From Bordetella holmesii ATCC 51541 (GTDB lineage: Bacteria; Pseudomonadota; Gammaproteobacteria; Burkholderiales; Burkholderiaceae_B): a DNA stretch of 64,000 bases. Of this stretch, positions 1 through 64,000 are shown in pieces. Made by a program: the position numbers and the translations under genes. The stretch spans positions 2,294,001 through 2,358,000 of the forward strand of contig CP007494.1 in the NCBI GenBank assembly GCA_000612485.1. The letters run 5' to 3'. Numbering within the stretch: the first letter of the stretch is position 1; the number at the start of each line of letters is the position of its first letter. The notes under the pieces were generated by a model, which ran no database searches, was not told the DNA's origin, and saw only the letters and a program-made list of their open reading frames with translations.

Positions 1-850
1 TAGCGCTCGACAATGACTTCGGAGCTGATCTGTGAGGCGGCTTCAAAGGCGGCCAGCACACGTTCACGCGTCTCGATGTTGACCGCAACGCCGCGCCCCT
101 GGCTGCCATCGCGCGGCTTGACCACGACCGGTCCGTTAAGATCCTGGGCCGCCTCCCAGGCGGCTTCGGCATCCTCCACGGAGCGGCCAAGCGGCACCGG
201 TACCCGGCCGCATCCAGTAGCATCTTGGTGAGGTCTTTGTCCTGCGCGATGGATTCGGCGATGGCGCTGGTGCGGTCGGTTTCGGCGGCCTGGATACGGC
301 GCTGCCGGCTGCCCTAGCCGAATTGCACCATGCTGCCCTGAGTCAGCCGGTGAAACGGAATGCCGCGCGAGGTCGCCGCCGTGACGATGGAACCGGTCGA
401 CGGGCCCAGGCGCACATCTTCGTCGAGTTCGCGTAAGCGGGCCAGGGCCTGGGGCAGATCAAAAGGCAGGTCCAGTCGGGCGGACTCAAGCAGTGCCTGA
501 GCCAGCTCCATGGCCAGGCGGCCAACCTCTTCTTCGCTGTATTCGACGACGACCTGAAACACACCCGGTTCGATGGTCGTCGAGGTGCGGCCAAACGTTA
601 CAGGGCAGCCGGCATGGGCTTGCAGGGCCAGGGCGCAGGCTTGCAGCACATGGGCCAATGAAACGGACCCGCTGTGCCCTTCGGGCAAAAGCAGGCCGAT
701 CTGGGGAAAACGCGCGCGCAACCTCGCCTCGAAGTCAGGCATGTTGTCGATAGAGCATTCATTGTCGGCGCAGGCCGCAATGGCTTCTATGGCGGTATTA
801 CGGCTCCAGAGGTTGGGGCCTCGCAAAACGCGGATTCGGGAGACTTCCAT
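1..850 (-). pseudogene. second cyanophycin synthetase-like gene, broken, runs off window edge
   Basis: Start at 850 (MEVSRIRVLRGPNLWSRNT). The N-terminal half resembles the family opening, and it sits 68 bp downstream of cphA on the same strand, so the two were probably cotranscribed. The family makes the arginine/aspartate storage polymer cyanophycin from amino acids and ATP. An in-frame TAG at 316-314 follows VQFG, where the family and the neighbouring paralog carry an aromatic residue (FGYGARQRR next door). Reading through it gives GSRQRRIQAAETDRTSAIAES, the ATP-grasp entry region. A second lesion near 203-205 needs one extra G/C to restore AAGVPVPLGRS. The rest lies beyond position 1. The nonsense codon looks like a true mutation; the frameshift may be a sequencing error. 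Confidence 0.85.
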
Positions 851-918
851 GGCAGGCTTTCCTGTCGTCGAAGCGCGCTGCCGGTAGGCAGCGCCTGTAG
901 AGTGTTTGTCGGTCGTTG

Positions 919-3485
919 TTATTGTTGAATCCAGCGGCGCACCAGATCGATGGTCGGTCCGGAGAACGCTTCATCCGATTGCAGCAGGATGAAGTCTTCG
1001 CTGGCCCGGCCATCGAGCACATGCCCGATGGCGCGCGCATGATCGGGCTCGTCCACGATCTGCACGGTGCGACCGCTGTCTTGCAGGCCCTGGCGCAGTA
1101 ACGCTCGCGCCTGGCCGGCCGGACGGCGGCTTTTGACGGTGGTGTCGTCATACAGCACCACCAGGTCGAACAGTTGCCCCAGCAGGCGGCCCTGTTCGAT
1201 CAGGTCGGCATCACGGCGGTCGGCGCCACCCGAGTAGACGGCCACACGGCGCTTGGCTGGAAAGCGGCGCACCGCCGTGGTCAGCGCGCGCAGCCCGGAG
1301 GCATTGTGCACATCGTCGACAACGACGGTGACGGAATCGCGTTCGAACACCGTGAATTGCCACGGTGCGTCGGCCTGATCGATATCGAAGGTTTCAATGC
1401 CGGCGCGGATGAGCTCGATCGAGATGTCCAGCGCCCAGGCCGCGGCCACGGCCGCCAGGACGTTCTCGGTCTGAAAGTCGACGCGCGCGCCATGGGTCAA
1501 CGGCACGGCAGCAATCGCGGCCAGCGTTTCCTCGTGCTCGCCACGAGCCAGCACGATCTGGCCGTCGCGGACGTATACGGCGCGTCTGCCTTGTGCGCGC
1601 TGCTGCACCAGAGCGGGCAATTCAGGGTCAATGCCAAAGAACAGTACTTCGCCGTCGCAGAGTTCGGCCATTTCGACCACACGCGGGTCGCGCGCGTTGA
1701 GTACGGCCGCGCCGGAAGGCAGGACGACGTCGACCTGGGTGCGAAACACCGTGAACAGGCGCTCGGTTTCATTGATGTCGAAGTCGCCCAGGTGGTCGCC
1801 GTCGTCGATGTTGGTTACCACGCCGACCTGGCAGCGGTCATAGGCCAGGCCCTGGCCGAGGATGACGGCACTATCGTTCTCGATGACCGCAGCCTCGACG
1901 TTGCGGTTCATCAGCACGCGGCGGCCGGCCGCCCAGTTGGCGCAATCCCCTTTTTGCACCAGCCGTTTGTTCAAGTACAGGCCTTCACTGCAAGCCAGCC
2001 CGGTCTGCTTGCCGGACAGGTGCAGCAGCCGGCTGATGAGACGCGCGACCACGGTTTTGCCGTTGGTGCCGGTTACGCCGACGATGGGAATGCGGCCATC
2101 CTCTCCTTCGGGAAAGAGATGGTCCACGATGGCACGTCCGACCGGACGCGGCTTGCCGTCAGCGGGTTTCAGGTGCATCAGCAGGCCAGGGCCGGCATTG
2201 ACCTCGACGATGGCGCCGCGCTGTTCTTCAAGCGGGCGCGAAATGTCTTCGGCCACCAGGTCGACGCCGGCGACGTCCAGGCCCACTGCGCGGGCGGCCA
2301 GAGCCACGAGTTCGGCGGTATCCGGGTGCACGCGATCGGTGACATCGAAAGCCACGTTGCCGCTGCGTTGGATAAGCACCCGGCGCCCGGCGGCCGGCAC
2401 GCCGTCGGCGGTCAGACCCTGACGGGCGATCTCCAGCCGCGCGGCGGAGTCCAGTCGTACGGGATTCAGCGGGTGGTCTTCGGTGCGGCCGCGACGCGGG
2501 TCGGTGTTGATCTGGCTATCGATGAGGTCCTGGACAGTGGAGGTGCCGTCCCCGGTGATCCAGGCCGGTTCGCCGGCCGCCGCGGCGACCAGGCGGTCGC
2601 CAACCACCAGCAAACGGTGTTCATTGCCGGGCACGAAGCGCTCGACGATCACGCCACTGCCTTCGTCGACCGCGACGGCATAGGCCGATTCGACCTCCTC
2701 GCGGCTCGATAGGTTGGTGAACACGCCCCGGCCATGATTGCCGTCATAGGGTTTGACGACCACCGGCAGGCCGATGCTTTCGGCGGCCTCCCAGGCCTGT
2801 TCGATGCTATCGACCAACTGGCCTTCGGGCACGGGCACGCCGCAAGTCTGCAGAATGCTCTTGGTCAAATCTTTGTCGCGGGAAATCCCCTCGGCGATGG
2901 CGCTGGTGCGATCGGTCTCGGCTGTCCAGATGCGGCGCTGGCGCGCCCCGTAGCCGAACTGCACCAGATTGCCTTCGAACAAGCGGGTGTAGGCGATGTC
3001 GCGATCGTCGGCAGCATCCACGATGCAGGCCGTGCTGGGACCCAGGCAATGGCGGTCCACCAGGCGGCGCAGATCCGAGACGGCCTGCTCGACGTCAAAG
3101 GGACGGTCCTCGATGGCAGCCATGACCAGGTCGCGCGCCGTGTGCAAGGCCGCCCGGGTCACTTCCTCATGCCAGGCACGGACCACGACTTTGTACACGC
3201 CCACCGTGGATGTCTCGCGCGCTTTGCCAAACCCGCCTGGCAGGCCGGCCAGGTACCTTCGCGCAAACGTTGGAGAAAGCCTCCGCGCACGCCCGGGCTG
3301 CAGCGGTGTTCGATCAGCGAGGGTAACCAGGCGGTCAGACGTTCATAAAAGCCCGGGATGACATTGGAGGGGCACTCTTCCAGCGCACCGATGTCAACCC
3401 ACGCCTCTAGCACCGGACGATAGGTCCAAATGTTCGGGCCGCGCAAAGCCACGACATCGAGAAATTCAATGTCCTTCTTTTTCAT
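919..3485 (-). pseudogene. cphA: cyanophycin synthetase CphA with internal ~46-bp deletion
   Basis: Start ATG at 3485 (MKKKDIEFLDV). CphA polymerises Asp and Arg into cyanophycin; the protein has an N-terminal domain, an ATP-grasp domain and a Mur-ligase-like domain. Visible features: RGPNIW near the N-terminus, GRGVF in the ATP-grasp region, GVTGTNGKTVVARL as the Mur P-loop and TNIDDGDHLG downstream. The frame breaks near 3245: LREGTWPA is followed in another frame by GLPGGFGKARETSTVGVYK. The family normally has about 15 residues between these blocks (HVLEHVTLELQNLA type). Both ends of the missing piece would carry ACCTGGCCGGC, so slippage between direct repeats can explain the loss. Everything downstream, 761 codons, is open, so decay is recent. 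Confidence 0.88.
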
Positions 3486-3575
3486 GATTCGTTCTTTGGT
3501 TATGGCGCTTGGCTCGCGCAGGGAATCCGGGTCGCGAGTAGGTCCGGGGGGCGCACGGAGAAAATGAAGTGCCAA

Positions 3576-3750
3576 GCGGGATTGTGCGGGGATATTTCCT
3601 ACGGTGGAAAATATGAAAACCGGCTGCTACTATACGCCGCCTTTTCGGCCATATAAACTCGGGCTGTTGTAAGGAACGGACAGGTTTTCCGCCCTTGGTG
3701 GGGCAGGATGCCGCCAAGGCGGGTCGAAGCTTTGCTCGAAACGCGTTCTG
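3576..3750. promoter_or_regulatory. divergent intergenic region between cphA and the ABC exporter
   Basis: About 265 bp separate the two divergent starts (3485 and 3751). The plus-strand part contains TACTATAC near 3629-3636, a plausible -10 for the exporter. I see no clear -35 and no convincing ribosome binding site before 3751. Control signals for both directions should lie here, but I cannot place them precisely. Confidence 0.3.
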
Positions 3751-6027
3751 ATGAAAAAACACGATCCTAATTCCGGCGCTCTGGGGCGCGAGTTACCTAC
3801 GAAGTGGCATGCCGACGTCAACGCCGAGTTGAACGCTGGCGAGACGCTGCTGGGCTGGCTTGAGACTGATCTTGACGCACGTCTGTGCTTTCGTCCAGGC
3901 TTGGTGCTGGTTACAGACAGCCGTCTGCTGGCCCGAACGCCTGAGGACAACCAGTGGCGTTCGTATCCGTTCGCGCCCGGGCAACAACTGAGCCTGCAGG
4001 ATCACGCAGGGGCCGTTTGCCTGGAGTTGGCCAACAACCACGAGCGGCTGGCGCAGTGGCGGTTCACACTGGGCCATAACCCGGCGGCCTTGAAGCTGCT
4101 GACGGCTTTCGAGGGCCAGCAGGCCCTGCGACTGTCGCAGATTGTGGCGCCGGCCCAACAGGAGGCCATTTGCCCGACCTGCCAGAATCCCATTCCGCAA
4201 GGCCAGGACGACTGTCCGACTTGCGATGAGGAGGTGCAACCGTCGTCGACGTGGGCGTTGCTGCGCCTGTGGCGGTTTGCCCATCCCTATCGCCTGCCGC
4301 TGATCTCCGGCTTCATCCTGACGCTGCTGGCCACGGCCGCCACCCTCGTGCCGCCGTATCTCACCATGCCGTTGATGGACGAGGTGTTGATCCCTTTCCA
4401 GAATGGCGAAGTCATCGATTACAACAAGGTGCGGTTCTATCTGGGCGGGCTGCTTGCTTCGGCGCTGGTCGCTTGGGCACTGGGCTGGGCGCGCACCTAT
4501 ATATTGGCCTGGGTGAGCGAACGCATCGGGGCCGACCTGCGCACCTCGACATATGCGCATCTTCAGACGCTGTCGTTGGAGTACTTTGGCGGCAAGCGTA
4601 CCGGGGACTTGATGGCGCGTATCGGCAGTGAAAGCGATCGCATATGCGTATTCATGTCGCTGCACCTGCTGGACTTCGCCACCGATGTACTGATGATCGC
4701 CATGACGGCGGTGATCCTGTTCTCGATCAATCCCTGGCTGGCGCTGGTGACCCTGCTGCCTTTGCCCTTCATCATGTGGATGATCCACGTGGTGCGCGAC
4801 CGGTTGCGCCATGGGTTCGAAAAGGTCGACCGCATCTGGGGAGAAATCACCAACGTGTTGGCCGACACCATTCCCGGTATCCGGGTGGTCAAGGCCTTCG
4901 CGCAGGAAAAGCGGGAGGTCGAGCGCTTTCGTGAGGCGAATAATCGCAATCTCGAGGTCAACGACCGCGTCAACACGGTGTGGTCGCTGTTCTCGCCCAC
5001 GGTCACGCTGCTGACCGAGATCGGCTTGCTGATCGTATGGATTTTCGGGATCTGGCAGGTATCGCAGAAACAGATCACGGTCGGTGTGCTGGCGGCTTTT
5101 CTGGCGTATATCGGGCGTTTTTATACCCGACTGGACTCCATGAGCCGTATCGTTTCGGTAACGCAAAAGGCAGCAGCCGGTGCCAAGCGTATTTTTGACA
5201 TCCTGGATCACGTATCGAGCGTTCCGGAGCCGCAGAGACCGGTCACCCTGCCGCAAGTGCAAGGGCGCATCGAGCTGCGCGACGTGGGTTTTCGCTATGG
5301 CAACCGTTCTGTCATTCGCGGCATGAACCTGGCCATCGCACCGGGCGAAATGATCGGTCTGGTCGGGCATAGCGGCTCGGGCAAGAGCACGCTGATCAAC
5401 CTGATCTGCCGGTTTTACGATGTTTCCGAGGGAGCAATCCTGGTTGACGGCCTGGATATCCGCTCGCTGCGGGTGGCCGACTACCGGGGAAACATTGGTC
5501 TGGTGTTGCAAGAGCCCTTTCTGTTCTTCGGCACGATTGCCGAGAACATTGCTTACGGCAAGCCCGATGCCACCCGCGAAGAGATCATCGCGGCGGCACG
5601 TGCCGCGCACGCGCATGAGTTCATTCTGCGACTTCCGCATGGTTACGATTCGCTGGTGGGCGAGCGAGGGCAGGCGCTGTCTGGCGGGGAGCGTCAACGT
5701 ATCTCCATCGCCCGCGCCTTGCTGATCGATCCGCGCATCCTCATTCTCGATGAAGCGACCTCGTCGGTGGATACCACCACCGAGAAAGAAATCCAGAAGG
5801 CGTTGGACAACCTCGTACGAGGTCGAACGACGCTGGCGATCGCTCACAGGCTCAGTACGCTGCGGCGCGCCAACCGCCTGGTGGTGCTGGATCGCGGGCG
5901 CATTGTCGAAGAGGGCACGCACGAGGTTCTGATGGCTGCCGAAGGTGCGTATTACAAGCTCTATCAGGCGCAGGCGTGTAACAACGAGAACGAGGGCGGC
6001 GATGGTGACATCGCCGAGGTCGCATGA
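3751..6027 (+). CDS. ABC exporter (fused membrane and ATPase domains) linked to cyanophycin locus
   Basis: 758 residues, longer than a usual half-size exporter because of an N-terminal extension. Residues 1-135 form a soluble domain of unknown role, followed by a zinc-ribbon-like CPTC...CPTC pair (Cys141/144/155/158). An ABC transmembrane region of about six helices spans ~170-480, and the nucleotide-binding domain contains GHSGSGKS (Walker A), LSGGERQR (signature) and ILILDEATSSVD (Walker B). It is divergent from cphA and overlaps the following DUF1854 gene by ATGA. Databases, as I recall, name this type cyanophycin metabolism-associated ABC transporter; its substrate is unknown. Its full-length frame is intact beside two broken synthetases. 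Confidence 0.85.
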   Translation: MKKHDPNSGALGRELPTKWHADVNAELNAGETLLGWLETDLDARLCFRPGLVLVTDSRLLARTPEDNQWRSYPFAPGQQLSLQDHAGAVCLELANNHERLAQWRFTLGHNPAALKLLTAFEGQQALRLSQIVAPAQQEAICPTCQNPIPQGQDDCPTCDEEVQPSSTWALLRLWRFAHPYRLPLISGFILTLLATAATLVPPYLTMPLMDEVLIPFQNGEVIDYNKVRFYLGGLLASALVAWALGWARTYILAWVSERIGADLRTSTYAHLQTLSLEYFGGKRTGDLMARIGSESDRICVFMSLHLLDFATDVLMIAMTAVILFSINPWLALVTLLPLPFIMWMIHVVRDRLRHGFEKVDRIWGEITNVLADTIPGIRVVKAFAQEKREVERFREANNRNLEVNDRVNTVWSLFSPTVTLLTEIGLLIVWIFGIWQVSQKQITVGVLAAFLAYIGRFYTRLDSMSRIVSVTQKAAAGAKRIFDILDHVSSVPEPQRPVTLPQVQGRIELRDVGFRYGNRSVIRGMNLAIAPGEMIGLVGHSGSGKSTLINLICRFYDVSEGAILVDGLDIRSLRVADYRGNIGLVLQEPFLFFGTIAENIAYGKPDATREEIIAAARAAHAHEFILRLPHGYDSLVGERGQALSGGERQRISIARALLIDPRILILDEATSSVDTTTEKEIQKALDNLVRGRTTLAIAHRLSTLRRANRLVVLDRGRIVEEGTHEVLMAAEGAYYKLYQAQACNNENEGGDGDIAEVA

Positions 6028-6503
6028 CGGGGCGCGCCTTGGGCATGGATTTCCAATTGAAGCGCAATGAGATGGGCCGGCTTGTCCTCACGTTCAATGG
6101 GCAGACTCATGACGGTGTGATGCCCGTTCGGGCTTTTCCCATCAGTGCACCGGCCGGTGGTTTGTCGCTGGTCACCCCTGACGGGCGCGAGGTATTGTGG
6201 CTCGACAGCATCGACTGCGCGCCGGTTGGCGCGCGCGCCTTGATCGAAGAAGATCTGGCAGGACGCGAATTCATGCCCGAGATCCGGCGCATTGTCTCGG
6301 TGTCCACCTACGCCACGCCGTCGACCTGGCAGGTCGAGACCGACCGCGGCGACACGCAGTTCGTTTTGCGCGGCGAGGAGGATATCCGGCGTCTGGCGGG
6401 GCAGACCTTGTTGATCTCGGACAGCCACGGCATTCATTATTTGATCCGCGACGCCCTGGGGCTGGATCGGCACAGCCGCAAAATCCTGGATCGCTTTCTC
6501 TAG
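6024..6503 (+). CDS. DUF1854 family protein, cyanophycin-associated
   Basis: 159 residues, soluble, no signal peptide. It starts inside the ABC exporter stop (ATGA at 6024), so the two are translationally coupled and probably work together, perhaps as an accessory subunit. Recognised by the DUF1854 pattern: FQLKRNEMGRL near the start, DGREVLWLDSID in the middle, and a C-terminal HGIHYLIRDALGLDRHSRK. No catalytic motif is visible and no reaction is known to me. Its stop shares the palindrome CTAG (6500-6503) with the stop of the convergent acetyltransferase-like gene, so the two coding regions overlap by 4 bp. Confidence 0.8.
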   Translation: MTGRALGMDFQLKRNEMGRLVLTFNGQTHDGVMPVRAFPISAPAGGLSLVTPDGREVLWLDSIDCAPVGARALIEEDLAGREFMPEIRRIVSVSTYATPSTWQVETDRGDTQFVLRGEEDIRRLAGQTLLISDSHGIHYLIRDALGLDRHSRKILDRFL

Positions 6504-7633
6504 TCGTCCCGCCGCAGGGGAGTGTGGCGAGCCAACGTGTCGCGGTACTCGTTCACGGCCTCGGTTTCGCGTCCGAGGAAGTCGTCGATGGCTGCGGCAA
6601 AGCGCGGGTCGGCGATCCAGTGAGCCGATTGCGTTGGGGTGGGCAGCAGGCCCCGCGCCATTTTGTGTTCACCTTGCGCGCCGCCTTCGAAGCGGTCCAG
6701 ACCCTCGGCGATGCAGTATTCGATGGCTTGCATATAGCAGGTCTCGAAATGCAAGCCCGGCATAAACTGCATCGTGCCCCAATAGCGCCCGTACAGAGCA
6801 TCGGCACCGCACAGATTCAGGGCGCAGGCCAGGGGTTGTTCCTGGCAGAGCGCCAGCACGAGGACCAGGCTGTCGGCGTGCCGGGCATGCAGCCGCTCAA
6901 AAAACCCCCGCGTCAGATAGGGGGAGTTTCCATGCTCGAAGTAGGTGCGCTCATAGCAGGCATAGAAAAAATCCAGTTCGGCCGCGCCAATGTCACGGCC
7001 GCGAATATGCTGGAAATGCACGCCATGGGCCTGGGCTTTTTTTCTGTCCTGACGAAGTTTCTTGCGTTTGTCGTGATTGAACCCGGCCAGAAATGACTCG
7101 AAGTCGGCGTAGCCTGCGTTGCGCCAATGAAACTGCACGCCTTCGCGGACCAGACATCCAGCCTGGCGCAGCGCCGCTATGTCTTTCTCAGGGGCGAACA
7201 GGACATGCAACGACGATAGCTTCAAACCTGAGGCCAGCTCGACCAAGCCACGTGCGAGCATGGCCCGCGCCGTGTCGTCCGTGGCAAGCAGCCGCGGTCC
7301 GGGCACGGGCGTAAAGGGCACCGCCGCGAGCAGTTTGGGGTAATAGCGCATGCCATGTCGCTCGTAGGCGTCTGCCCAGGCATGGTCAAAGACATACTCG
7401 CCGCGCGAGTGCGTCTTGAGATAGAGGGGCACGGCGCCTGCCAGCTTGCCGGCGTGTTGCAGCGTCAGAAAAAAAGGCGTCCAGCCTGTGCGCGGGCCGG
7501 CGCAGCCGGTGTCGTGCAGAGCCGAGAAATATGCATGCGACAGTGTGGGGTGCGCGCCGACCAGTTCATCCCATTGCTCGGGATCCAGGCTTTCCAGGGG
7601 CGTGTCGACTTGCAGGCGATAAGCGTCATCCAT
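6500..7633 (-). CDS. GNAT-type N-acyltransferase, DUF482/COG3146 family
   Basis: 377 residues from ATG at 7633 (MDDAYRLQVDTPLESLDPEQ). A much longer upstream reading frame exists but overlaps the divergent DUF455 gene, so the shorter start is preferred. The family is peptidoglycan-bridge/FemAB-like GNAT. Recognisable blocks are YFSALHDTGCAGPRTGW, VPLYLKTHSRGEYVFDHAW, FLAGFNHDKRKKLRQDRKK and RFEGGAQGEHKMARGLLP. Substrate unknown; it sits at the edge of the cyanophycin locus, which suggests but does not prove a link with amino-acid polymer metabolism. It ends within the DUF1854 stop (shared CTAG) and begins 52 bp from the divergent DUF455 gene. Confidence 0.8.
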   Translation of the reverse strand: MDDAYRLQVDTPLESLDPEQWDELVGAHPTLSHAYFSALHDTGCAGPRTGWTPFFLTLQHAGKLAGAVPLYLKTHSRGEYVFDHAWADAYERHGMRYYPKLLAAVPFTPVPGPRLLATDDTARAMLARGLVELASGLKLSSLHVLFAPEKDIAALRQAGCLVREGVQFHWRNAGYADFESFLAGFNHDKRKKLRQDRKKAQAHGVHFQHIRGRDIGAAELDFFYACYERTYFEHGNSPYLTRGFFERLHARHADSLVLVLALCQEQPLACALNLCGADALYGRYWGTMQFMPGLHFETCYMQAIEYCIAEGLDRFEGGAQGEHKMARGLLPTPTQSAHWIADPRFAAAIDDFLGRETEAVNEYRDTLARHTPLRRDD

Positions 7634-7685
7634 ACCGCAATGATAAAGTCCCGCCGGGGGTGCGCACACCGATAACGGGAACATC

Positions 7686-8489
7686 ATGCAGCAACAGGGC
7701 GATAGCCTCAGGGCGCAGGCGATGGCGGCATTGGCCGCTCGATCCTGGCAAGACAAGCTGGCCGCGGTGGCGGCACTGGACGACGGGCAGGGCATTGGCG
7801 CCGATGGCGCGTTGACGCCGCCGCCTGGGTTGCCCGGCCGCCCAGACCGGCCCGAGCTTGTTCCGCCTGCACAGGTCAAACAGCGCTCGGTGCGCAACGA
7901 ACAGGGCCGGGCCGCGCTCTTGCACGCCCTGGCGCACATCGAATTCAATGCCATCAATCTGGCCCTGGACGTGATCTGGCGTTTTCCGGGGTTGCCGGAC
8001 CAGTTTTACCAGGATTGGCTCCAGGTGGCGCGCGAAGAGGCGTATCACTTTGACATGTTGCGAGTCCATCTCACCAGTCATGGATATGACTACGGTGATT
8101 TGCCTGCACATGGCGGCCTCTGGGAAATGGCCGAGAAGACCCGCGGTGATCTCCTGGCCAGGCTGGCGTTGGTGCCGCGTACGCTGGAGGCGCGCGGCTT
8201 GGACGCTTCCCCCCTTATTCGCGACAAACTCGCGCAGGCCGGTGATATGCGGGGAGCTGCCATTCTGGAGATCATTCTGCGCGATGAGATCGGGCATGTG
8301 GCGATTGGCAACTTCTGGTATCGACATTGTTGTGTGCTGCAGGGCCGTGACCCGCTCACCACGTATGCCGAGCTGAGCGCGCAGTACGGCGCGCCCAGGC
8401 TGCGCGGCCCCTTCAATGTGCCCGCACGCCGCGCTGCCGGCTTCGTTGATGCAGAGATCGAAGCGCTCGAGCGCCAGGCACAGGCGTAG
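7686..8489 (+). CDS. DUF455 family ferritin-like protein
   Basis: 267 residues. A ferritin-like di-iron fold is suggested by three helices with regularly placed Glu/His: AHIEFNAINLALD (about 85-97), REEAYHFDML and RDEIGHVAIGNFWYRH. These match the DUF455 pattern, in which ExxH-type helices could bind two metals. No signal peptide and no membrane segment. Enzymatic role is not established; some relatives are discussed with tRNA hydroxylase-like ferritin folds, which is only an analogy. Divergent from the GNAT gene, followed after 33 bp by a lytic transglycosylase on the same strand. All putative metal ligands appear present. Confidence 0.8.
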   Translation: MQQQGDSLRAQAMAALAARSWQDKLAAVAALDDGQGIGADGALTPPPGLPGRPDRPELVPPAQVKQRSVRNEQGRAALLHALAHIEFNAINLALDVIWRFPGLPDQFYQDWLQVAREEAYHFDMLRVHLTSHGYDYGDLPAHGGLWEMAEKTRGDLLARLALVPRTLEARGLDASPLIRDKLAQAGDMRGAAILEIILRDEIGHVAIGNFWYRHCCVLQGRDPLTTYAELSAQYGAPRLRGPFNVPARRAAGFVDAEIEALERQAQA

Positions 8490-8522
8490 CCGGACGGTAC
8501 CGGCCACGTTTAGAATGCCCGC

Positions 8523-9731
8523 ATGAAGACCTTTCCGATCCTGCTTGCCGCGGCCACGATGATGGCTGCCGGCCCTTCCCATGCCGAGACCTCTGCCGAG
8601 GATCTGGCCGCATACCGCCAGTGCCTGACCGAATTGCGCGCCAAGGCGCCGCAAGCCGGAGTCAGTGCCGCGACCTATGATCGCTACACCAAGGACTTGA
8701 CGCCCGATATGGATGTCATCGGCCTGCTTGACGCTCAGCCTGAATTCAAAACGCCCATCTGGGACTATATGGCGGGCCTGGTCGATGCACAGCGCGTCGA
8801 GGACGGGCGCCAGGGTCTGGAGCAATGGAGACAGGTGCTGTCGCGTGCGCAGAACGAATTCGGTGTCGATCCCGCCACGGTCGTGGCGGTTTGGGGGGTG
8901 GAAAGCAATTTCGGCAAGAATCTGGGCGGACGTCCTCTGCTGACATCGTTGTCCACCTTGAGCTGCTTTGGGCGGCGGCAAAGTTATTTCCGCGGCGAGT
9001 TCCTGGCCACACTGCGCATCGTGCAGGACGAGCACGTCAACCTGGATCGCTTGAAGGGCTCCTGGGCCGGGGCCTTTGGGCAGACACAGTTCATGCCGTC
9101 GATCTATCTGCGCCTGGCCGTGGATTTCGACGGTGACGGCCGCCGGGACTTGATCGACAGCGTGCCCGACGCGCTTGGATCGACCGCCAATTTCCTCAAA
9201 CGCGCCGGCTGGAACAGCGCCTTGCCCTGGGGATTCGAGGTCACTCTGCCCGAAGGGCTGGATACGTCGGCCGCTGGGCGGCGCAACAAGCAGCCCATGT
9301 CGGCCTGGGGCGCACGCGGTATCAAGCGCGCCGATGGCAAGCCGCTGCCGAGCGGGGATACGCCCGTCGGCCTGCTGTTGCCCGCCGGACCTGAAGGCCC
9401 TGCTTTTCTCGTGGCGCGCAACTTCGATGCGCTCTATTCGTATAACGCTGCCGAAAGCTACGCGCTGGCGATTGCGCACTTGTCGGACCGCTTGCGCGGT
9501 GGACTGCCGTTTGCGCACGCCTGGCCGACCGATGATCCGGGGCTGTCGCGCGCCGAGCGCAAGGAAATCCAGGAGTTGCTCGTCGCTCGCGGCTATGACA
9601 TCGGCACCCCCGATGGCGTGATCGGCACGCGGACCCGGCAAGCGCTGCAGACGGTGCAGCGCGAGCTGGGCTTGCCCGATGATGGGCGCGCCGGCCAGAA
9701 AACCCTCAAAGCCTTGCGCGCGCAGCGCTGA
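8523..9731 (+). CDS. periplasmic lytic murein transglycosylase, MltB type, with peptidoglycan-binding domain
   Basis: 402 residues. A signal peptide (MKTFPILLAAATMMAAGPSHA) is followed by an SLT_2/MltB catalytic domain (about 30-325) and a C-terminal PG_binding_1 domain (about 335-400: IQELLVARGYDIGTPDGVIG). The catalytic glutamate is expected in WGVESNFGKNLGG; GAFGQTQFMPSIY and VDFDGDGRRDLI are typical accompanying motifs. It should cleave the MurNAc-GlcNAc bond of peptidoglycan to give 1,6-anhydro ends. Because no lipobox is visible it is likely a soluble periplasmic enzyme, unlike the second MltB-like gene at 45-46 kb. Intact. Confidence 0.88.
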   Translation: MKTFPILLAAATMMAAGPSHAETSAEDLAAYRQCLTELRAKAPQAGVSAATYDRYTKDLTPDMDVIGLLDAQPEFKTPIWDYMAGLVDAQRVEDGRQGLEQWRQVLSRAQNEFGVDPATVVAVWGVESNFGKNLGGRPLLTSLSTLSCFGRRQSYFRGEFLATLRIVQDEHVNLDRLKGSWAGAFGQTQFMPSIYLRLAVDFDGDGRRDLIDSVPDALGSTANFLKRAGWNSALPWGFEVTLPEGLDTSAAGRRNKQPMSAWGARGIKRADGKPLPSGDTPVGLLLPAGPEGPAFLVARNFDALYSYNAAESYALAIAHLSDRLRGGLPFAHAWPTDDPGLSRAERKEIQELLVARGYDIGTPDGVIGTRTRQALQTVQRELGLPDDGRAGQKTLKALRAQR

Positions 9732-9812
9732 GCATTTGCTTGCATAACGGCCGGGCCGTCGATGCCGCCCGAGTCTATACTGGCCTTCCCCGACAGTCTG
9801 AAGGAGTGCGTG

Positions 9813-10241
9813 ATGAGTCTTCTGGATACTTTGTCTTCGATGGCCGGCGGAGACAGCAATCGCGGGTCCGCGGCGTCGCTCGTGCCGGCATTGATAGAAC
9901 TGGTGGGTAAATATCCCGGCGGCCTGAGTAGCTTGCTGAATCAACTGCAAATGGGGGGTCTGGGTCCCGTGGTGGCCTCATGGCTGAGTTCAGGCCCCAA
10001 TGAGCCGGTTTCGCCGCAAGAGTTGGGTGCGGCGCTGGATCCCGGCATCGTCAGCGACCTGGCCGAGCGCACTGAGCAGGACCACCATGCCGTGCTGGAA
10101 GGCTTGAGTTTCGTTCTTCCCAAACTGGTCGATCAAGCCTCGCCTGACGGCGCCGTTGCGCAGGGCCAGCAGGGGCTGGATGCCAGCGAGCTTCTTGGTT
10201 CGTTGGCCAGCCTGTTGGGCGGCCGCGGCCAGGCGGGTTAG
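9813..10241 (+). CDS. YidB-like DUF937 protein
   Basis: 142 residues from ATG at 9813, chosen because AAGGAG at 9801 sits at the right distance; the frame also opens at 9762 but without a binding site. Family features are a small, glycine- and leucine-rich helical protein with LVPALIELVGKYPGGLSSLL, GGLGPVVASWLSSGPN and a Gly-rich C-terminus (SLASLLGGRGQAG). DUF937/YidB proteins are widespread and of unknown function. No signal peptide. It lies 81 bp after the transglycosylase on the same strand. Confidence 0.75.
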   Translation: MSLLDTLSSMAGGDSNRGSAASLVPALIELVGKYPGGLSSLLNQLQMGGLGPVVASWLSSGPNEPVSPQELGAALDPGIVSDLAERTEQDHHAVLEGLSFVLPKLVDQASPDGAVAQGQQGLDASELLGSLASLLGGRGQAG

Positions 10242-10438
10242 CACACCGGGCCGCCGCTGCGCGTCAGGCAAGGTGCCCATGCCTGACTTTGGCGATCGCG
10301 TGTCCCTGTGGCGTAGTGCGGCGCGGGGCACCAATTCTCGCTGCTGACCGGTACTTGCGGCCAATAGCCGGGCAGCAGGGATTCGACGACACTGCTGCCG
10401 GTAGCGTGGCGGAGACCATTTAGCCTGTTCGTGGACAT
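10238..10438 (-). CDS. possible small hypothetical protein (66 residues)
   Basis: The stretch 10242-10573 has no recognised gene. On the minus strand a 66-codon frame (MSTNRLNGLRHATGSSVVES start) ends in a sequence with natural-looking composition: PGYWPQVPVSSENWCPAP and a terminal GGPVC, with three Cys in the last 30 residues. I see no ribosome binding site before its ATG and no family, so it may be a decayed 3' end or a chance frame. The rest of the interval (10440-10573) holds the leader of the GGDEF gene. Confidence 0.25.
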   Translation of the reverse strand: MSTNRLNGLRHATGSSVVESLLPGYWPQVPVSSENWCPAPHYATGTRDRQSQAWAPCLTRSGGPVC

Positions 10439-10573
10439 AATCAGAAATATTCAATTGATGGCATCCTGCAGCGACTCTGCGGCGCCGATGGCGGGCGGAG
10501 AATTTGCCGTGCGCGCTATCCGGGAGGCTATGATCCTAAGCCTTGCGGACTTGCGTCTTCGATCACTGTTCTG

Positions 10574-12130
10574 ATGCGCCGACTCGATTTACGCCGTCTG
10601 ATTCTGGGGCTGAGCATTCTGTCCTTGCTGCTGGCCATGGCCGGCGCCCTATATGCGAGCAGTGTGGTTCAGCGGGAAATCCTCGTGGGAAGTTCGCTGG
10701 AGGATAACCGCGCCTTTGCGCAGAAACTGGCGCGCAGCGCCGATATCTTTTTACGCGAAAGCCTGACCGAACTGGCTTACTCCGCCCGGCTGATAGGCAG
10801 GGAAGGTGGCACGGAGCAAAGCGTGCAGCGCGAGGTCGAACGCCTGAAAAATCAGAGTGGCAATTTCAATGCCACGGCATTCGTCAACGCCGATGGGGTC
10901 ATTGCCGGCATCACACCGGCCGAGCCCGGCGTCGCCGGCAGGCAGGTGAGTACCAACGCCATGGAGCAGGCGCTGGCCAGCCGCTTGCCGCGCATCAGCG
11001 AACCCTTTCTGTCTCCTGGGGGGCGTTGGATCGTCGCCATATCCCAGCCGGTGTTCCTGCCCGATGGCCGTTTCGGCGGCTTCATCATGGGATTGTTGTA
11101 CCTGCATGAGCGCAATGCCTTGGGAGAAATACTGGGCGAGCAGACGCACCGCAACGGGGCGTATCAGTATGTCGTGGATCAGCGCGGTATCTTGCTGTTT
11201 CATCCCAATTTGCGCAGCGTGGGGCAGATCGTTGACCAGAACGCCGCCGTACACGAATTGATGCTCGGCCAGGAGGGTGCCCAGCGGATCGTGAATACCG
11301 AGGGCGTGGATATGCTGAGCGGTTATGCCCTGTTGCGGGAAACCGGCTGGGGCGTGGTCGCGCAACGCCCCACCGACGGCGTGCTCTCGCGCACCCAGGT
11401 TTTGCTGTTGCGTACCATCCAGACGTCACTGCCCTGGCTGTGCCTGTCGTTGTTGTGCGTATGGTGGCTGGCCAATCGGATTGCGCGTCCGCTGGCGCAA
11501 TTGGCGGGGGCCGCCGCCGATCTGGACAAGCCCCGCGTGGCCGACAGGCTCGCGGGGGTGGGCGCCTGGTATCGGGAAGCCGAGCAGTTGAAGACGGCGC
11601 TGGGCGCAGTCAGCCGCAAGATCGGCACGAAATTCAATCAGTTGCGCCAGGATAGCCTGACGGATGCCTTGACTGGACTGCTCAACCGGCGGGGTCTGGA
11701 TGAAATCCTGCAAAGCGAGCCGCGCTATGGCAGAGCGATGGCCGTGCTCGCGGTGGACATCGACCATTTCAAATCCATCAACGATGGGCTGGGCCATGCG
11801 GCCGGCGATGCAGTCATCCGTGGTATTGCGGCGTTGCTACGCAGCCGTGCTCGTGCCAGTGACATGCTGGGGCGCTTGGGGGGAGAAGAGTTCGTGGTGA
11901 TTCTGCCGAATACTGACCGGCCACAGGCGCTTCAGGCCGCCGAGCGCATTCGTGCCGCTGTCGAGACGTTCCAGGCCGTGCCGGGTGGCGCGTGCACGGT
12001 CTCGGTCGGGGTGGCGGTCTACCCGCACGAAGGCGCCTCCCTGACCGAGGTGCTCGCGCGCGCCGACGACGCTCTGTACGAGGCCAAACGTGGCGGCCGC
12101 AACAGGGTGTGCGATGCGGCCAGTATGTAA
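10574..12130 (+). CDS. membrane sensor diguanylate cyclase (Cache-like sensor + GGDEF)
   Basis: 518 residues. One N-terminal transmembrane helix (about 8-30), a periplasmic sensor region (about 31-275) of dCache type with GGRWIVAISQPVF and YVVDQRGILLFHPN, a second helix (about 282-300, TSLPWLCLSLLCVWWLANR), a short HAMP-like linker, and a GGDEF domain (about 350-515). The active-site signature is GGEEF, with a plausible inhibitory I-site RASD five residues before it, so the enzyme should make cyclic di-GMP from two GTP and be product-inhibited. No EAL domain. Ligand unknown. Stands alone between the YidB-like gene and a small minus-strand hypothetical. Confidence 0.9.
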   Translation: MRRLDLRRLILGLSILSLLLAMAGALYASSVVQREILVGSSLEDNRAFAQKLARSADIFLRESLTELAYSARLIGREGGTEQSVQREVERLKNQSGNFNATAFVNADGVIAGITPAEPGVAGRQVSTNAMEQALASRLPRISEPFLSPGGRWIVAISQPVFLPDGRFGGFIMGLLYLHERNALGEILGEQTHRNGAYQYVVDQRGILLFHPNLRSVGQIVDQNAAVHELMLGQEGAQRIVNTEGVDMLSGYALLRETGWGVVAQRPTDGVLSRTQVLLLRTIQTSLPWLCLSLLCVWWLANRIARPLAQLAGAAADLDKPRVADRLAGVGAWYREAEQLKTALGAVSRKIGTKFNQLRQDSLTDALTGLLNRRGLDEILQSEPRYGRAMAVLAVDIDHFKSINDGLGHAAGDAVIRGIAALLRSRARASDMLGRLGGEEFVVILPNTDRPQALQAAERIRAAVETFQAVPGGACTVSVGVAVYPHEGASLTEVLARADDALYEAKRGGRNRVCDAASM

Positions 12131-12166
12131 TGGCGCCGTGCGCGCTGCGTGCCGATGTTTGCAGGT

Positions 12167-12486
12167 TCAGGGCTGATCGGCGTGCAGCCAGGGCAGGGGG
12201 CAGGGGCTTACCACGAAGCACAAGCCGGCATTGTCTTGCTTCCAGACAAACCCCGGGGCCAGGCGGCCAGCCATGGGCAGCATCAGCACATGCGGTTCGC
12301 CGCGGAAGTCGCCTTCCCAGCCTGCGCCTTCGGCCGCACTTTGGGCCTCGTTGAACGCCGCGCGCCAATCGTCGCGCGACAGCCCCTCATCCAGGCTATC
12401 CTCGGACAGGGCCAGAGCTTCGGCCACGGTCAGCAGGAAGTCCCAACCACCGTCGAGCGGGGGATTCGATATACATGCCAGTTCAT
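12167..12486 (-). pseudogene. small conserved-looking hypothetical protein, one-base frameshift near start
   Basis: A start at 12486 is preceded by AAGGAG at suitable distance and reads MNWHVYRIP, then the frame breaks at a run of five C (plus-strand G 12459-12463). Adding one C gives MNWHVYRIPPLDGGWDFLLT and continues as an open frame to 12167, about 107 residues, acidic, without signal peptide (SEDSLDEGLSRDDWRAAF; VLMLPMAGRLAPGFVWKQ; ending PLPWLHADQP). The longer frame running to 12553 lacks a binding site. I do not recognise the family. The good binding site and the clean repair by one base argue that this is a real gene with a sequencing or mutational indel. Confidence 0.6.
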
Positions 12487-12621
12487 ACGTTGCTGTACTC
12501 CTTGAGCGGTTCAGTGTAGCCAAGATGGCCAGGAACGGTTCGTCTGCGGTCAATGCACAAGCCGGCCCCGGCGGAGGGATTCCGGCGGTGCGTGACTGCG
12601 CACCATCACGAGGTAGATATT

Positions 12622-13353
12622 ATGACTTTTCGTACCGCATTGATTACGGGTTCGTCGCGAGGCATCGGCGAGGCTATCGCCAGCCGGCTGGCACAGGACA
12701 ATTATGCCGTTGCCATTAATTACGCGTCGCGCGGTGATGATGCCGAGGCTTTGGCTGGCCGATTGCATGCCAACGGCGCACGGGTGCTGGCGCTACAGGG
12801 CGATGTCGCCGATGCGGCCAGCGCGGCGGCGCTCTTTGACCGTGTCCAGGCGGAATGGGGTGGCCTGGATGTACTCGTGAACAATGCCGGAGTGCTGCAG
12901 ACCGTGCCGCTAGCGGAGACAAGCGATGCCGCGTTCGATCACATGATGAACATCAATGTGCGCGGGGTATTCAACATGCTCAGGCTTGCCGCGCAGCGGG
13001 TGCGCGCCGGAGGTGCCATCGTCAACGTTTCGAGCACACTGGTGGCGACCAACCTGCCTGGCTACGGCGTATATGTCGCTAGCAAGGCGGCCGTCGAAGG
13101 TTTCACGCGGGTGCTGGCCAAGGAGTTGCGCGGGCGTGATATCACCGTCAATGCCGTGGCACCGGGCCCCGTGGCGACCGAGCTTTTCCTGTCCGGCAAG
13201 TCCGCGGAACAGATTGCAGGTTTCGCGAAGACCGCGCCGCTCGAACGTCTGGGCGAGCCCGCTGACATCGCCAACGTGGTGGCTTTCCTGGCCGGTCCCG
13301 ATGGCCGCTGGGTGCATGGTCAGGTATTGCGGGCCAATGGCGGCCTGGCCTGA
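12622..13353 (+). CDS. short-chain dehydrogenase/reductase (SDR, FabG-like)
   Basis: 243 residues from ATG at 12622, with GAGG about 8 bases upstream; an in-frame ATG at 12553 has no such site. Classical SDR: TALITGSSRGIGEAIA is the TGxxxGxG nucleotide-binding motif, NNAG is present, catalytic Ser lies in IVNVSSTLV, and YVASK is the YxxxK catalytic pair. The NYASR after the second strand suggests NADPH preference. The substrate cannot be told from the sequence; such proteins are often annotated as 3-oxoacyl-ACP reductase-like. Monocistronic, followed by the dedA pseudogene after 58 bp. Confidence 0.85.
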   Translation: MTFRTALITGSSRGIGEAIASRLAQDNYAVAINYASRGDDAEALAGRLHANGARVLALQGDVADAASAAALFDRVQAEWGGLDVLVNNAGVLQTVPLAETSDAAFDHMMNINVRGVFNMLRLAAQRVRAGGAIVNVSSTLVATNLPGYGVYVASKAAVEGFTRVLAKELRGRDITVNAVAPGPVATELFLSGKSAEQIAGFAKTAPLERLGEPADIANVVAFLAGPDGRWVHGQVLRANGGLA

Positions 13354-13411
13354 TCCGGGTCAGGCGTTACCGTGAGGCTTTCTTCTGGTCTACGGAGACG
13401 CGTTTATCATC

Positions 13412-13935
13412 ATGTTTGACTCGCTGCACGCGCTTTACTCCTCTCTGGCGGCAAAATTACCGGCGTTAGGGCCATGGCAGGGGCCACTGGCCTGCGCGCT
13501 CGCTTTCGTCAAATCGCTGCCGCTGGTCGCGCTTTTTATTCCAGGCACGGCGCTTTTGCTGTCTATCGGCGCGGCGATACGTTTGAGCGAAGCGGGCTTT
13601 GTTGAGGTCTGGCTGGCTATCTCGTTGGGAGCGGCGTTGGGGACTGGGTGTCTTTCGCCGTGGGCGGCTGGGCGGGCCCGCGCGTGACGCATTGGCGCTG
13701 GGTCAAGCGTCGCCCGCAGCTTGTGTTGCGCGCGGCAGCGTTCGTGCAGCGCTGGGGAGTGCTCAGTATCTTGCTGTGCCGATTTTTTGGCCCGCTGCGT
13801 GCCACTGTTCCCATGGCCGCTGGCGTGTTCGGCATGCGGGCGGCCTGGTTTCAGGCGGCCAATTGGGTTTCTGCACCCCTATGGGCGGCCGCGCTGCTGT
13901 TGCCGGGCTGGTTGGGCAGCAGTTGGCTGCAATAG
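13412..13935 (+). pseudogene. DedA/VTT family membrane protein, one-base frameshift
   Basis: Frame one (13412-13687) reads MFDSLHALYSSLAAKLPALG and continues with hydrophobic helices (SLPLVALFIPGTALLLSIGA). Frame two (to 13935) carries the diagnostic DedA block LCRFFGPLRATVPMAAGVFG. They join if one G is added at the run 13639-13642, giving SLGAALGDWVSFAVGGWAGP, a normal DedA sequence. The repaired protein would be about 174 residues with four or five membrane helices. DedA proteins act in membrane lipid homeostasis and phospholipid scrambling. Probably an intact gene with an under-called G run, but as given it is broken. Confidence 0.8.
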
Positions 13936-13986
13936 CGGCCGGGCGCCAGGCCGCTATTGCCGCAGCCCGGCGCTTTAAATGAAGCT

Positions 13987-15426
13987 TCAGACCCCAACGA
14001 CCGATACGGCCTTGGTCACCAAGTAGGCTTCCAACGCCTCGGGGCCGCCTTCGGATCCATAGCCAGAGTCCTTGACCCCGCCAAATGGCAGCTCGGCCGA
14101 CGGCGTCGCTGGCTGATTGACCCAGAGCATACCCACTTCGAGACGGCGCGAGAGTTCATGCACGGTCTTGATCGAACGCGTGAATCCATACGCCGCCAGC
14201 CCGAAAGGCAGACGGTTGGCCTCGGCGATGGCTTCATCCAGCGTATCGAAGCTGCGGATCGCGGCGATCGGGCCGAACGGCTCTTCATTGAAAATGTCTG
14301 CATCCAGCGGCACGTCCGTCAGAATGGTCGGTGCAAAGAAGTTGCCTGCGCCGCCCACGCGCGCGCCGCCGGTCGCCACGCGGGCGCCTTTTTCGTTAGC
14401 GTTCTTGACGATTTTGTCCATGGCGGCCAGGCGCCGGTCATTGGCCAGCGGGCCCAGCGTGGTGCCTTCGGCCAGACCATCGCCGAGCTTGAGCTTTTCG
14501 GCGTGAGCGACAAAGGCGCGTTCAAACTCCGCCTTGATGCTCTTGTGCACCAGAAAGCGCGTAGGCGAGATGCAGACCTGGCCCGCATTGCGGAACTTGG
14601 CCCCGCCGGAGGCCTTGACGGCGAGTTCGACATCGGCGTCTTCTGCCACGATCACCGGAGCGTGGCCGCCGAGTTCCATGGTCACGCGTTTCATGTGGCG
14701 GCCGGCCAGCGCAGCGAATTCCTTGCCCACCGGTGTCGAGCCGGTGAACGTCACTTTGCGGATCACGGGGTGGGGGATGAGGTAGCTGGAGATCTCCGCC
14801 GGCGAACCAAATACCAGGCCCAGGACACCTTTGGGGATACCCGCATCAACAAAACAGTTCAACAACGCGGCTGGCGAGGCCGGGGTTTCTTCGGGCGCCT
14901 TGACCAGGAAAGAGCATCCCGAGGCCAGAGCGGCGCCGAGCTTGCGCACCACCTGGTTGACCGGGAAATTCCAGGGCGTAAAGGCCGCGACGGGGCCGAC
15001 GGGCTCTTTGATGACCAGTTGTTGTGCCGCTACATTGCGCGAGGGCACGATACGGCCATACACACGCAGCGCCTCATTGCCGAACCAATCGATGATGTCT
15101 GCGGCGGCCAGGACTTCGCCGCGCGCTTCGACCAGCGGTTTGCCTTGTTCGCGCGTCAGCAGGCGGGCGACGGCGTCGGCGCGCTCACGCAGCAGCGCTG
15201 CCGCCTTACGCATGATGCCGCAGCGCTCATGGGCGGACATGTCACGCCAGGTTTCGAAGCCGCGCTGCGCGGCAGCCAGGGCGAGATCCAGATCCTGCCG
15301 GCTGGCGCTGGCGACCCGGCCGATCTTCTGACCGTTGGCCGGATTGACGACATCGATGAATGCGCCGCCCTGGGCCTGACGCCATTCGTTGTCGATCAGT
15401 AGCAAAGTATCTGGGTAGTCGCTCAT
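13987..15426 (-). CDS. gabD: succinate-semialdehyde dehydrogenase, NAD(P)-dependent
   Basis: 479 residues, full aldehyde dehydrogenase length. Key residues: general base Glu251 in [11 protein letters not shown] and catalytic Cys285 in [21 protein letters not shown] and [10 protein letters not shown] are the usual cofactor-region motifs. Similarity to GabD-type enzymes (SAKDSGYG-like end [11 protein letters not shown]) suggests oxidation of succinate semialdehyde to succinate in 4-aminobutyrate breakdown, though related enzymes use other aldehydes. The relic of a sigma-54 dependent activator lies directly upstream on the same strand and may once have controlled it. Confidence 0.82.
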
Positions 15427-15474
15427 GAGTATTCCGTGGTTGGGGATTAGGACGATGGCGGCCGCAGGCGCACA

Positions 15475-15840
15475 TCATGCCGGTCGGGCTATTTTCCAGG
15501 TGCGCATCCTTCAGTGCAAGGTCGAACGCGAAATGCACAACGCCAGCGCCGTGGCGTTGAGGTGCAGGTTGCGGCATGCAAGCGCGTCAAAAATGGCGTG
15601 TGCGTCAGCAGCATCGCCGTGCGCAGGCATCGCCTCCTGGGCCAGCGAGCTCAAAGGGCCTGGCAGGCAATGCAAGGCGATCTGCTGTTCCTCGCATAGC
15701 GTCAGCGCGCAACGTGCTGCAGTTCCTGGACGTTACCTGGCCAATGATAACGGCTCAAGGCCAGACGCGCCGCCAGTTCTCTCCTGCCGGATCGCAGAAA
15801 GCCTTGGTCAGAGCCAGTGTCAGCACAAGCCGGCCCGACT
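15475..15840 (-). pseudogene. relic of a sigma-54-dependent Fis-type regulator (C-terminal part)
   Basis: Reading the minus strand, LALSRYHWPGNVQELQHV (about 15718-15770) is the end of an AAA+ sigma-54 activator domain. After a break at 15701-15710 (net loss of one base) comes LTLCEEQQIALHCLPGPLSS and then a Fis-type helix-turn-helix, NATALALCISRSTLH. A TGA at 15513-15511 follows, where CGA (Arg) would give HRRMRTWKIARPA and a stop at 15475. The N-terminal sensor and most of the AAA+ domain are missing; the plus-strand transposase remnant begins where it breaks off. Activators of this type often sit next to aldehyde dehydrogenase genes such as gabD here. Decay looks genuine: truncation, indel and nonsense together. 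Confidence 0.7.
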
Positions 15841-16099
15841 CTTCACGTCTCGTAGCTACGCCGCCTTGGTGCGAGGCTACGGGCTGCGCCAGGAATTCAT
15901 CACGCCGCACTGCCCGCCGCAAAACGGAATGGTCGAACGTGTGATCCGCACGTTGAAGGAACAACGCGCACATCGGCATCGCTTCGAGACCATCCAGCAT
16001 GCCAGCCGTGTTATCGGGGGCGGGATACGCTTTTACCACCACCGCCGCCGCCCGCATCAGGCGCTCGGCATGAAACCCCCGGTCAACGCATGTGCATAG
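15835..16099 (+). pseudogene. 3' fragment of an IS3-like DDE transposase
   Basis: The last ~85 codons of a plus-strand frame read LRQEFITPHCPPQNGMVERV, then IRTLKEQRAHRHRF and a terminal PHQALGMKPPVN. This is the C-terminal rve/DDE catalytic region, with the third catalytic acidic residue in NGMVERVIRTLKEQ. No N-terminal half, orfA or intact terminal repeat is visible, so this is a dead fragment. It abuts the sigma-54 regulator relic on the left and the ssrA-like remnant on the right, and differs from the complete IS3 element at 18.4 kb. Confidence 0.7.
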
Positions 16100-16138
16100 C
16101 CGCTTAACCTGAGCCAGCTTCTGCTGGGTCATGACAAA

Positions 16139-16235
16139 GAACAACCGGCAAAGTTGGGGTTTCTGAGTGTGGTGGCGCAACACGGAACCGAACCCGCGTT
16201 CGATTTCTGAATAAAAGTCCGTCCGCAAAACCGCA
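16139..16235 (-). repeat. degraded copy of the ssrA (tmRNA) 3' end and flank; candidate attachment-site remnant
   Basis: Plus-strand 16143-16175 (CCGGCAAAG, TTGGGG, TTTCTGAGTG, TGGTGG) aligns with the region at and beyond the tmRNA 3' end (20958-20988) at about 27 of 31 positions with one gap. The similarity continues weakly into the T-arm: GGAACCGAACCCGCGT here against GGAATTGAACCCCCGT in ssrA, and GTCCGCAA occurs at 16219-16226 as in ssrA. The orientation is the same as ssrA. This is what the far attachment site of an element integrated into ssrA would look like after decay. Confidence 0.5.
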
Positions 16236-16318
16236 ATCCCCACTTTGAGTCATTTGGCTGTTTTCGCGGACATTGGCCGGACCGGGGGTGGCGGCATGGC
16301 TTGCGGCACTCGGCGAAC

Positions 16319-16359
16319 AATGCATTTGCATTGATTTGGCAAGGCTAATGCATTACCAT
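16319..16359 (+). promoter_or_regulatory. promoter with overlapping palindromes upstream of prlF-yhaV
   Basis: TTGATT (16331-16336) and TACCAT (16354-16359) are spaced by 17 bp. Two palindromes overlap them: AATGCATTTGCATT at 16319-16332 and TAATGCATTA at 16346-16355, both containing ATGCAT or TGCATT half-sites. Antitoxins of this family usually repress their own operon, so these are good candidate operator sites for PrlF alone or the PrlF-YhaV complex. The prlF start is at 16393. Confidence 0.5.
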
Positions 16360-16392
16360 GTGAGGCATTCACGTCTTTGACCGGATAGCGCC

Positions 16393-16722
16393 ATGTCCGC
16401 CACCCTCGAAGCCCAATCCACGTTGACCGACCGCTACCAGACCACGGTGCCGGAAACCGTGCGTCGCGCCCTTCGGCTGGGCAAGCGCGACAAGATCCAC
16501 TACTCCATCCGCCCCAGCGGCGAGGTGGTGCTGACGCGCGCCGAGATGTCCGAGGGCGACGACCCGGTGCTCGGACAGTTCCTGAGCTTCCTGGCCCGGG
16601 ACATTGCTAGCCATCCTGAGCGCCTGCAGTCTGTGGATGCCGCCCTCGTCCAGCGTCTGCAGTCCCTGGTCGGCGGCGTCGAAGTCGATCTCGATGCCGT
16701 CCTGTCGGCTGGCGATGAATGA
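16393..16722 (+). CDS. prlF: type II antitoxin, PrlF/SohA family
   Basis: 109 residues. The N-terminal half is a swapped-hairpin AbrB-type DNA-binding domain (SATLEAQSTLTDRYQTTVPE, VRRALRLGKRDKIHYSIRP, GEVVLTRAE), and the C-terminal half contains the toxin-binding region (DPVLGQFLSFLARDIASHPE). It neutralises the adjacent YhaV ribonuclease and likely represses the operon. It overlaps yhaV by ATGA (16719-16722), the usual antitoxin-first arrangement. The pair lies in the plasticity zone between the decayed ssrA-like remnant and the insertion sequences and may have served to hold the element in the genome. Confidence 0.9.
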   Translation: MSATLEAQSTLTDRYQTTVPETVRRALRLGKRDKIHYSIRPSGEVVLTRAEMSEGDDPVLGQFLSFLARDIASHPERLQSVDAALVQRLQSLVGGVEVDLDAVLSAGDE

Positions 16723-17225
16723 GCACGGGCAAGCCCGAACCCTTGGTCATTCATGGCTGGACGGTCTTCGCCCACTCGCTGTTCCTTGCACAGATTGAAG
16801 CGCTGGCACAGCTGGTCGAGGCCTTGAAGCAACAGGATCCGGTCGGGTACGTGAAAAAGAACGCCAGCAAGCGATTGGCGGCCATCACGAAGTTGGCCTT
16901 CGATGTCGTCCCGCAAGATCCGGCCCGACCGGAGTATCGCCAAGGCGGCACCCTTGGCCATGATCACAAGCACTGGTTCCGCGCGAAGTTCTTCCAGCAG
17001 TACCGGCTGTTCTTTCGCTATCACGCGCCCAGCATGGTGATCGTGTTCGCGTGGGTCAACGACGAGGGCACCAAGCGCGCTTACGAGAGCAGCGACGATG
17101 CCTACCGGGTGTTCCGCAAGATGCTGGAAAGCGGCCGTCCTTCGGACGACTGGAACCAGTTGCTGACCGAGGCCCGGGCCGAGGCGCAGCGCTTGCAGCA
17201 GTTCGCCGCTGGAGTCACGTCATAA
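16719..17225 (+). CDS. yhaV: type II toxin, YhaV family ribonuclease
   Basis: 168 residues, RelE-like fold. Family blocks: VIHGWTVFAHSLFLAQIEAL near the start, KRLAAITKLAFDVVPQDP, and WFRAKFFQQYRLFFRYH, followed by VIVFAWVNDEGTKRAYES, all with the conserved basic and aromatic residues of the YhaV/RelE active region. The E. coli homologue cleaves mRNA and is inhibited by PrlF. Translation is coupled to prlF by the overlapping ATGA. Full length and intact, so the module could be active. Confidence 0.9.
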   Translation: MSTGKPEPLVIHGWTVFAHSLFLAQIEALAQLVEALKQQDPVGYVKKNASKRLAAITKLAFDVVPQDPARPEYRQGGTLGHDHKHWFRAKFFQQYRLFFRYHAPSMVIVFAWVNDEGTKRAYESSDDAYRVFRKMLESGRPSDDWNQLLTEARAEAQRLQQFAAGVTS

Positions 17226-17444
17226 GGCTTGGCGTCTTCGGCGAGCAGCGTTGTCATGGGGTTATCTGTCGTGGCGCAGAAGATGCACTATCCCGTGATG
17301 ACCGATAGGCAGGTTGTCACCCGATAGAAGGTCGGCATGAATACCCTGCGGCGCTGGCGCCTCGACAATGAACATCCCCCGTTTACGGGGTTGAGCCGCT
17401 GCAACCGGGAACCGCGTCAACACTGGGGGACCGGGCAAAAAAAA
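17226..17444. other. unassigned spacer between yhaV and the truncated ISL3 element
   Basis: 219 bp with no recognisable gene. A short minus-strand frame (MFIVEAPAPQGIHADLLSGD and on to RHDR) has natural-looking composition but no family I know; it could be the tail of a lost gene. The right edge, GGGCAAAAAAAAG, runs directly into the ISL3 terminal repeat. Confidence 0.5.
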
Positions 17445-18388
17445 GTTCATCGAGGAATACCGGGGAATGCAGACCGGATCTTGAGGAAGAAGTACTCCTG
17501 ATCGCGGTAGCCGTAGGCGCGGCGCTTGATGACTTTGATGGTGTTGTTGATGCCCTCGACGATGCTGGTGTTGAGCCGGTGGCGACAGCGAGACAGAATC
17601 CCGTGCAGATAGGCTTTTAGCTTGAGCGCGAAGTGAGCCAAGGCGGCGATGCCGCTGCCCTGAGCCTGTTGCAGCCAGTGATCCCATGCCTGGCGGGCGT
17701 AGCCGGGGTGTTGGTAGAACCACAGCTGTTTGAGCTCATCGCGCATCAGATAAGCGGTGAGCAAGGGCTGGTTGGCCTGGAGCAACTCGTCCAACTTTAC
17801 CGATTGGCACGGATCGAGGTTTTTGCGATTGCGCAGCAGTAGCCAGCGACTGGACTTGATCACCCGGCGGGCCGGCTTGTCGTGCCGCAACTGGTTCGCT
17901 TGGTCTACACGCACCCGGTCTATCACTTCACGGCCGTACTTGGCCACGACGTGGAACAGGTCGTAGACGATCTCGGCGTTGGGGCAGTTGGCCTGGATCT
18001 CCAGCTCATAGGCCGTCGTCATGTCGATCGCTACGGCCCGGATCTGCTGGGCAACTCCAGTTGGCAGTTGTTCGAAGAAGGCTCTGGCCGTCTCGCGCGA
18101 GCGGCCATCACCGATCCATAGCACCTGACGGCGGATCGGATCGACAACGACCGTGGCATAACGATGGCCCTTGTGTAGAGCGAACTCGTCCATCGCTAGG
18201 TAGTGGATCTGGCTCCAGTCCGGCTCTTGGATCGCCCGTCGCAGCAGGGCCTTGTCCAGCGCCTTGACCGTGTGCCAACCCAGTTGGAAGAAGCGCGCCA
18301 CGGCCAGAATGTTGCTGGACTCAAGCAACTGGCTGACCGCCTCGGCCAGCCGGTCGGTCACTCGCTGGTAACGGCCCAGCCAGCTCAG
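17445..18388 (-). mobile_element. truncated ISL3-family element, IS1001-like, copy 1
   Basis: Nearly identical to 19642-20587 of the complete copy; I noticed one substitution (a Pro-to-Ser change, CCC against TCC) in about 940 bp. The left terminal repeat is present but lacks one G (GTTCATCGAGG after eight A). The right 356 bp, encoding the first ~92 residues of the transposase including its zinc-finger domain, are replaced by the IS3-family element beginning at 18389. The catalytic C-terminal domain remains (SWLGRYQRVTDRLAEA to SAFPGIPR). An apparent start in a longer frame (to 18538) is made of IS3 sequence and is not a real N-terminus. It cannot transpose by itself. Confidence 0.85.
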
Positions 18389-18448
18389 TGACCTGCTCCC
18401 CGTGATTAGTACGAAATCGATGTAGAGTCCGTTCCCAAAGGAATGGCA

Positions 18449-18709
18449 ATGAAGAAACGATTTACGGAAGAGCAAATCATCGGCGTGCTCAAGGAAGCCG
18501 ATGCAGGTGCCAAGCCCGCAGAGTTGTGCCGCAAGCACGGAATCTCCGAGGCAACGTACTACAACTGGAAGGCGAAGTTCGGTGGCATGACGGTGTCGGA
18601 CGCTCAGAGGCTCAAGGAGCTGGAGCAGGAGAACAACAAGCTCAAGAAGCTGTTGGCCGAGTCGATGCTGGACAAGGCGGCGCTTCAGGATCTGCTAAGC
18701 CGAAAGTAG
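18449..18709 (+). CDS. IS3-family transposase OrfA
   Basis: 86 residues from ATG at 18449; an ATG two codons earlier is also possible, but AAAGGA is better placed for this one. Helix-turn-helix DNA-binding region (AELCRKHGISEATYYNWK) followed by a leucine-zipper-like coiled coil (LKELEQENNKLKKLLAESML). Ends LLSRK at CGAAAGTAG, where a -1 shift would lead into orfB to make the full transposase OrfAB. Confidence 0.88.
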   Translation: MKKRFTEEQIIGVLKEADAGAKPAELCRKHGISEATYYNWKAKFGGMTVSDAQRLKELEQENNKLKKLLAESMLDKAALQDLLSRK

Positions 18710-19569
18710 TCAGCCCGCAGGCCAAACGCGAGGCGGTCAGGACATTAATGACCGAGCGCAGCATGGGTGTTACCCGGGCCTGTGGGCTGGTAGGAATTTC
18801 GCGGTCGCTGTTTGCCTACGAGAGCACACGCTCAGGCGATGCTGCGCTGACCGAGCGCATGAAAGAGATGGCAGTGGCGAAACGACGCTACGGCTATCGG
18901 AGGATCCATGTGCTCTTACGTCGCGAAGGCTGGCAAGCAAATCACAAGCGAATCTGGCGGCTGTACAGTCTGGCAGGGTTAAGCGTGCGAAAACGAAAGC
19001 GTAAGCGAATCGCGGCGACCGAGCGCGTGGTTCGCCCAGCGGCAATCGCGCCGAATCAGAGTTGGTCAATGGACTTTGTGGCCGACGGCCTAGCCTATGG
19101 CCGCCGATTCCGCTGTTTGACTATCGTCGATGACTACACTCACGAATGCCTGGCCATCGAGGTCGATACGTCGTTGCCGGGACTGCGTGTTGCCATGGTG
19201 CTGCAACGGCTGGCGGAGATGCGTGGCCTGCCGCGATCTATTACCGTGGACAACGGGCCAGAGTTCGCCGGAAGAGCCTTGGACGCCTGGGCCTACCAAG
19301 CAGGCGTAAAGCTGTCGTTTATTCGGCCGGGTAAGCCGGTGGAGAACGCTTATATCGAAAGTTTCAACGGCAAGTTCCGCGACGAATGCCTTAACGAGCA
19401 CTGGTTCTTGTCCCTGCGACAGGCTAAAAGCTTGATCGAAAACTGGCGAGTCGAGTACAACACCGATCGGCCTCACAGCGCGCTCGGATATTTAACGCCG
19501 GCGCAATTCGTGCAGGCTCATCAGAAAGAAGGTCTTTTACCCCTGGGCTCTATGTCGGTGCCGTACTAA
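18688..19569 (+). CDS. IS3-family transposase OrfB (DDE catalytic subunit)
   Basis: Frame -1 relative to orfA; the precise entry point is uncertain and it is probably made by programmed -1 frameshifting near GCCGAAAG. About 290 residues: KPKVVSPQAKREAVRTLM, the HTH_21-like region YGYRRIHVLLRREGW, and the rve domain with catalytic Asp in WSMDFVADGL, Asp in TVDNGPEFAGRA and Glu in NAYIESFNGKFRDECLN. All three DDE residues are present, so the enzyme should be functional. Confidence 0.88.
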   Translation, partial: GSAKPKVVSPQAKREAVRTLMTERSMGVTRACGLVGISRSLFAYESTRSGDAALTERMKEMAVAKRRYGYRRIHVLLRREGWQANHKRIWRLYSLAGLSVRKRKRKRIAATERVVRPAAIAPNQSWSMDFVADGLAYGRRFRCLTIVDDYTHECLAIEVDTSLPGLRVAMVLQRLAEMRGLPRSITVDNGPEFAGRALDAWAYQAGVKLSFIRPGKPVENAYIESFNGKFRDECLNEHWFLSLRQAKSLIENWRVEYNTDRPHSALGYLTPAQFVQAHQKEGLLPLGSMSVPY

Positions 19570-19585
19570 ATCTGGGGGCAGGTCA

Positions 19586-19630
19586 GTCCCAATGCATTCA
19601 CGGCCCCGATCTGACAGCAGACTGCAGGCA
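19586..19630. other. short spacer between IS3 element and ISL3 copy 2
   Basis: About 45 bp of non-IS sequence (GTCCCAATGCATTC ... CTGCAGGC). It matches neither flank of ISL3 copy 1, so it is what is left of the sequence between the ssrA terminator and the deleted region. Confidence 0.6.
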
Positions 19631-19641
19631 AAAAAAATGGT

Positions 19642-20862
19642 TCATCGAGGAATACCGGGGAATGCAGACCGGATCTTGAGGAAGAAGTACTCCTGATCGC
19701 GGTAGCCGTAGGCGCGGCGCTTGATGACTTTGATGGTGTTGTTGATGCCCTCGACGATGCTGGTGTTGAGCCGGTGGCGACAGCGAGACAGAATCCCGTG
19801 CAGATAGGCTTTTAGCTTGAGCGCGAAGTGAGCCAAGGCGGCGATGCCGCTGCCCTGAGCCTGTTGCAGCCAGTGATCCCATGCCTGGCGGGCGTAGCCG
19901 GGGTGTTGGTAGAACCACAGCTGTTTGAGCTCATCGCGCATCAGATAAGCGGTGAGCAAGGGCTGGTTGGCCTGGAGCAACTCGTCCAACTTTACCGATT
20001 GGCACGGATCGAGGTTTTTGCGATTGCGCAGCAGTAGCCAGCGACTGGACTTGATCACCCGGCGGGCCGGCTTGTCGTGCCGCAACTGGTTCGCTTGGTC
20101 TACACGCACCCGGTCTATCACTTCACGGCCGTACTTGGCCACGACGTGGAACAGGTCGTAGACGATCTCGGCGTTGGGGCAGTTGGCCTGGATCTCCAGC
20201 TCATAGGCCGTCGTCATGTCGATCGCTACGGCCCGGATCTGCTGGGCAACCCCAGTTGGCAGTTGTTCGAAGAAGGCTCTGGCCGTCTCGCGCGAGCGGC
20301 CATCACCGATCCATAGCACCTGACGGCGGATCGGATCGACAACGACCGTGGCATAACGATGGCCCTTGTGTAGAGCGAACTCGTCCATCGCTAGGTAGTG
20401 GATCTGGCTCCAGTCCGGCTCTTGGATCGCCCGTCGCAGCAGGGCCTTGTCCAGCGCCTTGACCGTGTGCCAACCCAGTTGGAAGAAGCGCGCCACGGCC
20501 AGAATGTTGCTGGACTCAAGCAACTGGCTGACCGCCTCGGCCAGCCGGTCGGTCACTCGCTGGTAACGGCCCAGCCAGCTCAGCCTCTCCAGATGCGGTC
20601 CACCGCACTGCTCGCACCAGACCCGCCGACGCGGCACTACCAGCGTCACTCGCAGCGCCATTAGCGGCAGATCCCGCACCCGGCGCGTGGTCGTCTCATG
20701 CACCTGCCGACATCGGTTGCCGCAGTGCTCGCAGTGCATCGTTCGCGCTGAAGGCTTCAGGTAAATCGTGACCGTCCGGCTCTCACCTTCAGGCCACACG
20801 ACCCGCTCCACCCGATAACCTTCCCACCCACCCAACCTCTCGATCGTCTTGCGGTCCAGCAT
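19642..20862 (-). CDS. ISL3-family transposase (IS1001-like)
   Basis: 406 residues. N-terminal zinc-binding region (MHCEHCGNRCRQVHE and VWCEQCGGPHLERL: two CxxC pairs), a helix-turn-helix in the middle (VARFFQLGWHTVKALDK), and the DDE_Tnp_ISL3 catalytic domain with Asp in YLAMDEFALHKG, Asp in VAIDMTTAYE, and a distal acidic residue in TSIVEGINNTIKVIKRRA. Ends FPGIPR just inside the left terminal repeat. Intact and presumably active; its translation start lies 10 bases past a strong hairpin. Confidence 0.92.
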   Translation of the reverse strand: MLDRKTIERLGGWEGYRVERVVWPEGESRTVTIYLKPSARTMHCEHCGNRCRQVHETTTRRVRDLPLMALRVTLVVPRRRVWCEQCGGPHLERLSWLGRYQRVTDRLAEAVSQLLESSNILAVARFFQLGWHTVKALDKALLRRAIQEPDWSQIHYLAMDEFALHKGHRYATVVVDPIRRQVLWIGDGRSRETARAFFEQLPTGVAQQIRAVAIDMTTAYELEIQANCPNAEIVYDLFHVVAKYGREVIDRVRVDQANQLRHDKPARRVIKSSRWLLLRNRKNLDPCQSVKLDELLQANQPLLTAYLMRDELKQLWFYQHPGYARQAWDHWLQQAQGSGIAALAHFALKLKAYLHGILSRCRHRLNTSIVEGINNTIKVIKRRAYGYRDQEYFFLKIRSAFPGIPR

Positions 20863-20871
20863 GATCCCGGC

Positions 20872-20898
20872 CTTGATCCTTGAAAATCAAGGATCAAG
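20872..20898 (-). promoter_or_regulatory. perfect 12-bp hairpin before the ISL3 transposase start
   Basis: CTTGATCCTTGA and TCAAGGATCAAG form a perfect 12-bp stem around a 3-base loop. Reading the minus strand, its 3' arm ends in AAG of the AAGG that lies 8 bases before the transposase ATG, so the stem can cover the ribosome binding site when transcription enters from outside the element. Confidence 0.6.
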
Positions 20899-20943
20899 CG
20901 TAACGGCAATCAAGCACGGCTCCACGCTATTCCGCGATGAACC

Positions 20944-20971
20944 AAAAAAATCCCAACCGGCAAAGGTTGGG
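20944..20971 (-). terminator. rho-independent terminator of ssrA
   Basis: CCCAACC GGCAAA GGTTGGG (20952-20971) forms a 7-bp stem followed, on the minus strand, by ATTTTTTT. The T-tract coincides with one copy of the 8-bp duplication made by ISL3 copy 2, so the terminator was restored by the insertion itself. Confidence 0.8.
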
Positions 20972-20982
20972 ATTTCTGAATT

Positions 20983-21371
20983 TGGTGGAGCCGGGGGAAT
21001 TGAACCCCCGTCCGCAAGCCCTCCACAGTCAGTTCTACATGCTTAGTCGATCTATTTGGATTTAACCCCGGACTTAGCCGATCAACGGGCCGGACCGAGG
21101 CGATTCACGTAATTTAAATCTGAGCCGTGTGACCCCAGCGCAGACCGATTCCTTGTGAATAACGTTGCTGTGGTTCGAGGGTTGCCCCCCTAGGAAGTTG
21201 CCTTCCTCCACCTGACCCAAGGACAGATCAGTGCAACGGCTCACCGCTTAAGCGGCGAGAGCGAAACGCTCGTCGTTGGCGTTTGTTTTGTTTCCAGTGG
21301 ATTTACGAGCTTACTGGTGCTCGGCATGCCCTGAGCTGCTTCATGACCCACGTCGAATCCGGATCGGCCCC
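20983..21371 (-). ncRNA. ssrA: transfer-messenger RNA (tmRNA), one-piece
   Basis: 389 nt. The 5' GGGGCCG pairs with the 3' CGGCTCC ahead of the encoded ACCA; the T-arm is GGGGGTTCAATTCCCCC. The tag frame (minus strand 21280-21248) reads ANDERFALAA then TAA, the tag I know from beta-proteobacteria. tmRNA with SmpB frees stalled ribosomes and marks the unfinished protein for proteolysis. A -10-like TACAAT lies just upstream (rc of 21385-21390). The gene is complete; its 3' end is a common integration target, and here it borders the plasticity zone. Confidence 0.96.
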
Positions 21372-21429
21372 TAGGGAACTTCCTATTGTACGTTAAATGG
21401 GTGTCGGGCGCTGGATGGCAAGCGCACGT

Positions 21430-22403
21430 TCAGTTGGTCTGGATATGGGCGCTGTCAATGATTTGGGTCCAGCGCCGGGTTTCACCTGCCGAGAGCTTGG
21501 CCAGATCGTCGGCGGTACCGGGATAGGGCAAGGCGCCTTGATCGGCAAGAAGGGAGACGGTGGCCGGCTCGCGGGCGATGGCGAGGATGGTTTCCTGAAG
21601 TTTCTGGATGATCGGCGCGCTGGTGCCGGCCGGGGCCATGACGCCATACCAGGACTCTACGACGGCGTCGGCCACGCCGCTTTCGGTCAGGGTAGGTACA
21701 TCCGGGATGGTGGAGCTGCGTTGCGCACTGGCCACTGCGAGAACACGAATTTTGCCTGGTTTGATATAGGCCAGGACGTTGGGCAGGTTGGCAAACAGGA
21801 TCTGCACTTGGCCGGAAAGCAGGTCCGCGGTGGCGGGGCCGGCGCCACGATAGGGAACGTGGGCGAACTGGGTGCCGGTACGCGCCATGAAGAGTTCACC
21901 GGTCATGTGGTTGACGGATCCGATGCCAGCGGAGGCCATGTTGAGCTTTCCGGGGTTGGCGCGCGCGTATTGGAGAAGCTCTGCCACGCTTTTGGCCGGC
22001 GTATCGGCGGAGACCGCCAGTACGTTGGGTACAGTGGCAAATAAGGCGATGGGAGAAAAATCGTTTTGAGCGTCGTAGTGCAGCTCCCGGGCCAGCAGTG
22101 GCTGGATGGACTGCTGGCCCATCGTGGCCAGTAGCAGGGTGTAGCCATCTGCCGGCGATTTGGCGACAAAGCCCGCCCCGATGCTGCCGCCACCACCAGG
22201 CTTGTTCTCGACGATGACGGTCTGCCCCAGGACTTCGCTCATCCGGGTGGCGAGCAGCCGGCCCATGAGGTTGACGGTTCCGCCTGGCGCAAAAGGCACG
22301 ACCAGGGTGATGGGCTTATTGGGATAAGACTGGGCGCGTGCCTGGGGGCTGGCCCGAAGCCGAGGCCAAGAGCAATGCAGGCTGCCGTGGCGATTTTGAA
22401 CAT
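21430..22403 (-). pseudogene. tripartite tricarboxylate transporter receptor (Bug/TctC family), frameshift in signal peptide
   Basis: The start ATG at 22403 gives a signal peptide (MFKIATAACIALGLGFG), but the mature protein SYPNKPITLVVPFAPGGTV lies in another frame. One extra base in the run 22344-22348 (five G on the plus strand) joins them as ...ASPQARAQSYPNKP, with a normal AQS cleavage region. The mature part, to 21430, is a complete Bug protein of about 300 residues (VIVENKPGGGGSIGAG; HMTGELFMARTG; PYRGAGPATADLLSGQ). Bug proteins are periplasmic carboxylate-binding receptors, highly expanded in Bordetella. Directly downstream of the lyase-like gene on the same strand. Confidence 0.82.
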
Positions 22404-22437
22404 GGTTTTCCCCTTGTGTATGAATGGTATGGGAGGA

Positions 22438-23946
22438 TCAGTGCGTCTGGGCGAGTAGTTCGTCCATGCCTTGGCGCAGTTGCTTCTGTGCGCGGGCGAC
22501 GCGTTGCACGGTGTGCTCCAGGCTCAGGCGCCGCGTCTGCAGGGCCTGATCTTGTTCTGCGAGTCTGGCCGCAACGAGTTCGGAAGCCGGGCCACCGCCG
22601 GAGCGCCGCGCGTTGACGTTGCGCACCGGGTCCAGGCAGCCGCGCAGTTGTGCTTCGGGCAGCATGATGGAGCGGCCCAGTTGCTCAAGGGCGGCGTCAT
22701 GGATCATGGCGGAACTGATCTGATGGGCGGCCAGGCCCTGTTCCAGGGCCTGGCGCACGACGGCGCCGATGATGTGATGGGCGTCCCGGAAAGAGATATC
22801 GGCGTCTCGCACCAGCAGGTCGGCCAGATCGGTGACGGTAGAGAAGTCTTCGGCGGCATGCGCGGCCATGTGTGCGGTCTTGGGCTGCGCTTCGCGCACG
22901 ACCAGCTCCATCAGCGCGAGGCAGCGTAAGGCTTCTTCGCAGGCTTCCCAGCAGGTCCGCGTGCTCTCCCGGCTGCTATCGCCGGAGTGCGTGAAGTGCG
23001 TGGACTTGACCGTGGACAGCGCCGCGCCGGTCAGGCCGATGAGGTGACCGGTTTTACCCCGCAGATACTCGAGTACGGCCGGGTTTTTCTTCTGCGGCAT
23101 GATGCTCGATGTACTGGCGACCCGGTCGGGGAAGGTGAGCAGGCCGAACTCCGGCGTGGACCAGATGTAGAAGTCCTGAACCAGTCGGCTGCAGGTCACC
23201 ATCATGATGGATAGCGCGGCGCTCAGTTCAAGCGCAAAGTCGCGCGAAGCCACGCCGTCGAGCGCATTGGCCAGCGGTTGGCTGAAGCCCAGCCACGCGC
23301 TGGTTTGGCTACGGTCGATGGCAAAAGAGGTGCCTGCCAGGGCGCAACTGCCTAAAGGGGAGCCATCAGCGCTGTCCATCGCATGCAGCAGACGGTCGAG
23401 ATCCCGCATCCAGGCGTCGGCGAGCGCCGATAGGTAATAGCCGAAGGTGATGGGTTGGGCGGCCTGCATATGCGTGTAGCCCGGCATGACGCTGCCAGTG
23501 TGCGCCGTTGCCTGAGCCAGGGCTGCGGCGATCAGTTTGGACAGCGCCTGGCCCAGGTGCAGGATGTAGTCGCGGGCTTTGATGCGATCGATCGTCGCAC
23601 CCATGTCGTTGCGGCTGCGCGCCGTATGAAGCCGGCCTCCCAAGTCGGGGCCGACCAGCTTGATCAGGTGAGCTTCGTAGTTGAAATAGGCCTCCTCGCG
23701 AGCAGCGTCCAGTTCGATGACATCCGGGCCCTGCGCTTGCATCTGCAGCAAGGCGCGCGCCAGAGGTTGGGCTTTGCCGGGCTCGAGGATGCCTTGCGCA
23801 TGCAGCATCAGCAGGTGGGCCTGGTTGATCTGGTTCAGAAGCTCGAAATTGGCATGAAACTCCCGCGTCAGACGCGGCAGGAACACGTATTGAATGACCT
23901 CTGGAGCAAGGGCTTGCTTGAGGCGGCTGCTGACTTTGGATTCCAT
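22438..23946 (-). CDS. argininosuccinate lyase-like enzyme (fumarase/aspartase superfamily)
   Basis: 502 residues. The superfamily signature SSIMPQKKNPAVLE is present, together with GGRLHTARSRNDMGATID and SVMPGYTHMQAAQPITFG, so the three active-site regions are intact. Enzymes of this superfamily release fumarate from N-substituted aspartates. It is longer than housekeeping ArgH (about 460) and sits with a Bug solute receptor and a divergent LysR regulator, so a catabolic role on an imported compound is more likely than arginine synthesis. EDDS lyase-type C-N lyases are close in size and are one possibility; I cannot decide. Confidence 0.75.
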   Translation of the reverse strand: MESKVSSRLKQALAPEVIQYVFLPRLTREFHANFELLNQINQAHLLMLHAQGILEPGKAQPLARALLQMQAQGPDVIELDAAREEAYFNYEAHLIKLVGPDLGGRLHTARSRNDMGATIDRIKARDYILHLGQALSKLIAAALAQATAHTGSVMPGYTHMQAAQPITFGYYLSALADAWMRDLDRLLHAMDSADGSPLGSCALAGTSFAIDRSQTSAWLGFSQPLANALDGVASRDFALELSAALSIMMVTCSRLVQDFYIWSTPEFGLLTFPDRVASTSSIMPQKKNPAVLEYLRGKTGHLIGLTGAALSTVKSTHFTHSGDSSRESTRTCWEACEEALRCLALMELVVREAQPKTAHMAAHAAEDFSTVTDLADLLVRDADISFRDAHHIIGAVVRQALEQGLAAHQISSAMIHDAALEQLGRSIMLPEAQLRGCLDPVRNVNARRSGGGPASELVAARLAEQDQALQTRRLSLEHTVQRVARAQKQLRQGMDELLAQTH

Positions 23947-24019
23947 TTCTCTGTCTTCAGAAGCAAAACCCTAGTCTCCGTTTTGAGTGATTCATGCGTT
24001 AAATCAGATATTTACAGCT

Positions 24020-24036
24020 ATCAATACATATTTGAT
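24020..24036. promoter_or_regulatory. candidate LysR operator between the divergent lyase and lysR genes
   Basis: ATCAATACATATTTGAT is an imperfect palindrome (ATCAA-N7-TTGAT) of the T-N11-A type bound by LysR regulators, in the 127-bp gap between divergent starts 23946 and 24074. The gap is AT-rich compared with its surroundings. Confidence 0.5.
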
Positions 24037-24073
24037 ATGCTTTGGCCCGTGTGCACAGGCACGGGAGGCAGGC

Positions 24074-24964
24074 ATGAATTTCAAGCAAGTCGAGGCGTTT
24101 CGCGCGGTGATGATGACGCGCTCGATGACGGCCGCCGCAGGGCTGTTGCATACCTCGCAGCCCAACGTCAGCCGCTGGATTGCGTTGCTTGAACAGGCGC
24201 TGGGCTTTGGCCTGTTTCAACGGGTGGGGACACGGCTGATTCCCACGCCTGAAGCCGAGGCGTTTTATGGTGAAGTCGAGCGCGCCTTCATTGGTCTGGA
24301 GTCGCTCAATGAAAGCGCCAGCTCGATACGCCGCCGAGGCACAGGGCTGCTACGGGTGGGGGCCGTCGGCTCCATCACCCAATGTGTGCTGCCCGATGCG
24401 CTGCGGTTGTTTCGGCAAACGGTATCGGACATCCCGGTGGTCATGAGTACCGGCGGCTCGGATGTGGTTGCCAAATGGATGGCAACGGGGTTCTGCGATA
24501 TCGGTTTTTGTTCTTTCCTGACCGACATCCCGACGCTGCGTTTCGAGCGTATCAATACCGCGTATGGGGTGGGCATCGTCGCACGCTCGCATCGGCTGGC
24601 ACGCAAGCGGCGCCTGGTGCCGGCCGATTTCGCCAACGAAGATTTCATCTCACTGCCTGCAGGCAGCTATAACCGCGCGGCCATCGACAGGCACTTTCCG
24701 GATGACGCACGCTTGCTGTCCATCGAGACGCCGTATGCCACCACCATCTGCAGCATGGTGAGCCGGGGGCTGGGGGTGTCCATCGTCAATCCCGTGGTTT
24801 CGCGCGCCATGCGCATCGCGGACTTGCGTGAACTGCCGTTCTCCGAAGAGGTGGCTTTCCATAGTTTCGCCGTGACGTCGGAGCAATTTCCGGTCAACGG
24901 CCTGGCGCTCAAACTGAGAGACTGTGTGCACCAGGCCTTTACGTTGCTGAGTTATCAGGCCTGA
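24074..24964 (+). CDS. LysR-family transcriptional regulator
   Basis: 296 residues from ATG at 24074, chosen because GGGAGG lies just upstream; the frame also opens at 23987 in the intergenic region. The N-terminal winged helix-turn-helix (FKQVEAFRAVMMTRSMTAAA, LLHTSQPNVSRWIALLEQAL) is followed by a periplasmic-binding-protein-like effector domain. Divergent from the lyase/Bug pair, which it very likely regulates. Overlaps the convergent MFS gene by 10 bp at the 3' end. Confidence 0.88.
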   Translation: MNFKQVEAFRAVMMTRSMTAAAGLLHTSQPNVSRWIALLEQALGFGLFQRVGTRLIPTPEAEAFYGEVERAFIGLESLNESASSIRRRGTGLLRVGAVGSITQCVLPDALRLFRQTVSDIPVVMSTGGSDVVAKWMATGFCDIGFCSFLTDIPTLRFERINTAYGVGIVARSHRLARKRRLVPADFANEDFISLPAGSYNRAAIDRHFPDDARLLSIETPYATTICSMVSRGLGVSIVNPVVSRAMRIADLRELPFSEEVAFHSFAVTSEQFPVNGLALKLRDCVHQAFTLLSYQA

Positions 24965-26190
24965 CTGACCGCCGCGTCACACGATGCGGTGGTAGTCTGC
25001 CGGCGTCTCGTGCATGCCATGAGCGCGATGGCGAGCGTCAGGGCAGCCAACAAGATGAGCGACGAAAACCAACCCAGCGCGTGCAATCCCCATTGGTCGA
25101 TGACGTTGCCGCCCACGGCAGCGCCCAGGCCGATACCGATGTTGGCTCCGGAGATATTCAGCGACGCGGCAAAGGCGGGTGCCTGCGGGGCGGATTTCAT
25201 CACTCTGACGTGACACACGATAAAGAGTGCGGCCTGTGCGATACCCCAGGCACCCAGGGTCAGCGCCAGCGGCAGCGGTGCGCGCATCGTCAGAGAGAGA
25301 ATCGCCAGACTGATGGCCGTCAGCGCGGTAAAGAGCGCGGTGGCACCCAGCGGGGTTTTGTCCACCAGCCGTCCACCCAGTGTGTTGCCCAGAATACCAA
25401 TTGCGCCGAACCCCATCATGCTCCAGCCGACCAGGCGTGCGTCCAAGCCGGCCAGACGTTCCAGCATATCGGCCAGATAGGTGTATGCCGTGAACATCCC
25501 GGTGAAGACCAGCAGCGACAGCACCACATGAGCAAGCACGATGGGGTCGCGCGCGATACGCAACTGGGCAGCCAGCCGCAGGCCGTCGCGTGGGCTGCGC
25601 AGGCGGGGAAAGCGCCAGGCCAGCAATAGCGCCTTGGCGAATGACAGCGCGGCCAACAGGCCGAAGGCGGCGCGCCAGCCCAAGGCATCCGAGATCAGCA
25701 CGCCCAGGGGAATGCCGAAGACGGTGGCCGCCACGATGCCGAATGCCACCATGGAGATCGCCCGCCCCGCATGGGCGGGGCCGACCACTTCAACGGCCGT
25801 GGCGCTGGCCAGTGACCAAAAGACGGGTAGCGCCAATGCCGGGACGAAGCGCGCTACTGCCATGATCCAGATATTGGGCGCATAGGCGGCCAGTACATTG
25901 GACAGGCCGAACAACACCAGTATCCCGATGAACAGGCGCTTGCGCTCCAGGCGCGCGGCGAGCGCCGTGAGCAAGGGGCCCGTGCTCGCCACTGTAAACG
26001 CAAAAAGCGAGACCAGCAGGCCGGCCTGCGAGACGGTGACCTGCAATTCTCGCGCCATGGGCGGCAACAGGCCAATAATAAGAAATTCCGTGGTCAGGAT
26101 GGTGAATCCTGCCGCAGACAGCAGCACGATGGGTAAAAGCATGGGGGTCTCGTGGCGGGCCGCCGCGCGGTCAGAGCTGCGCGAGGCCAT
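24955..26190 (-). CDS. MFS transporter (DHA1/AraJ-like)
   Basis: 411 residues with about twelve hydrophobic helices, e.g. MLLPIVLLSAAGFTILTTEF and GPLLTALAARLERKRLFIGI, the latter containing an LxxRxxRKR-like loop 2-3 motif. The pattern is of AraJ/NepI-type drug or sugar efflux permeases driven by proton exchange. The start is uncertain: 26190 gives a 16-residue hydrophilic N-tail, 26142 starts at the first helix; neither has a good ribosome binding site. Substrate unknown. Confidence 0.8.
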   Translation of the reverse strand: MASRSSDRAAARHETPMLLPIVLLSAAGFTILTTEFLIIGLLPPMARELQVTVSQAGLLVSLFAFTVASTGPLLTALAARLERKRLFIGILVLFGLSNVLAAYAPNIWIMAVARFVPALALPVFWSLASATAVEVVGPAHAGRAISMVAFGIVAATVFGIPLGVLISDALGWRAAFGLLAALSFAKALLLAWRFPRLRSPRDGLRLAAQLRIARDPIVLAHVVLSLLVFTGMFTAYTYLADMLERLAGLDARLVGWSMMGFGAIGILGNTLGGRLVDKTPLGATALFTALTAISLAILSLTMRAPLPLALTLGAWGIAQAALFIVCHVRVMKSAPQAPAFAASLNISGANIGIGLGAAVGGNVIDQWGLHALGWFSSLILLAALTLAIALMACTRRRQTTTASCDAAVSQA

Positions 26191-26388
26191 GTGAACAGAT
26201 CGGGTGGGTCAACCCGCCCGCGGGCCCAAGGGGGCCGCGGAGGACAGCCATTGTCCGACGCCGCTTCAACGCGATAAAGAGGGTTGCGCCGCCAGGACTG
26301 ATTGGCCAGCCCGAACAATCGCCGCGCGCGAGCAGGCGGTTATGCGTTGGCGGGTCTGCGCCTCAGGCACAGATTCGCTGAATGGAGG

Positions 26389-27063
26389 TCAGGCCGGGTC
26401 ACGCGGCAGCAGCGGACGTATGGCATCCCAGAGGGCAAACGGCGAGTCCACGCGTGCCTCAGCCTGCCACAGGGCGATGTCTTCGGCCGCATCGACGTAG
26501 CCATAGGCAGCGGCGATAGCGGGCATGCCGGCCGCGTGAGCCGACTGGATATCACGCAGGTCGTCGCCAACGTAAACGCAGCGATGGGTGGGGAAGCCCG
26601 CCTGCTCGGCGGCATGCAGCAGGGGCAGCGGATGAGGTTTGGCGTGGGCGGTGGTATCGCCGCAGACCAGCACTGCGCTGTCACGCATCAAGCCCAGATG
26701 CTCGACGATGGGCAAGGTGAGGTGGGTGACCTTGTTGGTGACGATGCCCCAGGCCAGTCCCTGTGCCCGGATGTGGCCCAACAGATCGGCAATACCCGGA
26801 AAGAGGCGGCTCTGCTCAGTGGACCCTTCGGTGTAGTCAGCGATGAATTGCAGGCGCGTGGCTTCATAGTCATCGTCGCCGGGCTTGAGGTCGAGCGCTA
26901 CACGCAGCAGACCGCGTGCGCCTTGCGAGGCGACGGGCCGCAGTACGTCGTAGGGCAGGGGCTGCAGGCCGCGGCGGGTGCGCTGACGGTTGGCCGCAGC
27001 AGCAAGATCCGGGGCGGTGTCAGCCAGGGTGCCATCGAAATCAAACAGTATCAGCGCGCTCAT
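26389..27063 (-). CDS. gph: phosphoglycolate phosphatase (HAD family)
   Basis: 224 residues from ATG at 27063, which overlaps the ubiG stop (ATGA); the longer frame to 27699 is an antisense extension through ubiG. HAD motif I is [13 protein letters not shown] with two catalytic Asp, motif II is GIVTNK, and motif IV is [12 protein letters not shown]. It should hydrolyse 2-phosphoglycolate, a product of DNA 3'-end repair, though HAD enzymes of this size may have other substrates. The ubiG-gph arrangement is typical for beta-proteobacteria. Confidence 0.88.
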
Positions 27064-27785
27064 TTGCGGGTTGCCATCAGATAGTTGACCGACGTGTCGG
27101 CCGACAGGGAGTAGATCTGGGTGATTGGGTTGTATTCCATGCCGCGCATGCCCGAAGGGGTCAGGCCCGCTTGGCGCGCGGAGGTAGCCAACTCGCTGGG
27201 CTTGATGAAGTGCTCGTAGCTGTGGGTGCCACGTGGCAACAGCCGTAGCAGGTACTCGGCGCCGACGATGGCAAACAAAAAGGATTTGGGATTGCGATTG
27301 AGTGTGGAGAAAAACACCCAGCCGCCGGGTTTGACCAGCGCCGCGCAGGCGCGCACGACCGAGGCGGGATCGGGCACGTGCTCGAGCATTTCCATGCAGG
27401 TGACCACGTCGTACTGGGCGGGCTGCTCGGTGGCGAGCTCTTCGACAGGCACCGCGCGGTATTGCACCTTTACACCCGACTCGAGTCCATGCAGGCGTGC
27501 GATCTTGAGGGATTTTTCCGCCAGATCGATGCCGGTGACGTCGGCCCCAGCCTGAGCCATGGCTTCGGAGAGGATGCCGCCGCCGCAGCCGACATCCAGC
27601 ACCCGGCGGCCGCTCAGGCTGCCGGCCGTAGCCTGTATCCACTCCAGCCGCAGCGGGTTGATGGCGTGCAGTGGCTTGAACTCGCTTTCCGGATCCCACC
27701 AGCGGGCGGCCAGGGCACTGAATTTGTCCAGTTCAGCCTGGTCGACGTTGATGTTGGGTCGGGAAGAGTGGGCAGCTGTGGTCAT
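27060..27785 (-). CDS. ubiG: ubiquinone biosynthesis O-methyltransferase UbiG
   Basis: 241 residues from ATG at 27785 ([20 protein letters not shown]). Class I SAM methyltransferase: [20 protein letters not shown] is motif I, and [20 protein letters not shown] is the UbiG opening. It carries out both O-methylations of ubiquinone synthesis. [18 protein letters not shown] and [17 protein letters not shown] are family C-terminal blocks. Translationally coupled to gph. Confidence 0.93.
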
Positions 27786-27803
27786 GGGCGCGGATAAGGG
27801 GCG

Positions 27804-27831
27804 AAAAAAAGGGCCTCGCAATGCGAGGCCC
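27804..27831 (-). terminator. rho-independent terminator after ompA
   Basis: GGGCCTCGCA and TGCGAGGCCC (27811-27831) form a strong stem; on the minus strand it is followed by seven T. It lies 28 bp after the ompA stop and just before ubiG, ending the ompA transcript. Confidence 0.85.
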
Positions 27832-27858
27832 TCATTGTAGCGGCTAGCGCTGCAATGA

Positions 27859-28440
27859 TTACTTGCGACGGCTGCCGACGATCTCGATTTCCACGCGGCG
27901 ATTGCGAGCGCGGCCTTCGGCGGTCTTGTTGGTCGCGATGGGCTGAGCTTCGCCCTTGCCTTCCGTGTAGATACGGTTCGGATCGATGCCCTTGCTGACC
28001 AGGTAAGCCTTGACCGAAGCAGCGCGGCGGTCGGAGAGCTTCAGGTTGTAGGCTTCGGTACCGATCGAGTCGGTGTGGCCGACGGCGATGATGGTTTCCA
28101 GGTCGATCGCCTTGGCTTGCTGGGCGACTTGGTCCAACAGTTGGCGGCCTTCCGGCTTGAGCACGGACTTGTCGAAGTCGAAGAACGTGTCAGCATTGAA
28201 CACGACCTTAGCGGCCATCGGGGCGGGCTTTTCCTTCTGAGCGACCGGGACACCGTCGCAACCGGGGATGCCGGTAGCCGGGGTCCAGAACGCATCGCGC
28301 CAGCACAGTTCGTTCGTGCCGTTTTTCCAAACGTTGCCGAACGGATTGCGCCAGTTGTCAACCGTCTGAGCCGAGGCTACACCAGAGGCCGTGACAGCGG
28401 CGAAGGCAAGCGCCAGAGCGAATTTGGAGGGTTTGTTCAT
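27859..28440 (-). CDS. ompA: OmpA-family outer membrane protein
   Basis: 193 residues: signal peptide (cleavage near [12 protein letters not shown]), a short N-terminal region without a full beta-barrel ([20 protein letters not shown]) and a C-terminal OmpA peptidoglycan-binding domain ([54 protein letters not shown]). Short proteins of this kind are the major OmpA-like protein in Bordetella. Good ribosome binding site (GAGGAG). Single gene with its own promoter and terminator. Confidence 0.92.
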
Positions 28441-28515
28441 GTTTCTCCTCGTTGAGCTTGAAGCTGGATAAGTGACTCGCAGCGAACCCCCGCCGCATAT
28501 CAGGAAAACGGGGCC

Positions 28516-28543
28516 AGTATAGCAACGCTCCGAACAGGTTCAA
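28516..28543 (-). promoter_or_regulatory. probable ompA promoter
   Basis: On the minus strand TTGAAC (rc of 28538-28543), 16 bp, then TATACT (rc of 28516-28521). About 75 bp upstream of the ompA start, leaving a leader that ends in GAGGAG. Confidence 0.6.
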
Positions 28544-28852
28544 AGGGCCACCACTGGGTCTCCTGCGTGCTGGAAACAATCTTAAGGCATTTGGGGGCCT
28601 TTGGCTCCCTTTAAGCCGACCCACAGGCTCTGGATAGGAGCATTTGGGCACCCGATGCAGAATTCGTGTTGGTTTTTGACAACAGGATCTGGGTCCGGAC
28701 GTGTGCCGCGGGCAAACTGGTCGGCAGGCGCGCTTGGCCTGTCCAAGCGCGGGTCAGTTGCAATCGAATGATAGAATTTTCTGTTTACCCGGCCGGGTTC
28801 CTCGTTTACCCGGCCCGGGTTCCTCCTTACACACGATTCTGTCGCTATATAT
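28544..28852. other. intergenic region upstream of gyrA
   Basis: About 310 bp without a gene. It contains a direct repeat, GTTTACCCGGCCGGGTTCCT at 28783-28802 and GTTTACCCGGCCCGGGTTCC beginning at 28804, each internally palindromic (CCCGGCCGGG and CCCGGGCCGGG-like cores), 30 bp before gyrA. TTGACA occurs at 28676 but without a convincing -10 at the right spacing, so I do not assign a promoter. Confidence 0.5.
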
Positions 28853-31492
28853 ATGGATTCCTTTGCCAAGGAGACGCTTCCGGTATCGCTGGAAGAAGAG
28901 ATGCGCCGCAGTTACCTCGATTACGCGATGAGCGTAATCGTCGGGCGGGCGCTTCCGGATGTGCGAGACGGCTTGAAGCCCGTGCACCGGCGCGTGCTGT
29001 ACGCGATGCACGAGTTGAACAACGACTGGAATCGCGCCTACAAGAAGTCCGCCCGTATCGTGGGCGATGTCATCGGTAAGTATCACCCCCACGGCGATCA
29101 GTCCGTCTACGACACCATCGTTCGCATGGCGCAGGATTTTTCCATGCGCTATATGCTGGTCGACGGGCAGGGCAACTTCGGCTCGATCGACGGCGATAAC
29201 GCCGCGGCGATGCGCTATACCGAAATCCGCCTGGCCAAGATCGCGCACGAGCTGCTTGCCGATATCGACCAGGAAACCGTCGATTTCGGGCCCAACTATG
29301 ACGGCAGCGAGCAGGAACCCTTGCTGTTGCCGTCGCGCCTGCCCAATCTGCTGGTCAATGGCAGCTCCGGCATTGCCGTGGGCATGGCAACCAACATCCC
29401 GCCGCATAATCTGGGCGAAGTGGTCGAGGGCTGCCTGTACTGCCTGCGCAACCCCGAGTGCACCATCGACGAGTTGCTCGAGATCATCCCGGCTCCGGAT
29501 TTCCCCACGGGCGGCATCATCTACGGGATGTCTGGTGTGCGCGAAGGCTATCGCACCGGCCGCGGCCGCGTCATCATGCGTGCCAAGACGCACTTCGAGG
29601 ACATGGAAAAGGGCAACCGTCAGGCCATCGTGGTCGACGCGATTCCCTACCAGGTCAACAAGAAGACGCTGCAAGAGCGCATTGCCGAGCTGGTCAACGA
29701 CAAAAAAATCGAGGGTATCTCGGATATCCGCGACGAGTCGGACAAAGATGGCATGCGTTTGGTCATCGAGCTCAAGCGCGGTGAAGTGCCCGAGGTTGTG
29801 CTCAATAATCTGTACAAGAACACGCAGCTGCAGGATACCTTCGGGATGAACCTGGTGGCGCTGGTCGATGGCCAGCCGCGCCTGCTCAATCTCAAGCAGC
29901 TGATCGACTACTTCCTGCAGCACCGCCGTGAAGTCGTCACGCGTCGTACGGTGTTCCAGTTGCGCAAGGCCCGCGAGCGCGGGCACGTACTGGAAGGCCT
30001 GGCGGTGGCGCTGGCCAATATCGATGACTTCATTGCCATCATCAAGGCCGCGCCCACCCCGCCGGTGGCGCGCCAGGAACTGATGGCGCGGGCCTGGGAT
30101 TCTTCGCTGGTGCGCGAAATGCTCGCCCGAGCCGACGGCGGCGAGGTTGCCGGCGGACGGCATGCCTTCCGCCCGGACGATCTGCCCGAGGGCTTCGGCC
30201 TGCAGGGTGATGGGCAATATCGCCTGTCGGAGACGCAAGCGCAGGAAATCCTGAACATGCGTCTGCAGCGCCTGACCGGGCTTGAGCAGGACAAGATCAT
30301 CGGCGAGTACAAAGAGGTGATGGACACCATCGCCGATCTGCTCGACATCCTGGCCCGTCCCGAACGTATCACCACCATCATCGGCGACGAGTTGCAGGCG
30401 ATCAAGGCGGAGTTCTCCACGGCGGCGAAGGACAGCCGCCGCTCCGAGATCGAGTTCAACGCCACCGAGCTGGATACTGAAGACCTGATCACCCCGATGG
30501 ACATGGTGGTGACCATGTCGCACGGTGGCTATATCAAGAGCCAGCCGCTGTCTGAGTACCGGTCGCAAAAACGCGGCGGCCGAGGCAAGCAGGCAACGCA
30601 GATGAAGGAAAACGACTGGGTCGATCAGCTCTTCATCGCCAACACGCACGACTATCTGCTGTGCTTCTCTAACCGTGGCCGCGTGTATTGGCTCAAGGTC
30701 TGGGAAGTGCCGCAAGGCACGCGCAATTCGCGCGGCAAACCCATCGTCAATATGTTCCCGCTGGCCGACGGCGAGAAGATCACCGTGGTGCTGCCGGTCA
30801 AGGAATTCAGCGAAGATCACTATGTCTTCATGGCGACCTCTCGTGGCACGGTCAAGAAGACGGCATTGTCGGATTTCTCCAATCCGCGCAAGGCCGGCAT
30901 CATTGCCGTTGATCTGGATGACGGCGACTACCTGATCGGTGCAGACGTGACCGATGGCAAGCATGATGTCATGCTGTTCTCGGATGCCGGCAAGGCCGTG
31001 CGCTTCGATGAAAACGATGTCCGGCCCATGGGTCGCGCCGCGCGTGGCGTGCGCGGCATGATGCTCGAAGACAGCCAGACCGTGATTGCGTTGCTGGTGG
31101 CCGGCGACGAAAGCCAGAGCGTGCTGACCGCCACGGAAAACGGCTATGGCAAGCGTACGTCGATCGCCGAGTACACCCGGCATGGGCGCGGCACCAAGGG
31201 CATGATCGCCATCCAGACCAGTTCGCGCAATGGCAAGGTCGTTGGCGCCGTGCTGGTCAATCCGAGCGACGAAATCATGCTGATCACCACGGGCGGTGTG
31301 CTGGTGCGCACCCGCGTGAGCGAAATCCGTGAAATGGGCCGAGCCACGCAGGGCGTGACGCTGATCAGCGTCGATGACGGCAGCTCGCTGTCGGGCGTGC
31401 GTCGCGTGGTGGAAAGCGATGCCGACGATGACGAGTCCGCAGAGGACGACGGCGAAGGCCAGATCGATTCGACTGAAGAACCTACGGAGTAA
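28853..31492 (+). CDS. gyrA: DNA gyrase subunit A
   Basis: 879 residues. The breakage-reunion domain has the active-site tyrosine at Tyr122 (AAAMRYTE), numbering equal to E. coli. The quinolone-resistance region reads [17 protein letters not shown]: Asp87 is kept, but position 83, Ser in E. coli, is Gln (codon CAG). The C-terminal beta-pinwheel holds the GyrA box [10 protein letters not shown], needed to wrap DNA, and ends in an acidic tail. Together with GyrB it introduces negative supercoils. Directly followed by serC after 7 bp, so cotranscription is likely. Confidence 0.97.
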
Positions 31493-31499
31493 GCAAGAG

Positions 31500-32630
31500 A
31501 TGGCGCGCCCCTGGAATTTCTCGGCCGGACCGTCGGTCCTGCCCGAGGTCGTGTTGCAGCAGGCTGCAGCCGAAATGCTGGATTGGCATGGCAGCGGCAT
31601 GTCGGTGATGGAGATGAGTCACCGCGGCCGCCAGTTCGTGCAGATCTGCGACGAGGCCGAAACCGATCTGCGCGAACTCATGAATCTGCCGGCTGACTAT
31701 GCGGTCATGTTCATGCAGGGTGGCGGGTTGGGCGAAAACGCCATCGTTCCCATGAACCTCATCGGCCGGCGCGGCGTGCCGGCAGCCGACTTCGTGGTGA
31801 CGGGCCATTGGTCCACGCGCTCCCACAAGGAAGCCGGCCGCTACGGCGATGCCCGTATCGCCGCCAGTAGTGCGCAAGCTGCCGACATCGATGGCCGCGC
31901 GCAGCGCCCGTTCACCTGGGTGCCTCCGGTTCAGAACTGGCAGGTTCGTCCCGAGGCCGCCTATCTGCATCTGTGCAGCAACGAAACCATTGGCGGGGTC
32001 GAATTCATCGATTGGCCGGATCTGGCCGAACTCGGCGCGCCGGACGTGCCGCTGGTGGTCGATGCTTCCTCGCATTTTTTGTCGCGTCCGCTTGACGTCA
32101 CGCGTACCGGCCTGATGTTCGCCGGCGCCCAGAAAAATGCCGGCCCGGCCGGTGTGACCGTGGTCATTGCCCGCCGCGATCTGTTGGGCAAGGCACTGCC
32201 TATCTGCCCGTCGGCCTTTGACTATGCCAACGTGGCGGCCGAGCATTCGCGCTACAACACACCGCCCACCTTCGCGATCTACGTCGCGGGGCTGGTGTAC
32301 AAGTGGGTGAAAGCGCAAGGCGGCGTCGAGGGCCTGGAGACGGCCAACAAAGCCAAGGCTGACTTGCTCTACGGCTATCTGGACGCTAGTGATTTCTATC
32401 ACAACCCTGTCGAACCCTCGGTGCGTTCGCGCATGAATGTGCCTTTCGTGCTGCGTGACGACTCGCTCAACGACGCTTTCTTGCAAGGTGCCGAGGCCGC
32501 CGGCCTGCTTGCGCTCAAGGGACACAAGAGCGTTGGCGGCATGCGTGCCTCCATCTACAACGCCATGCCGCTGTCGGGTGTGCAGGCCTTGGTCGACTAC
32601 CTGACGGAATTCGAGCGCCGCTATGGATGA
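31500..32630 (+). CDS. serC: phosphoserine aminotransferase
   Basis: 376 residues from ATG at 31500 ([20 protein letters not shown]). PLP-dependent class V aminotransferase; MSHRGRQF and the PLP-lysine region [18 protein letters not shown] match SerC. Converts 3-phosphohydroxypyruvate to phosphoserine and also serves pyridoxine synthesis. The stop overlaps the pheA start (32623-32630), forming the operon serC-pheA-hisC-tyrA-aroA-cmk, a standard beta-proteobacterial order. Confidence 0.95.
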
Positions 32631-33708
32631 CGCATTGCAGGCCAAGTTGCGGCCGCTGCGCGATCGCATCGACGCCATCGACAGCCAGATTCTCGACCTG
32701 TTGTGCCAGCGTGCCCGTACGGCCCAGGAAGTGGGCGAGGTCAAGCATGCGGCCCATGCCGATGGCCCCGTCCTGCGTCCTGAGCGTGAGGCTGAAGTCA
32801 TTCGAGGCTTGCAACAGCGCAATGCCGGCCCCTTTCCGAGCGCTGCAGTGGCCTCTGTGTGGACGGAGATCATGTCCGCCTGTCGCGGTCTCGAGCGCGG
32901 CATGACGGTCGCCTATCTCGGGCCGCAGGGGTCGTTTTCGGAGCAGGCCGCGCTCGAGCAGTTTGGGCACTCCGTGACCCAGATGCCTTGTGCGTCCTTT
33001 GACGAAGTTTTTCGTGCCGTCGAGTCTGCAGAGGCGGACGTGGGGATCGTGCCGGTCGAGAACTCGACAGAGGGTGCCGTCAACCGCAATCTCGACCTGC
33101 TGTTGCACACGCCCCTGAAAATCATGGGCGAGCGCTCGCTGCTCATCCGCCATTGCTTGATGACGCAATCGGGCGCCATGGATGGCGTGACCACGATTTC
33201 CGCGCATCCTCAGGCCCTGGCCCAATGCCAGGGCTGGCTCAACCGGCATTATCCGGATCTCAAGCGCGTCGCCGCGGCCAGCAACTCGGAAGCCGCGCGC
33301 GTGGCCGCGACCGACCCGACGGTTGCCGCCATCGCCGGTGAAGTCGCCGCTCCAGCCTGGAACCTTGCCGTCGTGGCCGCGGGCATTCAGGACGACGCGC
33401 AGAATCGCACGCGCTTCGTTGCCATTGGCCGCATCGAACCATTGCCTAGCGGGCGAGATAAGACCAGCCTCATTCTTGCCGTGCCCAATCGCGCCGGCGC
33501 TGTCTACGACATGCTGGCCCCCTTGGCTGTCAATGGTGTGTCGATGACGCGCTTTGAGTCGCGGCCGGCCCGTACGGGGCAGTGGGAGTACTACTTCTAT
33601 CTCGATTGCCTCGGCCATCAAAAAGACACCAATGTGGTCCAGGCTTTCGCCGCACTGGCGCAGCAGGCTGCGTTTTTCAAAATTCTTGGCTCCTATCCGG
33701 CGCAGTAA
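32623..33708 (+). CDS. pheA: bifunctional chorismate mutase / prephenate dehydratase
   Basis: 361 residues. Residues 1-90 are an AroQ chorismate mutase ([36 protein letters not shown]), 95-270 the prephenate dehydratase ([37 protein letters not shown], and the catalytic TRF in [11 protein letters not shown]), and 280-361 the ACT domain that senses phenylalanine ([18 protein letters not shown] with the ESRP motif). Makes phenylpyruvate from chorismate and should be feedback-inhibited by Phe. Overlaps serC by 8 bp. Confidence 0.95.
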
Positions 33709-33728
33709 AAACCGGTCCCGCTGTCATC

Positions 33729-34850
33729 ATGACTTCTGTCAATAGAACGCTTCTCGCCCCCGCTCACGTGGGCGCCATCGCGCCGTATCAGGCTGGCAAG
33801 CCCATCGAAGAACTCGCCCGCGAGTTCGGCCTGGATCCGGCAGGCATCGTCAAACTGGCCTCCAATGAGAATCCGCTGGGCATGCCGGAGTCGGCTCGTC
33901 AGGCCATGCTCGCTGCGGCCACCGCGCTGGCCCGCTATCCAGATCCCAATGGTTTCGATCTGAAGGCCGCTCTGGCGGCGCGGTATGGCGTGCCGGCCAA
34001 CTGGATCACGCTGGGCAATGGCTCCAACGACATCCTGGAGATCGTCGCGCTGGCCTTGCTCGAACCCGGCGTGTCGGCTGTCTATGCCCAGCATTCGTTT
34101 GCGGTCTATCGCCTGGCCACGCAGGCCCGCGGCGCGCGTCACCTCGTGGTGCCGGCCAAGGATTACGGTCATGACCTGGATGCCATGTTCGCGGCGATCG
34201 ATGGCGATACGCGTGTGGTTTTCATTGCCAACCCCAACAATCCAACCGGCACGTTTGCTCCGGGGGCGGCCATCGAGCGTTTTCTGGGGCAGGTGGCTCA
34301 GGCTCACGGCGAGCGTGTGACGGTGGTGCTCGACGAGGCCTACAACGAGTATCTAGATCCCGAGCACCGCTTCGATAGCGTTGCCCTGGTGCGCCGCTTC
34401 CCCAATCTCGTTGTCTCGCGGACATTCTCCAAGGCCTATGGACTGGCGGGGTTGCGCGTGGGTTTTGCCGTGGCGCAGCCTGCGCTGACAGATCTGCTCA
34501 ATCGCGTGCGCCAGCCGTTTAATGTCAACACGCTGGCGCAGGCTGCCGCGGTGGCCGCGCTGGCCGACACGGCCTACCTCGAGCGCGCCTACGAAGCCAA
34601 CCGGGCGGGCAAGGCCCAGCTGGTCAAGGCGTTCGACGTCCTCAAGCTGCGGCATGTACCCAGCTATGGCAACTTTGTGCTGGTCCACGTGGGCGACGCT
34701 GCGCGCATCAACCTCGAGTTGCTCAAGCGTGGGGTTATCGTGCGCCCGGTCGGCGGCGATGGCCTGCCTGAGTGGTTGCGCGTGTCCATCGGCCTGCCTG
34801 CCGAGAACGAACGCTTTATCGCTGCGCTTACCGAGATCCTGGCGGTATGA
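33729..34850 (+). CDS. hisC: histidinol-phosphate aminotransferase (HisC2, aromatic operon type)
   Basis: 373 residues from ATG at 33729. Class I/II aminotransferase: VKLASNENPLGMPESAR, FIANPNNPTGTF, VVLDEAYNEYLD, and the PLP lysine in VSRTFSKAYGLAGLRVGF. Position between pheA and tyrA suggests a main job with aromatic 2-oxo acids or histidinol phosphate or both; the family is known for overlapping specificity. Its stop overlaps tyrA (ATGA). Confidence 0.93.
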   Translation: MTSVNRTLLAPAHVGAIAPYQAGKPIEELAREFGLDPAGIVKLASNENPLGMPESARQAMLAAATALARYPDPNGFDLKAALAARYGVPANWITLGNGSNDILEIVALALLEPGVSAVYAQHSFAVYRLATQARGARHLVVPAKDYGHDLDAMFAAIDGDTRVVFIANPNNPTGTFAPGAAIERFLGQVAQAHGERVTVVLDEAYNEYLDPEHRFDSVALVRRFPNLVVSRTFSKAYGLAGLRVGFAVAQPALTDLLNRVRQPFNVNTLAQAAAVAALADTAYLERAYEANRAGKAQLVKAFDVLKLRHVPSYGNFVLVHVGDAARINLELLKRGVIVRPVGGDGLPEWLRVSIGLPAENERFIAALTEILAV

Positions 34851-35743
34851 GCGCAGAGCAAGCCCCGCAGGCGAGCCCCGCCATCGCGGTGCTGGCCGTG
34901 GTGGGTGTGGGCTTGATCGGCGGCTCGTTTGCCGCAGCGTTGCGCCAGGCTGGCCAGCTTGGCCGCGTCCTGGGCGTGGGCCGCAATCCAGAGTCGCTGG
35001 CGCAAGCCTTGGCGCTGGGACTCATCGATGAAGCCGTCAGTCCCGAGGAGGCCGCCGCGCGGGCCGATCTCATTCTGCTGGCGACACCCGTGGGCAGCGC
35101 GGGTTCCATGCTGGCGCGTATGCGCGAGCATCTCGGGCCGCAGTGCCTGATTACCGATGGTGGCAGCACCAAGGTCGAAGTCGTCGCGGCTGCGCGAGCA
35201 GCCTTGGGCGAGCGTATCTCGGCGTTTGTGCCAGGCCATCCCATTGCGGGCGCCGAGCGCACCGGTCCGGAGGCAGCCGATGCCCGTTTGTACGAAGGAC
35301 GCAACGTCATCCTGACGCCGTTGGCCGAGAATGCGGCCGCTGCCGTGGCCCGCGTGCGCACCGCCTGGCAGGCTTGCGGGGCGCATGTGTTGGAAATGAC
35401 GCCGCACGAGCACGATAGCGTGCTGGCCTCGGTCAGCCACATGCCGCATTTTCTGGCCGCAGCCTATATGGCGCAGGTCTGTGAGGCAAGCGATGCTGCC
35501 ACACGCCTGGATCTGGCCGGTTCTGGATTTCGGGATTTCACCCGCATCGCCGCTGGCTCGCCCGAAATGTGGCGCGATATATTCCTGTCCAACCGTTCAG
35601 CCATGTTGACGGAGCTCGGGGCGCTGCGCGCGGTACTGGACCGAACCGAAGCCGCCTTGGCGGCCGGCGATGGTGCGAGCTTGCAGCAGTGGCTGCAGGA
35701 CGCCGCCACCGCCCGGCGCGCCTGGCGCAAGGAGTCTGCCTAA
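34847..35743 (+). CDS. tyrA: prephenate/arogenate dehydrogenase
   Basis: 298 residues from ATG at 34847. NAD-binding motif [15 protein letters not shown] near the N-terminus; catalytic His region [38 protein letters not shown], as in TyrA. No chorismate mutase or ACT domain is fused. Catalyses oxidative decarboxylation to 4-hydroxyphenylpyruvate or tyrosine. Coupled to hisC by ATGA and to aroA, whose ATG lies at 35743. Confidence 0.93.
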
Positions 35744-37061
35744 TGAGTGCTCTGGCCTATCTGGATCTGCCTGCTGCGCGCCACGCCCGGGGCGTGGTGG
35801 CCTTGCCAGGGTCCAAAAGTATTTCCAACCGCGTGCTGCTGATCGCCGCCTTGGCCGAAGGACGCACCGAGATTTCCGGCCTGCTGGACTCCGACGATAC
35901 CCGCGTGATGCTGGCTGCTCTGCGGCAACTGGGTGTGGCGGTGGTCGATCTTGGCCCGGGGCACGTGGCTGTCGAAGGCCTCAGCCGGTTTCCCGTCGAG
36001 CAGGCCGAGATTTTTCTTGGCAATGCCGGAACGGCCTTTCGTCCTTTGACCGCGGCACTGGCCCTCATGGGGGGCGATTACCGCCTCTCGGGCGTGCCGC
36101 GCATGCATGAGCGGCCCATCGGTGACCTCGTCGACGCGTTGCGCGGCTGGGGTGCCCGCATTGATTATCTCGGTCAGGAAGGCTATCCACCGCTGCACCT
36201 GGGCCGCGGCCACGCGCAGGCCGATACGGTGCGTGTGCAGGGGTCGGTGTCGAGCCAGTTCCTGACCGCGTTGTTGATGGCCGCGCCTATCGAGGCTGGC
36301 TCCAGCGGGCGCACCATCACCATCGAGGTGATCGGAGAACTGATCTCCAAGCCCTATATCGAGATCACACTCAACCTCATGGCCCGTTATGGCGTGACGG
36401 TGCGGCGCGATGGCTGGCGTGCCTTCACGATCGAAGGCGGCGCGCGTTACCGCAGCCCGGGCCGCATCGCGGTCGAGGGCGATGCCTCCACCGCCTCGTA
36501 CTTTTTGGCGCTGGGCGTGTTGGGGGGAGGGCCGGTGCGCGTGACGGGCGTCGGTGAAAACAGCATTCAGGGCGACGTGGCGTTTGCCGACACGTTGGCG
36601 GCCATGGGTGGGACCATCACCTGGGGGCGGACTGGATCGAAGCCAGCGGCCGGGCGGTGGCCGACGGAGGGCGGATCAAGGCTTTTGACGCCGATTTCAA
36701 CCTGATACCCGATGCGGCTATGACCGCTGCGGCCATGGCCCTGTTTGCCGATGGCCCCTGCCGCCTGCGCAACATCGGCAGCTGGAGAGTCAAAGAAACC
36801 GACCGCATTCACGCCATGCAGACGGAGCTAGCCAAACTGGGCGCGACGGTCGAATATGGCCCCGATTGGCTGACGATTGCTCCGCCAGCCGATGGCCAGT
36901 GGCGCGACGCCCAGATCGGCACCTGGGATGATCACCGCATGGCCATGTGTTTCTCGCTGGCGGCCTTTGGGCCGGCGGTCGTGCGCATCCTGGACCCGGG
37001 CTGTGTGAGCAAGACCTTCCCCAATTATTTCGACGTTTATGCAAGCCTGATCAGCGCTTGA
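35743..37061 (+). pseudogene. aroA: EPSP synthase AroA, one-base frameshift
   Basis: Start at 35743 ([20 protein letters not shown]). Frame one runs to 36705 with [13 protein letters not shown] (substrate-binding Lys), [17 protein letters not shown] and [13 protein letters not shown]. The frame breaks at the G run 36623-36627: TITWG should continue as [19 protein letters not shown], which lies in the frame ending at 37061 with [12 protein letters not shown] and [10 protein letters not shown]. Adding one G or C restores a normal protein of about 439 residues. As written, the shikimate pathway would lack its sixth enzyme. It lies inside an otherwise intact operon, which argues for a sequencing error. 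Confidence 0.9.
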
Positions 37062-37078
37062 GGCCAACGGGACATCGC

Positions 37079-37756
37079 ATGCTTTCCGACTCTGCCGGCC
37101 GGGTGCCGGTTATCACCATTGACGGCCCGACGGCATCGGGCAAGGGCACTATTGCCCATCGGGTTGCCAAGACGCTCGGTTTTGCCGTGCTCGACAGCGG
37201 GGCGCTCTACCGTCTGACGGCTCTGGCGGCGCTGCGCGCCGACGTGGCGCCGCAGGACGAATCGGCCGTGGCGGACGTGGCCAAGGCCTTAGACGTGCGT
37301 TTTGACGGCCCCCATGTCTGCCTTGAGGGCGCGGATGTCGGTCATGAAATCCGCCAGGAGTCCGTCGGTAATTACGCCTCGCGCGTAGCGGCCTATCCGG
37401 CTGTACGCCAGGCGCTGCTCGAGCGGCAGCGAGCATTTCGCCGCCTGCCAGGGCTGGTGGCCGATGGTCGCGATATGGGCACCATCGTGTTTCCTGATGC
37501 GTCTCTCAAGATATTCCTGATCGCCGATGTCGAGGCTCGGGCGCAGAGACGCTATAAGCAGTTGATCGATAAGGGAATTTCTGCTAATCTAGTTGACCTT
37601 CTGCGAGATATGCGCGAGCGGGATCTGCGCGATACGCAACGGACTGTAGCGCCATTGGCGCCGGCAGACGATGCCCGGGTGTTGGATTCGTCGGCGCTCA
37701 CCATCGAACAGACGGTACAGGCCGTGCTTGAGTACTGGCGCGGCAGCCAGGCTTAG
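37079..37756 (+). CDS. cmk: cytidylate kinase
   Basis: 225 residues from ATG at 37079. The P-loop is [19 protein letters not shown]; the CMP-binding region includes [10 protein letters not shown] and [12 protein letters not shown], and the lid region [16 protein letters not shown]. Phosphorylates CMP and dCMP. Located 17 bp after aroA and upstream of rpsA, as in most proteobacteria. Confidence 0.95.
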
Positions 37757-37956
37757 TTGTAGCGGCCTTGAGCTTGTTTTTGTAGTACGCGGCGTTTTTC
37801 GGGACGCCGCTTCTTGGCCCTGACGGCCATGTGTACGTTCCCACGGGGCACCCCGCAAGAGCGGCGCAACCGGCAGGTCTTTTGACTCCACTGCGGCGGG
37901 CAAGCCGTTGCGGTGTGTATCAACGGCCAATTTTGGCTTAATGGACTATTAACCTA
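37757..37956 (+). promoter_or_regulatory. leader region of rpsA
   Basis: 200 bp without a gene. It contains a stem, GCGGCGT and ACGCCGC (37788-37809), with an 8-base loop, not followed by a T-tract. Ribosomal protein S1 is autoregulated at translation through its leader in other bacteria; this is the place to look for such a structure. No clear promoter was assigned. Confidence 0.35.
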
Positions 37957-39669
37957 ATGTCTTCCGTTTCCACTCCCGCCTTCGGCGGCGAAAGCTTTGC
38001 CGACCTGTTTGCCGAGAGCCTCAAGAGCCAGGACATGAAGTCCGGCGAGGTCATCAGCGCTGAAGTCGTTCGCGTCGATCACAATTTCGTGGTCGTGAAC
38101 GCCGGCCTGAAGTCCGAGGCGCTGATCCCCCTGGAAGAGTTCTTGAACGACCTGGGCGAGCTCGAAGTACAACCCGGCGATTTCGTCTCCGTGGCGATCG
38201 ATTCGCTGGAAAACGGCTACGGCGACACCATTCTGTCGCGTGACCGCGCCAAGCGCCTGTCGGCCTGGCTGCAACTCGAAAAGGCCCTGGAAAATGGCGA
38301 GCTGGTCACCGGCACCATCACGGGCAAGGTCAAGGGCGGCCTGACCGTCATGACCAACGGCATCCGCGCCTTCCTGCCGGGTTCGCTGGTTGATCTGCGT
38401 CCGGTCAAGGACACCACCCCCTACGAGGGCAAGACCCTCGAGTTCAAGGTCATCAAGCTCGATCGCAAGCGCAACAACGTTGTGCTGTCGCGCCGCCAGG
38501 TGCTGGAAGCCAGCATGGGCGAAGAGCGCCAGAAGCTGCTCGAGACGCTGCACGAAGGTGCCGTGGTCAAGGGCGTGGTTAAGAACATCACCGATTACGG
38601 CGCGTTCGTGGACCTGGGCGGTATCGACGGCCTGCTGCATATCACCGACATGGCATGGCGCCGTGTGCGTCACCCCTCCGAAGTCCTGCAAGTGGGTCAG
38701 GAAGTCGAAGCCAAGGTCCTCAAGTTCGACCAGGAAAAGAGCCGCGTGTCGCTGGGCGTCAAGCAACTGGGCGAAGATCCGTGGGTGGGCCTGGCTCGCC
38801 GCTACCCGCAAGGCACCCGTCTGTTCGGTAAGGTGACCAACCTGACCGACTACGGCGCCTTCGTTGAAGTCGAAGCCGGCATCGAAGGTCTGGTGCACGT
38901 CTCCGAAATGGACTGGACCAACAAGAACGTCGATCCGCGCAAGGTTGTCACCCTGGGCGAAGAAGTCGAAGTCATGGTCCTGGAGATCGACGAAGACCGT
39001 CGCCGTATCTCGCTGGGCATGAAGCAGTGCCGTCAGAACCCGTGGGAAGAGTTCGCCACGAACTTCAAGCGCGGCGACAAGGTTCGCGGCGCCATCAAGT
39101 CGATCACCGACTTCGGCGTGTTCGTGGGTCTGCCTGGCGGTATCGATGGCCTGGTTCACCTGTCCGACCTGTCGTGGACGGAAACCGGTGAAGAAGCGGT
39201 TCGCAACTTCAAGAAGGGCGACGAGCTCGAAGCCGTGGTTCTGGGTATCGACACCGAGAAGGAACGCATCTCGCTGGGCATCAAGCAGCTGGAAGGCGAT
39301 CCTTTCAACAACTTCGTTGCCACGTACGACAAGGGTGCTGTGGTCCCCGGCACGATCAAGTCGGTCGAGCCCAAGGGTGCTGTCGTGACCCTGTCGGTCG
39401 ACGTCGAAGGCTACCTGCGTGCTTCCGAGATCTCCTCGGGCCGCGTTGAAGATGCCACGACGGTTCTGACCGCCGGCGCCAACATCGAAGCCATGATCAT
39501 CAACATCGATCGCAAGGCGCGTTCGGTCCAGTTGTCGGTCAAGGCTCGCGATAGCGCAGAGACCGCTGAAACTATCCAGCGCATGTCCGACGCCAGCGCA
39601 TCTTCGGGTACGACCAACCTGGGCGCGCTGCTCAAGGCCAAGCTGGACCAACAGCGCAACGACGGTTGA
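37957..39669 (+). CDS. rpsA: 30S ribosomal protein S1
   Basis: 570 residues with six S1 RNA-binding repeats. The first two (about 25-95 and 110-175) are the divergent ribosome-binding ones; the later four carry the typical [40 protein letters not shown] and [20 protein letters not shown] cores. S1 unwinds and captures mRNA on the 30S subunit. Highly biased codon use, as expected for an abundant protein. Upstream of ihfB by 3 bp. Confidence 0.97.
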
Positions 39670-39672
39670 CGT

Positions 39673-40032
39673 GTGACCAAGTCGGAGCTGATCGCCGCTC
39701 TGGCGGCCCGCTATCCCCAGCTGGCCGCCCGCGACACCGATTACGCGGTCAAGACCGTGCTTGATGCGATGACCCAGGCCCTGGCCTCGGGGCAGCGCAT
39801 CGAGATTCGCGGTTTCGGCAGTTTTTCGCTGTCGCAGCGGTCTCCGCGCGTGGGGCGCAATCCCAAGTCGGGTGAGCAGGTGCTGGTGCCTGGTAAACAG
39901 GTGCCTCACTTCAAGGCCGGCAAGGAGTTGCGAGAGCGTGTGGATCTGACTGGTAACGAACCGGGTGGCGATTCCTCGCATGAATCGTCCGACCCTCTGC
40001 AGTCCGTGATGGATATGCATGCAATGCATTGA
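39673..40032 (+). CDS. ihfB: integration host factor subunit beta
   Basis: 119 residues from a GTG start at 39673. Histone-like fold: [44 protein letters not shown] (the beta-arm that intercalates DNA) and [14 protein letters not shown]. It is longer than E. coli IhfB by about 25 C-terminal residues ([15 protein letters not shown]...). IHF bends DNA in replication, recombination and sigma-54 transcription. Follows rpsA closely, as in many proteobacteria. Confidence 0.95.
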
Positions 40033-40057
40033 CGTCACTACGCGGTCGTCGCGACGC

Positions 40058-40095
40058 AAAGCCCCTTGATGTATTTCAAGGGGCTTTGTTTTTGG
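40058..40095 (+). terminator. rho-independent terminator after ihfB
   Basis: AAAGCCCCTTGA and TTCAAGGGGCTTT form a 12-bp stem with a 5-base loop, followed by GTTTTT. It starts 26 bp after the ihfB stop. Confidence 0.85.
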
Positions 40096-40197
40096 CTGCC
40101 TGCCATGGGGTGATCCCGACAAAAGCCTGCCGTTGGCTACTGATTCGGTCTGGCTTGCGCTTACAATTGATTGTCTTAAATATCTGGAGCATGCGCC

Positions 40198-40512
40198 ATG
40201 CGCTACCTTGTCTGGGCCCTGCGATTGCTCGTGTTCATCGCCGTTTTGATGTTCGCGCTGAAGAATACCGATCCGGTGGCCGTCAAGTTCTATGCGGATT
40301 ACGTGGTGCAGGATGTCCCGCTGATCGTGGTGATGCTGGTGACGTTCGTGCTTGGCGCGGTGTTTGGTCTGTTGCTGACGGTGCCGGCATCGATGCGCCG
40401 TCGTCGCGAAGCGCAGCGCCTGCGCCGTGAGCTCGAGCGCCTGCAGGCTGCCACGCTTGGCCAGCAACCTGCCGTCGCGCCCGAAGCGGTCGCGCCGATG
40501 TCGCCGCTCTAA
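40198..40512 (+). CDS. lapA: LapA family inner membrane protein
   Basis: 104 residues, two membrane helices (about 5-22 and 42-64: VPLIVVMLVTFVLGAVFGLL) and a basic cytoplasmic C-tail (PASMRRRREAQRLRREL). LapA (DUF1049) with LapB controls LPS synthesis by acting on LpxC turnover; in E. coli lapA and lapB are adjacent, as here. Ribosome site weak. Confidence 0.85.
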   Translation: MRYLVWALRLLVFIAVLMFALKNTDPVAVKFYADYVVQDVPLIVVMLVTFVLGAVFGLLLTVPASMRRRREAQRLRRELERLQAATLGQQPAVAPEAVAPMSPL

Positions 40513-40545
40513 TGCGGCTGTGATTGCATTGCTAGAGTCTGAAAC

Positions 40546-41775
40546 GTGGACTTTGAACCCTGGTGGCTGATTTTCGTGCCCGTGCTGTTTGCACTGGGCT
40601 GGTTGGCAGCGCGTTTTGATTTCAGGCAGATGTTGCGCGAGACGCGCACCTTGCCGGATTCATATTTTCGCGGCCTGAATTTTTTGCTCAACGAGCAACC
40701 CGATCGAGCCATTGATGCCTTCGTCGAGGTCGCCAAGCTGGACCCTGAGACGACGGAGCTGCATTTTGCCCTGGGGAGCCTGTTTCGCCGGCGTGGCGAG
40801 ATGGAGCGGGCCATCCGGGTACACCAGAGCCTGTTGAGCCGCTCCGATCTGCCGCAGGCCGAGCGTGAGCATGCGCAGCACGAGCTGGCGCAGGATTTTC
40901 TCAAGGCGGGAATGCTGGATCGCGCCGAGGCCGCCTTTGAACAGCTCAAGGCCACTGACACGCGCTATGCCTTGCCGGCTTTGCGCTCGCTGATCCGCAT
41001 CTATGAATCCGAACACGATTGGCCACGAGCCATCGAGGCGGTCAAAACCTTGCACGGCCTGGTCGACGAGCCCGTGCCGCAACTCGTCCATTACTACTGC
41101 GAGCAGGCCCAGGGAGCGCTGTCGGCCAAACCCGCCGACATCGAAGCTGCACTGACGGCTCTGGACGCAGCCGATCACGCCGTCGAAGTCGCGGGTCGCG
41201 GTGAGAGCCTGAGCCACGGCTCCAAGGTGCGCACGTCCTTGTTGCGCGCGCGGCTGGCCGGGCTGGAAAACGACAGCAAGCGTGAACGCCTGTATCTGGA
41301 AAGCATACTCGCCGATGCGCCGGAGTATGCCGGCCTTGTGGCCGAGCAGTTGCTGGCCAATTACCGGCAGGCCGGTGAGGCGGTGCAGGGCTTGGAGCAT
41401 TTGCGCGCGCAGTACGAGCGCCACGCGTCGCTGGATCTGTTCAACGTGGTCTTCCGCGAGTTACGGGCACAGCAAGGCAGTGATATGGCTTGGGCCTTTG
41501 CGCGCGCCGCGTTGCGCCATCATCCTTCGCTGTTGGGCCTGGACCGCCTGCTGGAAGCCGAGCTGAGTGCGCAGCCTGCCGGCGAAGCGCAAAGCAGCCC
41601 CGTGCCCGGTGCGGACCTGAGCTTGTTGCGTACCCTGATCCACAAACATACGCAGCGCCTCGATCGCTACGCCTGCCGCAATTGCGGATTTCAGGCGCGC
41701 CGCTTCTACTGGCAGTGTCCGGGTTGTAACGCCTGGGAAACCTACACCCCGCGTCGTTTGGAAGAACTTGAATGA
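40546..41775 (+). CDS. lapB: lipopolysaccharide assembly protein LapB (YciM)
   Basis: 409 residues from a GTG start at 40546. One N-terminal membrane helix ([20 protein letters not shown]), about nine TPR repeats, and a C-terminal rubredoxin-like zinc site (YACRNCGF...[12 protein letters not shown]). LapB brings LpxC to the FtsH protease and links LPS synthesis to export. The stop overlaps the rfaE start (41772-41775), tying LPS control to the heptose genes. Confidence 0.93.
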
Positions 41776-42712
41776 TGTCTTTTCCCGCCCAGGCTCTTGC
41801 CCGAGCCCGCGTGCTCGTTGTTGGCGATGTCATGCTGGACCGTTATTGGTTCGGTGAGGTCGAACGCATTTCCCCCGAAGCTCCGGTACCTGTGGTGCGG
41901 GTGGCGCGGCGCGAGGATCGGCTCGGCGGCGCGGCCAACGTGGCGCGCAATATCGCGGCGCTGGGTGCGCATGCCACGCTGATCGGTGTGGTGGGGGCCG
42001 ATGAGGCAGGCGGGCGCATCGCGGCGCTGGCCTCTGAGGCTGGCGTGCGAACCGATCTGATAGCTGACCCGCAGGGGCACACTACGCTCAAGATGCGCGT
42101 GCTGGGTCGCCAGCAACAGTTGCTGCGCGTCGATTTCGAAGAGTCACCCGTTGGGGCTACGCTTGACGGCTAGACCAGGCTCTGGCGCGTGAGCTGTCGG
42201 CGTGCGATGTCCTGGTGCTGTCGGATTACGCCAAAGGCGCGCTGGCGCGGGTGCAAGCCATGATCGTGGCTGCACGCGCCCGCAACATTCCGGTGCTGGT
42301 CGACCCCAAGGGGGATGACTACACACTTTATCGTGGCGCCACTCTGGTCACACCGAATCGCTCCGAAATGCAGCAGGCCGTGGGTCGCTGGGCAAGCGAG
42401 TCGCAACTGACCGAGCGTGCGCAGGCGTTGCGCACGGAACTGGATCTGGAAGCGTTGCTGGTGACGCGTTCGGAGCAGGGAATGACGCTGTTTACCCAGA
42501 ACGGACGCGAGCACGTCGACGCTCAGGCGCACGAAGTATTCGATGTCTCCGGTGCCGGCGATACCGTGCTGGCGACGCTGGCGGTCATGCGCGCCGCAGG
42601 CCTGTCGTGGGTGGATGCAATGCGCTGGGCCAACCGCGCCGGCGGCATCGTCGTCGGCAAGCTGGGCACATCGATCGTGACCGGCACTGAACTCGCAGGA
42701 GAAGCAATATGA
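41772..42712 (+). pseudogene. rfaE: D-glycero-beta-D-manno-heptose-7-phosphate kinase (RfaE/HldE domain I), one-base frameshift
   Basis: Start at 41772 overlapping lapB. PfkB-family sugar kinase: [20 protein letters not shown] and [20 protein letters not shown] in the N-terminal half, and FDVSGAGDTVLATLAVMRAA (catalytic Asp) in the C-terminal half. The frame breaks at 42169-42170: ATLDG is followed by a stop, but adding one G gives [19 protein letters not shown], continuing into LSDYAKGAL and ending at 42712. The repaired product of about 313 residues has only the kinase domain. It makes the ADP-heptose precursor of the LPS core with HldD, next door. Confidence 0.9.
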
Positions 42713-43698
42713 TCATTGTCACTGGCGCAGCCGGTTTCATCGGCAGCAACCTGGTGCGGGGTCTGAACCGCCGCGGCATCCAGGACATCATCGCCGTCGA
42801 TGATCTGACGCAAGGCGATAAATTCCTCAATCTGGTCGACTGCAAGATTGCCGACTATATGCATCACGAGGACGTGCGCGAGCTGCTGCGTGCCGGCAAG
42901 CTGCCGCGTCTGCGCGCGGTATTGCATCAGGGGGCTTGCTCGGATACCACCGAGCGCAACGGCCGCTACATGATGGACAACAATTACCGCGTCACGCTGG
43001 AGTGGTTTGAGTACTGCCAGGCGCAGCGCGTGCCCCTGTTGTATGCCTCATCGGCGGCCGTGTATGGCGCTTCGACAGTGTACGTGGAAGACCCGGCCAA
43101 CGAGGGGCCGTTGAATGTCTACGGCTACTCCAAGCTGTTGTTCGATCAGGTCTTGCGCACGCGGATGGACAAACTGACGGCGCAGGTCGTTGGTCTGCGT
43201 TATTTCAACGTCTATGGTCCGCACGAACAGCACAAGGGCCGTATGGCCTCGGTGGTTTTCCACAACATGAATCAGTTCCTCTCCGAAGGGCATGTGCGCC
43301 TGTTCGCCGGCTGGAATGGCTATCCCGATGGCGGGCAGAGCCGCGACTTCATCTCGGTGCAGGACGTGGTGGATGTCAATCTGCACTTTCTGGAGCATCC
43401 GCAGATTTCGGGCATTTTCAATTGCGGCACTGGACGCGCTCAGCCCTTTAACGACGTGGCTGCCGCCGTGGTGAACAGCCTGCGTGCCGAGAACGGCGAG
43501 CAGGCGCTGCCGCTGGAGGAGCTGGTGAGCGAGGGACTGATCCGCTATATCCCGTTTCCGGATGACCTTAAGGGACGCTATCAGAGCTTCACTCAGGCCA
43601 ACGTGGATAACCTGCGTGCGGCTGGGTTTACGGCGCCCATGCGCGATGTGCAGACTGGCGTGAGCGAGTACGTGCGCTATTGGCGTGCGCGCAAATAA
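42709..43698 (+). CDS. hldD: ADP-L-glycero-D-manno-heptose-6-epimerase
   Basis: 329 residues, start overlapping the rfaE stop (ATGA). Extended [23 protein letters not shown] binds NADP, active-site region SSAAVYG and [10 protein letters not shown] (YxxxK), [19 protein letters not shown]. Converts ADP-D,D-heptose to the L,D form used for the LPS inner core. Known as rfaD in Bordetella. Confidence 0.95.
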
Positions 43699-43813
43699 GC
43701 CGCGCGGAGTTCTACGCTAGGCCAAAAACGGCAAACTGACGGGCTGCGCGAGGGCCCGTCAGCGCATTCTGGAAGCCCTGGCGGCGATGGCCGTCTTTTT
43801 TCAGGAGTCTTTC

Positions 43814-44163
43814 ATGCGTTTCCGTTCCCTTTGCCTGCCGGGCCGACTCGTGGCCGCCGCGTTGCTTCTGGGTCCTGCGGCGCCTGCCTCGGCGCTGGAT
43901 CTGAATAGCGCCACGGCGGCGCAACTGCGTGAACTCAAAGGCCTTGGGCCACGCAGTGCCGAACTCATCGTCCATGAGCGGGACCGAGCAGGCCCGTACC
44001 GATCGCTCGAAGATTTAAGCGACCGGGTGCGCGGTATCGGCGCGCGCAAAGCCGCCAGCCTGGCCGAGGCCGGCCTGACGGTGGGAAAACCGTCGGCGGG
44101 CCAACCCGCGGGGCCAAGCCCGCCACGTCCGCTAAAGCGCCAGCCCCAGCCCGTCGTCCCTGA
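43814..44163 (+). pseudogene. ComEA-like helix-hairpin-helix protein, one-base frameshift near the end
   Basis: Start at 43814 with AGGAG upstream. Signal peptide (LVAAALLLGPAAPASA) and a double helix-hairpin-helix domain (LDLNSATAAQLRELKGLGPR; GIGARKAASLAEAGL). ComEA-type proteins bind DNA in the periplasm during uptake. In the frame as given the ORF runs on into cysM, but with one more G at 44110-44113 the tail becomes AGAKPATSAKAPAPARRP and stops at 44163, a normal Ala/Pro-rich ending. The 499-residue ComEA-CysM fusion frame is thus an artefact of the indel. Confidence 0.8.
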
Positions 44164-44224
44164 TTCCCTGCCAGGATCGCGGGTTTGGCCGCCAAGCGGC
44201 TCGCCGGGCGGTTATGATCGACGC

Positions 44225-45135
44225 ATGAACGCCATCACTTACCCCACCGTCGAGCAAACTGTCGGCAACACGCCGTTGGTGCGCTTGCAACGCATTCCTG
44301 CCGAGCTCGGTCAGGCCCGCGGCAACGTCATTCTCGCCAAGCTAGAGGGCAATAATCCTGCCGGCTCGGTGAAAGACCGGCCCGCTTTGTCGATGATTCT
44401 GCGCGCTGAAGAGCGGGGCGAGATTGCCCCCGGCGACACGCTGATCGAAGCCACCAGCGGCAATACCGGCATCGCCTTGGCCATGACCGCTGCGATGCGC
44501 GGCTATCGCATGATTCTCATCATGCCGGACAATCTGTCGGTGGAGCGCCGCGCGGCCATGACGGCCTATGGCGCTGAACTCATCCTGACACCCGCCGCCA
44601 AAGGCGGTATGGAGTACGCCCGCGATCTGGCCACCGCGATGCAGGCCGAAGGCAAAGGCAAGGTGCTGGACCAGTTCGCCAATCCGGATAATCCGCGCGC
44701 TCATATCGAAGGGACCGGTCCGGAAATCTGGACCCAGACCCAGGGCCAGGTGACGCATTTCGTCAGCGCCATGGGCACCACCGGCACGATCATGGGGGTG
44801 TCCACCTATCTGAAGTCGCGCAACCCGGCCGTGCAAGTGGTGGGCGCGCAGCCGGCAGAGGGGTCGCAGATCCCGGGTATCCGCAAGTGGCCTGAGGCCT
44901 ATCTGCCACAGATTTTCGATCGTTCCCTGGTCGACGCTTACGAGTCGATCGGCCAGACCGAGGCCGAAACCATGGCGCGGCGCCTGGCTGCCGAGGAAGG
45001 CATCTTCGGAGGCATTTCGTCAGCAGGAGCGCTGGTCGCCGCCTTGCGTGTGGCAGCGCGGGTCGAAAACGCCACCATCGTCTTCATCGTCTGTGACCGG
45101 GGGATCGTTACTTGTCCACGGGCGTATTCAACTGA
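44225..45135 (+). pseudogene. cysM: cysteine synthase B, one-base frameshift at the C-terminus
   Basis: Start at 44225 (MNAITYPTVEQTVGNTPLVR). PLP enzyme: the lysine lies in NNPAGSVKDRPAL, phosphate loop TSGNTG, and GTTGTIMGVSTYL. All but the last ~10 residues are in one frame. At the G run 45099-45103 one added G turns VCDRGIVTCPRAY into VCDRGDRYLSTGVFN and a stop at 45135, the usual CysM ending. Makes cysteine from O-acetylserine and sulfide or thiosulfate. Without repair the protein would carry about 60 foreign C-terminal residues, running through the terminator. Confidence 0.9.
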
Positions 45136-45162
45136 GCGCGTCTTAAACGTCAGCGATAGCGA

Positions 45163-45196
45163 AAACGGTGAACCCTTCAGGTTCACCGTTTTTTTC
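45163..45196. terminator. bidirectional terminator between cysM and mltB
   Basis: CGGTGAACC and GGTTCACCG form a stem with a CTTCA loop; T-run after it on the plus strand and A-run (GAAAA) before it, so it can serve the convergent cysM and mltB genes. Confidence 0.82.
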
Positions 45197-45200
45197 GGGT

Positions 45201-46339
45201 TTAGCGGTGCCCCATGCGCAACTGCAGCTCGGCGGCCAGGTCGGCCACCGCCGTGGCATAGAAGTAACTGCGGTTGTATTGGGTAATGACAAAGAAATTG
45301 GCTGTGGCGGTACGGTACTGCGCCGTGCCGCGCGCCTCTTCGGCCAGATCCACCACACCCAGCGGGCTGGACTGCCAATTGCTGGCGGCCGCCCCCGGTG
45401 CGACCCTGGCGCCGGCCTGTTGCAGACCGGCCCAGTCCAGCTTGGGTGTCAGCCCGCCGTCGACCAGGGACGATGGGTTGGCGGGCAGGACCACTGGCGC
45501 GAAGACGGGCAGGCCGCGTTGCCAGCCATGTTGTTGCAGAAAACTGCCGACCGACATCACCGCATCAGGCACGCTGCTAGCCAGATCGATATGCCCGTCG
45601 CCATCACCGTCGACGGCATAATGGGCAATGCTGGTGGGCATGAACTGGGGCATGCCGATGGCGCCCGCGAATGAGCCCTGGGTATCGGGTGCGAGCTTGC
45701 CTTGCAGGGTAAGGGTGATGAAATCGGCCAACTGCTTGCGGAACATCTCTACGCGTTCGGGCTTGACGGGCTCCGGATAGTCGAAAGCCAGGGTGGCCAG
45801 CGCGTCGATGACACGGAAGTTGCCCATGTTGCGCCCGTACAGGGTTTCGACTCCGATGATGGACACAATGATCGACGCCGGTACGCCGTACTGCTGAGCG
45901 GCGCGTTCGATGACGGCGCGATGCTCGTTCCAGAATTCAACACCCCAGGCAATGCGTTTGGGCTCGACAAAGCGCGAGCGATAGGTGTTCCAGCTGCGCC
46001 AGACTTTGCGGCCGGGCACGGAAGGAGCGATCAGGCGCGTGACGGTGCTGCTGTAGCGAGTATCGGCGAGCATGGCCAGGATCGAATCCAGCGGCAGCGA
46101 TCGTTCGTCAGCGAGCGATTCGGCGAAGCGACGCACTTCTGGACGCATTTTGCCGCCGGGGGTGAGCGTGGCGGAAGGCTCTGCCGCGGGCGTAGTCGCG
46201 CCGATACGGATGGCCTGGGGTTTACCCTCGGTTGCGGCCGAGGAAGGGCGGATGCGCCGGGTTGGGAGGAGGGGGAGGCACAGCCTCCGAGCAGGACAGC
46301 CGCAAAGCCGATTTGCAGGAAACGCCGGGTGATGAACAT
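45201..46339 (-). pseudogene. mltB: lytic transglycosylase MltB-type lipoprotein, one-base frameshift
   Basis: Start at 46339 (MFITRRFLQIGFAAVLLGGC), with lipobox LLGGC. The frame breaks at the run 46246-46248 (three G, plus strand): adding one base joins the lipoprotein N-terminus (GCASPSSQPGASA) to PSSAATEGKPQAIRIG and the catalytic domain ending at 45201. The catalytic Glu is in IIGVETLYGRNMGN; GSFAGAIGMPQFMPTSIAHY and VDGDGDGHIDLAS are diagnostic. Anchored in the outer membrane, it cleaves peptidoglycan. The start overlaps that of the divergent deacetylase-like gene. Confidence 0.85.
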
Positions 46340-46349
46340 AATCTTCCCT

Positions 46350-47273
46350 ATGGAGACCATGTATCTTACCCACCCGTCGTGCAAGCTGCATGAAATGGGC
46401 AGTTGGCACCCCGAGAGTCCGCAGAGGCTGGATGCCATATCCGATCAACTGCTGGCCAGCGGCCTGATGCCGTATCTGGGCGAAAAACAGGCGCCTGCAG
46501 CCACGCGCGAGGACATCTTGCGCGTGCATAGCGCCTACCACCTGGACCGTCTGCGCGGCTTGTCGCCCGAGCACGGCTATGTGGAGATCGACCCAGACAC
46601 TCTGATGAACCCCCACACCCTGGAAGCCGCCTACCACGCGGCCGGGGCAGGAATTGCGGCAGTCGATGCCGTGATGGCGGGAGAAGCCACCACGGCCTTC
46701 TGCGCGGTGCGCCCTCCCGGGCATCACGCCGAGCACAGCCGCGCCCTCGGTTTTTGTTTTTTCAACAATGTGGCTATTGCGGCGCAACATGCCATGCATC
46801 GGCATGGCCTGACGCGCATCGCCATCGTCGATTTCGACGTGCACCATGGCAATGGCACCGAGGAGGCCTTTGCCGGCGACGAGCGGGTGTTGATGTGTAG
46901 TTTTTTCCAGCATCCTTTTTTCCCCAACAGAGGATTCGACCACCCTGCGGACAATATGTTGAATGTCCCCGTTCAGGCGTATTCGACCGGCATGGCTGTG
47001 CGCGATATCGTGCGCCAGCAGTGGTTGCCGCGCCTGCAGGCACATGCACCACAACTATTATTGATTTCGGCGGGATTCGATGCGCATCGGGAGGACGATA
47101 TGGCGCAGATGGGTCTGGTCGAGGCCGATTACGCCTGGATTACGGACCAATTGGTGGCAGTGGCCGATCAGCACGCTCAGGGGCGGATTGTCAGTACGCT
47201 CGAGGGGGGTTACAACCTGTCCGCCTTGGGCCGCAGTGTGGTTGCTCACATCAGGTCGCTGTCGAAGTTGTAG
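46350..47273 (+). CDS. histone deacetylase / acetylpolyamine amidohydrolase family protein
   Basis: 307 residues from ATG at 46350 (METMYLTHPSCKLHEMGSWH); starts at 46332 and 46359 are also possible. The zinc-enzyme motifs are complete: VRPPGHHAEHSRALGFCFFN (charge-relay His pair), AIVDFDVHHGNGTEEAF (metal Asp and His) and ISAGFDAHREDDMAQM (metal Asp). It removes acetyl or related groups from an unknown substrate, possibly an acetylated amine. Divergent from mltB with essentially no gap, so the promoters of each lie within the other gene. Confidence 0.88.
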   Translation: METMYLTHPSCKLHEMGSWHPESPQRLDAISDQLLASGLMPYLGEKQAPAATREDILRVHSAYHLDRLRGLSPEHGYVEIDPDTLMNPHTLEAAYHAAGAGIAAVDAVMAGEATTAFCAVRPPGHHAEHSRALGFCFFNNVAIAAQHAMHRHGLTRIAIVDFDVHHGNGTEEAFAGDERVLMCSFFQHPFFPNRGFDHPADNMLNVPVQAYSTGMAVRDIVRQQWLPRLQAHAPQLLLISAGFDAHREDDMAQMGLVEADYAWITDQLVAVADQHAQGRIVSTLEGGYNLSALGRSVVAHIRSLSKL

Positions 47274-47342
47274 AATCTAGAAAAAATTGTGCAATGCAAT
47301 CCCCGGCAATCCGCCGGGTAATTATTGTCTAGAGGCTGCTGG

Positions 47343-48092
47343 ATGAAGGTATTGGTACCCGTCAAGCGCGTCGTTGACTACAACGTCAAAGTACGCGTCA
47401 AGTCCGATCAAACCGGGGTGGACATCGCCAACGTGAAGATGTCGATGAATCCCTTTGACGAGATCGCCGTCGAAGAAGCAACGCGCCTTAAGGAGAAGGG
47501 CAGCGTGGCTGAGGTCATCGCCGTGTCTTGCGGTGCGGCTCAGTGCCAGGAAACATTGCGTACCGCCATGGCCATTGGCGCGGATCGCGGCGTGCTGGTG
47601 CAGACCGATGCCGAACTCCAGCCGTTGGCCGTGGCCAAGATGCTCAAGGCCCTCGTTGACAAGGAAGCTCCGCAACTGGTGATCCTGGGCAAGCAGGCCA
47701 TTGACGATGACGCCAACCAGACCGGCCAGATGCTGGCTGCACTGCTGGATTGGCCCCAGGCCACGTTCGCCAGCAAGGTGGAACTGGGCGAGGGCAAGGT
47801 CACGGTCACGCGTGAAGTCGACGGCGGGTTGGAGACGCTGACGCTGAAGCTGCCGGCCATCGTGACGACCGATCTGCGCTTGAACGAGCCGCGCTACGTC
47901 ACCCTGCCAAACATCATGAAGGCCAAGAAAAAGCCTCTGGATACGGTCACGCCGCAGGATCTGGGCGTGGACCCGGCCCCGCGTCTGAAGACCCTGAAGG
48001 TCACCGAACCGGCCGCCCGCAAGGCGGGTATCAAGGTGGCCGATGTGGCCGCGCTGGTGGACAAACTCAAGAATGAAGCGAAGGTGATCTAA
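47343..48092 (+). CDS. etfB: electron transfer flavoprotein subunit beta
   Basis: 249 residues from ATG at 47343 ([20 protein letters not shown]). [18 protein letters not shown] and the ETF signature [19 protein letters not shown] are present, with AMP- and FAD-contact regions. With EtfA it takes electrons from acyl-CoA dehydrogenases and passes them to the quinone pool. Immediately upstream of etfA. Confidence 0.95.
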
Positions 48093-48094
48093 CA

Positions 48095-49024
48095 ATGACG
48101 ACGCTTGTTATTGCCGAACACGACAATGCCCAACTCAAGGGCGCAACGTTGAACACGATCGCTGCAGCCGCCAAACTGGGTGGTGATGTGCACGTGCTGG
48201 TGGCGGGCAGCAACGCCCGCGCGGTGGCCGAGCAGGCTGCTGCGGCCGCTGGCGTGAGCAAAGTGCTGCTGGCTGATGCGCCGCAACTGGCCGACGGCCT
48301 GGCCGAAAACCTGGTTGCTCAGGTGCTGGCCGTGGCGTCCGCCTATAGCCACATTCTGTTCCCCGCGACAGCCTCGGGCAAGAACGTCGCGCCTCGCGTG
48401 GCTGCCAAGCTGGACGTGGCACAGATCTCCGACATCATCGGTGTCGAATCTGCCGATACCTTCCAGCGCCCCATCTACGCCGGTAACGCCATTGCTACCG
48501 TGCAGTCCGGCGATGCCGTCAAAGTGATCACCGTGCGTACCACGGGCTTTGACGCCGTAGCCGCCAGCGGTGGTTCGGCAGCTATCGAAGACGCCGCTGC
48601 CGTGGCCGATTCGGGTCTGTCGAGCTTTGTCGGCCGTGAAGTCGCCAAGAGCGATCGGCCTGAACTGGCCGGTGCGCGCGTGGTGGTCTCGGGTGGCCGC
48701 GGTCTGGGCAGCGCCGAGAATTTCAAGATTCTCGACCCTCTGGCCGATAAGCTGGGCGCGGCCCTGGGTGCATCGCGTGCGGCGGTCGATGCCGGGTATG
48801 CCCCCAACGATTGGCAGGTCGGTCAGACTGGCAAGATCGTGGCACCGCAGCTTTACGTGGCGGTGGGTATTTCCGGTGCTATTCAGCATCTGGCCGGCAT
48901 GAAGGACTCCAAGGTCATCGTAGCGATCAACAAAGATCCTGAGGCTCCCATTTTCGGCGTGGCCGACTATGGTCTGGTCGGCGATCTGTTCCAGATCGTC
49001 CCGGAACTGGCTGGCGCGCTGTAA
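48095..49024 (+). CDS. etfA: electron transfer flavoprotein subunit alpha
   Basis: 309 residues. The N-terminal ETF domain is [20 protein letters not shown]; the C-terminal FAD domain includes [20 protein letters not shown] and [20 protein letters not shown], then [20 protein letters not shown]. Partner of EtfB two bases upstream. An acyl-CoA dehydrogenase at 51 kb is a likely electron donor. Confidence 0.95.
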
Positions 49025-49043
49025 TACTCGTTCCAGGCATGTC

Positions 49044-49077
49044 AAAAAGTCGCGGCCCATGTGCCGCGACTTTTTTT
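49044..49077 (+). terminator. rho-independent terminator after etfBA
   Basis: AAAAAGTCGCGGC and GCCGCGACTTTTT form a long stem around CCATGT with a run of seven T, 20 bp after the etfA stop. Confidence 0.9.
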
Positions 49078-49240
49078 GCGCGGCGCCCGGCGCATAGAGT
49101 GGCGCTTTGGTTTTCGCGTCAATTCTGATAATGTCCTTGGCGCACGGCAGGTCGGAAACACCGCGATGGAGATTCGTGATGGGAAGTACGAGCTCGGCAA
49201 GTGAGTTGGCACGTCAATGGGCAAATGAGCGAGCGGGGGC

Positions 49241-50944
49241 GTGCAGATGACATGCTCCGTCGGCTTTTTCCAGTCCGTGCCCATCGCCATTATCTTCATT
49301 GCGGTGGGTCTGGGTCATTTCATCGGCAAGCTCCGGCTAGGGCCGGTCGCGCTGGGCGGCGTATGCGGCACCTTGATCGTCGCGATGATCTTGGGCCAGA
49401 CAGGCTGCAAGGTCGAAGGCCCCGTGCGTGAGATTGCCTTCGTGCTCTTCATCTTTGCCATGGGCTATTCGGGTGGCCCGGGCTTTTTCGCCAATCTCAA
49501 CCGCTCCAGCCTGCGTTTCATGGTGCTGCCTTTCATCGAGGTGGTGCTGGTACTGTTGATTTCTCTGCTGGCAGCGAGCTTTTTCGGTTTCGATGCGGGC
49601 ACCACGGCGGGTCTGGCCGCGGGTTCGGCGACCGAGTCGGCCGTTGTGGGCACCGCGTCCGAAGCGCTGCGTCATCTGGGCTTGACGGCTGAGCAAGTGC
49701 AGGTTCAGGAAGCCAACATCGCGACGGCTTACACGCTGACCTATCTGGTAGGCACGATCAGCATCGTGTTGTTCACCAGTCAGGTGGCTCCGCTGTTGCT
49801 GCGCATCAATCTGTGGCAGGCGTGCAAGGATCTGGAAGCCAAGCTGGGCGGTGTGCCGGATGAAGAAGACAGCAGTATGCCGGCCTTGCCGCGCCTTGTG
49901 GGCCGGGCGCACATCGTGCGCGAGGCCGCCGGGAAAACCGTGCTGGAGATAGAGCAGGCCTTGGCTGGCCGTACGGTGGTCACCAGCCTGCTGCGTGACG
50001 GCGAATCGCTGACGCCGACTCCGGAAGAGGTCTTGCAGGCCGGCGATATCGTGGTGATTGTCGGGCTGCGCTTTTATGCCTTGCGCGGCGATGACGTGAT
50101 CGGCCCCGAAATCCAGGTGCCGGCCGCGCATGCCGATGCGCTCAATCTGCAGGAGCGCCAGGTCGTCATCAGCAGCAAGCATGTCAACGGCCGCACGCTC
50201 TCTCATCTCGCCAAGACGCCAAAGGCGCGCGCGGCGCGAGGGGTGTTTCTGCAAGGCATAGAACGCAGTGGCCACAGTATTCCGATGACCCCGTCGACGG
50301 TGGTGATGTATGGCGACGTGGTCAGGCTGGTGGGCACCGATCCCAATCTTAGCGATGCCGTCAAGCATCTGGGCAATGAGCTTCGGCGTGATGGAACAAC
50401 CGATATTGTCTTCATGTGCGGGGGGATTCTGCTCGGGTTGGGTATCGGCAGTCTGATGGTTACCGTGGCAGGTCTGCCACTGTCGCTCGGTAGTGGGGGC
50501 GGTGCGCTGGTCAGCGGCCTGATCTGCGGTTGGATTTCTGCCAAACGGCCTGCGTTGGGCCATATCCCGCCTGCCGCATTGAGTCTGCTCAAGGAATTGG
50601 GTCTGGGGATTTTTATTGCTTGCGTTGGCTTGTCGGCAGGGCCGGAGGCGATTACCCTTTTGAAACAGCATGGCCTGGTTCTGCCCGTGATCGGGTTGGC
50701 CGTCTCGCTCGGACCGGCCTGCGCATCGCTGTGGATCGGCCATAAATTCCTCAAAATCGAGGGGCCGCTTCTGTTAGGGGCGATTGCTGGTCAGCACGTC
50801 AGTACGCCCACGCTGAGCGCCGTGATGGTCCAGGCGGGCAGCTCGGTGCCCATTCTGGGTTACACCGTGACCTATGCCATTGCCAACGTGCTGCTTCCCG
50901 TGCTGGGGCCACTCATCGTGGCGCTGGCCTATCGTCTGGGTTGA
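49241..50944 (+). CDS. aspartate:alanine exchanger (AspT/YidE) family transporter
   Basis: 567 residues. Two blocks of about five membrane helices (residues 10-185 and 400-565) flank two cytoplasmic RCK/TrkA-C-like domains (about 205-380, e.g. KTVLEIEQALAGRTVVTSLL and RQVVISSKHVNGRTLSHLAK). The repeats GYSGGPGFFANL and FIACVGLSAGPEA are the conserved transport motifs of each half. Relatives exchange aspartate for alanine; the substrate here is not proved. The start at 49241 is tentative (no strong binding site; ATG also at 49247). Confidence 0.85.
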   Translation: MQMTCSVGFFQSVPIAIIFIAVGLGHFIGKLRLGPVALGGVCGTLIVAMILGQTGCKVEGPVREIAFVLFIFAMGYSGGPGFFANLNRSSLRFMVLPFIEVVLVLLISLLAASFFGFDAGTTAGLAAGSATESAVVGTASEALRHLGLTAEQVQVQEANIATAYTLTYLVGTISIVLFTSQVAPLLLRINLWQACKDLEAKLGGVPDEEDSSMPALPRLVGRAHIVREAAGKTVLEIEQALAGRTVVTSLLRDGESLTPTPEEVLQAGDIVVIVGLRFYALRGDDVIGPEIQVPAAHADALNLQERQVVISSKHVNGRTLSHLAKTPKARAARGVFLQGIERSGHSIPMTPSTVVMYGDVVRLVGTDPNLSDAVKHLGNELRRDGTTDIVFMCGGILLGLGIGSLMVTVAGLPLSLGSGGGALVSGLICGWISAKRPALGHIPPAALSLLKELGLGIFIACVGLSAGPEAITLLKQHGLVLPVIGLAVSLGPACASLWIGHKFLKIEGPLLLGAIAGQHVSTPTLSAVMVQAGSSVPILGYTVTYAIANVLLPVLGPLIVALAYRLG

Positions 50945-50961
50945 CGGCCTCAGGCTGAAAG

Positions 50962-50990
50962 ACGGGCGGCGCGAGCCGCCCGCTTGTTTA
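50962..50990 (+). terminator. likely terminator after the AspT-like gene
   Basis: GGGCGGC and GCCGCCC around GCGA (50966-50983), followed by GCTTGTTTAT; a weak T-tract. Confidence 0.5.
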
Positions 50991-51005
50991 TAGAACGGAG
51001 ACAAT

Positions 51006-52832
51006 ATGAGCTACACCACGCCACTGCGCGACATCCGCTTTGCCATGAAGGAGCTGGCGGGGCTTGACGAGATTCTCAAATTGCCGGGTTTCGAGGAGGC
51101 CGAGCCCGATCTGGTCGATGCCATTCTCGACGAGAATGCGCGCTTTGTGCAGGAGGTCGTGGCGCCCTTGAATGTCATTGGCGACCGTCAGCCGCCGGTC
51201 TGGAAAGACGGTGCGGTGACCGCCACGCCGGGGTTTGCCAAGGCATTTGCCGAGTATTCGACCGGAGGGTGGCAAGGCCTGCAGCACCCGGTGCAATGGG
51301 GCGGCCAGGGTCTGCCGCAGTTGGTGGCCGCGCCTGCCGGCGAAAACATCCAGGCAGCCAGTTTGGCGTTTGCCCTGTGTCCCATGCTGACCGACGGCGT
51401 GATCGAGGCCTTGCTCACCGTGGGGTCGGAAGAGCAGCGGCGTGCCTATATTCCCAACCTGATCGGCGGTCGCTGGACGGGCACGATGAACCTGACCGAA
51501 CCGCAAGCCGGTTCAGACCTGGCTCTCGTGTCGACACGCGCGGTACCGCAGGACGATGGCAGCTACCGTGTCTCGGGCCAGAAGATTTTCATCACCTTCG
51601 GCGAGCATGACTTAGCCGAGAACATCATCCATCTGGTGCTGGCCCGTCTGCCGGACGCGCCGGCAGGCGTCAAAGGCATTTCGCTATTCATCGTCCCCAA
51701 GTTCCTGGTCAACGAAGATGGTTCGTTGGGCAAGCGCAATGATGTCTGGTGCGCATCGTTGGAGCACAAGTTGGGCATCCATGGCAGCCCGACGGCGGTG
51801 TTGCTTTATGGGGCTGGCAAGGGTGAGGTCGGAGAGGGCGCGGTCGGCTATCTGGTGGGCGAAGCCAATCGCGGGCTGGAGTATATGTTCATCATGATGA
51901 ACGCCTCTCGCTATTCCGTCGGGCAACAGGGGATCGCCCTGGCTGAACGTGCCTATCAGCATGCTCAGGAGTACGCCCGCGAACGCGTGCAGGGTCGGGC
52001 CATCGAGGGTTCGGCCGGGCCAGTGACGATTTCCCACCATCCGGATGTCCAGCGCATGTTGTTGACCATGCGCTCGCTGACCGAGGCGGCCCGCGCCGTT
52101 TCTTACGTGGCAGCAGCGGCTCATGACAAGGCCAACCACCATCCGGACGCGGAGGTGCGTGCGCGCAACCGAGCGTTCTACGAATATCTGGTGCCCATCG
52201 TTAAAGGCTTCTCGACCGAGTCTGCGGTCGAGGTGGCTTCGCTGGGTGTCCAGGTGCATGGCGGTATGGGGTTCATCGAGGAAACGGGTGCAGCCCAGTA
52301 TTACCGCGATGCCCGAATTCTGCCTATTTACGAGGGCACCACGGCGATCCAGGCCAATGATCTGGTCGGACGCAAGACGCTACGCGATGGCGGCGCGGCA
52401 GCCCACGCCTCGATGGCTGCGATGCGAGATACGCTCAAAGCGCTCCAGGCTGAAACCACCCGTGCCGATGCCGAAAGTCGTGAAGGACTTTGCCTGTTGC
52501 GGGATCATTTTGATCAGGCCATCCAGGCTTATGAGGCGGCGGTCGAGTATGTTCTGCTACACGCCGTCGACCATGTGCGTGCCGTGTTTTCGGGCAGTGT
52601 GCCGTATTTGATGCTGGCAGGTGTGGTCCACGGTGGCTGGCAGATGGCGCGTGCGGCGCTGGTGTGCAACCGTCGGCTGGCCGAAGGCAGCGATGATGGC
52701 TTTTATCGGCAGAAACTGGGTTCAGCGCTGTTTTACGGGGCTCATATCCTGCCGCGTGCGCTTTCATTGTCGGCGGCGGTGCGAGCCGGGCAGGTGGCAG
52801 ATACGGCCGCTGATTGGGCCGCAGTGGCCTGA
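51006..52832 (+). CDS. acyl-CoA dehydrogenase
   Basis: 608 residues, the long class with a C-terminal extension (FadE5-like). FAD and substrate motifs MNLTEPQAGSDLALVSTRA, KIFITFGEHD, GVQVHGGMGFIEETGAAQYY and DARILPIYEGTTAIQANDLV, the last holding the catalytic Glu. It introduces the alpha-beta double bond into an acyl-CoA and delivers electrons to the ETF coded just upstream. Chain-length preference unknown. Preceded by a binding site near ACGGAGAC. Confidence 0.9.
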   Translation: MSYTTPLRDIRFAMKELAGLDEILKLPGFEEAEPDLVDAILDENARFVQEVVAPLNVIGDRQPPVWKDGAVTATPGFAKAFAEYSTGGWQGLQHPVQWGGQGLPQLVAAPAGENIQAASLAFALCPMLTDGVIEALLTVGSEEQRRAYIPNLIGGRWTGTMNLTEPQAGSDLALVSTRAVPQDDGSYRVSGQKIFITFGEHDLAENIIHLVLARLPDAPAGVKGISLFIVPKFLVNEDGSLGKRNDVWCASLEHKLGIHGSPTAVLLYGAGKGEVGEGAVGYLVGEANRGLEYMFIMMNASRYSVGQQGIALAERAYQHAQEYARERVQGRAIEGSAGPVTISHHPDVQRMLLTMRSLTEAARAVSYVAAAAHDKANHHPDAEVRARNRAFYEYLVPIVKGFSTESAVEVASLGVQVHGGMGFIEETGAAQYYRDARILPIYEGTTAIQANDLVGRKTLRDGGAAAHASMAAMRDTLKALQAETTRADAESREGLCLLRDHFDQAIQAYEAAVEYVLLHAVDHVRAVFSGSVPYLMLAGVVHGGWQMARAALVCNRRLAEGSDDGFYRQKLGSALFYGAHILPRALSLSAAVRAGQVADTAADWAAVA

Positions 52833-52939
52833 CGCTTCCCGTTGCAATACAACATAAGGTTATATGGTTTGCTTATTTCCCCCTCCGTGGGTTTGATGAC
52901 AAAATCATATTGCCGGCAACCTCAAGCAGGAGATTTTCC

Positions 52940-53581
52940 ATGGCACACCTTCGTCTGGGCGATACCGCGCCCGACTTCGAACAGAAATCGTCCATAGGCA
53001 CACTGCGCCTGTATGACTACCTCGGTGACAATTGGGGCGTGTTGTTTTCGCATCCCGCCGATTTCACGCCGGTTTGCACCACCGAACTGGGTTACACCGC
53101 CAAGTTGGCTGATGAATTCGCCAAGCGTGGCGTGAAGGTGCTGGCCCTGTCCGTCGATGGTGAAGAGTCCCACAGCAAGTGGATCGATGACATCAACGAT
53201 ACGCAATCGACCCGGGTCAATTTCCCCATCCTGGCCGATGAGGATCGCAAGGTCTCCGAGCTCTACGACATGATTCATCCGAACGCCAACGCCACGCTGA
53301 CCGTGCGCTCGGTGTTCATCATCGATCCGGCCAAGAAGATCCGCCTCATCATTACCTATCCGGCCAGCACGGGGCGCAATTTCAATGAAATCCTGCGCGT
53401 GATCGATTCCCTGCAATTGACTGACAGCCACAGCGTGGCCACACCGGTCAATTGGCAGGATGGTGACGACGTGATCATCGTGCCTTCCCTGAAGGACGAG
53501 GCCGTCATCAAGGAAAAATTCCCCAAAGGCTATAAGGCCGTGCGTCCCTATCTGCGCATTACCCCCCAGCCTAATAAGTAA
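52940..53581 (+). CDS. 1-Cys peroxiredoxin (Prx6 type)
   Basis: 213 residues from ATG at 52940, with AGGAG upstream. Peroxidatic Cys46 in SHPADFTPVCTTELGYTAKL; the C-terminal domain (about 160-213: GDDVIIVPSLKDEAVIKEKF) is that of Prx6, without the resolving Cys of 2-Cys enzymes. Reduces peroxides. It stands just before the sulfate uptake cluster; some bacteria induce such enzymes under sulfur limitation, so shared control is possible but not shown. Confidence 0.9.
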   Translation: MAHLRLGDTAPDFEQKSSIGTLRLYDYLGDNWGVLFSHPADFTPVCTTELGYTAKLADEFAKRGVKVLALSVDGEESHSKWIDDINDTQSTRVNFPILADEDRKVSELYDMIHPNANATLTVRSVFIIDPAKKIRLIITYPASTGRNFNEILRVIDSLQLTDSHSVATPVNWQDGDDVIIVPSLKDEAVIKEKFPKGYKAVRPYLRITPQPNK

Positions 53582-53602
53582 AAGCATTGCAGTGACCTCT
53601 GC

Positions 53603-53630
53603 GGGCCGCCTTCGGGCGGCCCGTTTGCTT
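53603..53630 (+). terminator. terminator after the peroxiredoxin gene
   Basis: GGGCCGCC TTCG GGCGGCCC (53604-53623), a UUCG-type tetraloop stem, followed by GTTTGCTT. Confidence 0.7.
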
Positions 53631-53767
53631 GGTGCGGCCTCGTGCATCAGGCCCCGATAGGGCTATATCGCTTCTAACGATGAGTAATCAAAAAATGATT
53701 CGTTCCTTTCAGTTGGTTGGGCTTACACACTGCAGGCATTGCCCCTCGAACAAGAAAGGAAACGAAC

Positions 53768-54793
53768 ATGCCCTCCCGTACCGCAGGATTCTGGACCGCC
53801 GCCATTACGTTGGCAGCCACGTTTACGCTAGGCCTACCTCAGGCCATGGCGCAGAGCAAGCAGACGCTGCTCAACGTTTCCTATGACCCGACGCGCGAGC
53901 TGTATCGTGCCGTCGATGACGCCTTCATAAAGGATTACAAGGCCAAAGCAGGCGTGGATTTGACCATTCGCCAGTCGCATGGTGGTTCGGGGCGCCAGGC
54001 GCGTTCGGTGATCGACGGACTGGATGCCGACGTCGTCACCCTGGCCCTGGCCTATGACATTGACGCCGTTGCCGATCGCGGTCTCTTGCCGCAAGACTGG
54101 CAGAAGCGTCTGCCGCAAAACAGCTCGCCCTATACCTCGACCATCGTCTTCCTGGTGCGCAAGGGCAACCCTAAGCAGATCGCCGACTGGGATGATCTGC
54201 TCAAACCAGGTGTCCAGGTGATCACGCCCAATCCGAAGACCTCCGGCGGCGCACGTTGGAACTACCTGGCTGCCTGGGCCTATGCCCTGAAGAAACCCGG
54301 CGGCAGCGAAGCCAGTGCGCGCCAGTTCGTGGGCGACCTGCTCAAGCATGTGCCGGTGCTGGATACGGGCGCTCGTGGCGCCACCACGACTTTCGTCGAG
54401 CGCGGCGTGGGCGATGTGCTGCTGGCTTGGGAAAACGAAGCCTTCCTGGCACAGGAAGAATTGGGTCCGGACAAGTTCGACATCGTCGTGCCTTCGTTGT
54501 CCATCCTGGCCGAGCCGCCCGTGGCCGTCGTGGATAAGGTCGTCGACAAAAAGGGCACTCGTCAGGCAGCCCAGGCCTACCTGGAATTCCTGTACACGCC
54601 CCAGGCGCAGGAAATCATCGCCAAGAACTATTACCGGCCGATCGACAAGACGGTGGCCGCCAAGTACGAAAACCGTTTTCCCAAACTCAACCTGGTCACG
54701 ATAGATGACCCCATCTTCGGTGGCTGGCGCAAGGCGCAGAAAGACCACTTCAGTGATGGCGGCAGCTTTGATCAGGTTTATCAACCCAAGTAA
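53768..54793 (+). CDS. sbp: periplasmic sulfate-binding protein
   Basis: 341 residues from ATG at 53768, with AAGGAAACGAAC upstream. Signal peptide ([20 protein letters not shown]). Sbp/CysP family: [38 protein letters not shown] and [20 protein letters not shown] bind the sulfate oxyanion. First gene of sbp-cysT-cysW-cysA-cysH-cysD-cysN. Such operons are usually under CysB; I did not find a firm CysB site. Confidence 0.94.
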
Positions 54794-54808
54794 GGAAACG
54801 GGTTCGCG

Positions 54809-55687
54809 ATGAGTGCCATTGTTCATCCGGCGGCGGGCGTGGGCGCCCGCCCTGTCCGCAAAAGCCCCGGCGTGCTGCCGGGTTTTGGCATTTCCATGGG
54901 TTATGCAGTGTTCTACCTGAGTGTGCTGGTGCTCATCCCGCTGGCTACCTTGCCCATCAAGAGTGCGCATCTGGGTTGGGCGGGATTTTGGGATACGGTC
55001 ACCGCGCCTAGGGTGCTGGCCTCATACCGGCTGACTTTTGGCGCGGCCTTCGTCGCGGCGCTGGTCAATCTGGTTTTTGGCACCATCGTGGCCTGGATAC
55101 TGGTGCGTTATCGCTTTCCCGGCAAGCGCATCGTCGATGCGCTGGTGGATCTGCCTTTCGCCTTGCCGACTGCGGTCGCGGGCATCGCCCTGACGGTGAT
55201 CTATTCCTCCAACGGTTGGCTGGGCGCGCCGCTGGAGCGTTGGTTGGGCTTGAAAGTGGCCTTTACGCCTTTGGGGATCGTGGTGGCGCTCATCTTCATC
55301 GGCGTGCCGTTCGTGGTGCGCACCGTGCAGCCTGTCCTCGAAGATATCGAACGCGAGATCGAGGAGGCCGCTGCCAGCCTTGGCGCCGGGCGCTGGCAGA
55401 CCATCCGGAGAGTGCTGGTGCCGGCGTTGACCCCTGCGCTTTTGACCGGTTTTGCGCTGGCCTTCGCGCGGGCCGTCGGCGAGTACGGCTCGGTGATTTT
55501 TATCGCAGGCAATATGCCCATGGTGTCGGAAATCACGCCCTTGCTGATCATCGTCAAGCTGGAGCAGTTTGATTATGCGGGCGCAGCGGCCATCGCCAGC
55601 GTCTTGTTGGGGGTGTCCTTCTTGCTCTTGCTCATCATCAACCTGCTGCAAGGCTGGCAGGCGCGCAGCGGAGGCAGGCTGGCATGA
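54809..55687 (+). CDS. cysT: sulfate ABC transporter permease CysT
   Basis: 292 residues, six to seven membrane helices. [20 protein letters not shown] is the EAA loop that docks CysA. The N-terminal tail (about 30 residues) is hydrophilic. Its stop overlaps cysW (55684-55687, ATGA). Confidence 0.93.
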
Positions 55688-56568
55688 GACCTGATCACTT
55701 GACCGAGCCGCGATGGGTGCGAGGCATTTTGCTGTTTCTCGGCTTGGCGTTTCTGACGTTGTTTCTGTTCGTGCCGCTGGCAGCCGTGTTCACGGAGGCC
55801 TTCCGCAAGGGCTGGCAGACGTATCTGGCGGCCATCACCGAGCCGGATGCCTTGTCGGCCATCAGTCTGACATTGTGGGTGGCTGCGATTTCGCTGCCGT
55901 TGAACCTGGTGTTCGGTGTGGCGGCAGCGTGGGCAATCACGAAGTTCCAGTTCCGCGGCAAGCAGTTCCTGATCACGCTCATCGATCTTCCGTTTTCGGT
56001 TTCACCCGTGGTGGCCGGGCTGATCTTTGTTCTGCTGTTCGGGTCGCAGGGCTGGTTCGGGCCGTGGTTGCAGGACCACGATCTGAAGATTGTCTACGCC
56101 GTGCCGGGGGTCATTCTGGCAACGTTGTTCGTCACCTTTCCGTTCGTGGCGCGTGAGCTGATTCCGCTGATGCAGGCGCAAGGCAGCGAAGAAGAGCAGG
56201 CGGCGCTGACTCTGGGCGCGACGGGGTGGCAGATTTTCTGGCGCATCACGCTGCCCAACATCAAGTGGGGCCTGCTGTATGGGGCCATCCTGGCCAATGC
56301 GCGCGCCATGGGTGAGTTTGGTGCGGTGTCGGTCGTCTCCGGACAGGTTCGGGGCCTGACCAACACCATGACTCTGCATGTGGAGATCCTCTACAACGAG
56401 TACCAGTTCTCGGCTGCCTTTGCGGTGGCCTCGTTGCTGGCATTGCTGGCCCTGGTGACGCTGGTGGCCAAGAATTTCATCGAGTGGCGAAACCAACGCC
56501 TGTTGGCTCAAGGCGAGCAGCCGCTGGAAGCCTCGCCGCTGGCGGTGCAGCAGCCGCAAGCCGTCTGA
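55684..56568 (+). CDS. cysW: sulfate ABC transporter permease CysW
   Basis: 294 residues, six membrane helices, EAA-type loop [20 protein letters not shown]. Typical family stretches are [20 protein letters not shown] and [20 protein letters not shown]. Translationally coupled to cysT; cysA follows after 12 bp. Confidence 0.93.
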
Positions 56569-56580
56569 TCGGGGGAAAAC

Positions 56581-57645
56581 ATGAGTATCGAAGTCAAGAA
56601 CTTGTCCAAGCGCTTCAATGATTTTCGGGCGCTGGATAACGTGTCACTGCATATCGAGACTGGAGAACTGGTTGCGTTGTTGGGGCCCTCGGGCTGCGGC
56701 AAGACCACGTTGCTGCGCATCATCGCTGGATTGGAGAGCGCCGACAGCGGCAGCGTTCTGTTCTCGGGTGAGGACGCCACGGCGGTCGATGTTCGACAGC
56801 GGCAAGTAGGTTTCGTGTTTCAGCATTACGCCTTGTTCAAGCATATGACGGTCTTTGAGAACGTTGCCTTTGGCCTGCGGGTCAAGCATCGCTCGCAGCG
56901 CCCCTCCGAGGCGCAGATCCGTGTCAAGGTCCGTGAACTGTTGCAACTGGTGCAACTGGATTGGCTGGCGGACCGCTATCCCGCTCAGTTGTCCGGCGGC
57001 CAGCGTCAGCGTATCGCGTTGGCTCGCGCGCTGGCCGTCGAGCCACGCGTGCTGCTGCTCGATGAGCCCTTCGGAGCACTGGACGCCAAAGTGCGCAAAG
57101 AGTTGCGCCGATGGTTGCGCCGCCTGCACGATGAGCTGCACGTGGCCAGCGTCTTTGTCACGCATGATCAGGAAGAGGCGCTGGAGGTTTCTGATCGTGT
57201 GGTGCTGATGAATGCCGGTCGAATCGAACAGATCGGTAGCCCGCGCGAGGTCTGGGAGGCGCCGGCCACGCCTTTTGTGTATGGCTTTCTGGGCGACGTG
57301 AACCAACTGGCGGGCCAGGCCAGCGAGGGCATCTGGCGTCATGCCGATCTGGCGTTGCCGGCGCCCGGGTTGGATCAGCCCGGTTTGCTGGCAGCGACGG
57401 CCTATGTGCGGCCGCACGAGATCGACGTGGTGCGCTATGCGCCGCAGGCGCCGGGCATCCCTGTGCGCTTGGCGCATGCCTATCTCGCTGGCCCCAGTGC
57501 CTATCTGGAGCTGACGCGCGAGGATGCCGCCACCGCGATCGAAGCCGAAGTGCCGGAACACGTATTTCGCGAACTCAACTTGAAGGAGGGCGATGCCCTG
57601 CTGGCTCGTCCACGCCGCGCCAGGGTATTTGCCACACAACCATGA
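56581..57645 (+). CDS. cysA: sulfate/thiosulfate ABC transporter ATPase CysA
   Basis: 354 residues. Walker [10 protein letters not shown], signature [16 protein letters not shown], Walker [13 protein letters not shown], then a C-terminal TOBE-like regulatory region ([20 protein letters not shown]). Drives sulfate uptake through CysTW. Stop overlaps cysH (57642-57645, ATGA). Confidence 0.95.
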
Positions 57646-58370
57646 GCCATTCTGCTCTTAACTCCGAGACGGCAGCGTGCTGGGAGACTCTCAAGGCCAC
57701 GCTGGCCGACATTGCGCGCCGGCATCCCGACGCCGCCTTGGCTTGCTCGCTGGCCGCCGAGGACATGATCTTGATCCATGCCATCGAGCAGAACCTGCTG
57801 CCGCTGGAGATATTCACGCTGGATACCGGCCGGCTGCATCCGCAGACGCTGGGCATGCTGGAGACGGTGCGCCAGCGCTATGGGCGTGATATCACCGTCA
57901 TGCATCCCCAGGAGCAAGCGGTCAGTGAACACGTGTCCGAGCATGGCGCCTTCGCCTTTTATGAAAGCGTGGAGTTGCGTAAAGCCTGTTGCCAGATCCG
58001 CAAGGTGGAACCACTGTCTCGGGCGTTGGCCGGGCGTAGCGCCTGGATCACCGGACAGCGCCGGTCTCAGGCCATCACGCGCGGGGAGTTGCCCGCCGAG
58101 GAGCCGGATCCCGTGTTCGGACTGTATAAGTTCAACCCCCTGGCCGACTGGAGCGAGGACGAGGTCTGGGCGGTCATCCGCGCGCTGGATATCCCCTACA
58201 ACCCGCTGCATGACCAGGGCTACCCCTCTATCGGTTGCGATCCCTGTACGCGTGCGATTCGCCCCGGAGAGGATCTGCGCGCCGGCCGCTGGTGGTGGGA
58301 GAGTTCGGATTCCAAAGAGTGCGGTTTGCATGAGGGCAACCGCCGCCACATTCCGATAGCTGTGAATTGA
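57642..58370 (+). CDS. cysH: assimilatory adenylylsulfate (APS) reductase, iron-sulfur type
   Basis: 242 residues. PP-loop-type fold with [16 protein letters not shown]. The four cluster cysteines RKACCQIRK and IGCDPCTR, plus the catalytic cysteine in [10 protein letters not shown], mark it as an APS-reducing enzyme with a [4Fe-4S] cluster rather than a PAPS reductase. It therefore goes directly from APS to sulfite without CysC, fitting with the absence of cysC in the cluster and with cysD/cysN immediately downstream. Coupled to cysA. Confidence 0.92.
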
Positions 58371-58383
58371 GAAAGGAAACATC

Positions 58384-59292
58384 ATGTCTTTAGTTGCCCA
58401 ACGCAGCCATCTCGATTGGCTGGAATCTGAGGCTATTTTTATTTTGCGTGAAGTGGCTGCCGAATGCGCCAAGCCCGTACTGCTGTTTTCCGGTGGCAAG
58501 GACTCCGTGGTGCTGCTGCGCCTGGCGGAGAAAGCCTTCCGGCCGGGGCGCTTTCCGTTTCCCCTGATGCATATCGACACCGGGCACAATTTCGAGGAAG
58601 TCATCGCCTTTCGCGATGAGCGCGCCGGGCAGTTGGGCGAGCAGTTGATCGTGCGTCGTGTCGAGGACTCCATCGCGCGCGGCAGTGTGGTGCTGCGCCG
58701 CGAAACAGACTCGCGCAATGCGGCTCAGGCCGTCACGCTGCTTGAGGCCATCGAGGAGTTGGGGTTTGATGCCTGCATCGGCGGGGCGCGGCGTGATGAG
58801 GAGAAAGCGCGCGCCAAGGAGCGCATCTTCTCGTTCAGGGACGAGTTCGGTCAGTGGGATCCCAAGGCCCAGCGTCCCGAGCTCTGGAACCTCTTCAACA
58901 CGCGGGTGCATCCGGGCGAGAACATGCGGGTCTTTCCCATCTCGAACTGGACCGAACTCGACGTCTGGCAGTACATCCATCGCGAGAACCTGGCATTGCC
59001 ATCGATTTATTACAGCCATCGACGCGAGGTGGTGCGGCGCCGCGGACTGTTGGTGCCGGTCACGCGGCTGACGCAGCCGGCCGAAGGCGAAAGCATCGAA
59101 ACGCTGGACGTGCGCTTTCGCACCGTCGGTGACATTTCCTGCACCTGCCCGGTGGCTTCCGAGGCGGCAGATCCGCTGGCCATCATCGCCGAGACGGCCG
59201 TGACCGACATCACAGAGCGCGGCGCAACCCGCATGGACGATCAGACTTCCGAAGCGTCGATGGAACGACGCAAGCGCGAAGGCTATTTCTGA
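58384..59292 (+). CDS. cysD: sulfate adenylyltransferase subunit 2
   Basis: 302 residues. PP-loop LLFSGGKDSVVLLRLAEKAF binds ATP; GGARRDEEKARAKERIFSFR and NWTELDVWQYIHRENLALPS are CysD signatures, and the protein ends MERRKREGYF. With CysN it forms APS from sulfate and ATP, the energy coming from GTP hydrolysis in CysN. Ribosome site GAAAGGAAAC before the ATG; cysN starts 13 bp later. Confidence 0.96.
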   Translation: MSLVAQRSHLDWLESEAIFILREVAAECAKPVLLFSGGKDSVVLLRLAEKAFRPGRFPFPLMHIDTGHNFEEVIAFRDERAGQLGEQLIVRRVEDSIARGSVVLRRETDSRNAAQAVTLLEAIEELGFDACIGGARRDEEKARAKERIFSFRDEFGQWDPKAQRPELWNLFNTRVHPGENMRVFPISNWTELDVWQYIHRENLALPSIYYSHRREVVRRRGLLVPVTRLTQPAEGESIETLDVRFRTVGDISCTCPVASEAADPLAIIAETAVTDITERGATRMDDQTSEASMERRKREGYF

Positions 59293-59305
59293 ACCGGAAG
59301 ACATC

Positions 59306-60613
59306 ATGAATGCAATCAACGATTCTTTTCTGTCGGGCGCCGATCGCGGCGTGCTGCGCCTGATCACTGCTGGATCGGTGGACGACGGCAAATCCACCCT
59401 GATCGGCCGCCTGCTTTTTGACAGCAAGGGTGTGTTCGCCGACCAGATCGACGCGATTTCGCGTGCCAAGCATAAACGCGTGGCCGGCGACGGTATCGAT
59501 CTGTCCTTGCTGACCGATGGCCTGGAGGCCGAGCGCGAGCAGGGCATCACCATCGACGTGGCTTATCGCTACTTCGCCACGCCGTCACGGAAGTTCATCG
59601 TGGCCGATGCGCCCGGACATGAGCAGTACACGCGCAATATGGTGACGGGCGCCTCCACCGCCGACGCGGCCATCATTCTGATCGATGCCACCCGCGCGGC
59701 CGACGGCAAACTGCTGCCTCAGACCAAGCGGCGCAGCACCATTGCACGCCTGCTGGGTATTCGCCACATCGTGGTGGCTGTCAATAAGATGGATCTCGTG
59801 GACTGGGATCCAGCTGTGTTCGAGCGCATCTCAGCGGCCTACGCTGAGTTGGCGGGCAAGCTGGATTTGCCGCACTTTCATATCCTGCCGCTGTCGGCGC
59901 TCAATGGCGACAACGTGGTGCACCCGTCGAGCCGCACACCCTGGTACGAAGGGCCGCCGCTGTTGATCTTGCTGGAGAGCCTGGAGCAGGGTGCCGACGG
60001 TTCGGTCTTGCCGCTGCGCTTTCCGGTGCAGTGGGTCATGCGGCATGACGGCGATCGAGCCGACGATTTTCGCGGCTATGCTGGCCGCGTGGCCAGCGGC
60101 ACGCTGGCCGTTGGCGATGAGATCCTGGTGCAACCTTCGGGTGTGGCGGCGCGCGTGGCCGCGTTGCGGGTGTTCGACCGCAACGTGGCCGAAGCCGTCA
60201 GCGGCGACTCAGTGACCGTCATACTCGATCGGGATGTGGACGTGTCGCGCGGCGACATCATCACCCATGCTGCCGCACCGGCGAGCGTGACGCGGGAGTT
60301 CGACGCCGAAGTCTGCTGGCTCGACAACCATCCCTTGAATTCGGCGCGCAAGTATCTGCTCAAGCAAGGCACGCGCCTGACGTCGGCCAAGATACGCGGC
60401 GTGCTCACGCGGCGCGATATCCATGAACTGCAGGAGGTCGATGACGCACAGGGCAAACTGGACATGAACGATATCGGCCGTGTGTCGTTTGTTACGCGCG
60501 AGTCGCTGGCCGTCGATGACTACCGGGATGTGCCGGGTACCGGGGCCTTCATCCTGATCGACGCCGCCACGCATCAGACGGCTGCAGCCGGGATGATTCT
60601 GCGCCGCGGGTGA
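59306..60613 (+). CDS. cysN: sulfate adenylyltransferase subunit 1 (GTPase)
   Basis: 435 residues, EF-Tu-like. GTPase motifs: GSVDDGKST (G1), DAPGHEQYTRNM (G3) and NKMD (G4). The C-terminal part carries the beta-barrel domains. It lacks a fused CysC APS kinase domain, in agreement with the APS-type reductase in this cluster. Last gene of the sulfate cluster. Confidence 0.95.
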   Translation: MNAINDSFLSGADRGVLRLITAGSVDDGKSTLIGRLLFDSKGVFADQIDAISRAKHKRVAGDGIDLSLLTDGLEAEREQGITIDVAYRYFATPSRKFIVADAPGHEQYTRNMVTGASTADAAIILIDATRAADGKLLPQTKRRSTIARLLGIRHIVVAVNKMDLVDWDPAVFERISAAYAELAGKLDLPHFHILPLSALNGDNVVHPSSRTPWYEGPPLLILLESLEQGADGSVLPLRFPVQWVMRHDGDRADDFRGYAGRVASGTLAVGDEILVQPSGVAARVAALRVFDRNVAEAVSGDSVTVILDRDVDVSRGDIITHAAAPASVTREFDAEVCWLDNHPLNSARKYLLKQGTRLTSAKIRGVLTRRDIHELQEVDDAQGKLDMNDIGRVSFVTRESLAVDDYRDVPGTGAFILIDAATHQTAAAGMILRRG

Positions 60614-60758
60614 AGCGCCCGGGCGGCCTGTTGTTTTTTGTCCAAACCCTTTCCTGCAGCGGCTTTCCAGGCGTTTTCCAGTACGTGAAATGAATTCCGT
60701 GCACGCCTGGCGGCAGTTGGGGTACAGTCGTCTCGTGGTTCTTGCGAGGACGTAGGGC

Positions 60759-60788
60759 TTGTCAAAAGTACTGTGTTTTTGTACAGTA
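60759..60788 (+). promoter_or_regulatory. SOS (LexA) box overlapping a promoter
   Basis: TACTGTGTTTTTGTACAGTA (60769-60788) has perfect CTGT-N8-ACAG halves and matches the E. coli-type LexA consensus. TTGTCA at 60760-60765 and TACAGT at 60783-60788 are spaced by 17 bp as -35 and -10, so the LexA box covers the -10. The first start codon (60794) is only 5 bases further on. Confidence 0.8.
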
Positions 60789-60793
60789 CATCC

Positions 60794-62137
60794 ATGATGA
60801 GCACCGAACATTCGCTTTCCGCCGGTTATGGGTCCCCGGCTGCCGCCCCCGCCGCCTCGCGCGGTCGGGGTGCGGTTACTAATGTTCGCCACCGCTTCGA
60901 GCAGGTCGAGCGCGAGGCCTTCGATGACGGCTGGTTTGGCGGCGATGATTCGCCCGCAGCCTTCGATGCGTCCCTGGACGAGATCCAGGATGAACCCAAG
61001 CGCCCACCCCGCTCCGAACCCGCAGAGGCCGAGGCACTCGGTGTCACGGAGATGGCTCCGGAACCGGGCAGGCCATCCGCAGCGGTGGGCCTGCCGCAGT
61101 CTGCGACGCAACATTTCATCCCGGTAGTGGCCGTGCCGCGCACCACGGTGCGGCCGGAGCAGGCGCGCAAGCTCCTGTCACGCAACGATTCTCCGGACAT
61201 TCCGTTTGATGTGGCGGTCAATCCTTACCGCGGCTGTGAGCACGGCTGCGTCTACTGCTATGCCAGGCCTACACATGCCTACCTGGGCTATTCGCCCGGC
61301 CTGGACTTCGAAACCCGGCTGGTCGCCAAAGCCAACGCCGTCCAGGCATTGCGTGCCGAGCTGGCGCGCCCCAGTTACAAGGTGTCGCCGATCAATATCG
61401 GCTCGGCAACGGATGTCTATCAACCCATCGAACGCACCTGGCGCTTGACCCGTGGCCTGCTTGAACTCATGGTCGAGACCCGTCACCCCCTGACGCTGGT
61501 CACCAAAAACTCTCTGGTCGAACGCGACCTCGATCTGCTGACCACGTTGGCGCGCGATCGACTGGTGACGGTTTTCATCAGCATCACCACGTTGGACGCC
61601 GACATGGCCCGCACCCTGGAACCACGTGCGTCTGCTCCCTGGCGCCGCATCGAGACCGTGCGCAAGCTGGCCGAGGCCGGTATCCCGGTGGGCGTGCTGG
61701 TTGCGCCGGTGATTCCCTTCATCAATGACGAGTCCATGGAGCAGATTCTGGAGGCGGCATCGGCAGCCGGCGCCTGCTCGGCCAGCTATACCGTGGTGCG
61801 TCTGCCCTGGGAGGTGAAGGACGTTTTCGAAACCTGGCTGCACACGCACTTTCCCGATCGTGCTCAGCGTGTTTTGCACCGTATCGAAGACATGCGAGAG
61901 GGCAAGCGCAATGACAGCAGTTTTGATACGCGCATGCGCGGCACGGGAATCTGGGCGGATTTGCTGCGGCAGCGCTTTGAGCTGGCGGTGCGCAATCTGG
62001 GTCTGGGCAGGCTGCGACCCGAACTGGCGCTCGACCACTTTGTGCCACCCGTTATCGCTGCGACAGTGCGTCGTGGACGGGGCAGCGCCAGCGACGCCGC
62101 GCGTGAGGCGGGTCAGATGGCGTTATTCGAAGATTGA
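60794..62137 (+). CDS. radical SAM protein, PA0069/Rv2578c type (spore photoproduct lyase-like)
   Basis: 447 residues from ATG at 60794 (ATG also at 60797). After an unusual ~110-residue N-terminal region (RGRGAVTNVRHRFEQVEREA), the radical SAM motif is NPYRGCEHGCVYCYARP, i.e. the CxxxCxxC that binds [4Fe-4S]. NIGSATDVYQPIERTWRLTR and TLVTKNSLVERDLDLLTTLA are family blocks shared with spore photoproduct lyase relatives. The reaction is not known; a LexA box directly upstream suggests DNA damage. As I recall, the Pseudomonas PA0069 gene is also in the LexA regulon. Intact. Confidence 0.88.
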   Translation: MMSTEHSLSAGYGSPAAAPAASRGRGAVTNVRHRFEQVEREAFDDGWFGGDDSPAAFDASLDEIQDEPKRPPRSEPAEAEALGVTEMAPEPGRPSAAVGLPQSATQHFIPVVAVPRTTVRPEQARKLLSRNDSPDIPFDVAVNPYRGCEHGCVYCYARPTHAYLGYSPGLDFETRLVAKANAVQALRAELARPSYKVSPINIGSATDVYQPIERTWRLTRGLLELMVETRHPLTLVTKNSLVERDLDLLTTLARDRLVTVFISITTLDADMARTLEPRASAPWRRIETVRKLAEAGIPVGVLVAPVIPFINDESMEQILEAASAAGACSASYTVVRLPWEVKDVFETWLHTHFPDRAQRVLHRIEDMREGKRNDSSFDTRMRGTGIWADLLRQRFELAVRNLGLGRLRPELALDHFVPPVIAATVRRGRGSASDAAREAGQMALFED

Positions 62138-62218
62138 TCCAAGGCAGTTTCTTAAACATGTCCATGGTCGGACACCCCACGCCGGGCAGGGCCTGGCAGG
62201 CGCACTAGGAGAGTCATC

Positions 62219-62518
62219 ATGACGACGGTTACCCTTCCCGCAGATGCATTGCTTGCTCATCGCCCGGCAGCACCTCGCCCACGGCCCCTATCCCGACCCG
62301 TTTCCGGAACCTCTCCGGCGCGTGCTCCGGCATGGCCATTTCAGGCGCCGGCCCAGCCCGCTGCCGCACCGGATGATGTGGCGTCCCAGGCCGACGCCGA
62401 ACACGACCTTCAGACCAAAGCGCTGCGTCGCCGTATGGCCTGGGATGTGGTCATGGTGTTGTCCTGGGGGGCAGCGATTCCCGGGCTGATGTGGCTGGGT
62501 GCGGCGTTCGGTTTCTGA
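62219..62518 (+). CDS. hypothetical protein with C-terminal membrane helix
   Basis: 99 residues with a good ribosome binding site (TAGGAGAGTCATC before the ATG). The first ~70 residues are Ala/Pro/Arg-rich and probably disordered; the last ~25 (WDVVMVLSWGAAIPGLMWLG) form one membrane helix. I do not recognise it. Its codon use resembles neighbours, and the binding site supports expression, but a longer overlapping frame on the same strand makes the call moderate. Confidence 0.55.
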   Translation: MTTVTLPADALLAHRPAAPRPRPLSRPVSGTSPARAPAWPFQAPAQPAAAPDDVASQADAEHDLQTKALRRRMAWDVVMVLSWGAAIPGLMWLGAAFGF

Positions 62519-62558
62519 GCGTCGCTCAGGCGACCGCACGCCGGCCGTAGTGCAGATC

Positions 62559-63430
62559 TCAGCTTGACCCCAACAGGACGACCCCGAGCAAAATGGCGCC
62601 GCATCCCGCCAGCCGTCCCGGGCCGACTTTTTCGCGCAGCAAAAACATTCCGGCCAATGTGCCCAGCATCATGGACATTTCGCGTGCAGGTGCGACCAGG
62701 CTCAACGGGGCTCCCATTCTCAGGGCGTAGAGCACCAGGATGTAGCCCAGCGGCGATAGCAGCCCTACGGCCAAGGCCAGATGCCAATAGCCGCGCATGG
62801 CAGGAAAGTACTGTGTTCGCCGCTTGAACACATGCGGTGTCATCATCGCGGTCCGTGTCACGCAGGTAAACCAGTCAAACAGCACAGGCATGATGAGCAG
62901 GTTTTTGACCCCGTAGGCATCCACCACGGTGTAGGCTGCGATGAACAGGCCAATCAATACGCCCCAGCGCACTCCGATCCAGGCCTGCGGCGTATGAAAC
63001 ATGCTCAGGCGTCCTTGTGTGGCGATCAACAGCACCCCACCTACTACGCAGAGCATCCCGGCAATCCCCGTAGCGGTGGCCGGTTCTGCCAGAAGCGTAA
63101 AAGCCCCGATGGTCGACAGCAGAGGCCCGTACCCCTTGCTATGGGATAGACCACCGACAGATCCGCCACCTGATAGCCGCGCTGCAAACAGAGGCTGTAG
63201 CCCAGATGCAACAGGGACGACGCCAGAATACAGACAAGAACAGGCCAACTCCATTGCATGCCTTCGTGTGCCAGCACCCAGATAACCCAGGGGGCGTAGA
63301 GCAGGCTGGCGGCCAGGCCATAGGCAAAGACAAAGACCGGGCCGACCATGGCTGCCCGTTTGGCGAGCAGATTCCAGGTCGCGTGGGCCATGGCGGCCAG
63401 CACAACCAGAACAAGGGACGCATAAGTCAT
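62559..63430 (-). pseudogene. EamA/DMT family transporter, one-base frameshift
   Basis: Start at 63430 (MTYASLVLVVLAAMAHATWN). Drug/metabolite transporter with about ten helices. The frame breaks at 63125-63127: YPIARGTG continues as LCCRPSG, but one added G (four G instead of three on the minus strand) gives RGTGPLLSTIGAFTLLAEPA and leads to the second half ending at 62559 (REKVGPGRLAGCGAILLGVV). Restored length about 290 residues, normal for the family. Substrate unknown. Confidence 0.85.
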
Positions 63431-63702
63431 GGAGGGTCCGTTGCCGGCAAAGGCAAAAGGGTACCCGAATCGGGGGCAGGTTGCGGTTGGTGGGGTGGTC
63501 AAAAAAAGAGCAATAAGGTAGAATCTTGGGTTTGCCAAATCATCCTCTGCTTGCAGCATACGAAAAATGCGCAATGCCTGGGCCTTGGTGCGGGGCACCT
63601 CTTTGAGAAGCGGTGTGTTTGCCCAAAAAGGCTCACGCTTTTTGCATCGATATCCTTTCCCGGCAAAAAACGCTGCAATGACAAGATGAATCCGGAGTTC
63701 TC
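63431..63702 (+). promoter_or_regulatory. intergenic leader upstream of rplS
   Basis: 272 bp without a gene. TGGTCA near 63497 and TAGAAT near 63519 are a plausible promoter reading toward rplS, and GGAG lies before the rplS start. No trmD, rimM or rpsP is visible upstream, although those usually precede rplS. Confidence 0.4.
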
Positions 63703-64000
63703 ATGAACCTTATCGCTCTCCTTGAGCAGGAAGAAATCAAGCGCCTGACCGGCGACAAGCCCGTGACCGAGTTCGCCCCTGGCGACACCGTGATCGTGAG
63801 CGTGAACGTGGTCGAAGGTACCCGTAAGCGTGTCCAGGCCTTTGAAGGCGTGGTCATTGCCAAGCGCAACCGTGGCCTGAATTCTTCCTTCATCGTCCGC
63901 AAGATCTCGTCGGGTGAAGCCGTGGAACGTACGTTCCAGCTCTACTCGCCGCAAATCGCCGGCATTGAAGTCAAGCGCCGTGGTGACGTGCGCCGTGCCA
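63703..64000 (+). CDS. rplS: 50S ribosomal protein L19, partial (cut by window end)
   Basis: The first 99 codons are present: [60 protein letters not shown] and [18 protein letters not shown]. This covers most of L19, which lies at the interface of the ribosomal subunits. Strong G/C-ending codon bias and a GGAG site before the start. The stop lies beyond the window. Confidence 0.95.

What the first reader, a model, noticed from the sequence alone, without database searches (positions are those of the whole stretch)
203..63127. Ten genes broken by loss of one base, nearly all in G/C runs
Each of these gives a normal protein if one G/C is added: cphA2 (203-205), hypothetical (12459-12463), dedA (13639-13642), Bug receptor (22344-22348), aroA (36623-36627), rfaE (42169-42170), comEA (44110-44113), cysM (45099-45103), mltB (46246-46248), eamA (63125-63127). 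All are -1; no +1 was seen, and aroA, rfaE and cysM are hit. True decay should give insertions and deletions, and spare central genes. Systematic under-calling of G/C runs is the simpler reading.
Basis: partly seen in the sequence, partly recalled or inferred. Interest (0 to 1): 0.75.

Follow-up and report, generated by a model that had tools for sequence, protein, structure and literature searches.

The report
Missed bases that fake broken genes
The 'broken' genes in this stretch of what is likely the Bordetella holmesii type-strain genome are mostly likely sequencing errors, in which an early long-read assembly would have dropped single bases from runs of G or C, so the reference should be checked before gene loss is read from it.

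Summary
The observation largely holds. Nine of the ten places show a frame change equivalent to losing one base; the hypothetical gene is ambiguous and the Bug receptor weak. The genome's length equals Bordetella holmesii ATCC 51541, CP007494, assembled with HGAP 1.4 from PacBio RS. In 264 kb, breaks called by both reference genomes number 26 in G000 (23 of -1, 3 of +1), against 3 and 6 in two relatives. They sit in G/C runs, and apparent loss climbs with run length. rfaE and aroA have no intact copy, yet this strain's LPS core contains three L,D-heptoses and it grows, weakly, in Stainer-Scholte medium. Under-calling is the best reading. Against it or unresolved: the broken AroA cluster stands for a second contig, no intact holmesii AroA or Bug was listed, insertion-sequence copies show few losses, a conserved-run test shows no excess, and no raw reads were seen.

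The parts
1..850 (-). cphA2 (cyanophycin synthetase, runs off the window): one frame change equivalent to -1 plus a nonsense codon; likely a real pseudogene with or without the frame change
   Evidence: (relative named by NCBIfam)
12173..12540 (-). hypothetical protein gene with a diverged N-terminus; frame change against G006 but not overall against G001; ambiguous
   Evidence: no Pfam match to the relative at E 1e-5
13412..13932 (+). dedA-type gene (VTT domain), frame change equivalent to -1
20983..21371 (-). tmRNA (ssrA): one run in the conserved tRNA-like end is one base shorter than in 9 of 9 relatives; one consensus pair lost
   Evidence: 205.7 against 214.3 bits
21433..22403 (-). Bug-family substrate-binding protein, frame change in the signal peptide region; weak case
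35743..37058 (+). aroA (EPSP synthase), broken in its last third; no intact copy in G000
41772..42709 (+). rfaE domain I (heptose-7-phosphate kinase), broken near the middle; no intact copy in G000
43814..44160 (+). comEA-type helix-hairpin-helix protein, broken 16 residues from its end
44225..45132 (+). cysM (cysteine synthase B), broken 11 residues from its end; the larger piece still scores over the family cut-off
62562..63430 (-). EamA-family transporter, frame change near residue 101 of 290
60735..60775 (.). non-coding stretch with a one-base deficit by net length against 2 of 4 aligned relatives; candidate only
62184..62224 (.). non-coding stretch just upstream of a reading frame, with a one-base gap against 2 of 2 aligned relatives (net deficit in 1 of 2); candidate only
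60827..62134 (+). intact radical SAM gene used as control: the cluster of its protein stands for 84 contigs in the protein database

Best explanation
The one-base frame breaks in this window are likely consensus errors of an early PacBio/HGAP assembly of Bordetella holmesii ATCC 51541, in which single bases would have been dropped from runs of G or C, and are mostly not real gene losses. Shown: the breaks exist against relatives, are in large excess over two related assemblies, concentrate in G/C runs, rise in apparent rate with run length, and also touch the tmRNA. Inferred: that the chromosome carries the longer runs, since no reads were seen. Two lesions beside them (a 46-nt deletion in cphA1 and a nonsense codon in cphA2) look real, so artefact and true decay are mixed in the same window.
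For: G000 is 3,699,674 bp in one contig, the length given for ATCC 51541, CP007494, in PMC5624759 (whole text read). That paper says HiSeq 2000 and PacBio RS data were combined and that assembly was by HGAP 1.4; no short-read polishing is stated. PMC4888979 (passage) reports 561 single-base homopolymer deletions, shown by Illumina reads, in an HGAP_3 PacBio consensus with a 2.9-Mb chromosome and three plasmids. Breaks called by both of two reference genomes in 264 kb of G000: 23 of -1 and 3 of +1; the same test gave 3 in G006 and 6 in G001. Apparent loss by supposed true run length 3, 4, 5, 6, 7: 1 of 3985, 6 of 802, 7 of 143, 7 of 33, 2 of 2. tmRNA run short against 9 of 9 relatives, with a consensus pair lost. 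rfaE and aroA have no intact copy in G000, yet PMC7504554 (passages) finds three L-glycero-D-manno-heptoses in the core and smooth LPS of ATCC 51541, and growth, though weak, in standard Stainer-Scholte medium, which PMC5648915 (passages) calls minimal. lpd (both references) and sucA (one reference) show the same kind of break in the neighbouring stretch. The clusters of the broken AroA and Bug products stand for 2 and 1 contigs, that of an intact neighbour for 84.
Against: No raw reads or second holmesii genome could be searched. The cluster of the broken 320-aa AroA stands for a second contig besides the 3,699,674-base one. No full-length holmesii AroA or Bug was listed among the best 120 hits; it may sit unseen inside another cluster, be withheld, or not exist. 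In 81 listed insertion-sequence copies none is shorter than the commonest form at a G/C run, where about 4.2 losses were expected from the run-length rates, although one G tract varies in 13 of 40 copies. A test limited to runs conserved between species showed no excess in G000, though it has little power. Three of 26 breaks are +1.
Confidence: 0.86

Rival explanations
1. Genuine gene decay of a host-restricted pathogen: the genes really lost one base by slippage in G/C runs and are pseudogenes in the species.
For: B. holmesii has lost many genes and has degenerate loci (PMC5045587, passages); cphA1 and cphA2 carry real-looking lesions; G000 holds at least 81 copies of two insertion sequences; the cluster of the broken AroA stands for a second contig; no intact holmesii AroA or Bug was listed; insertion-sequence copies and conserved runs show no clear excess of losses.
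Against: The LPS core of the same strain contains heptose although the only rfaE is broken, and the strain grows in Stainer-Scholte medium although the only aroA is broken. The tmRNA and central genes such as lpd and (one reference) sucA are hit. The runs are short (2 to 6 bases as read), where natural slippage is not expected to be frequent (recalled). The clusters of the broken products stand for few contigs (2 and 1, against 84).
Confidence: 0.09
2. Real mutations confined to the culture that was sequenced, for example a laboratory stock with raised slippage.
For: PMC5454989 (passages) notes that a one-base bvgA change reported in ATCC 51541 is absent from this deposit and suggests variation between subcultures.
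Against: Loss of aroA, lpd and rfaE together in one stock is implausible; the steep run-length dependence is what base-calling error predicts. No mutator gene was looked for.
Confidence: 0.03
3. The genes are expressed despite the break, by ribosomal or polymerase slippage on G/C runs.
For: The breaks lie in runs, and rfaE appears functional.
Against: Most runs have 3 to 5 bases as read, below usual polymerase slippage lengths (recalled). Slippage in translation cannot help a tmRNA. By eye no shared slippery motif stands out in the contexts printed; no motif search was run.
Confidence: 0.02

Closest known systems
Homopolymer deletions in PacBio HGAP consensus (example: Enterococcus faecium ATCC 700221, PMC4888979, passage)
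   Same: Single-base deletions in homopolymers of an HGAP consensus; similar order of frequency (561 there, with a 2.9-Mb chromosome; here 22 breaks of the -1 kind, cphA1 left out, in about 190 kb of aligned coding sequence)
   Different: There Illumina reads showed them and Pilon removed over 90%; here reads were not available, and only breaks visible in genes were counted
Frameshift pseudogenes of host-restricted Bordetella
   Same: Same genus, a genome with true losses; cphA1 and cphA2 fit this
   Different: Hits single-copy central genes and the tmRNA, almost only -1, concentrated in G/C runs

Membership tests
PacBio/HGAP homopolymer under-call | Assembly made from long reads with no stated short-read polishing | tested here: met
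   PMC5624759, whole text; identity of G000 rests on the exact length
PacBio/HGAP homopolymer under-call | Errors are overwhelmingly single-base losses | tested here: met
   23 of 26 both-reference breaks are -1; one of these is really a 46-nt deletion
PacBio/HGAP homopolymer under-call | Errors lie in homopolymers and become more frequent with run length | tested here: met
   a test limited to runs conserved between species was uninformative
PacBio/HGAP homopolymer under-call | Also outside protein genes | tested here: met
   tmRNA; two further non-coding candidates kept of six extra places looked at
PacBio/HGAP homopolymer under-call | Also present in repeated elements at the same rate | tested here: inconclusive
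   no copy of 81 is shorter than the commonest form at a G/C run, about 4.2 losses expected; one G tract varies in 13 of 40 copies; the elements have few long runs
PacBio/HGAP homopolymer under-call | Independent reads support the longer run | not testable with these tools
   no reads available
Genuine frameshift pseudogenes | Same break in independent isolates | tested here: inconclusive
Genuine frameshift pseudogenes | Gene function absent in the strain | tested here: not met
   by published data on the strain, for rfaE (heptose in the core) and, less firmly, aroA (weak growth in Stainer-Scholte medium): PMC7504554 passages; other genes not tested
Genuine frameshift pseudogenes | Accompanied by nonsense codons and larger deletions | tested here: inconclusive
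   established for cphA1 and cphA2; the further in-frame stops listed were not sorted into real and antisense or start-site cases

The most novel reading that the evidence does not exclude
The error runs in both directions: besides making false pseudogenes, dropped bases in this type-strain deposit hide true frameshifts, so that pagP and bvgA, which other laboratories reported with one extra base, look open here only because a base is missing. The published virulence-gene status of the type strain would then be wrong both ways.
Probability: 0.3. Interest if true: 0.45.

Novelty: not a real feature. Interest (0 to 1): 0.3.

Why it matters
The assembly appears to be the type-strain genome and is the genome held for its species here. 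At about one frame break per 8 to 9 kb of aligned coding sequence (22 in about 190 kb), several hundred genes would be falsely scored as lost if the rate holds genome-wide, including aroA, rfaE and lpd, and the tmRNA would be misread. That would distort pseudogene counts, metabolic models, core-genome lists and published arguments that rest on single bases (pagP, bvgA). It would also mask the few real losses, such as the cyanophycin genes.

Tried and rejected
One search (tblastn frame jumps with simple longest-ORF gene sets) gave many false jumps from antisense ORFs and was replaced by a frameshift-aware protein-to-DNA aligner (set up). One search stopped on a file-writing error and was rerun, whose output was cut in the middle. 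(all gaps against G006) is noisy in diverged and non-coding stretches and was used only to find candidates; of the six extra places it gave, two were kept. In-frame stops listed mix real stops, antisense ORFs and start-site extensions; only cphA2 was checked at the DNA level. Run-length spectra: G000 lacks runs of 7 and 8 in 184 kb, but relatives have 0.5 to 8.6 runs of 7 per 100 kb, so no claim is made. The conserved-run test gave 16 losses in 4819 G/C runs for G001 to G000 against 17 in 5431 for G001 to G006, and 8 in 4587 for G006 to G000 against 7 in 5050 for G006 to G001, hence no excess; the affected runs are mostly not runs in the relatives, so power is low. The isolate test by protein clusters was not decisive; whether the contig counts refer to the listed protein or to its whole 90% cluster is not certain. 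Dropped before counts: calls made by one reference only are not in the 26 (14 in the 184-kb stretch, among them dedA, the hypothetical gene, sucA and an OPT transporter; 1 and 7 in the two distant samples), nor one place in G000 and one in G001 where the two references differ in sign. The controls use G000's own, partly broken, gene set as one of their two references. The 23 events are a hand-made list: the 17 both-reference -1 calls of the 184-kb stretch other than cphA1, plus dedA, the hypothetical gene, Bug, sucA, OPT and tmRNA. Random positions were drawn from the whole 184 kb, coding or not. In one search the run for one event (ggt) was taken from a wider window. Ribosomal or polymerase slippage was considered and rejected.
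Full report
WHAT THE WINDOW IS. The window is bases 2,294,001-2,358,000 of a single-contig genome of 3,699,674 bp. PMC5624759 (whole text read) gives exactly this length for Bordetella holmesii ATCC 51541, CP007494. No handle carries a name, so the identity is inferred from the length and from kinship. G006 is B. genomosp. 12 and G001 is B. pseudohinzii by matching contig lengths. The paper states that HiSeq 2000 and PacBio RS data were combined and that assembly was done with HGAP 1.4; no short-read correction is mentioned.

THE OBSERVATION. Nine of the ten named places show a frame change equivalent to losing one base. aroA and rfaE are short against 11 of 11 aligned relatives each, cysM and eamA against 6 of 6 each, dedA against 2 of 2. 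mltB shows the change against all 6 references (modulo 3) and comEA against 3 of the 4 that aligned. The Bug break lies in a signal peptide about 40% identical to relatives; of 7 sequences printed, 4 cross it, all with a -1-equivalent change, and 3 begin to align downstream. The hypothetical gene at 12.2-12.5 kb is ambiguous: one reference gives -1, the other -2 and -1, which together keep the frame. The claim that each gene would be normal with one more base is wrong for cphA2, which also has a nonsense codon where both relatives have a sense codon.

In the tmRNA (20983-21371) one run in the tRNA-like end is one base shorter than in 9 of 9 relatives, and Rfam scores it 205.7 bits against 214.3 for G006, with one consensus pair lost. 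cphA1 (922-3485) carries a 46-nt deletion against both relatives. Two non-coding places, of six extra places looked at, may also be one base short.

HOW MUCH, AND WHERE. I aligned proteins of two relatives across 264 kb of G000: 184 kb around the window and two distant 40-kb samples. A frameshift-aware aligner was used, and a break was counted only when both references called it with the same sign. G000 has 26 (23 of -1, 3 of +1); the same test on the matching regions gives 3 for G006 and 6 for G001. Aligned length was about 63,000-64,000 residues for G000 and 63,000-68,000 for the two others, by reference. By stretch, G000 has 20, 1 and 5; most aligned sequence lies in the first. The cphA1 deletion is one of the 23, which leaves 22 of the one-base kind. 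Genes broken in the neighbouring stretch include dihydrolipoyl dehydrogenase, PHA synthase, gamma-glutamyltransferase and 3-methyladenine glycosylase (both references) and 2-oxoglutarate dehydrogenase E1, sucA (one reference). sucA is in two pieces in G000, the larger still over the family cut-off, and no other match was listed.

CONTEXT. On a list of 23 events of the -1 kind in the 184 kb, 21 lie within 3 nt of a G/C run of at least 3 (random positions 0.227), 15 within 3 nt of a run of at least 4 (0.050) and 8 of at least 5 (0.009). If each lost base belonged to the nearest run, the apparent loss by true run length is 1 of 3985 (3), 6 of 802 (4), 7 of 143 (5), 7 of 33 (6) and 2 of 2 (7). Such steep dependence at short lengths is what base-calling error predicts. 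PMC4888979 (passage) reports 561 single-base homopolymer deletions in an HGAP_3 PacBio consensus with a 2.9-Mb chromosome, found with Illumina reads; this is the same order of frequency.

FUNCTION. rfaE domain I has no intact copy in G000: two pieces plus one weak hit far below the cut-off. aroA likewise is in two pieces plus two weak hits. PMC7504554 (passages) describes the LPS of ATCC 51541 itself: smooth, with three L-glycero-D-manno-heptose residues in the core, which is identical to that of B. pertussis 606. Making L,D-heptose needs this kinase (established knowledge). The same paper grew the strain, weakly, on standard Stainer-Scholte medium (more with riboflavin), which PMC5648915 (passages) calls a minimal medium; without EPSP synthase a cell would need aromatic compounds (established knowledge). 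I did not see the composition of the medium as used, some versions contain casamino acids (PMC3349578, passages), and growth was weak, so aroA is the less firm of the two.

EVIDENCE AGAINST OR OPEN. In the protein database the cluster of the broken 320-aa AroA stands for 2 contigs and that of the broken 278-aa Bug for 1, against 84 for the product of an intact neighbouring gene. That suggests the breaks are rare among holmesii assemblies. But no intact holmesii AroA or Bug was among the best 120 hits, genes annotated as pseudogenes leave no protein, it is not certain what the contig counts cover, and the second AroA contig is unexplained; strain 44057, from the same pipeline, is a guess. In 81 listed copies of two insertion sequences none is shorter than the commonest form at a G/C run (60 of the 81 were aligned), against about 4.2 losses expected; reads shared between copies may have corrected them (inference). 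One G tract of the IS3-type element has three lengths among 40 copies and is the only indel site in the 30 aligned. A test limited to runs conserved between species showed no excess and has little power.

REAL DECAY BESIDE IT. The cphA1 deletion and the cphA2 nonsense codon cannot come from dropping one base, so the cyanophycin genes are likely true pseudogenes. True gene loss and degenerate loci in B. holmesii are described in PMC5045587 (passages).

LITERATURE. PMC5454989 (passages) reports that pagP differs by one G between this deposit and three isolates, and that a bvgA insertion described earlier for ATCC 51541 is absent from the deposit. In the deposit an open frame spans pagP. These authors suggest random mutation for bvgA; a dropped base in the deposit is an alternative that I could not test. 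Searches for 'CP007494' (3 papers), for holmesii with ATCC 51541 and genome (14 papers), with frameshift and PacBio (1 paper) and with pseudogenes and genome (9 papers) listed no title about indel errors in this assembly; only some of those papers were opened.

VERDICT. Interest is modest: the value lies in the warning about a type-strain reference. On re-checking, confidence was lowered from 0.87 to 0.86 because the contig counts bear less than first written.

Noticed in passing
window 17447-20930: A transposase gene (406 aa in the full copy) occurs twice, the first copy interrupted by an IS3-type element; 40 and 41 near-identical copies of the two elements are listed in the genome, both lists capped.
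   Followed up: partly
IS3-type element, window 18390-19580: Among 40 copies listed, the length is 1191 (27 copies), 1192 (3) or 1193 (10) bases; in the 30 aligned the difference lies in one G tract. The shortest form keeps an open frame in the window, so the longer ones would be broken by extra bases.
   Followed up: partly
window 922-3485: 46-nt deletion in cphA1 against both relatives; by eye it is flanked by short direct repeats.
   Followed up: partly
G000:C1:2267000-2272500: Cluster of three +1 calls: a FecR-like gene (one reference), and a short gene and its neighbour of about 536 aa (both references); the last two are two of the three both-reference +1 calls in 264 kb.
   Followed up: no
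G000:C1:2382000-2384700: A YbbP-like ABC permease gene (below the family cut-off) has two separate -1 changes, each in a long G run.
   Followed up: no
G000:C1:630144-630686: pagP is spanned by an open frame in the deposit, although isolates are reported to have an extra base; the paper's text is inconsistent about which gene and which strain has the extra base.
   Followed up: partly
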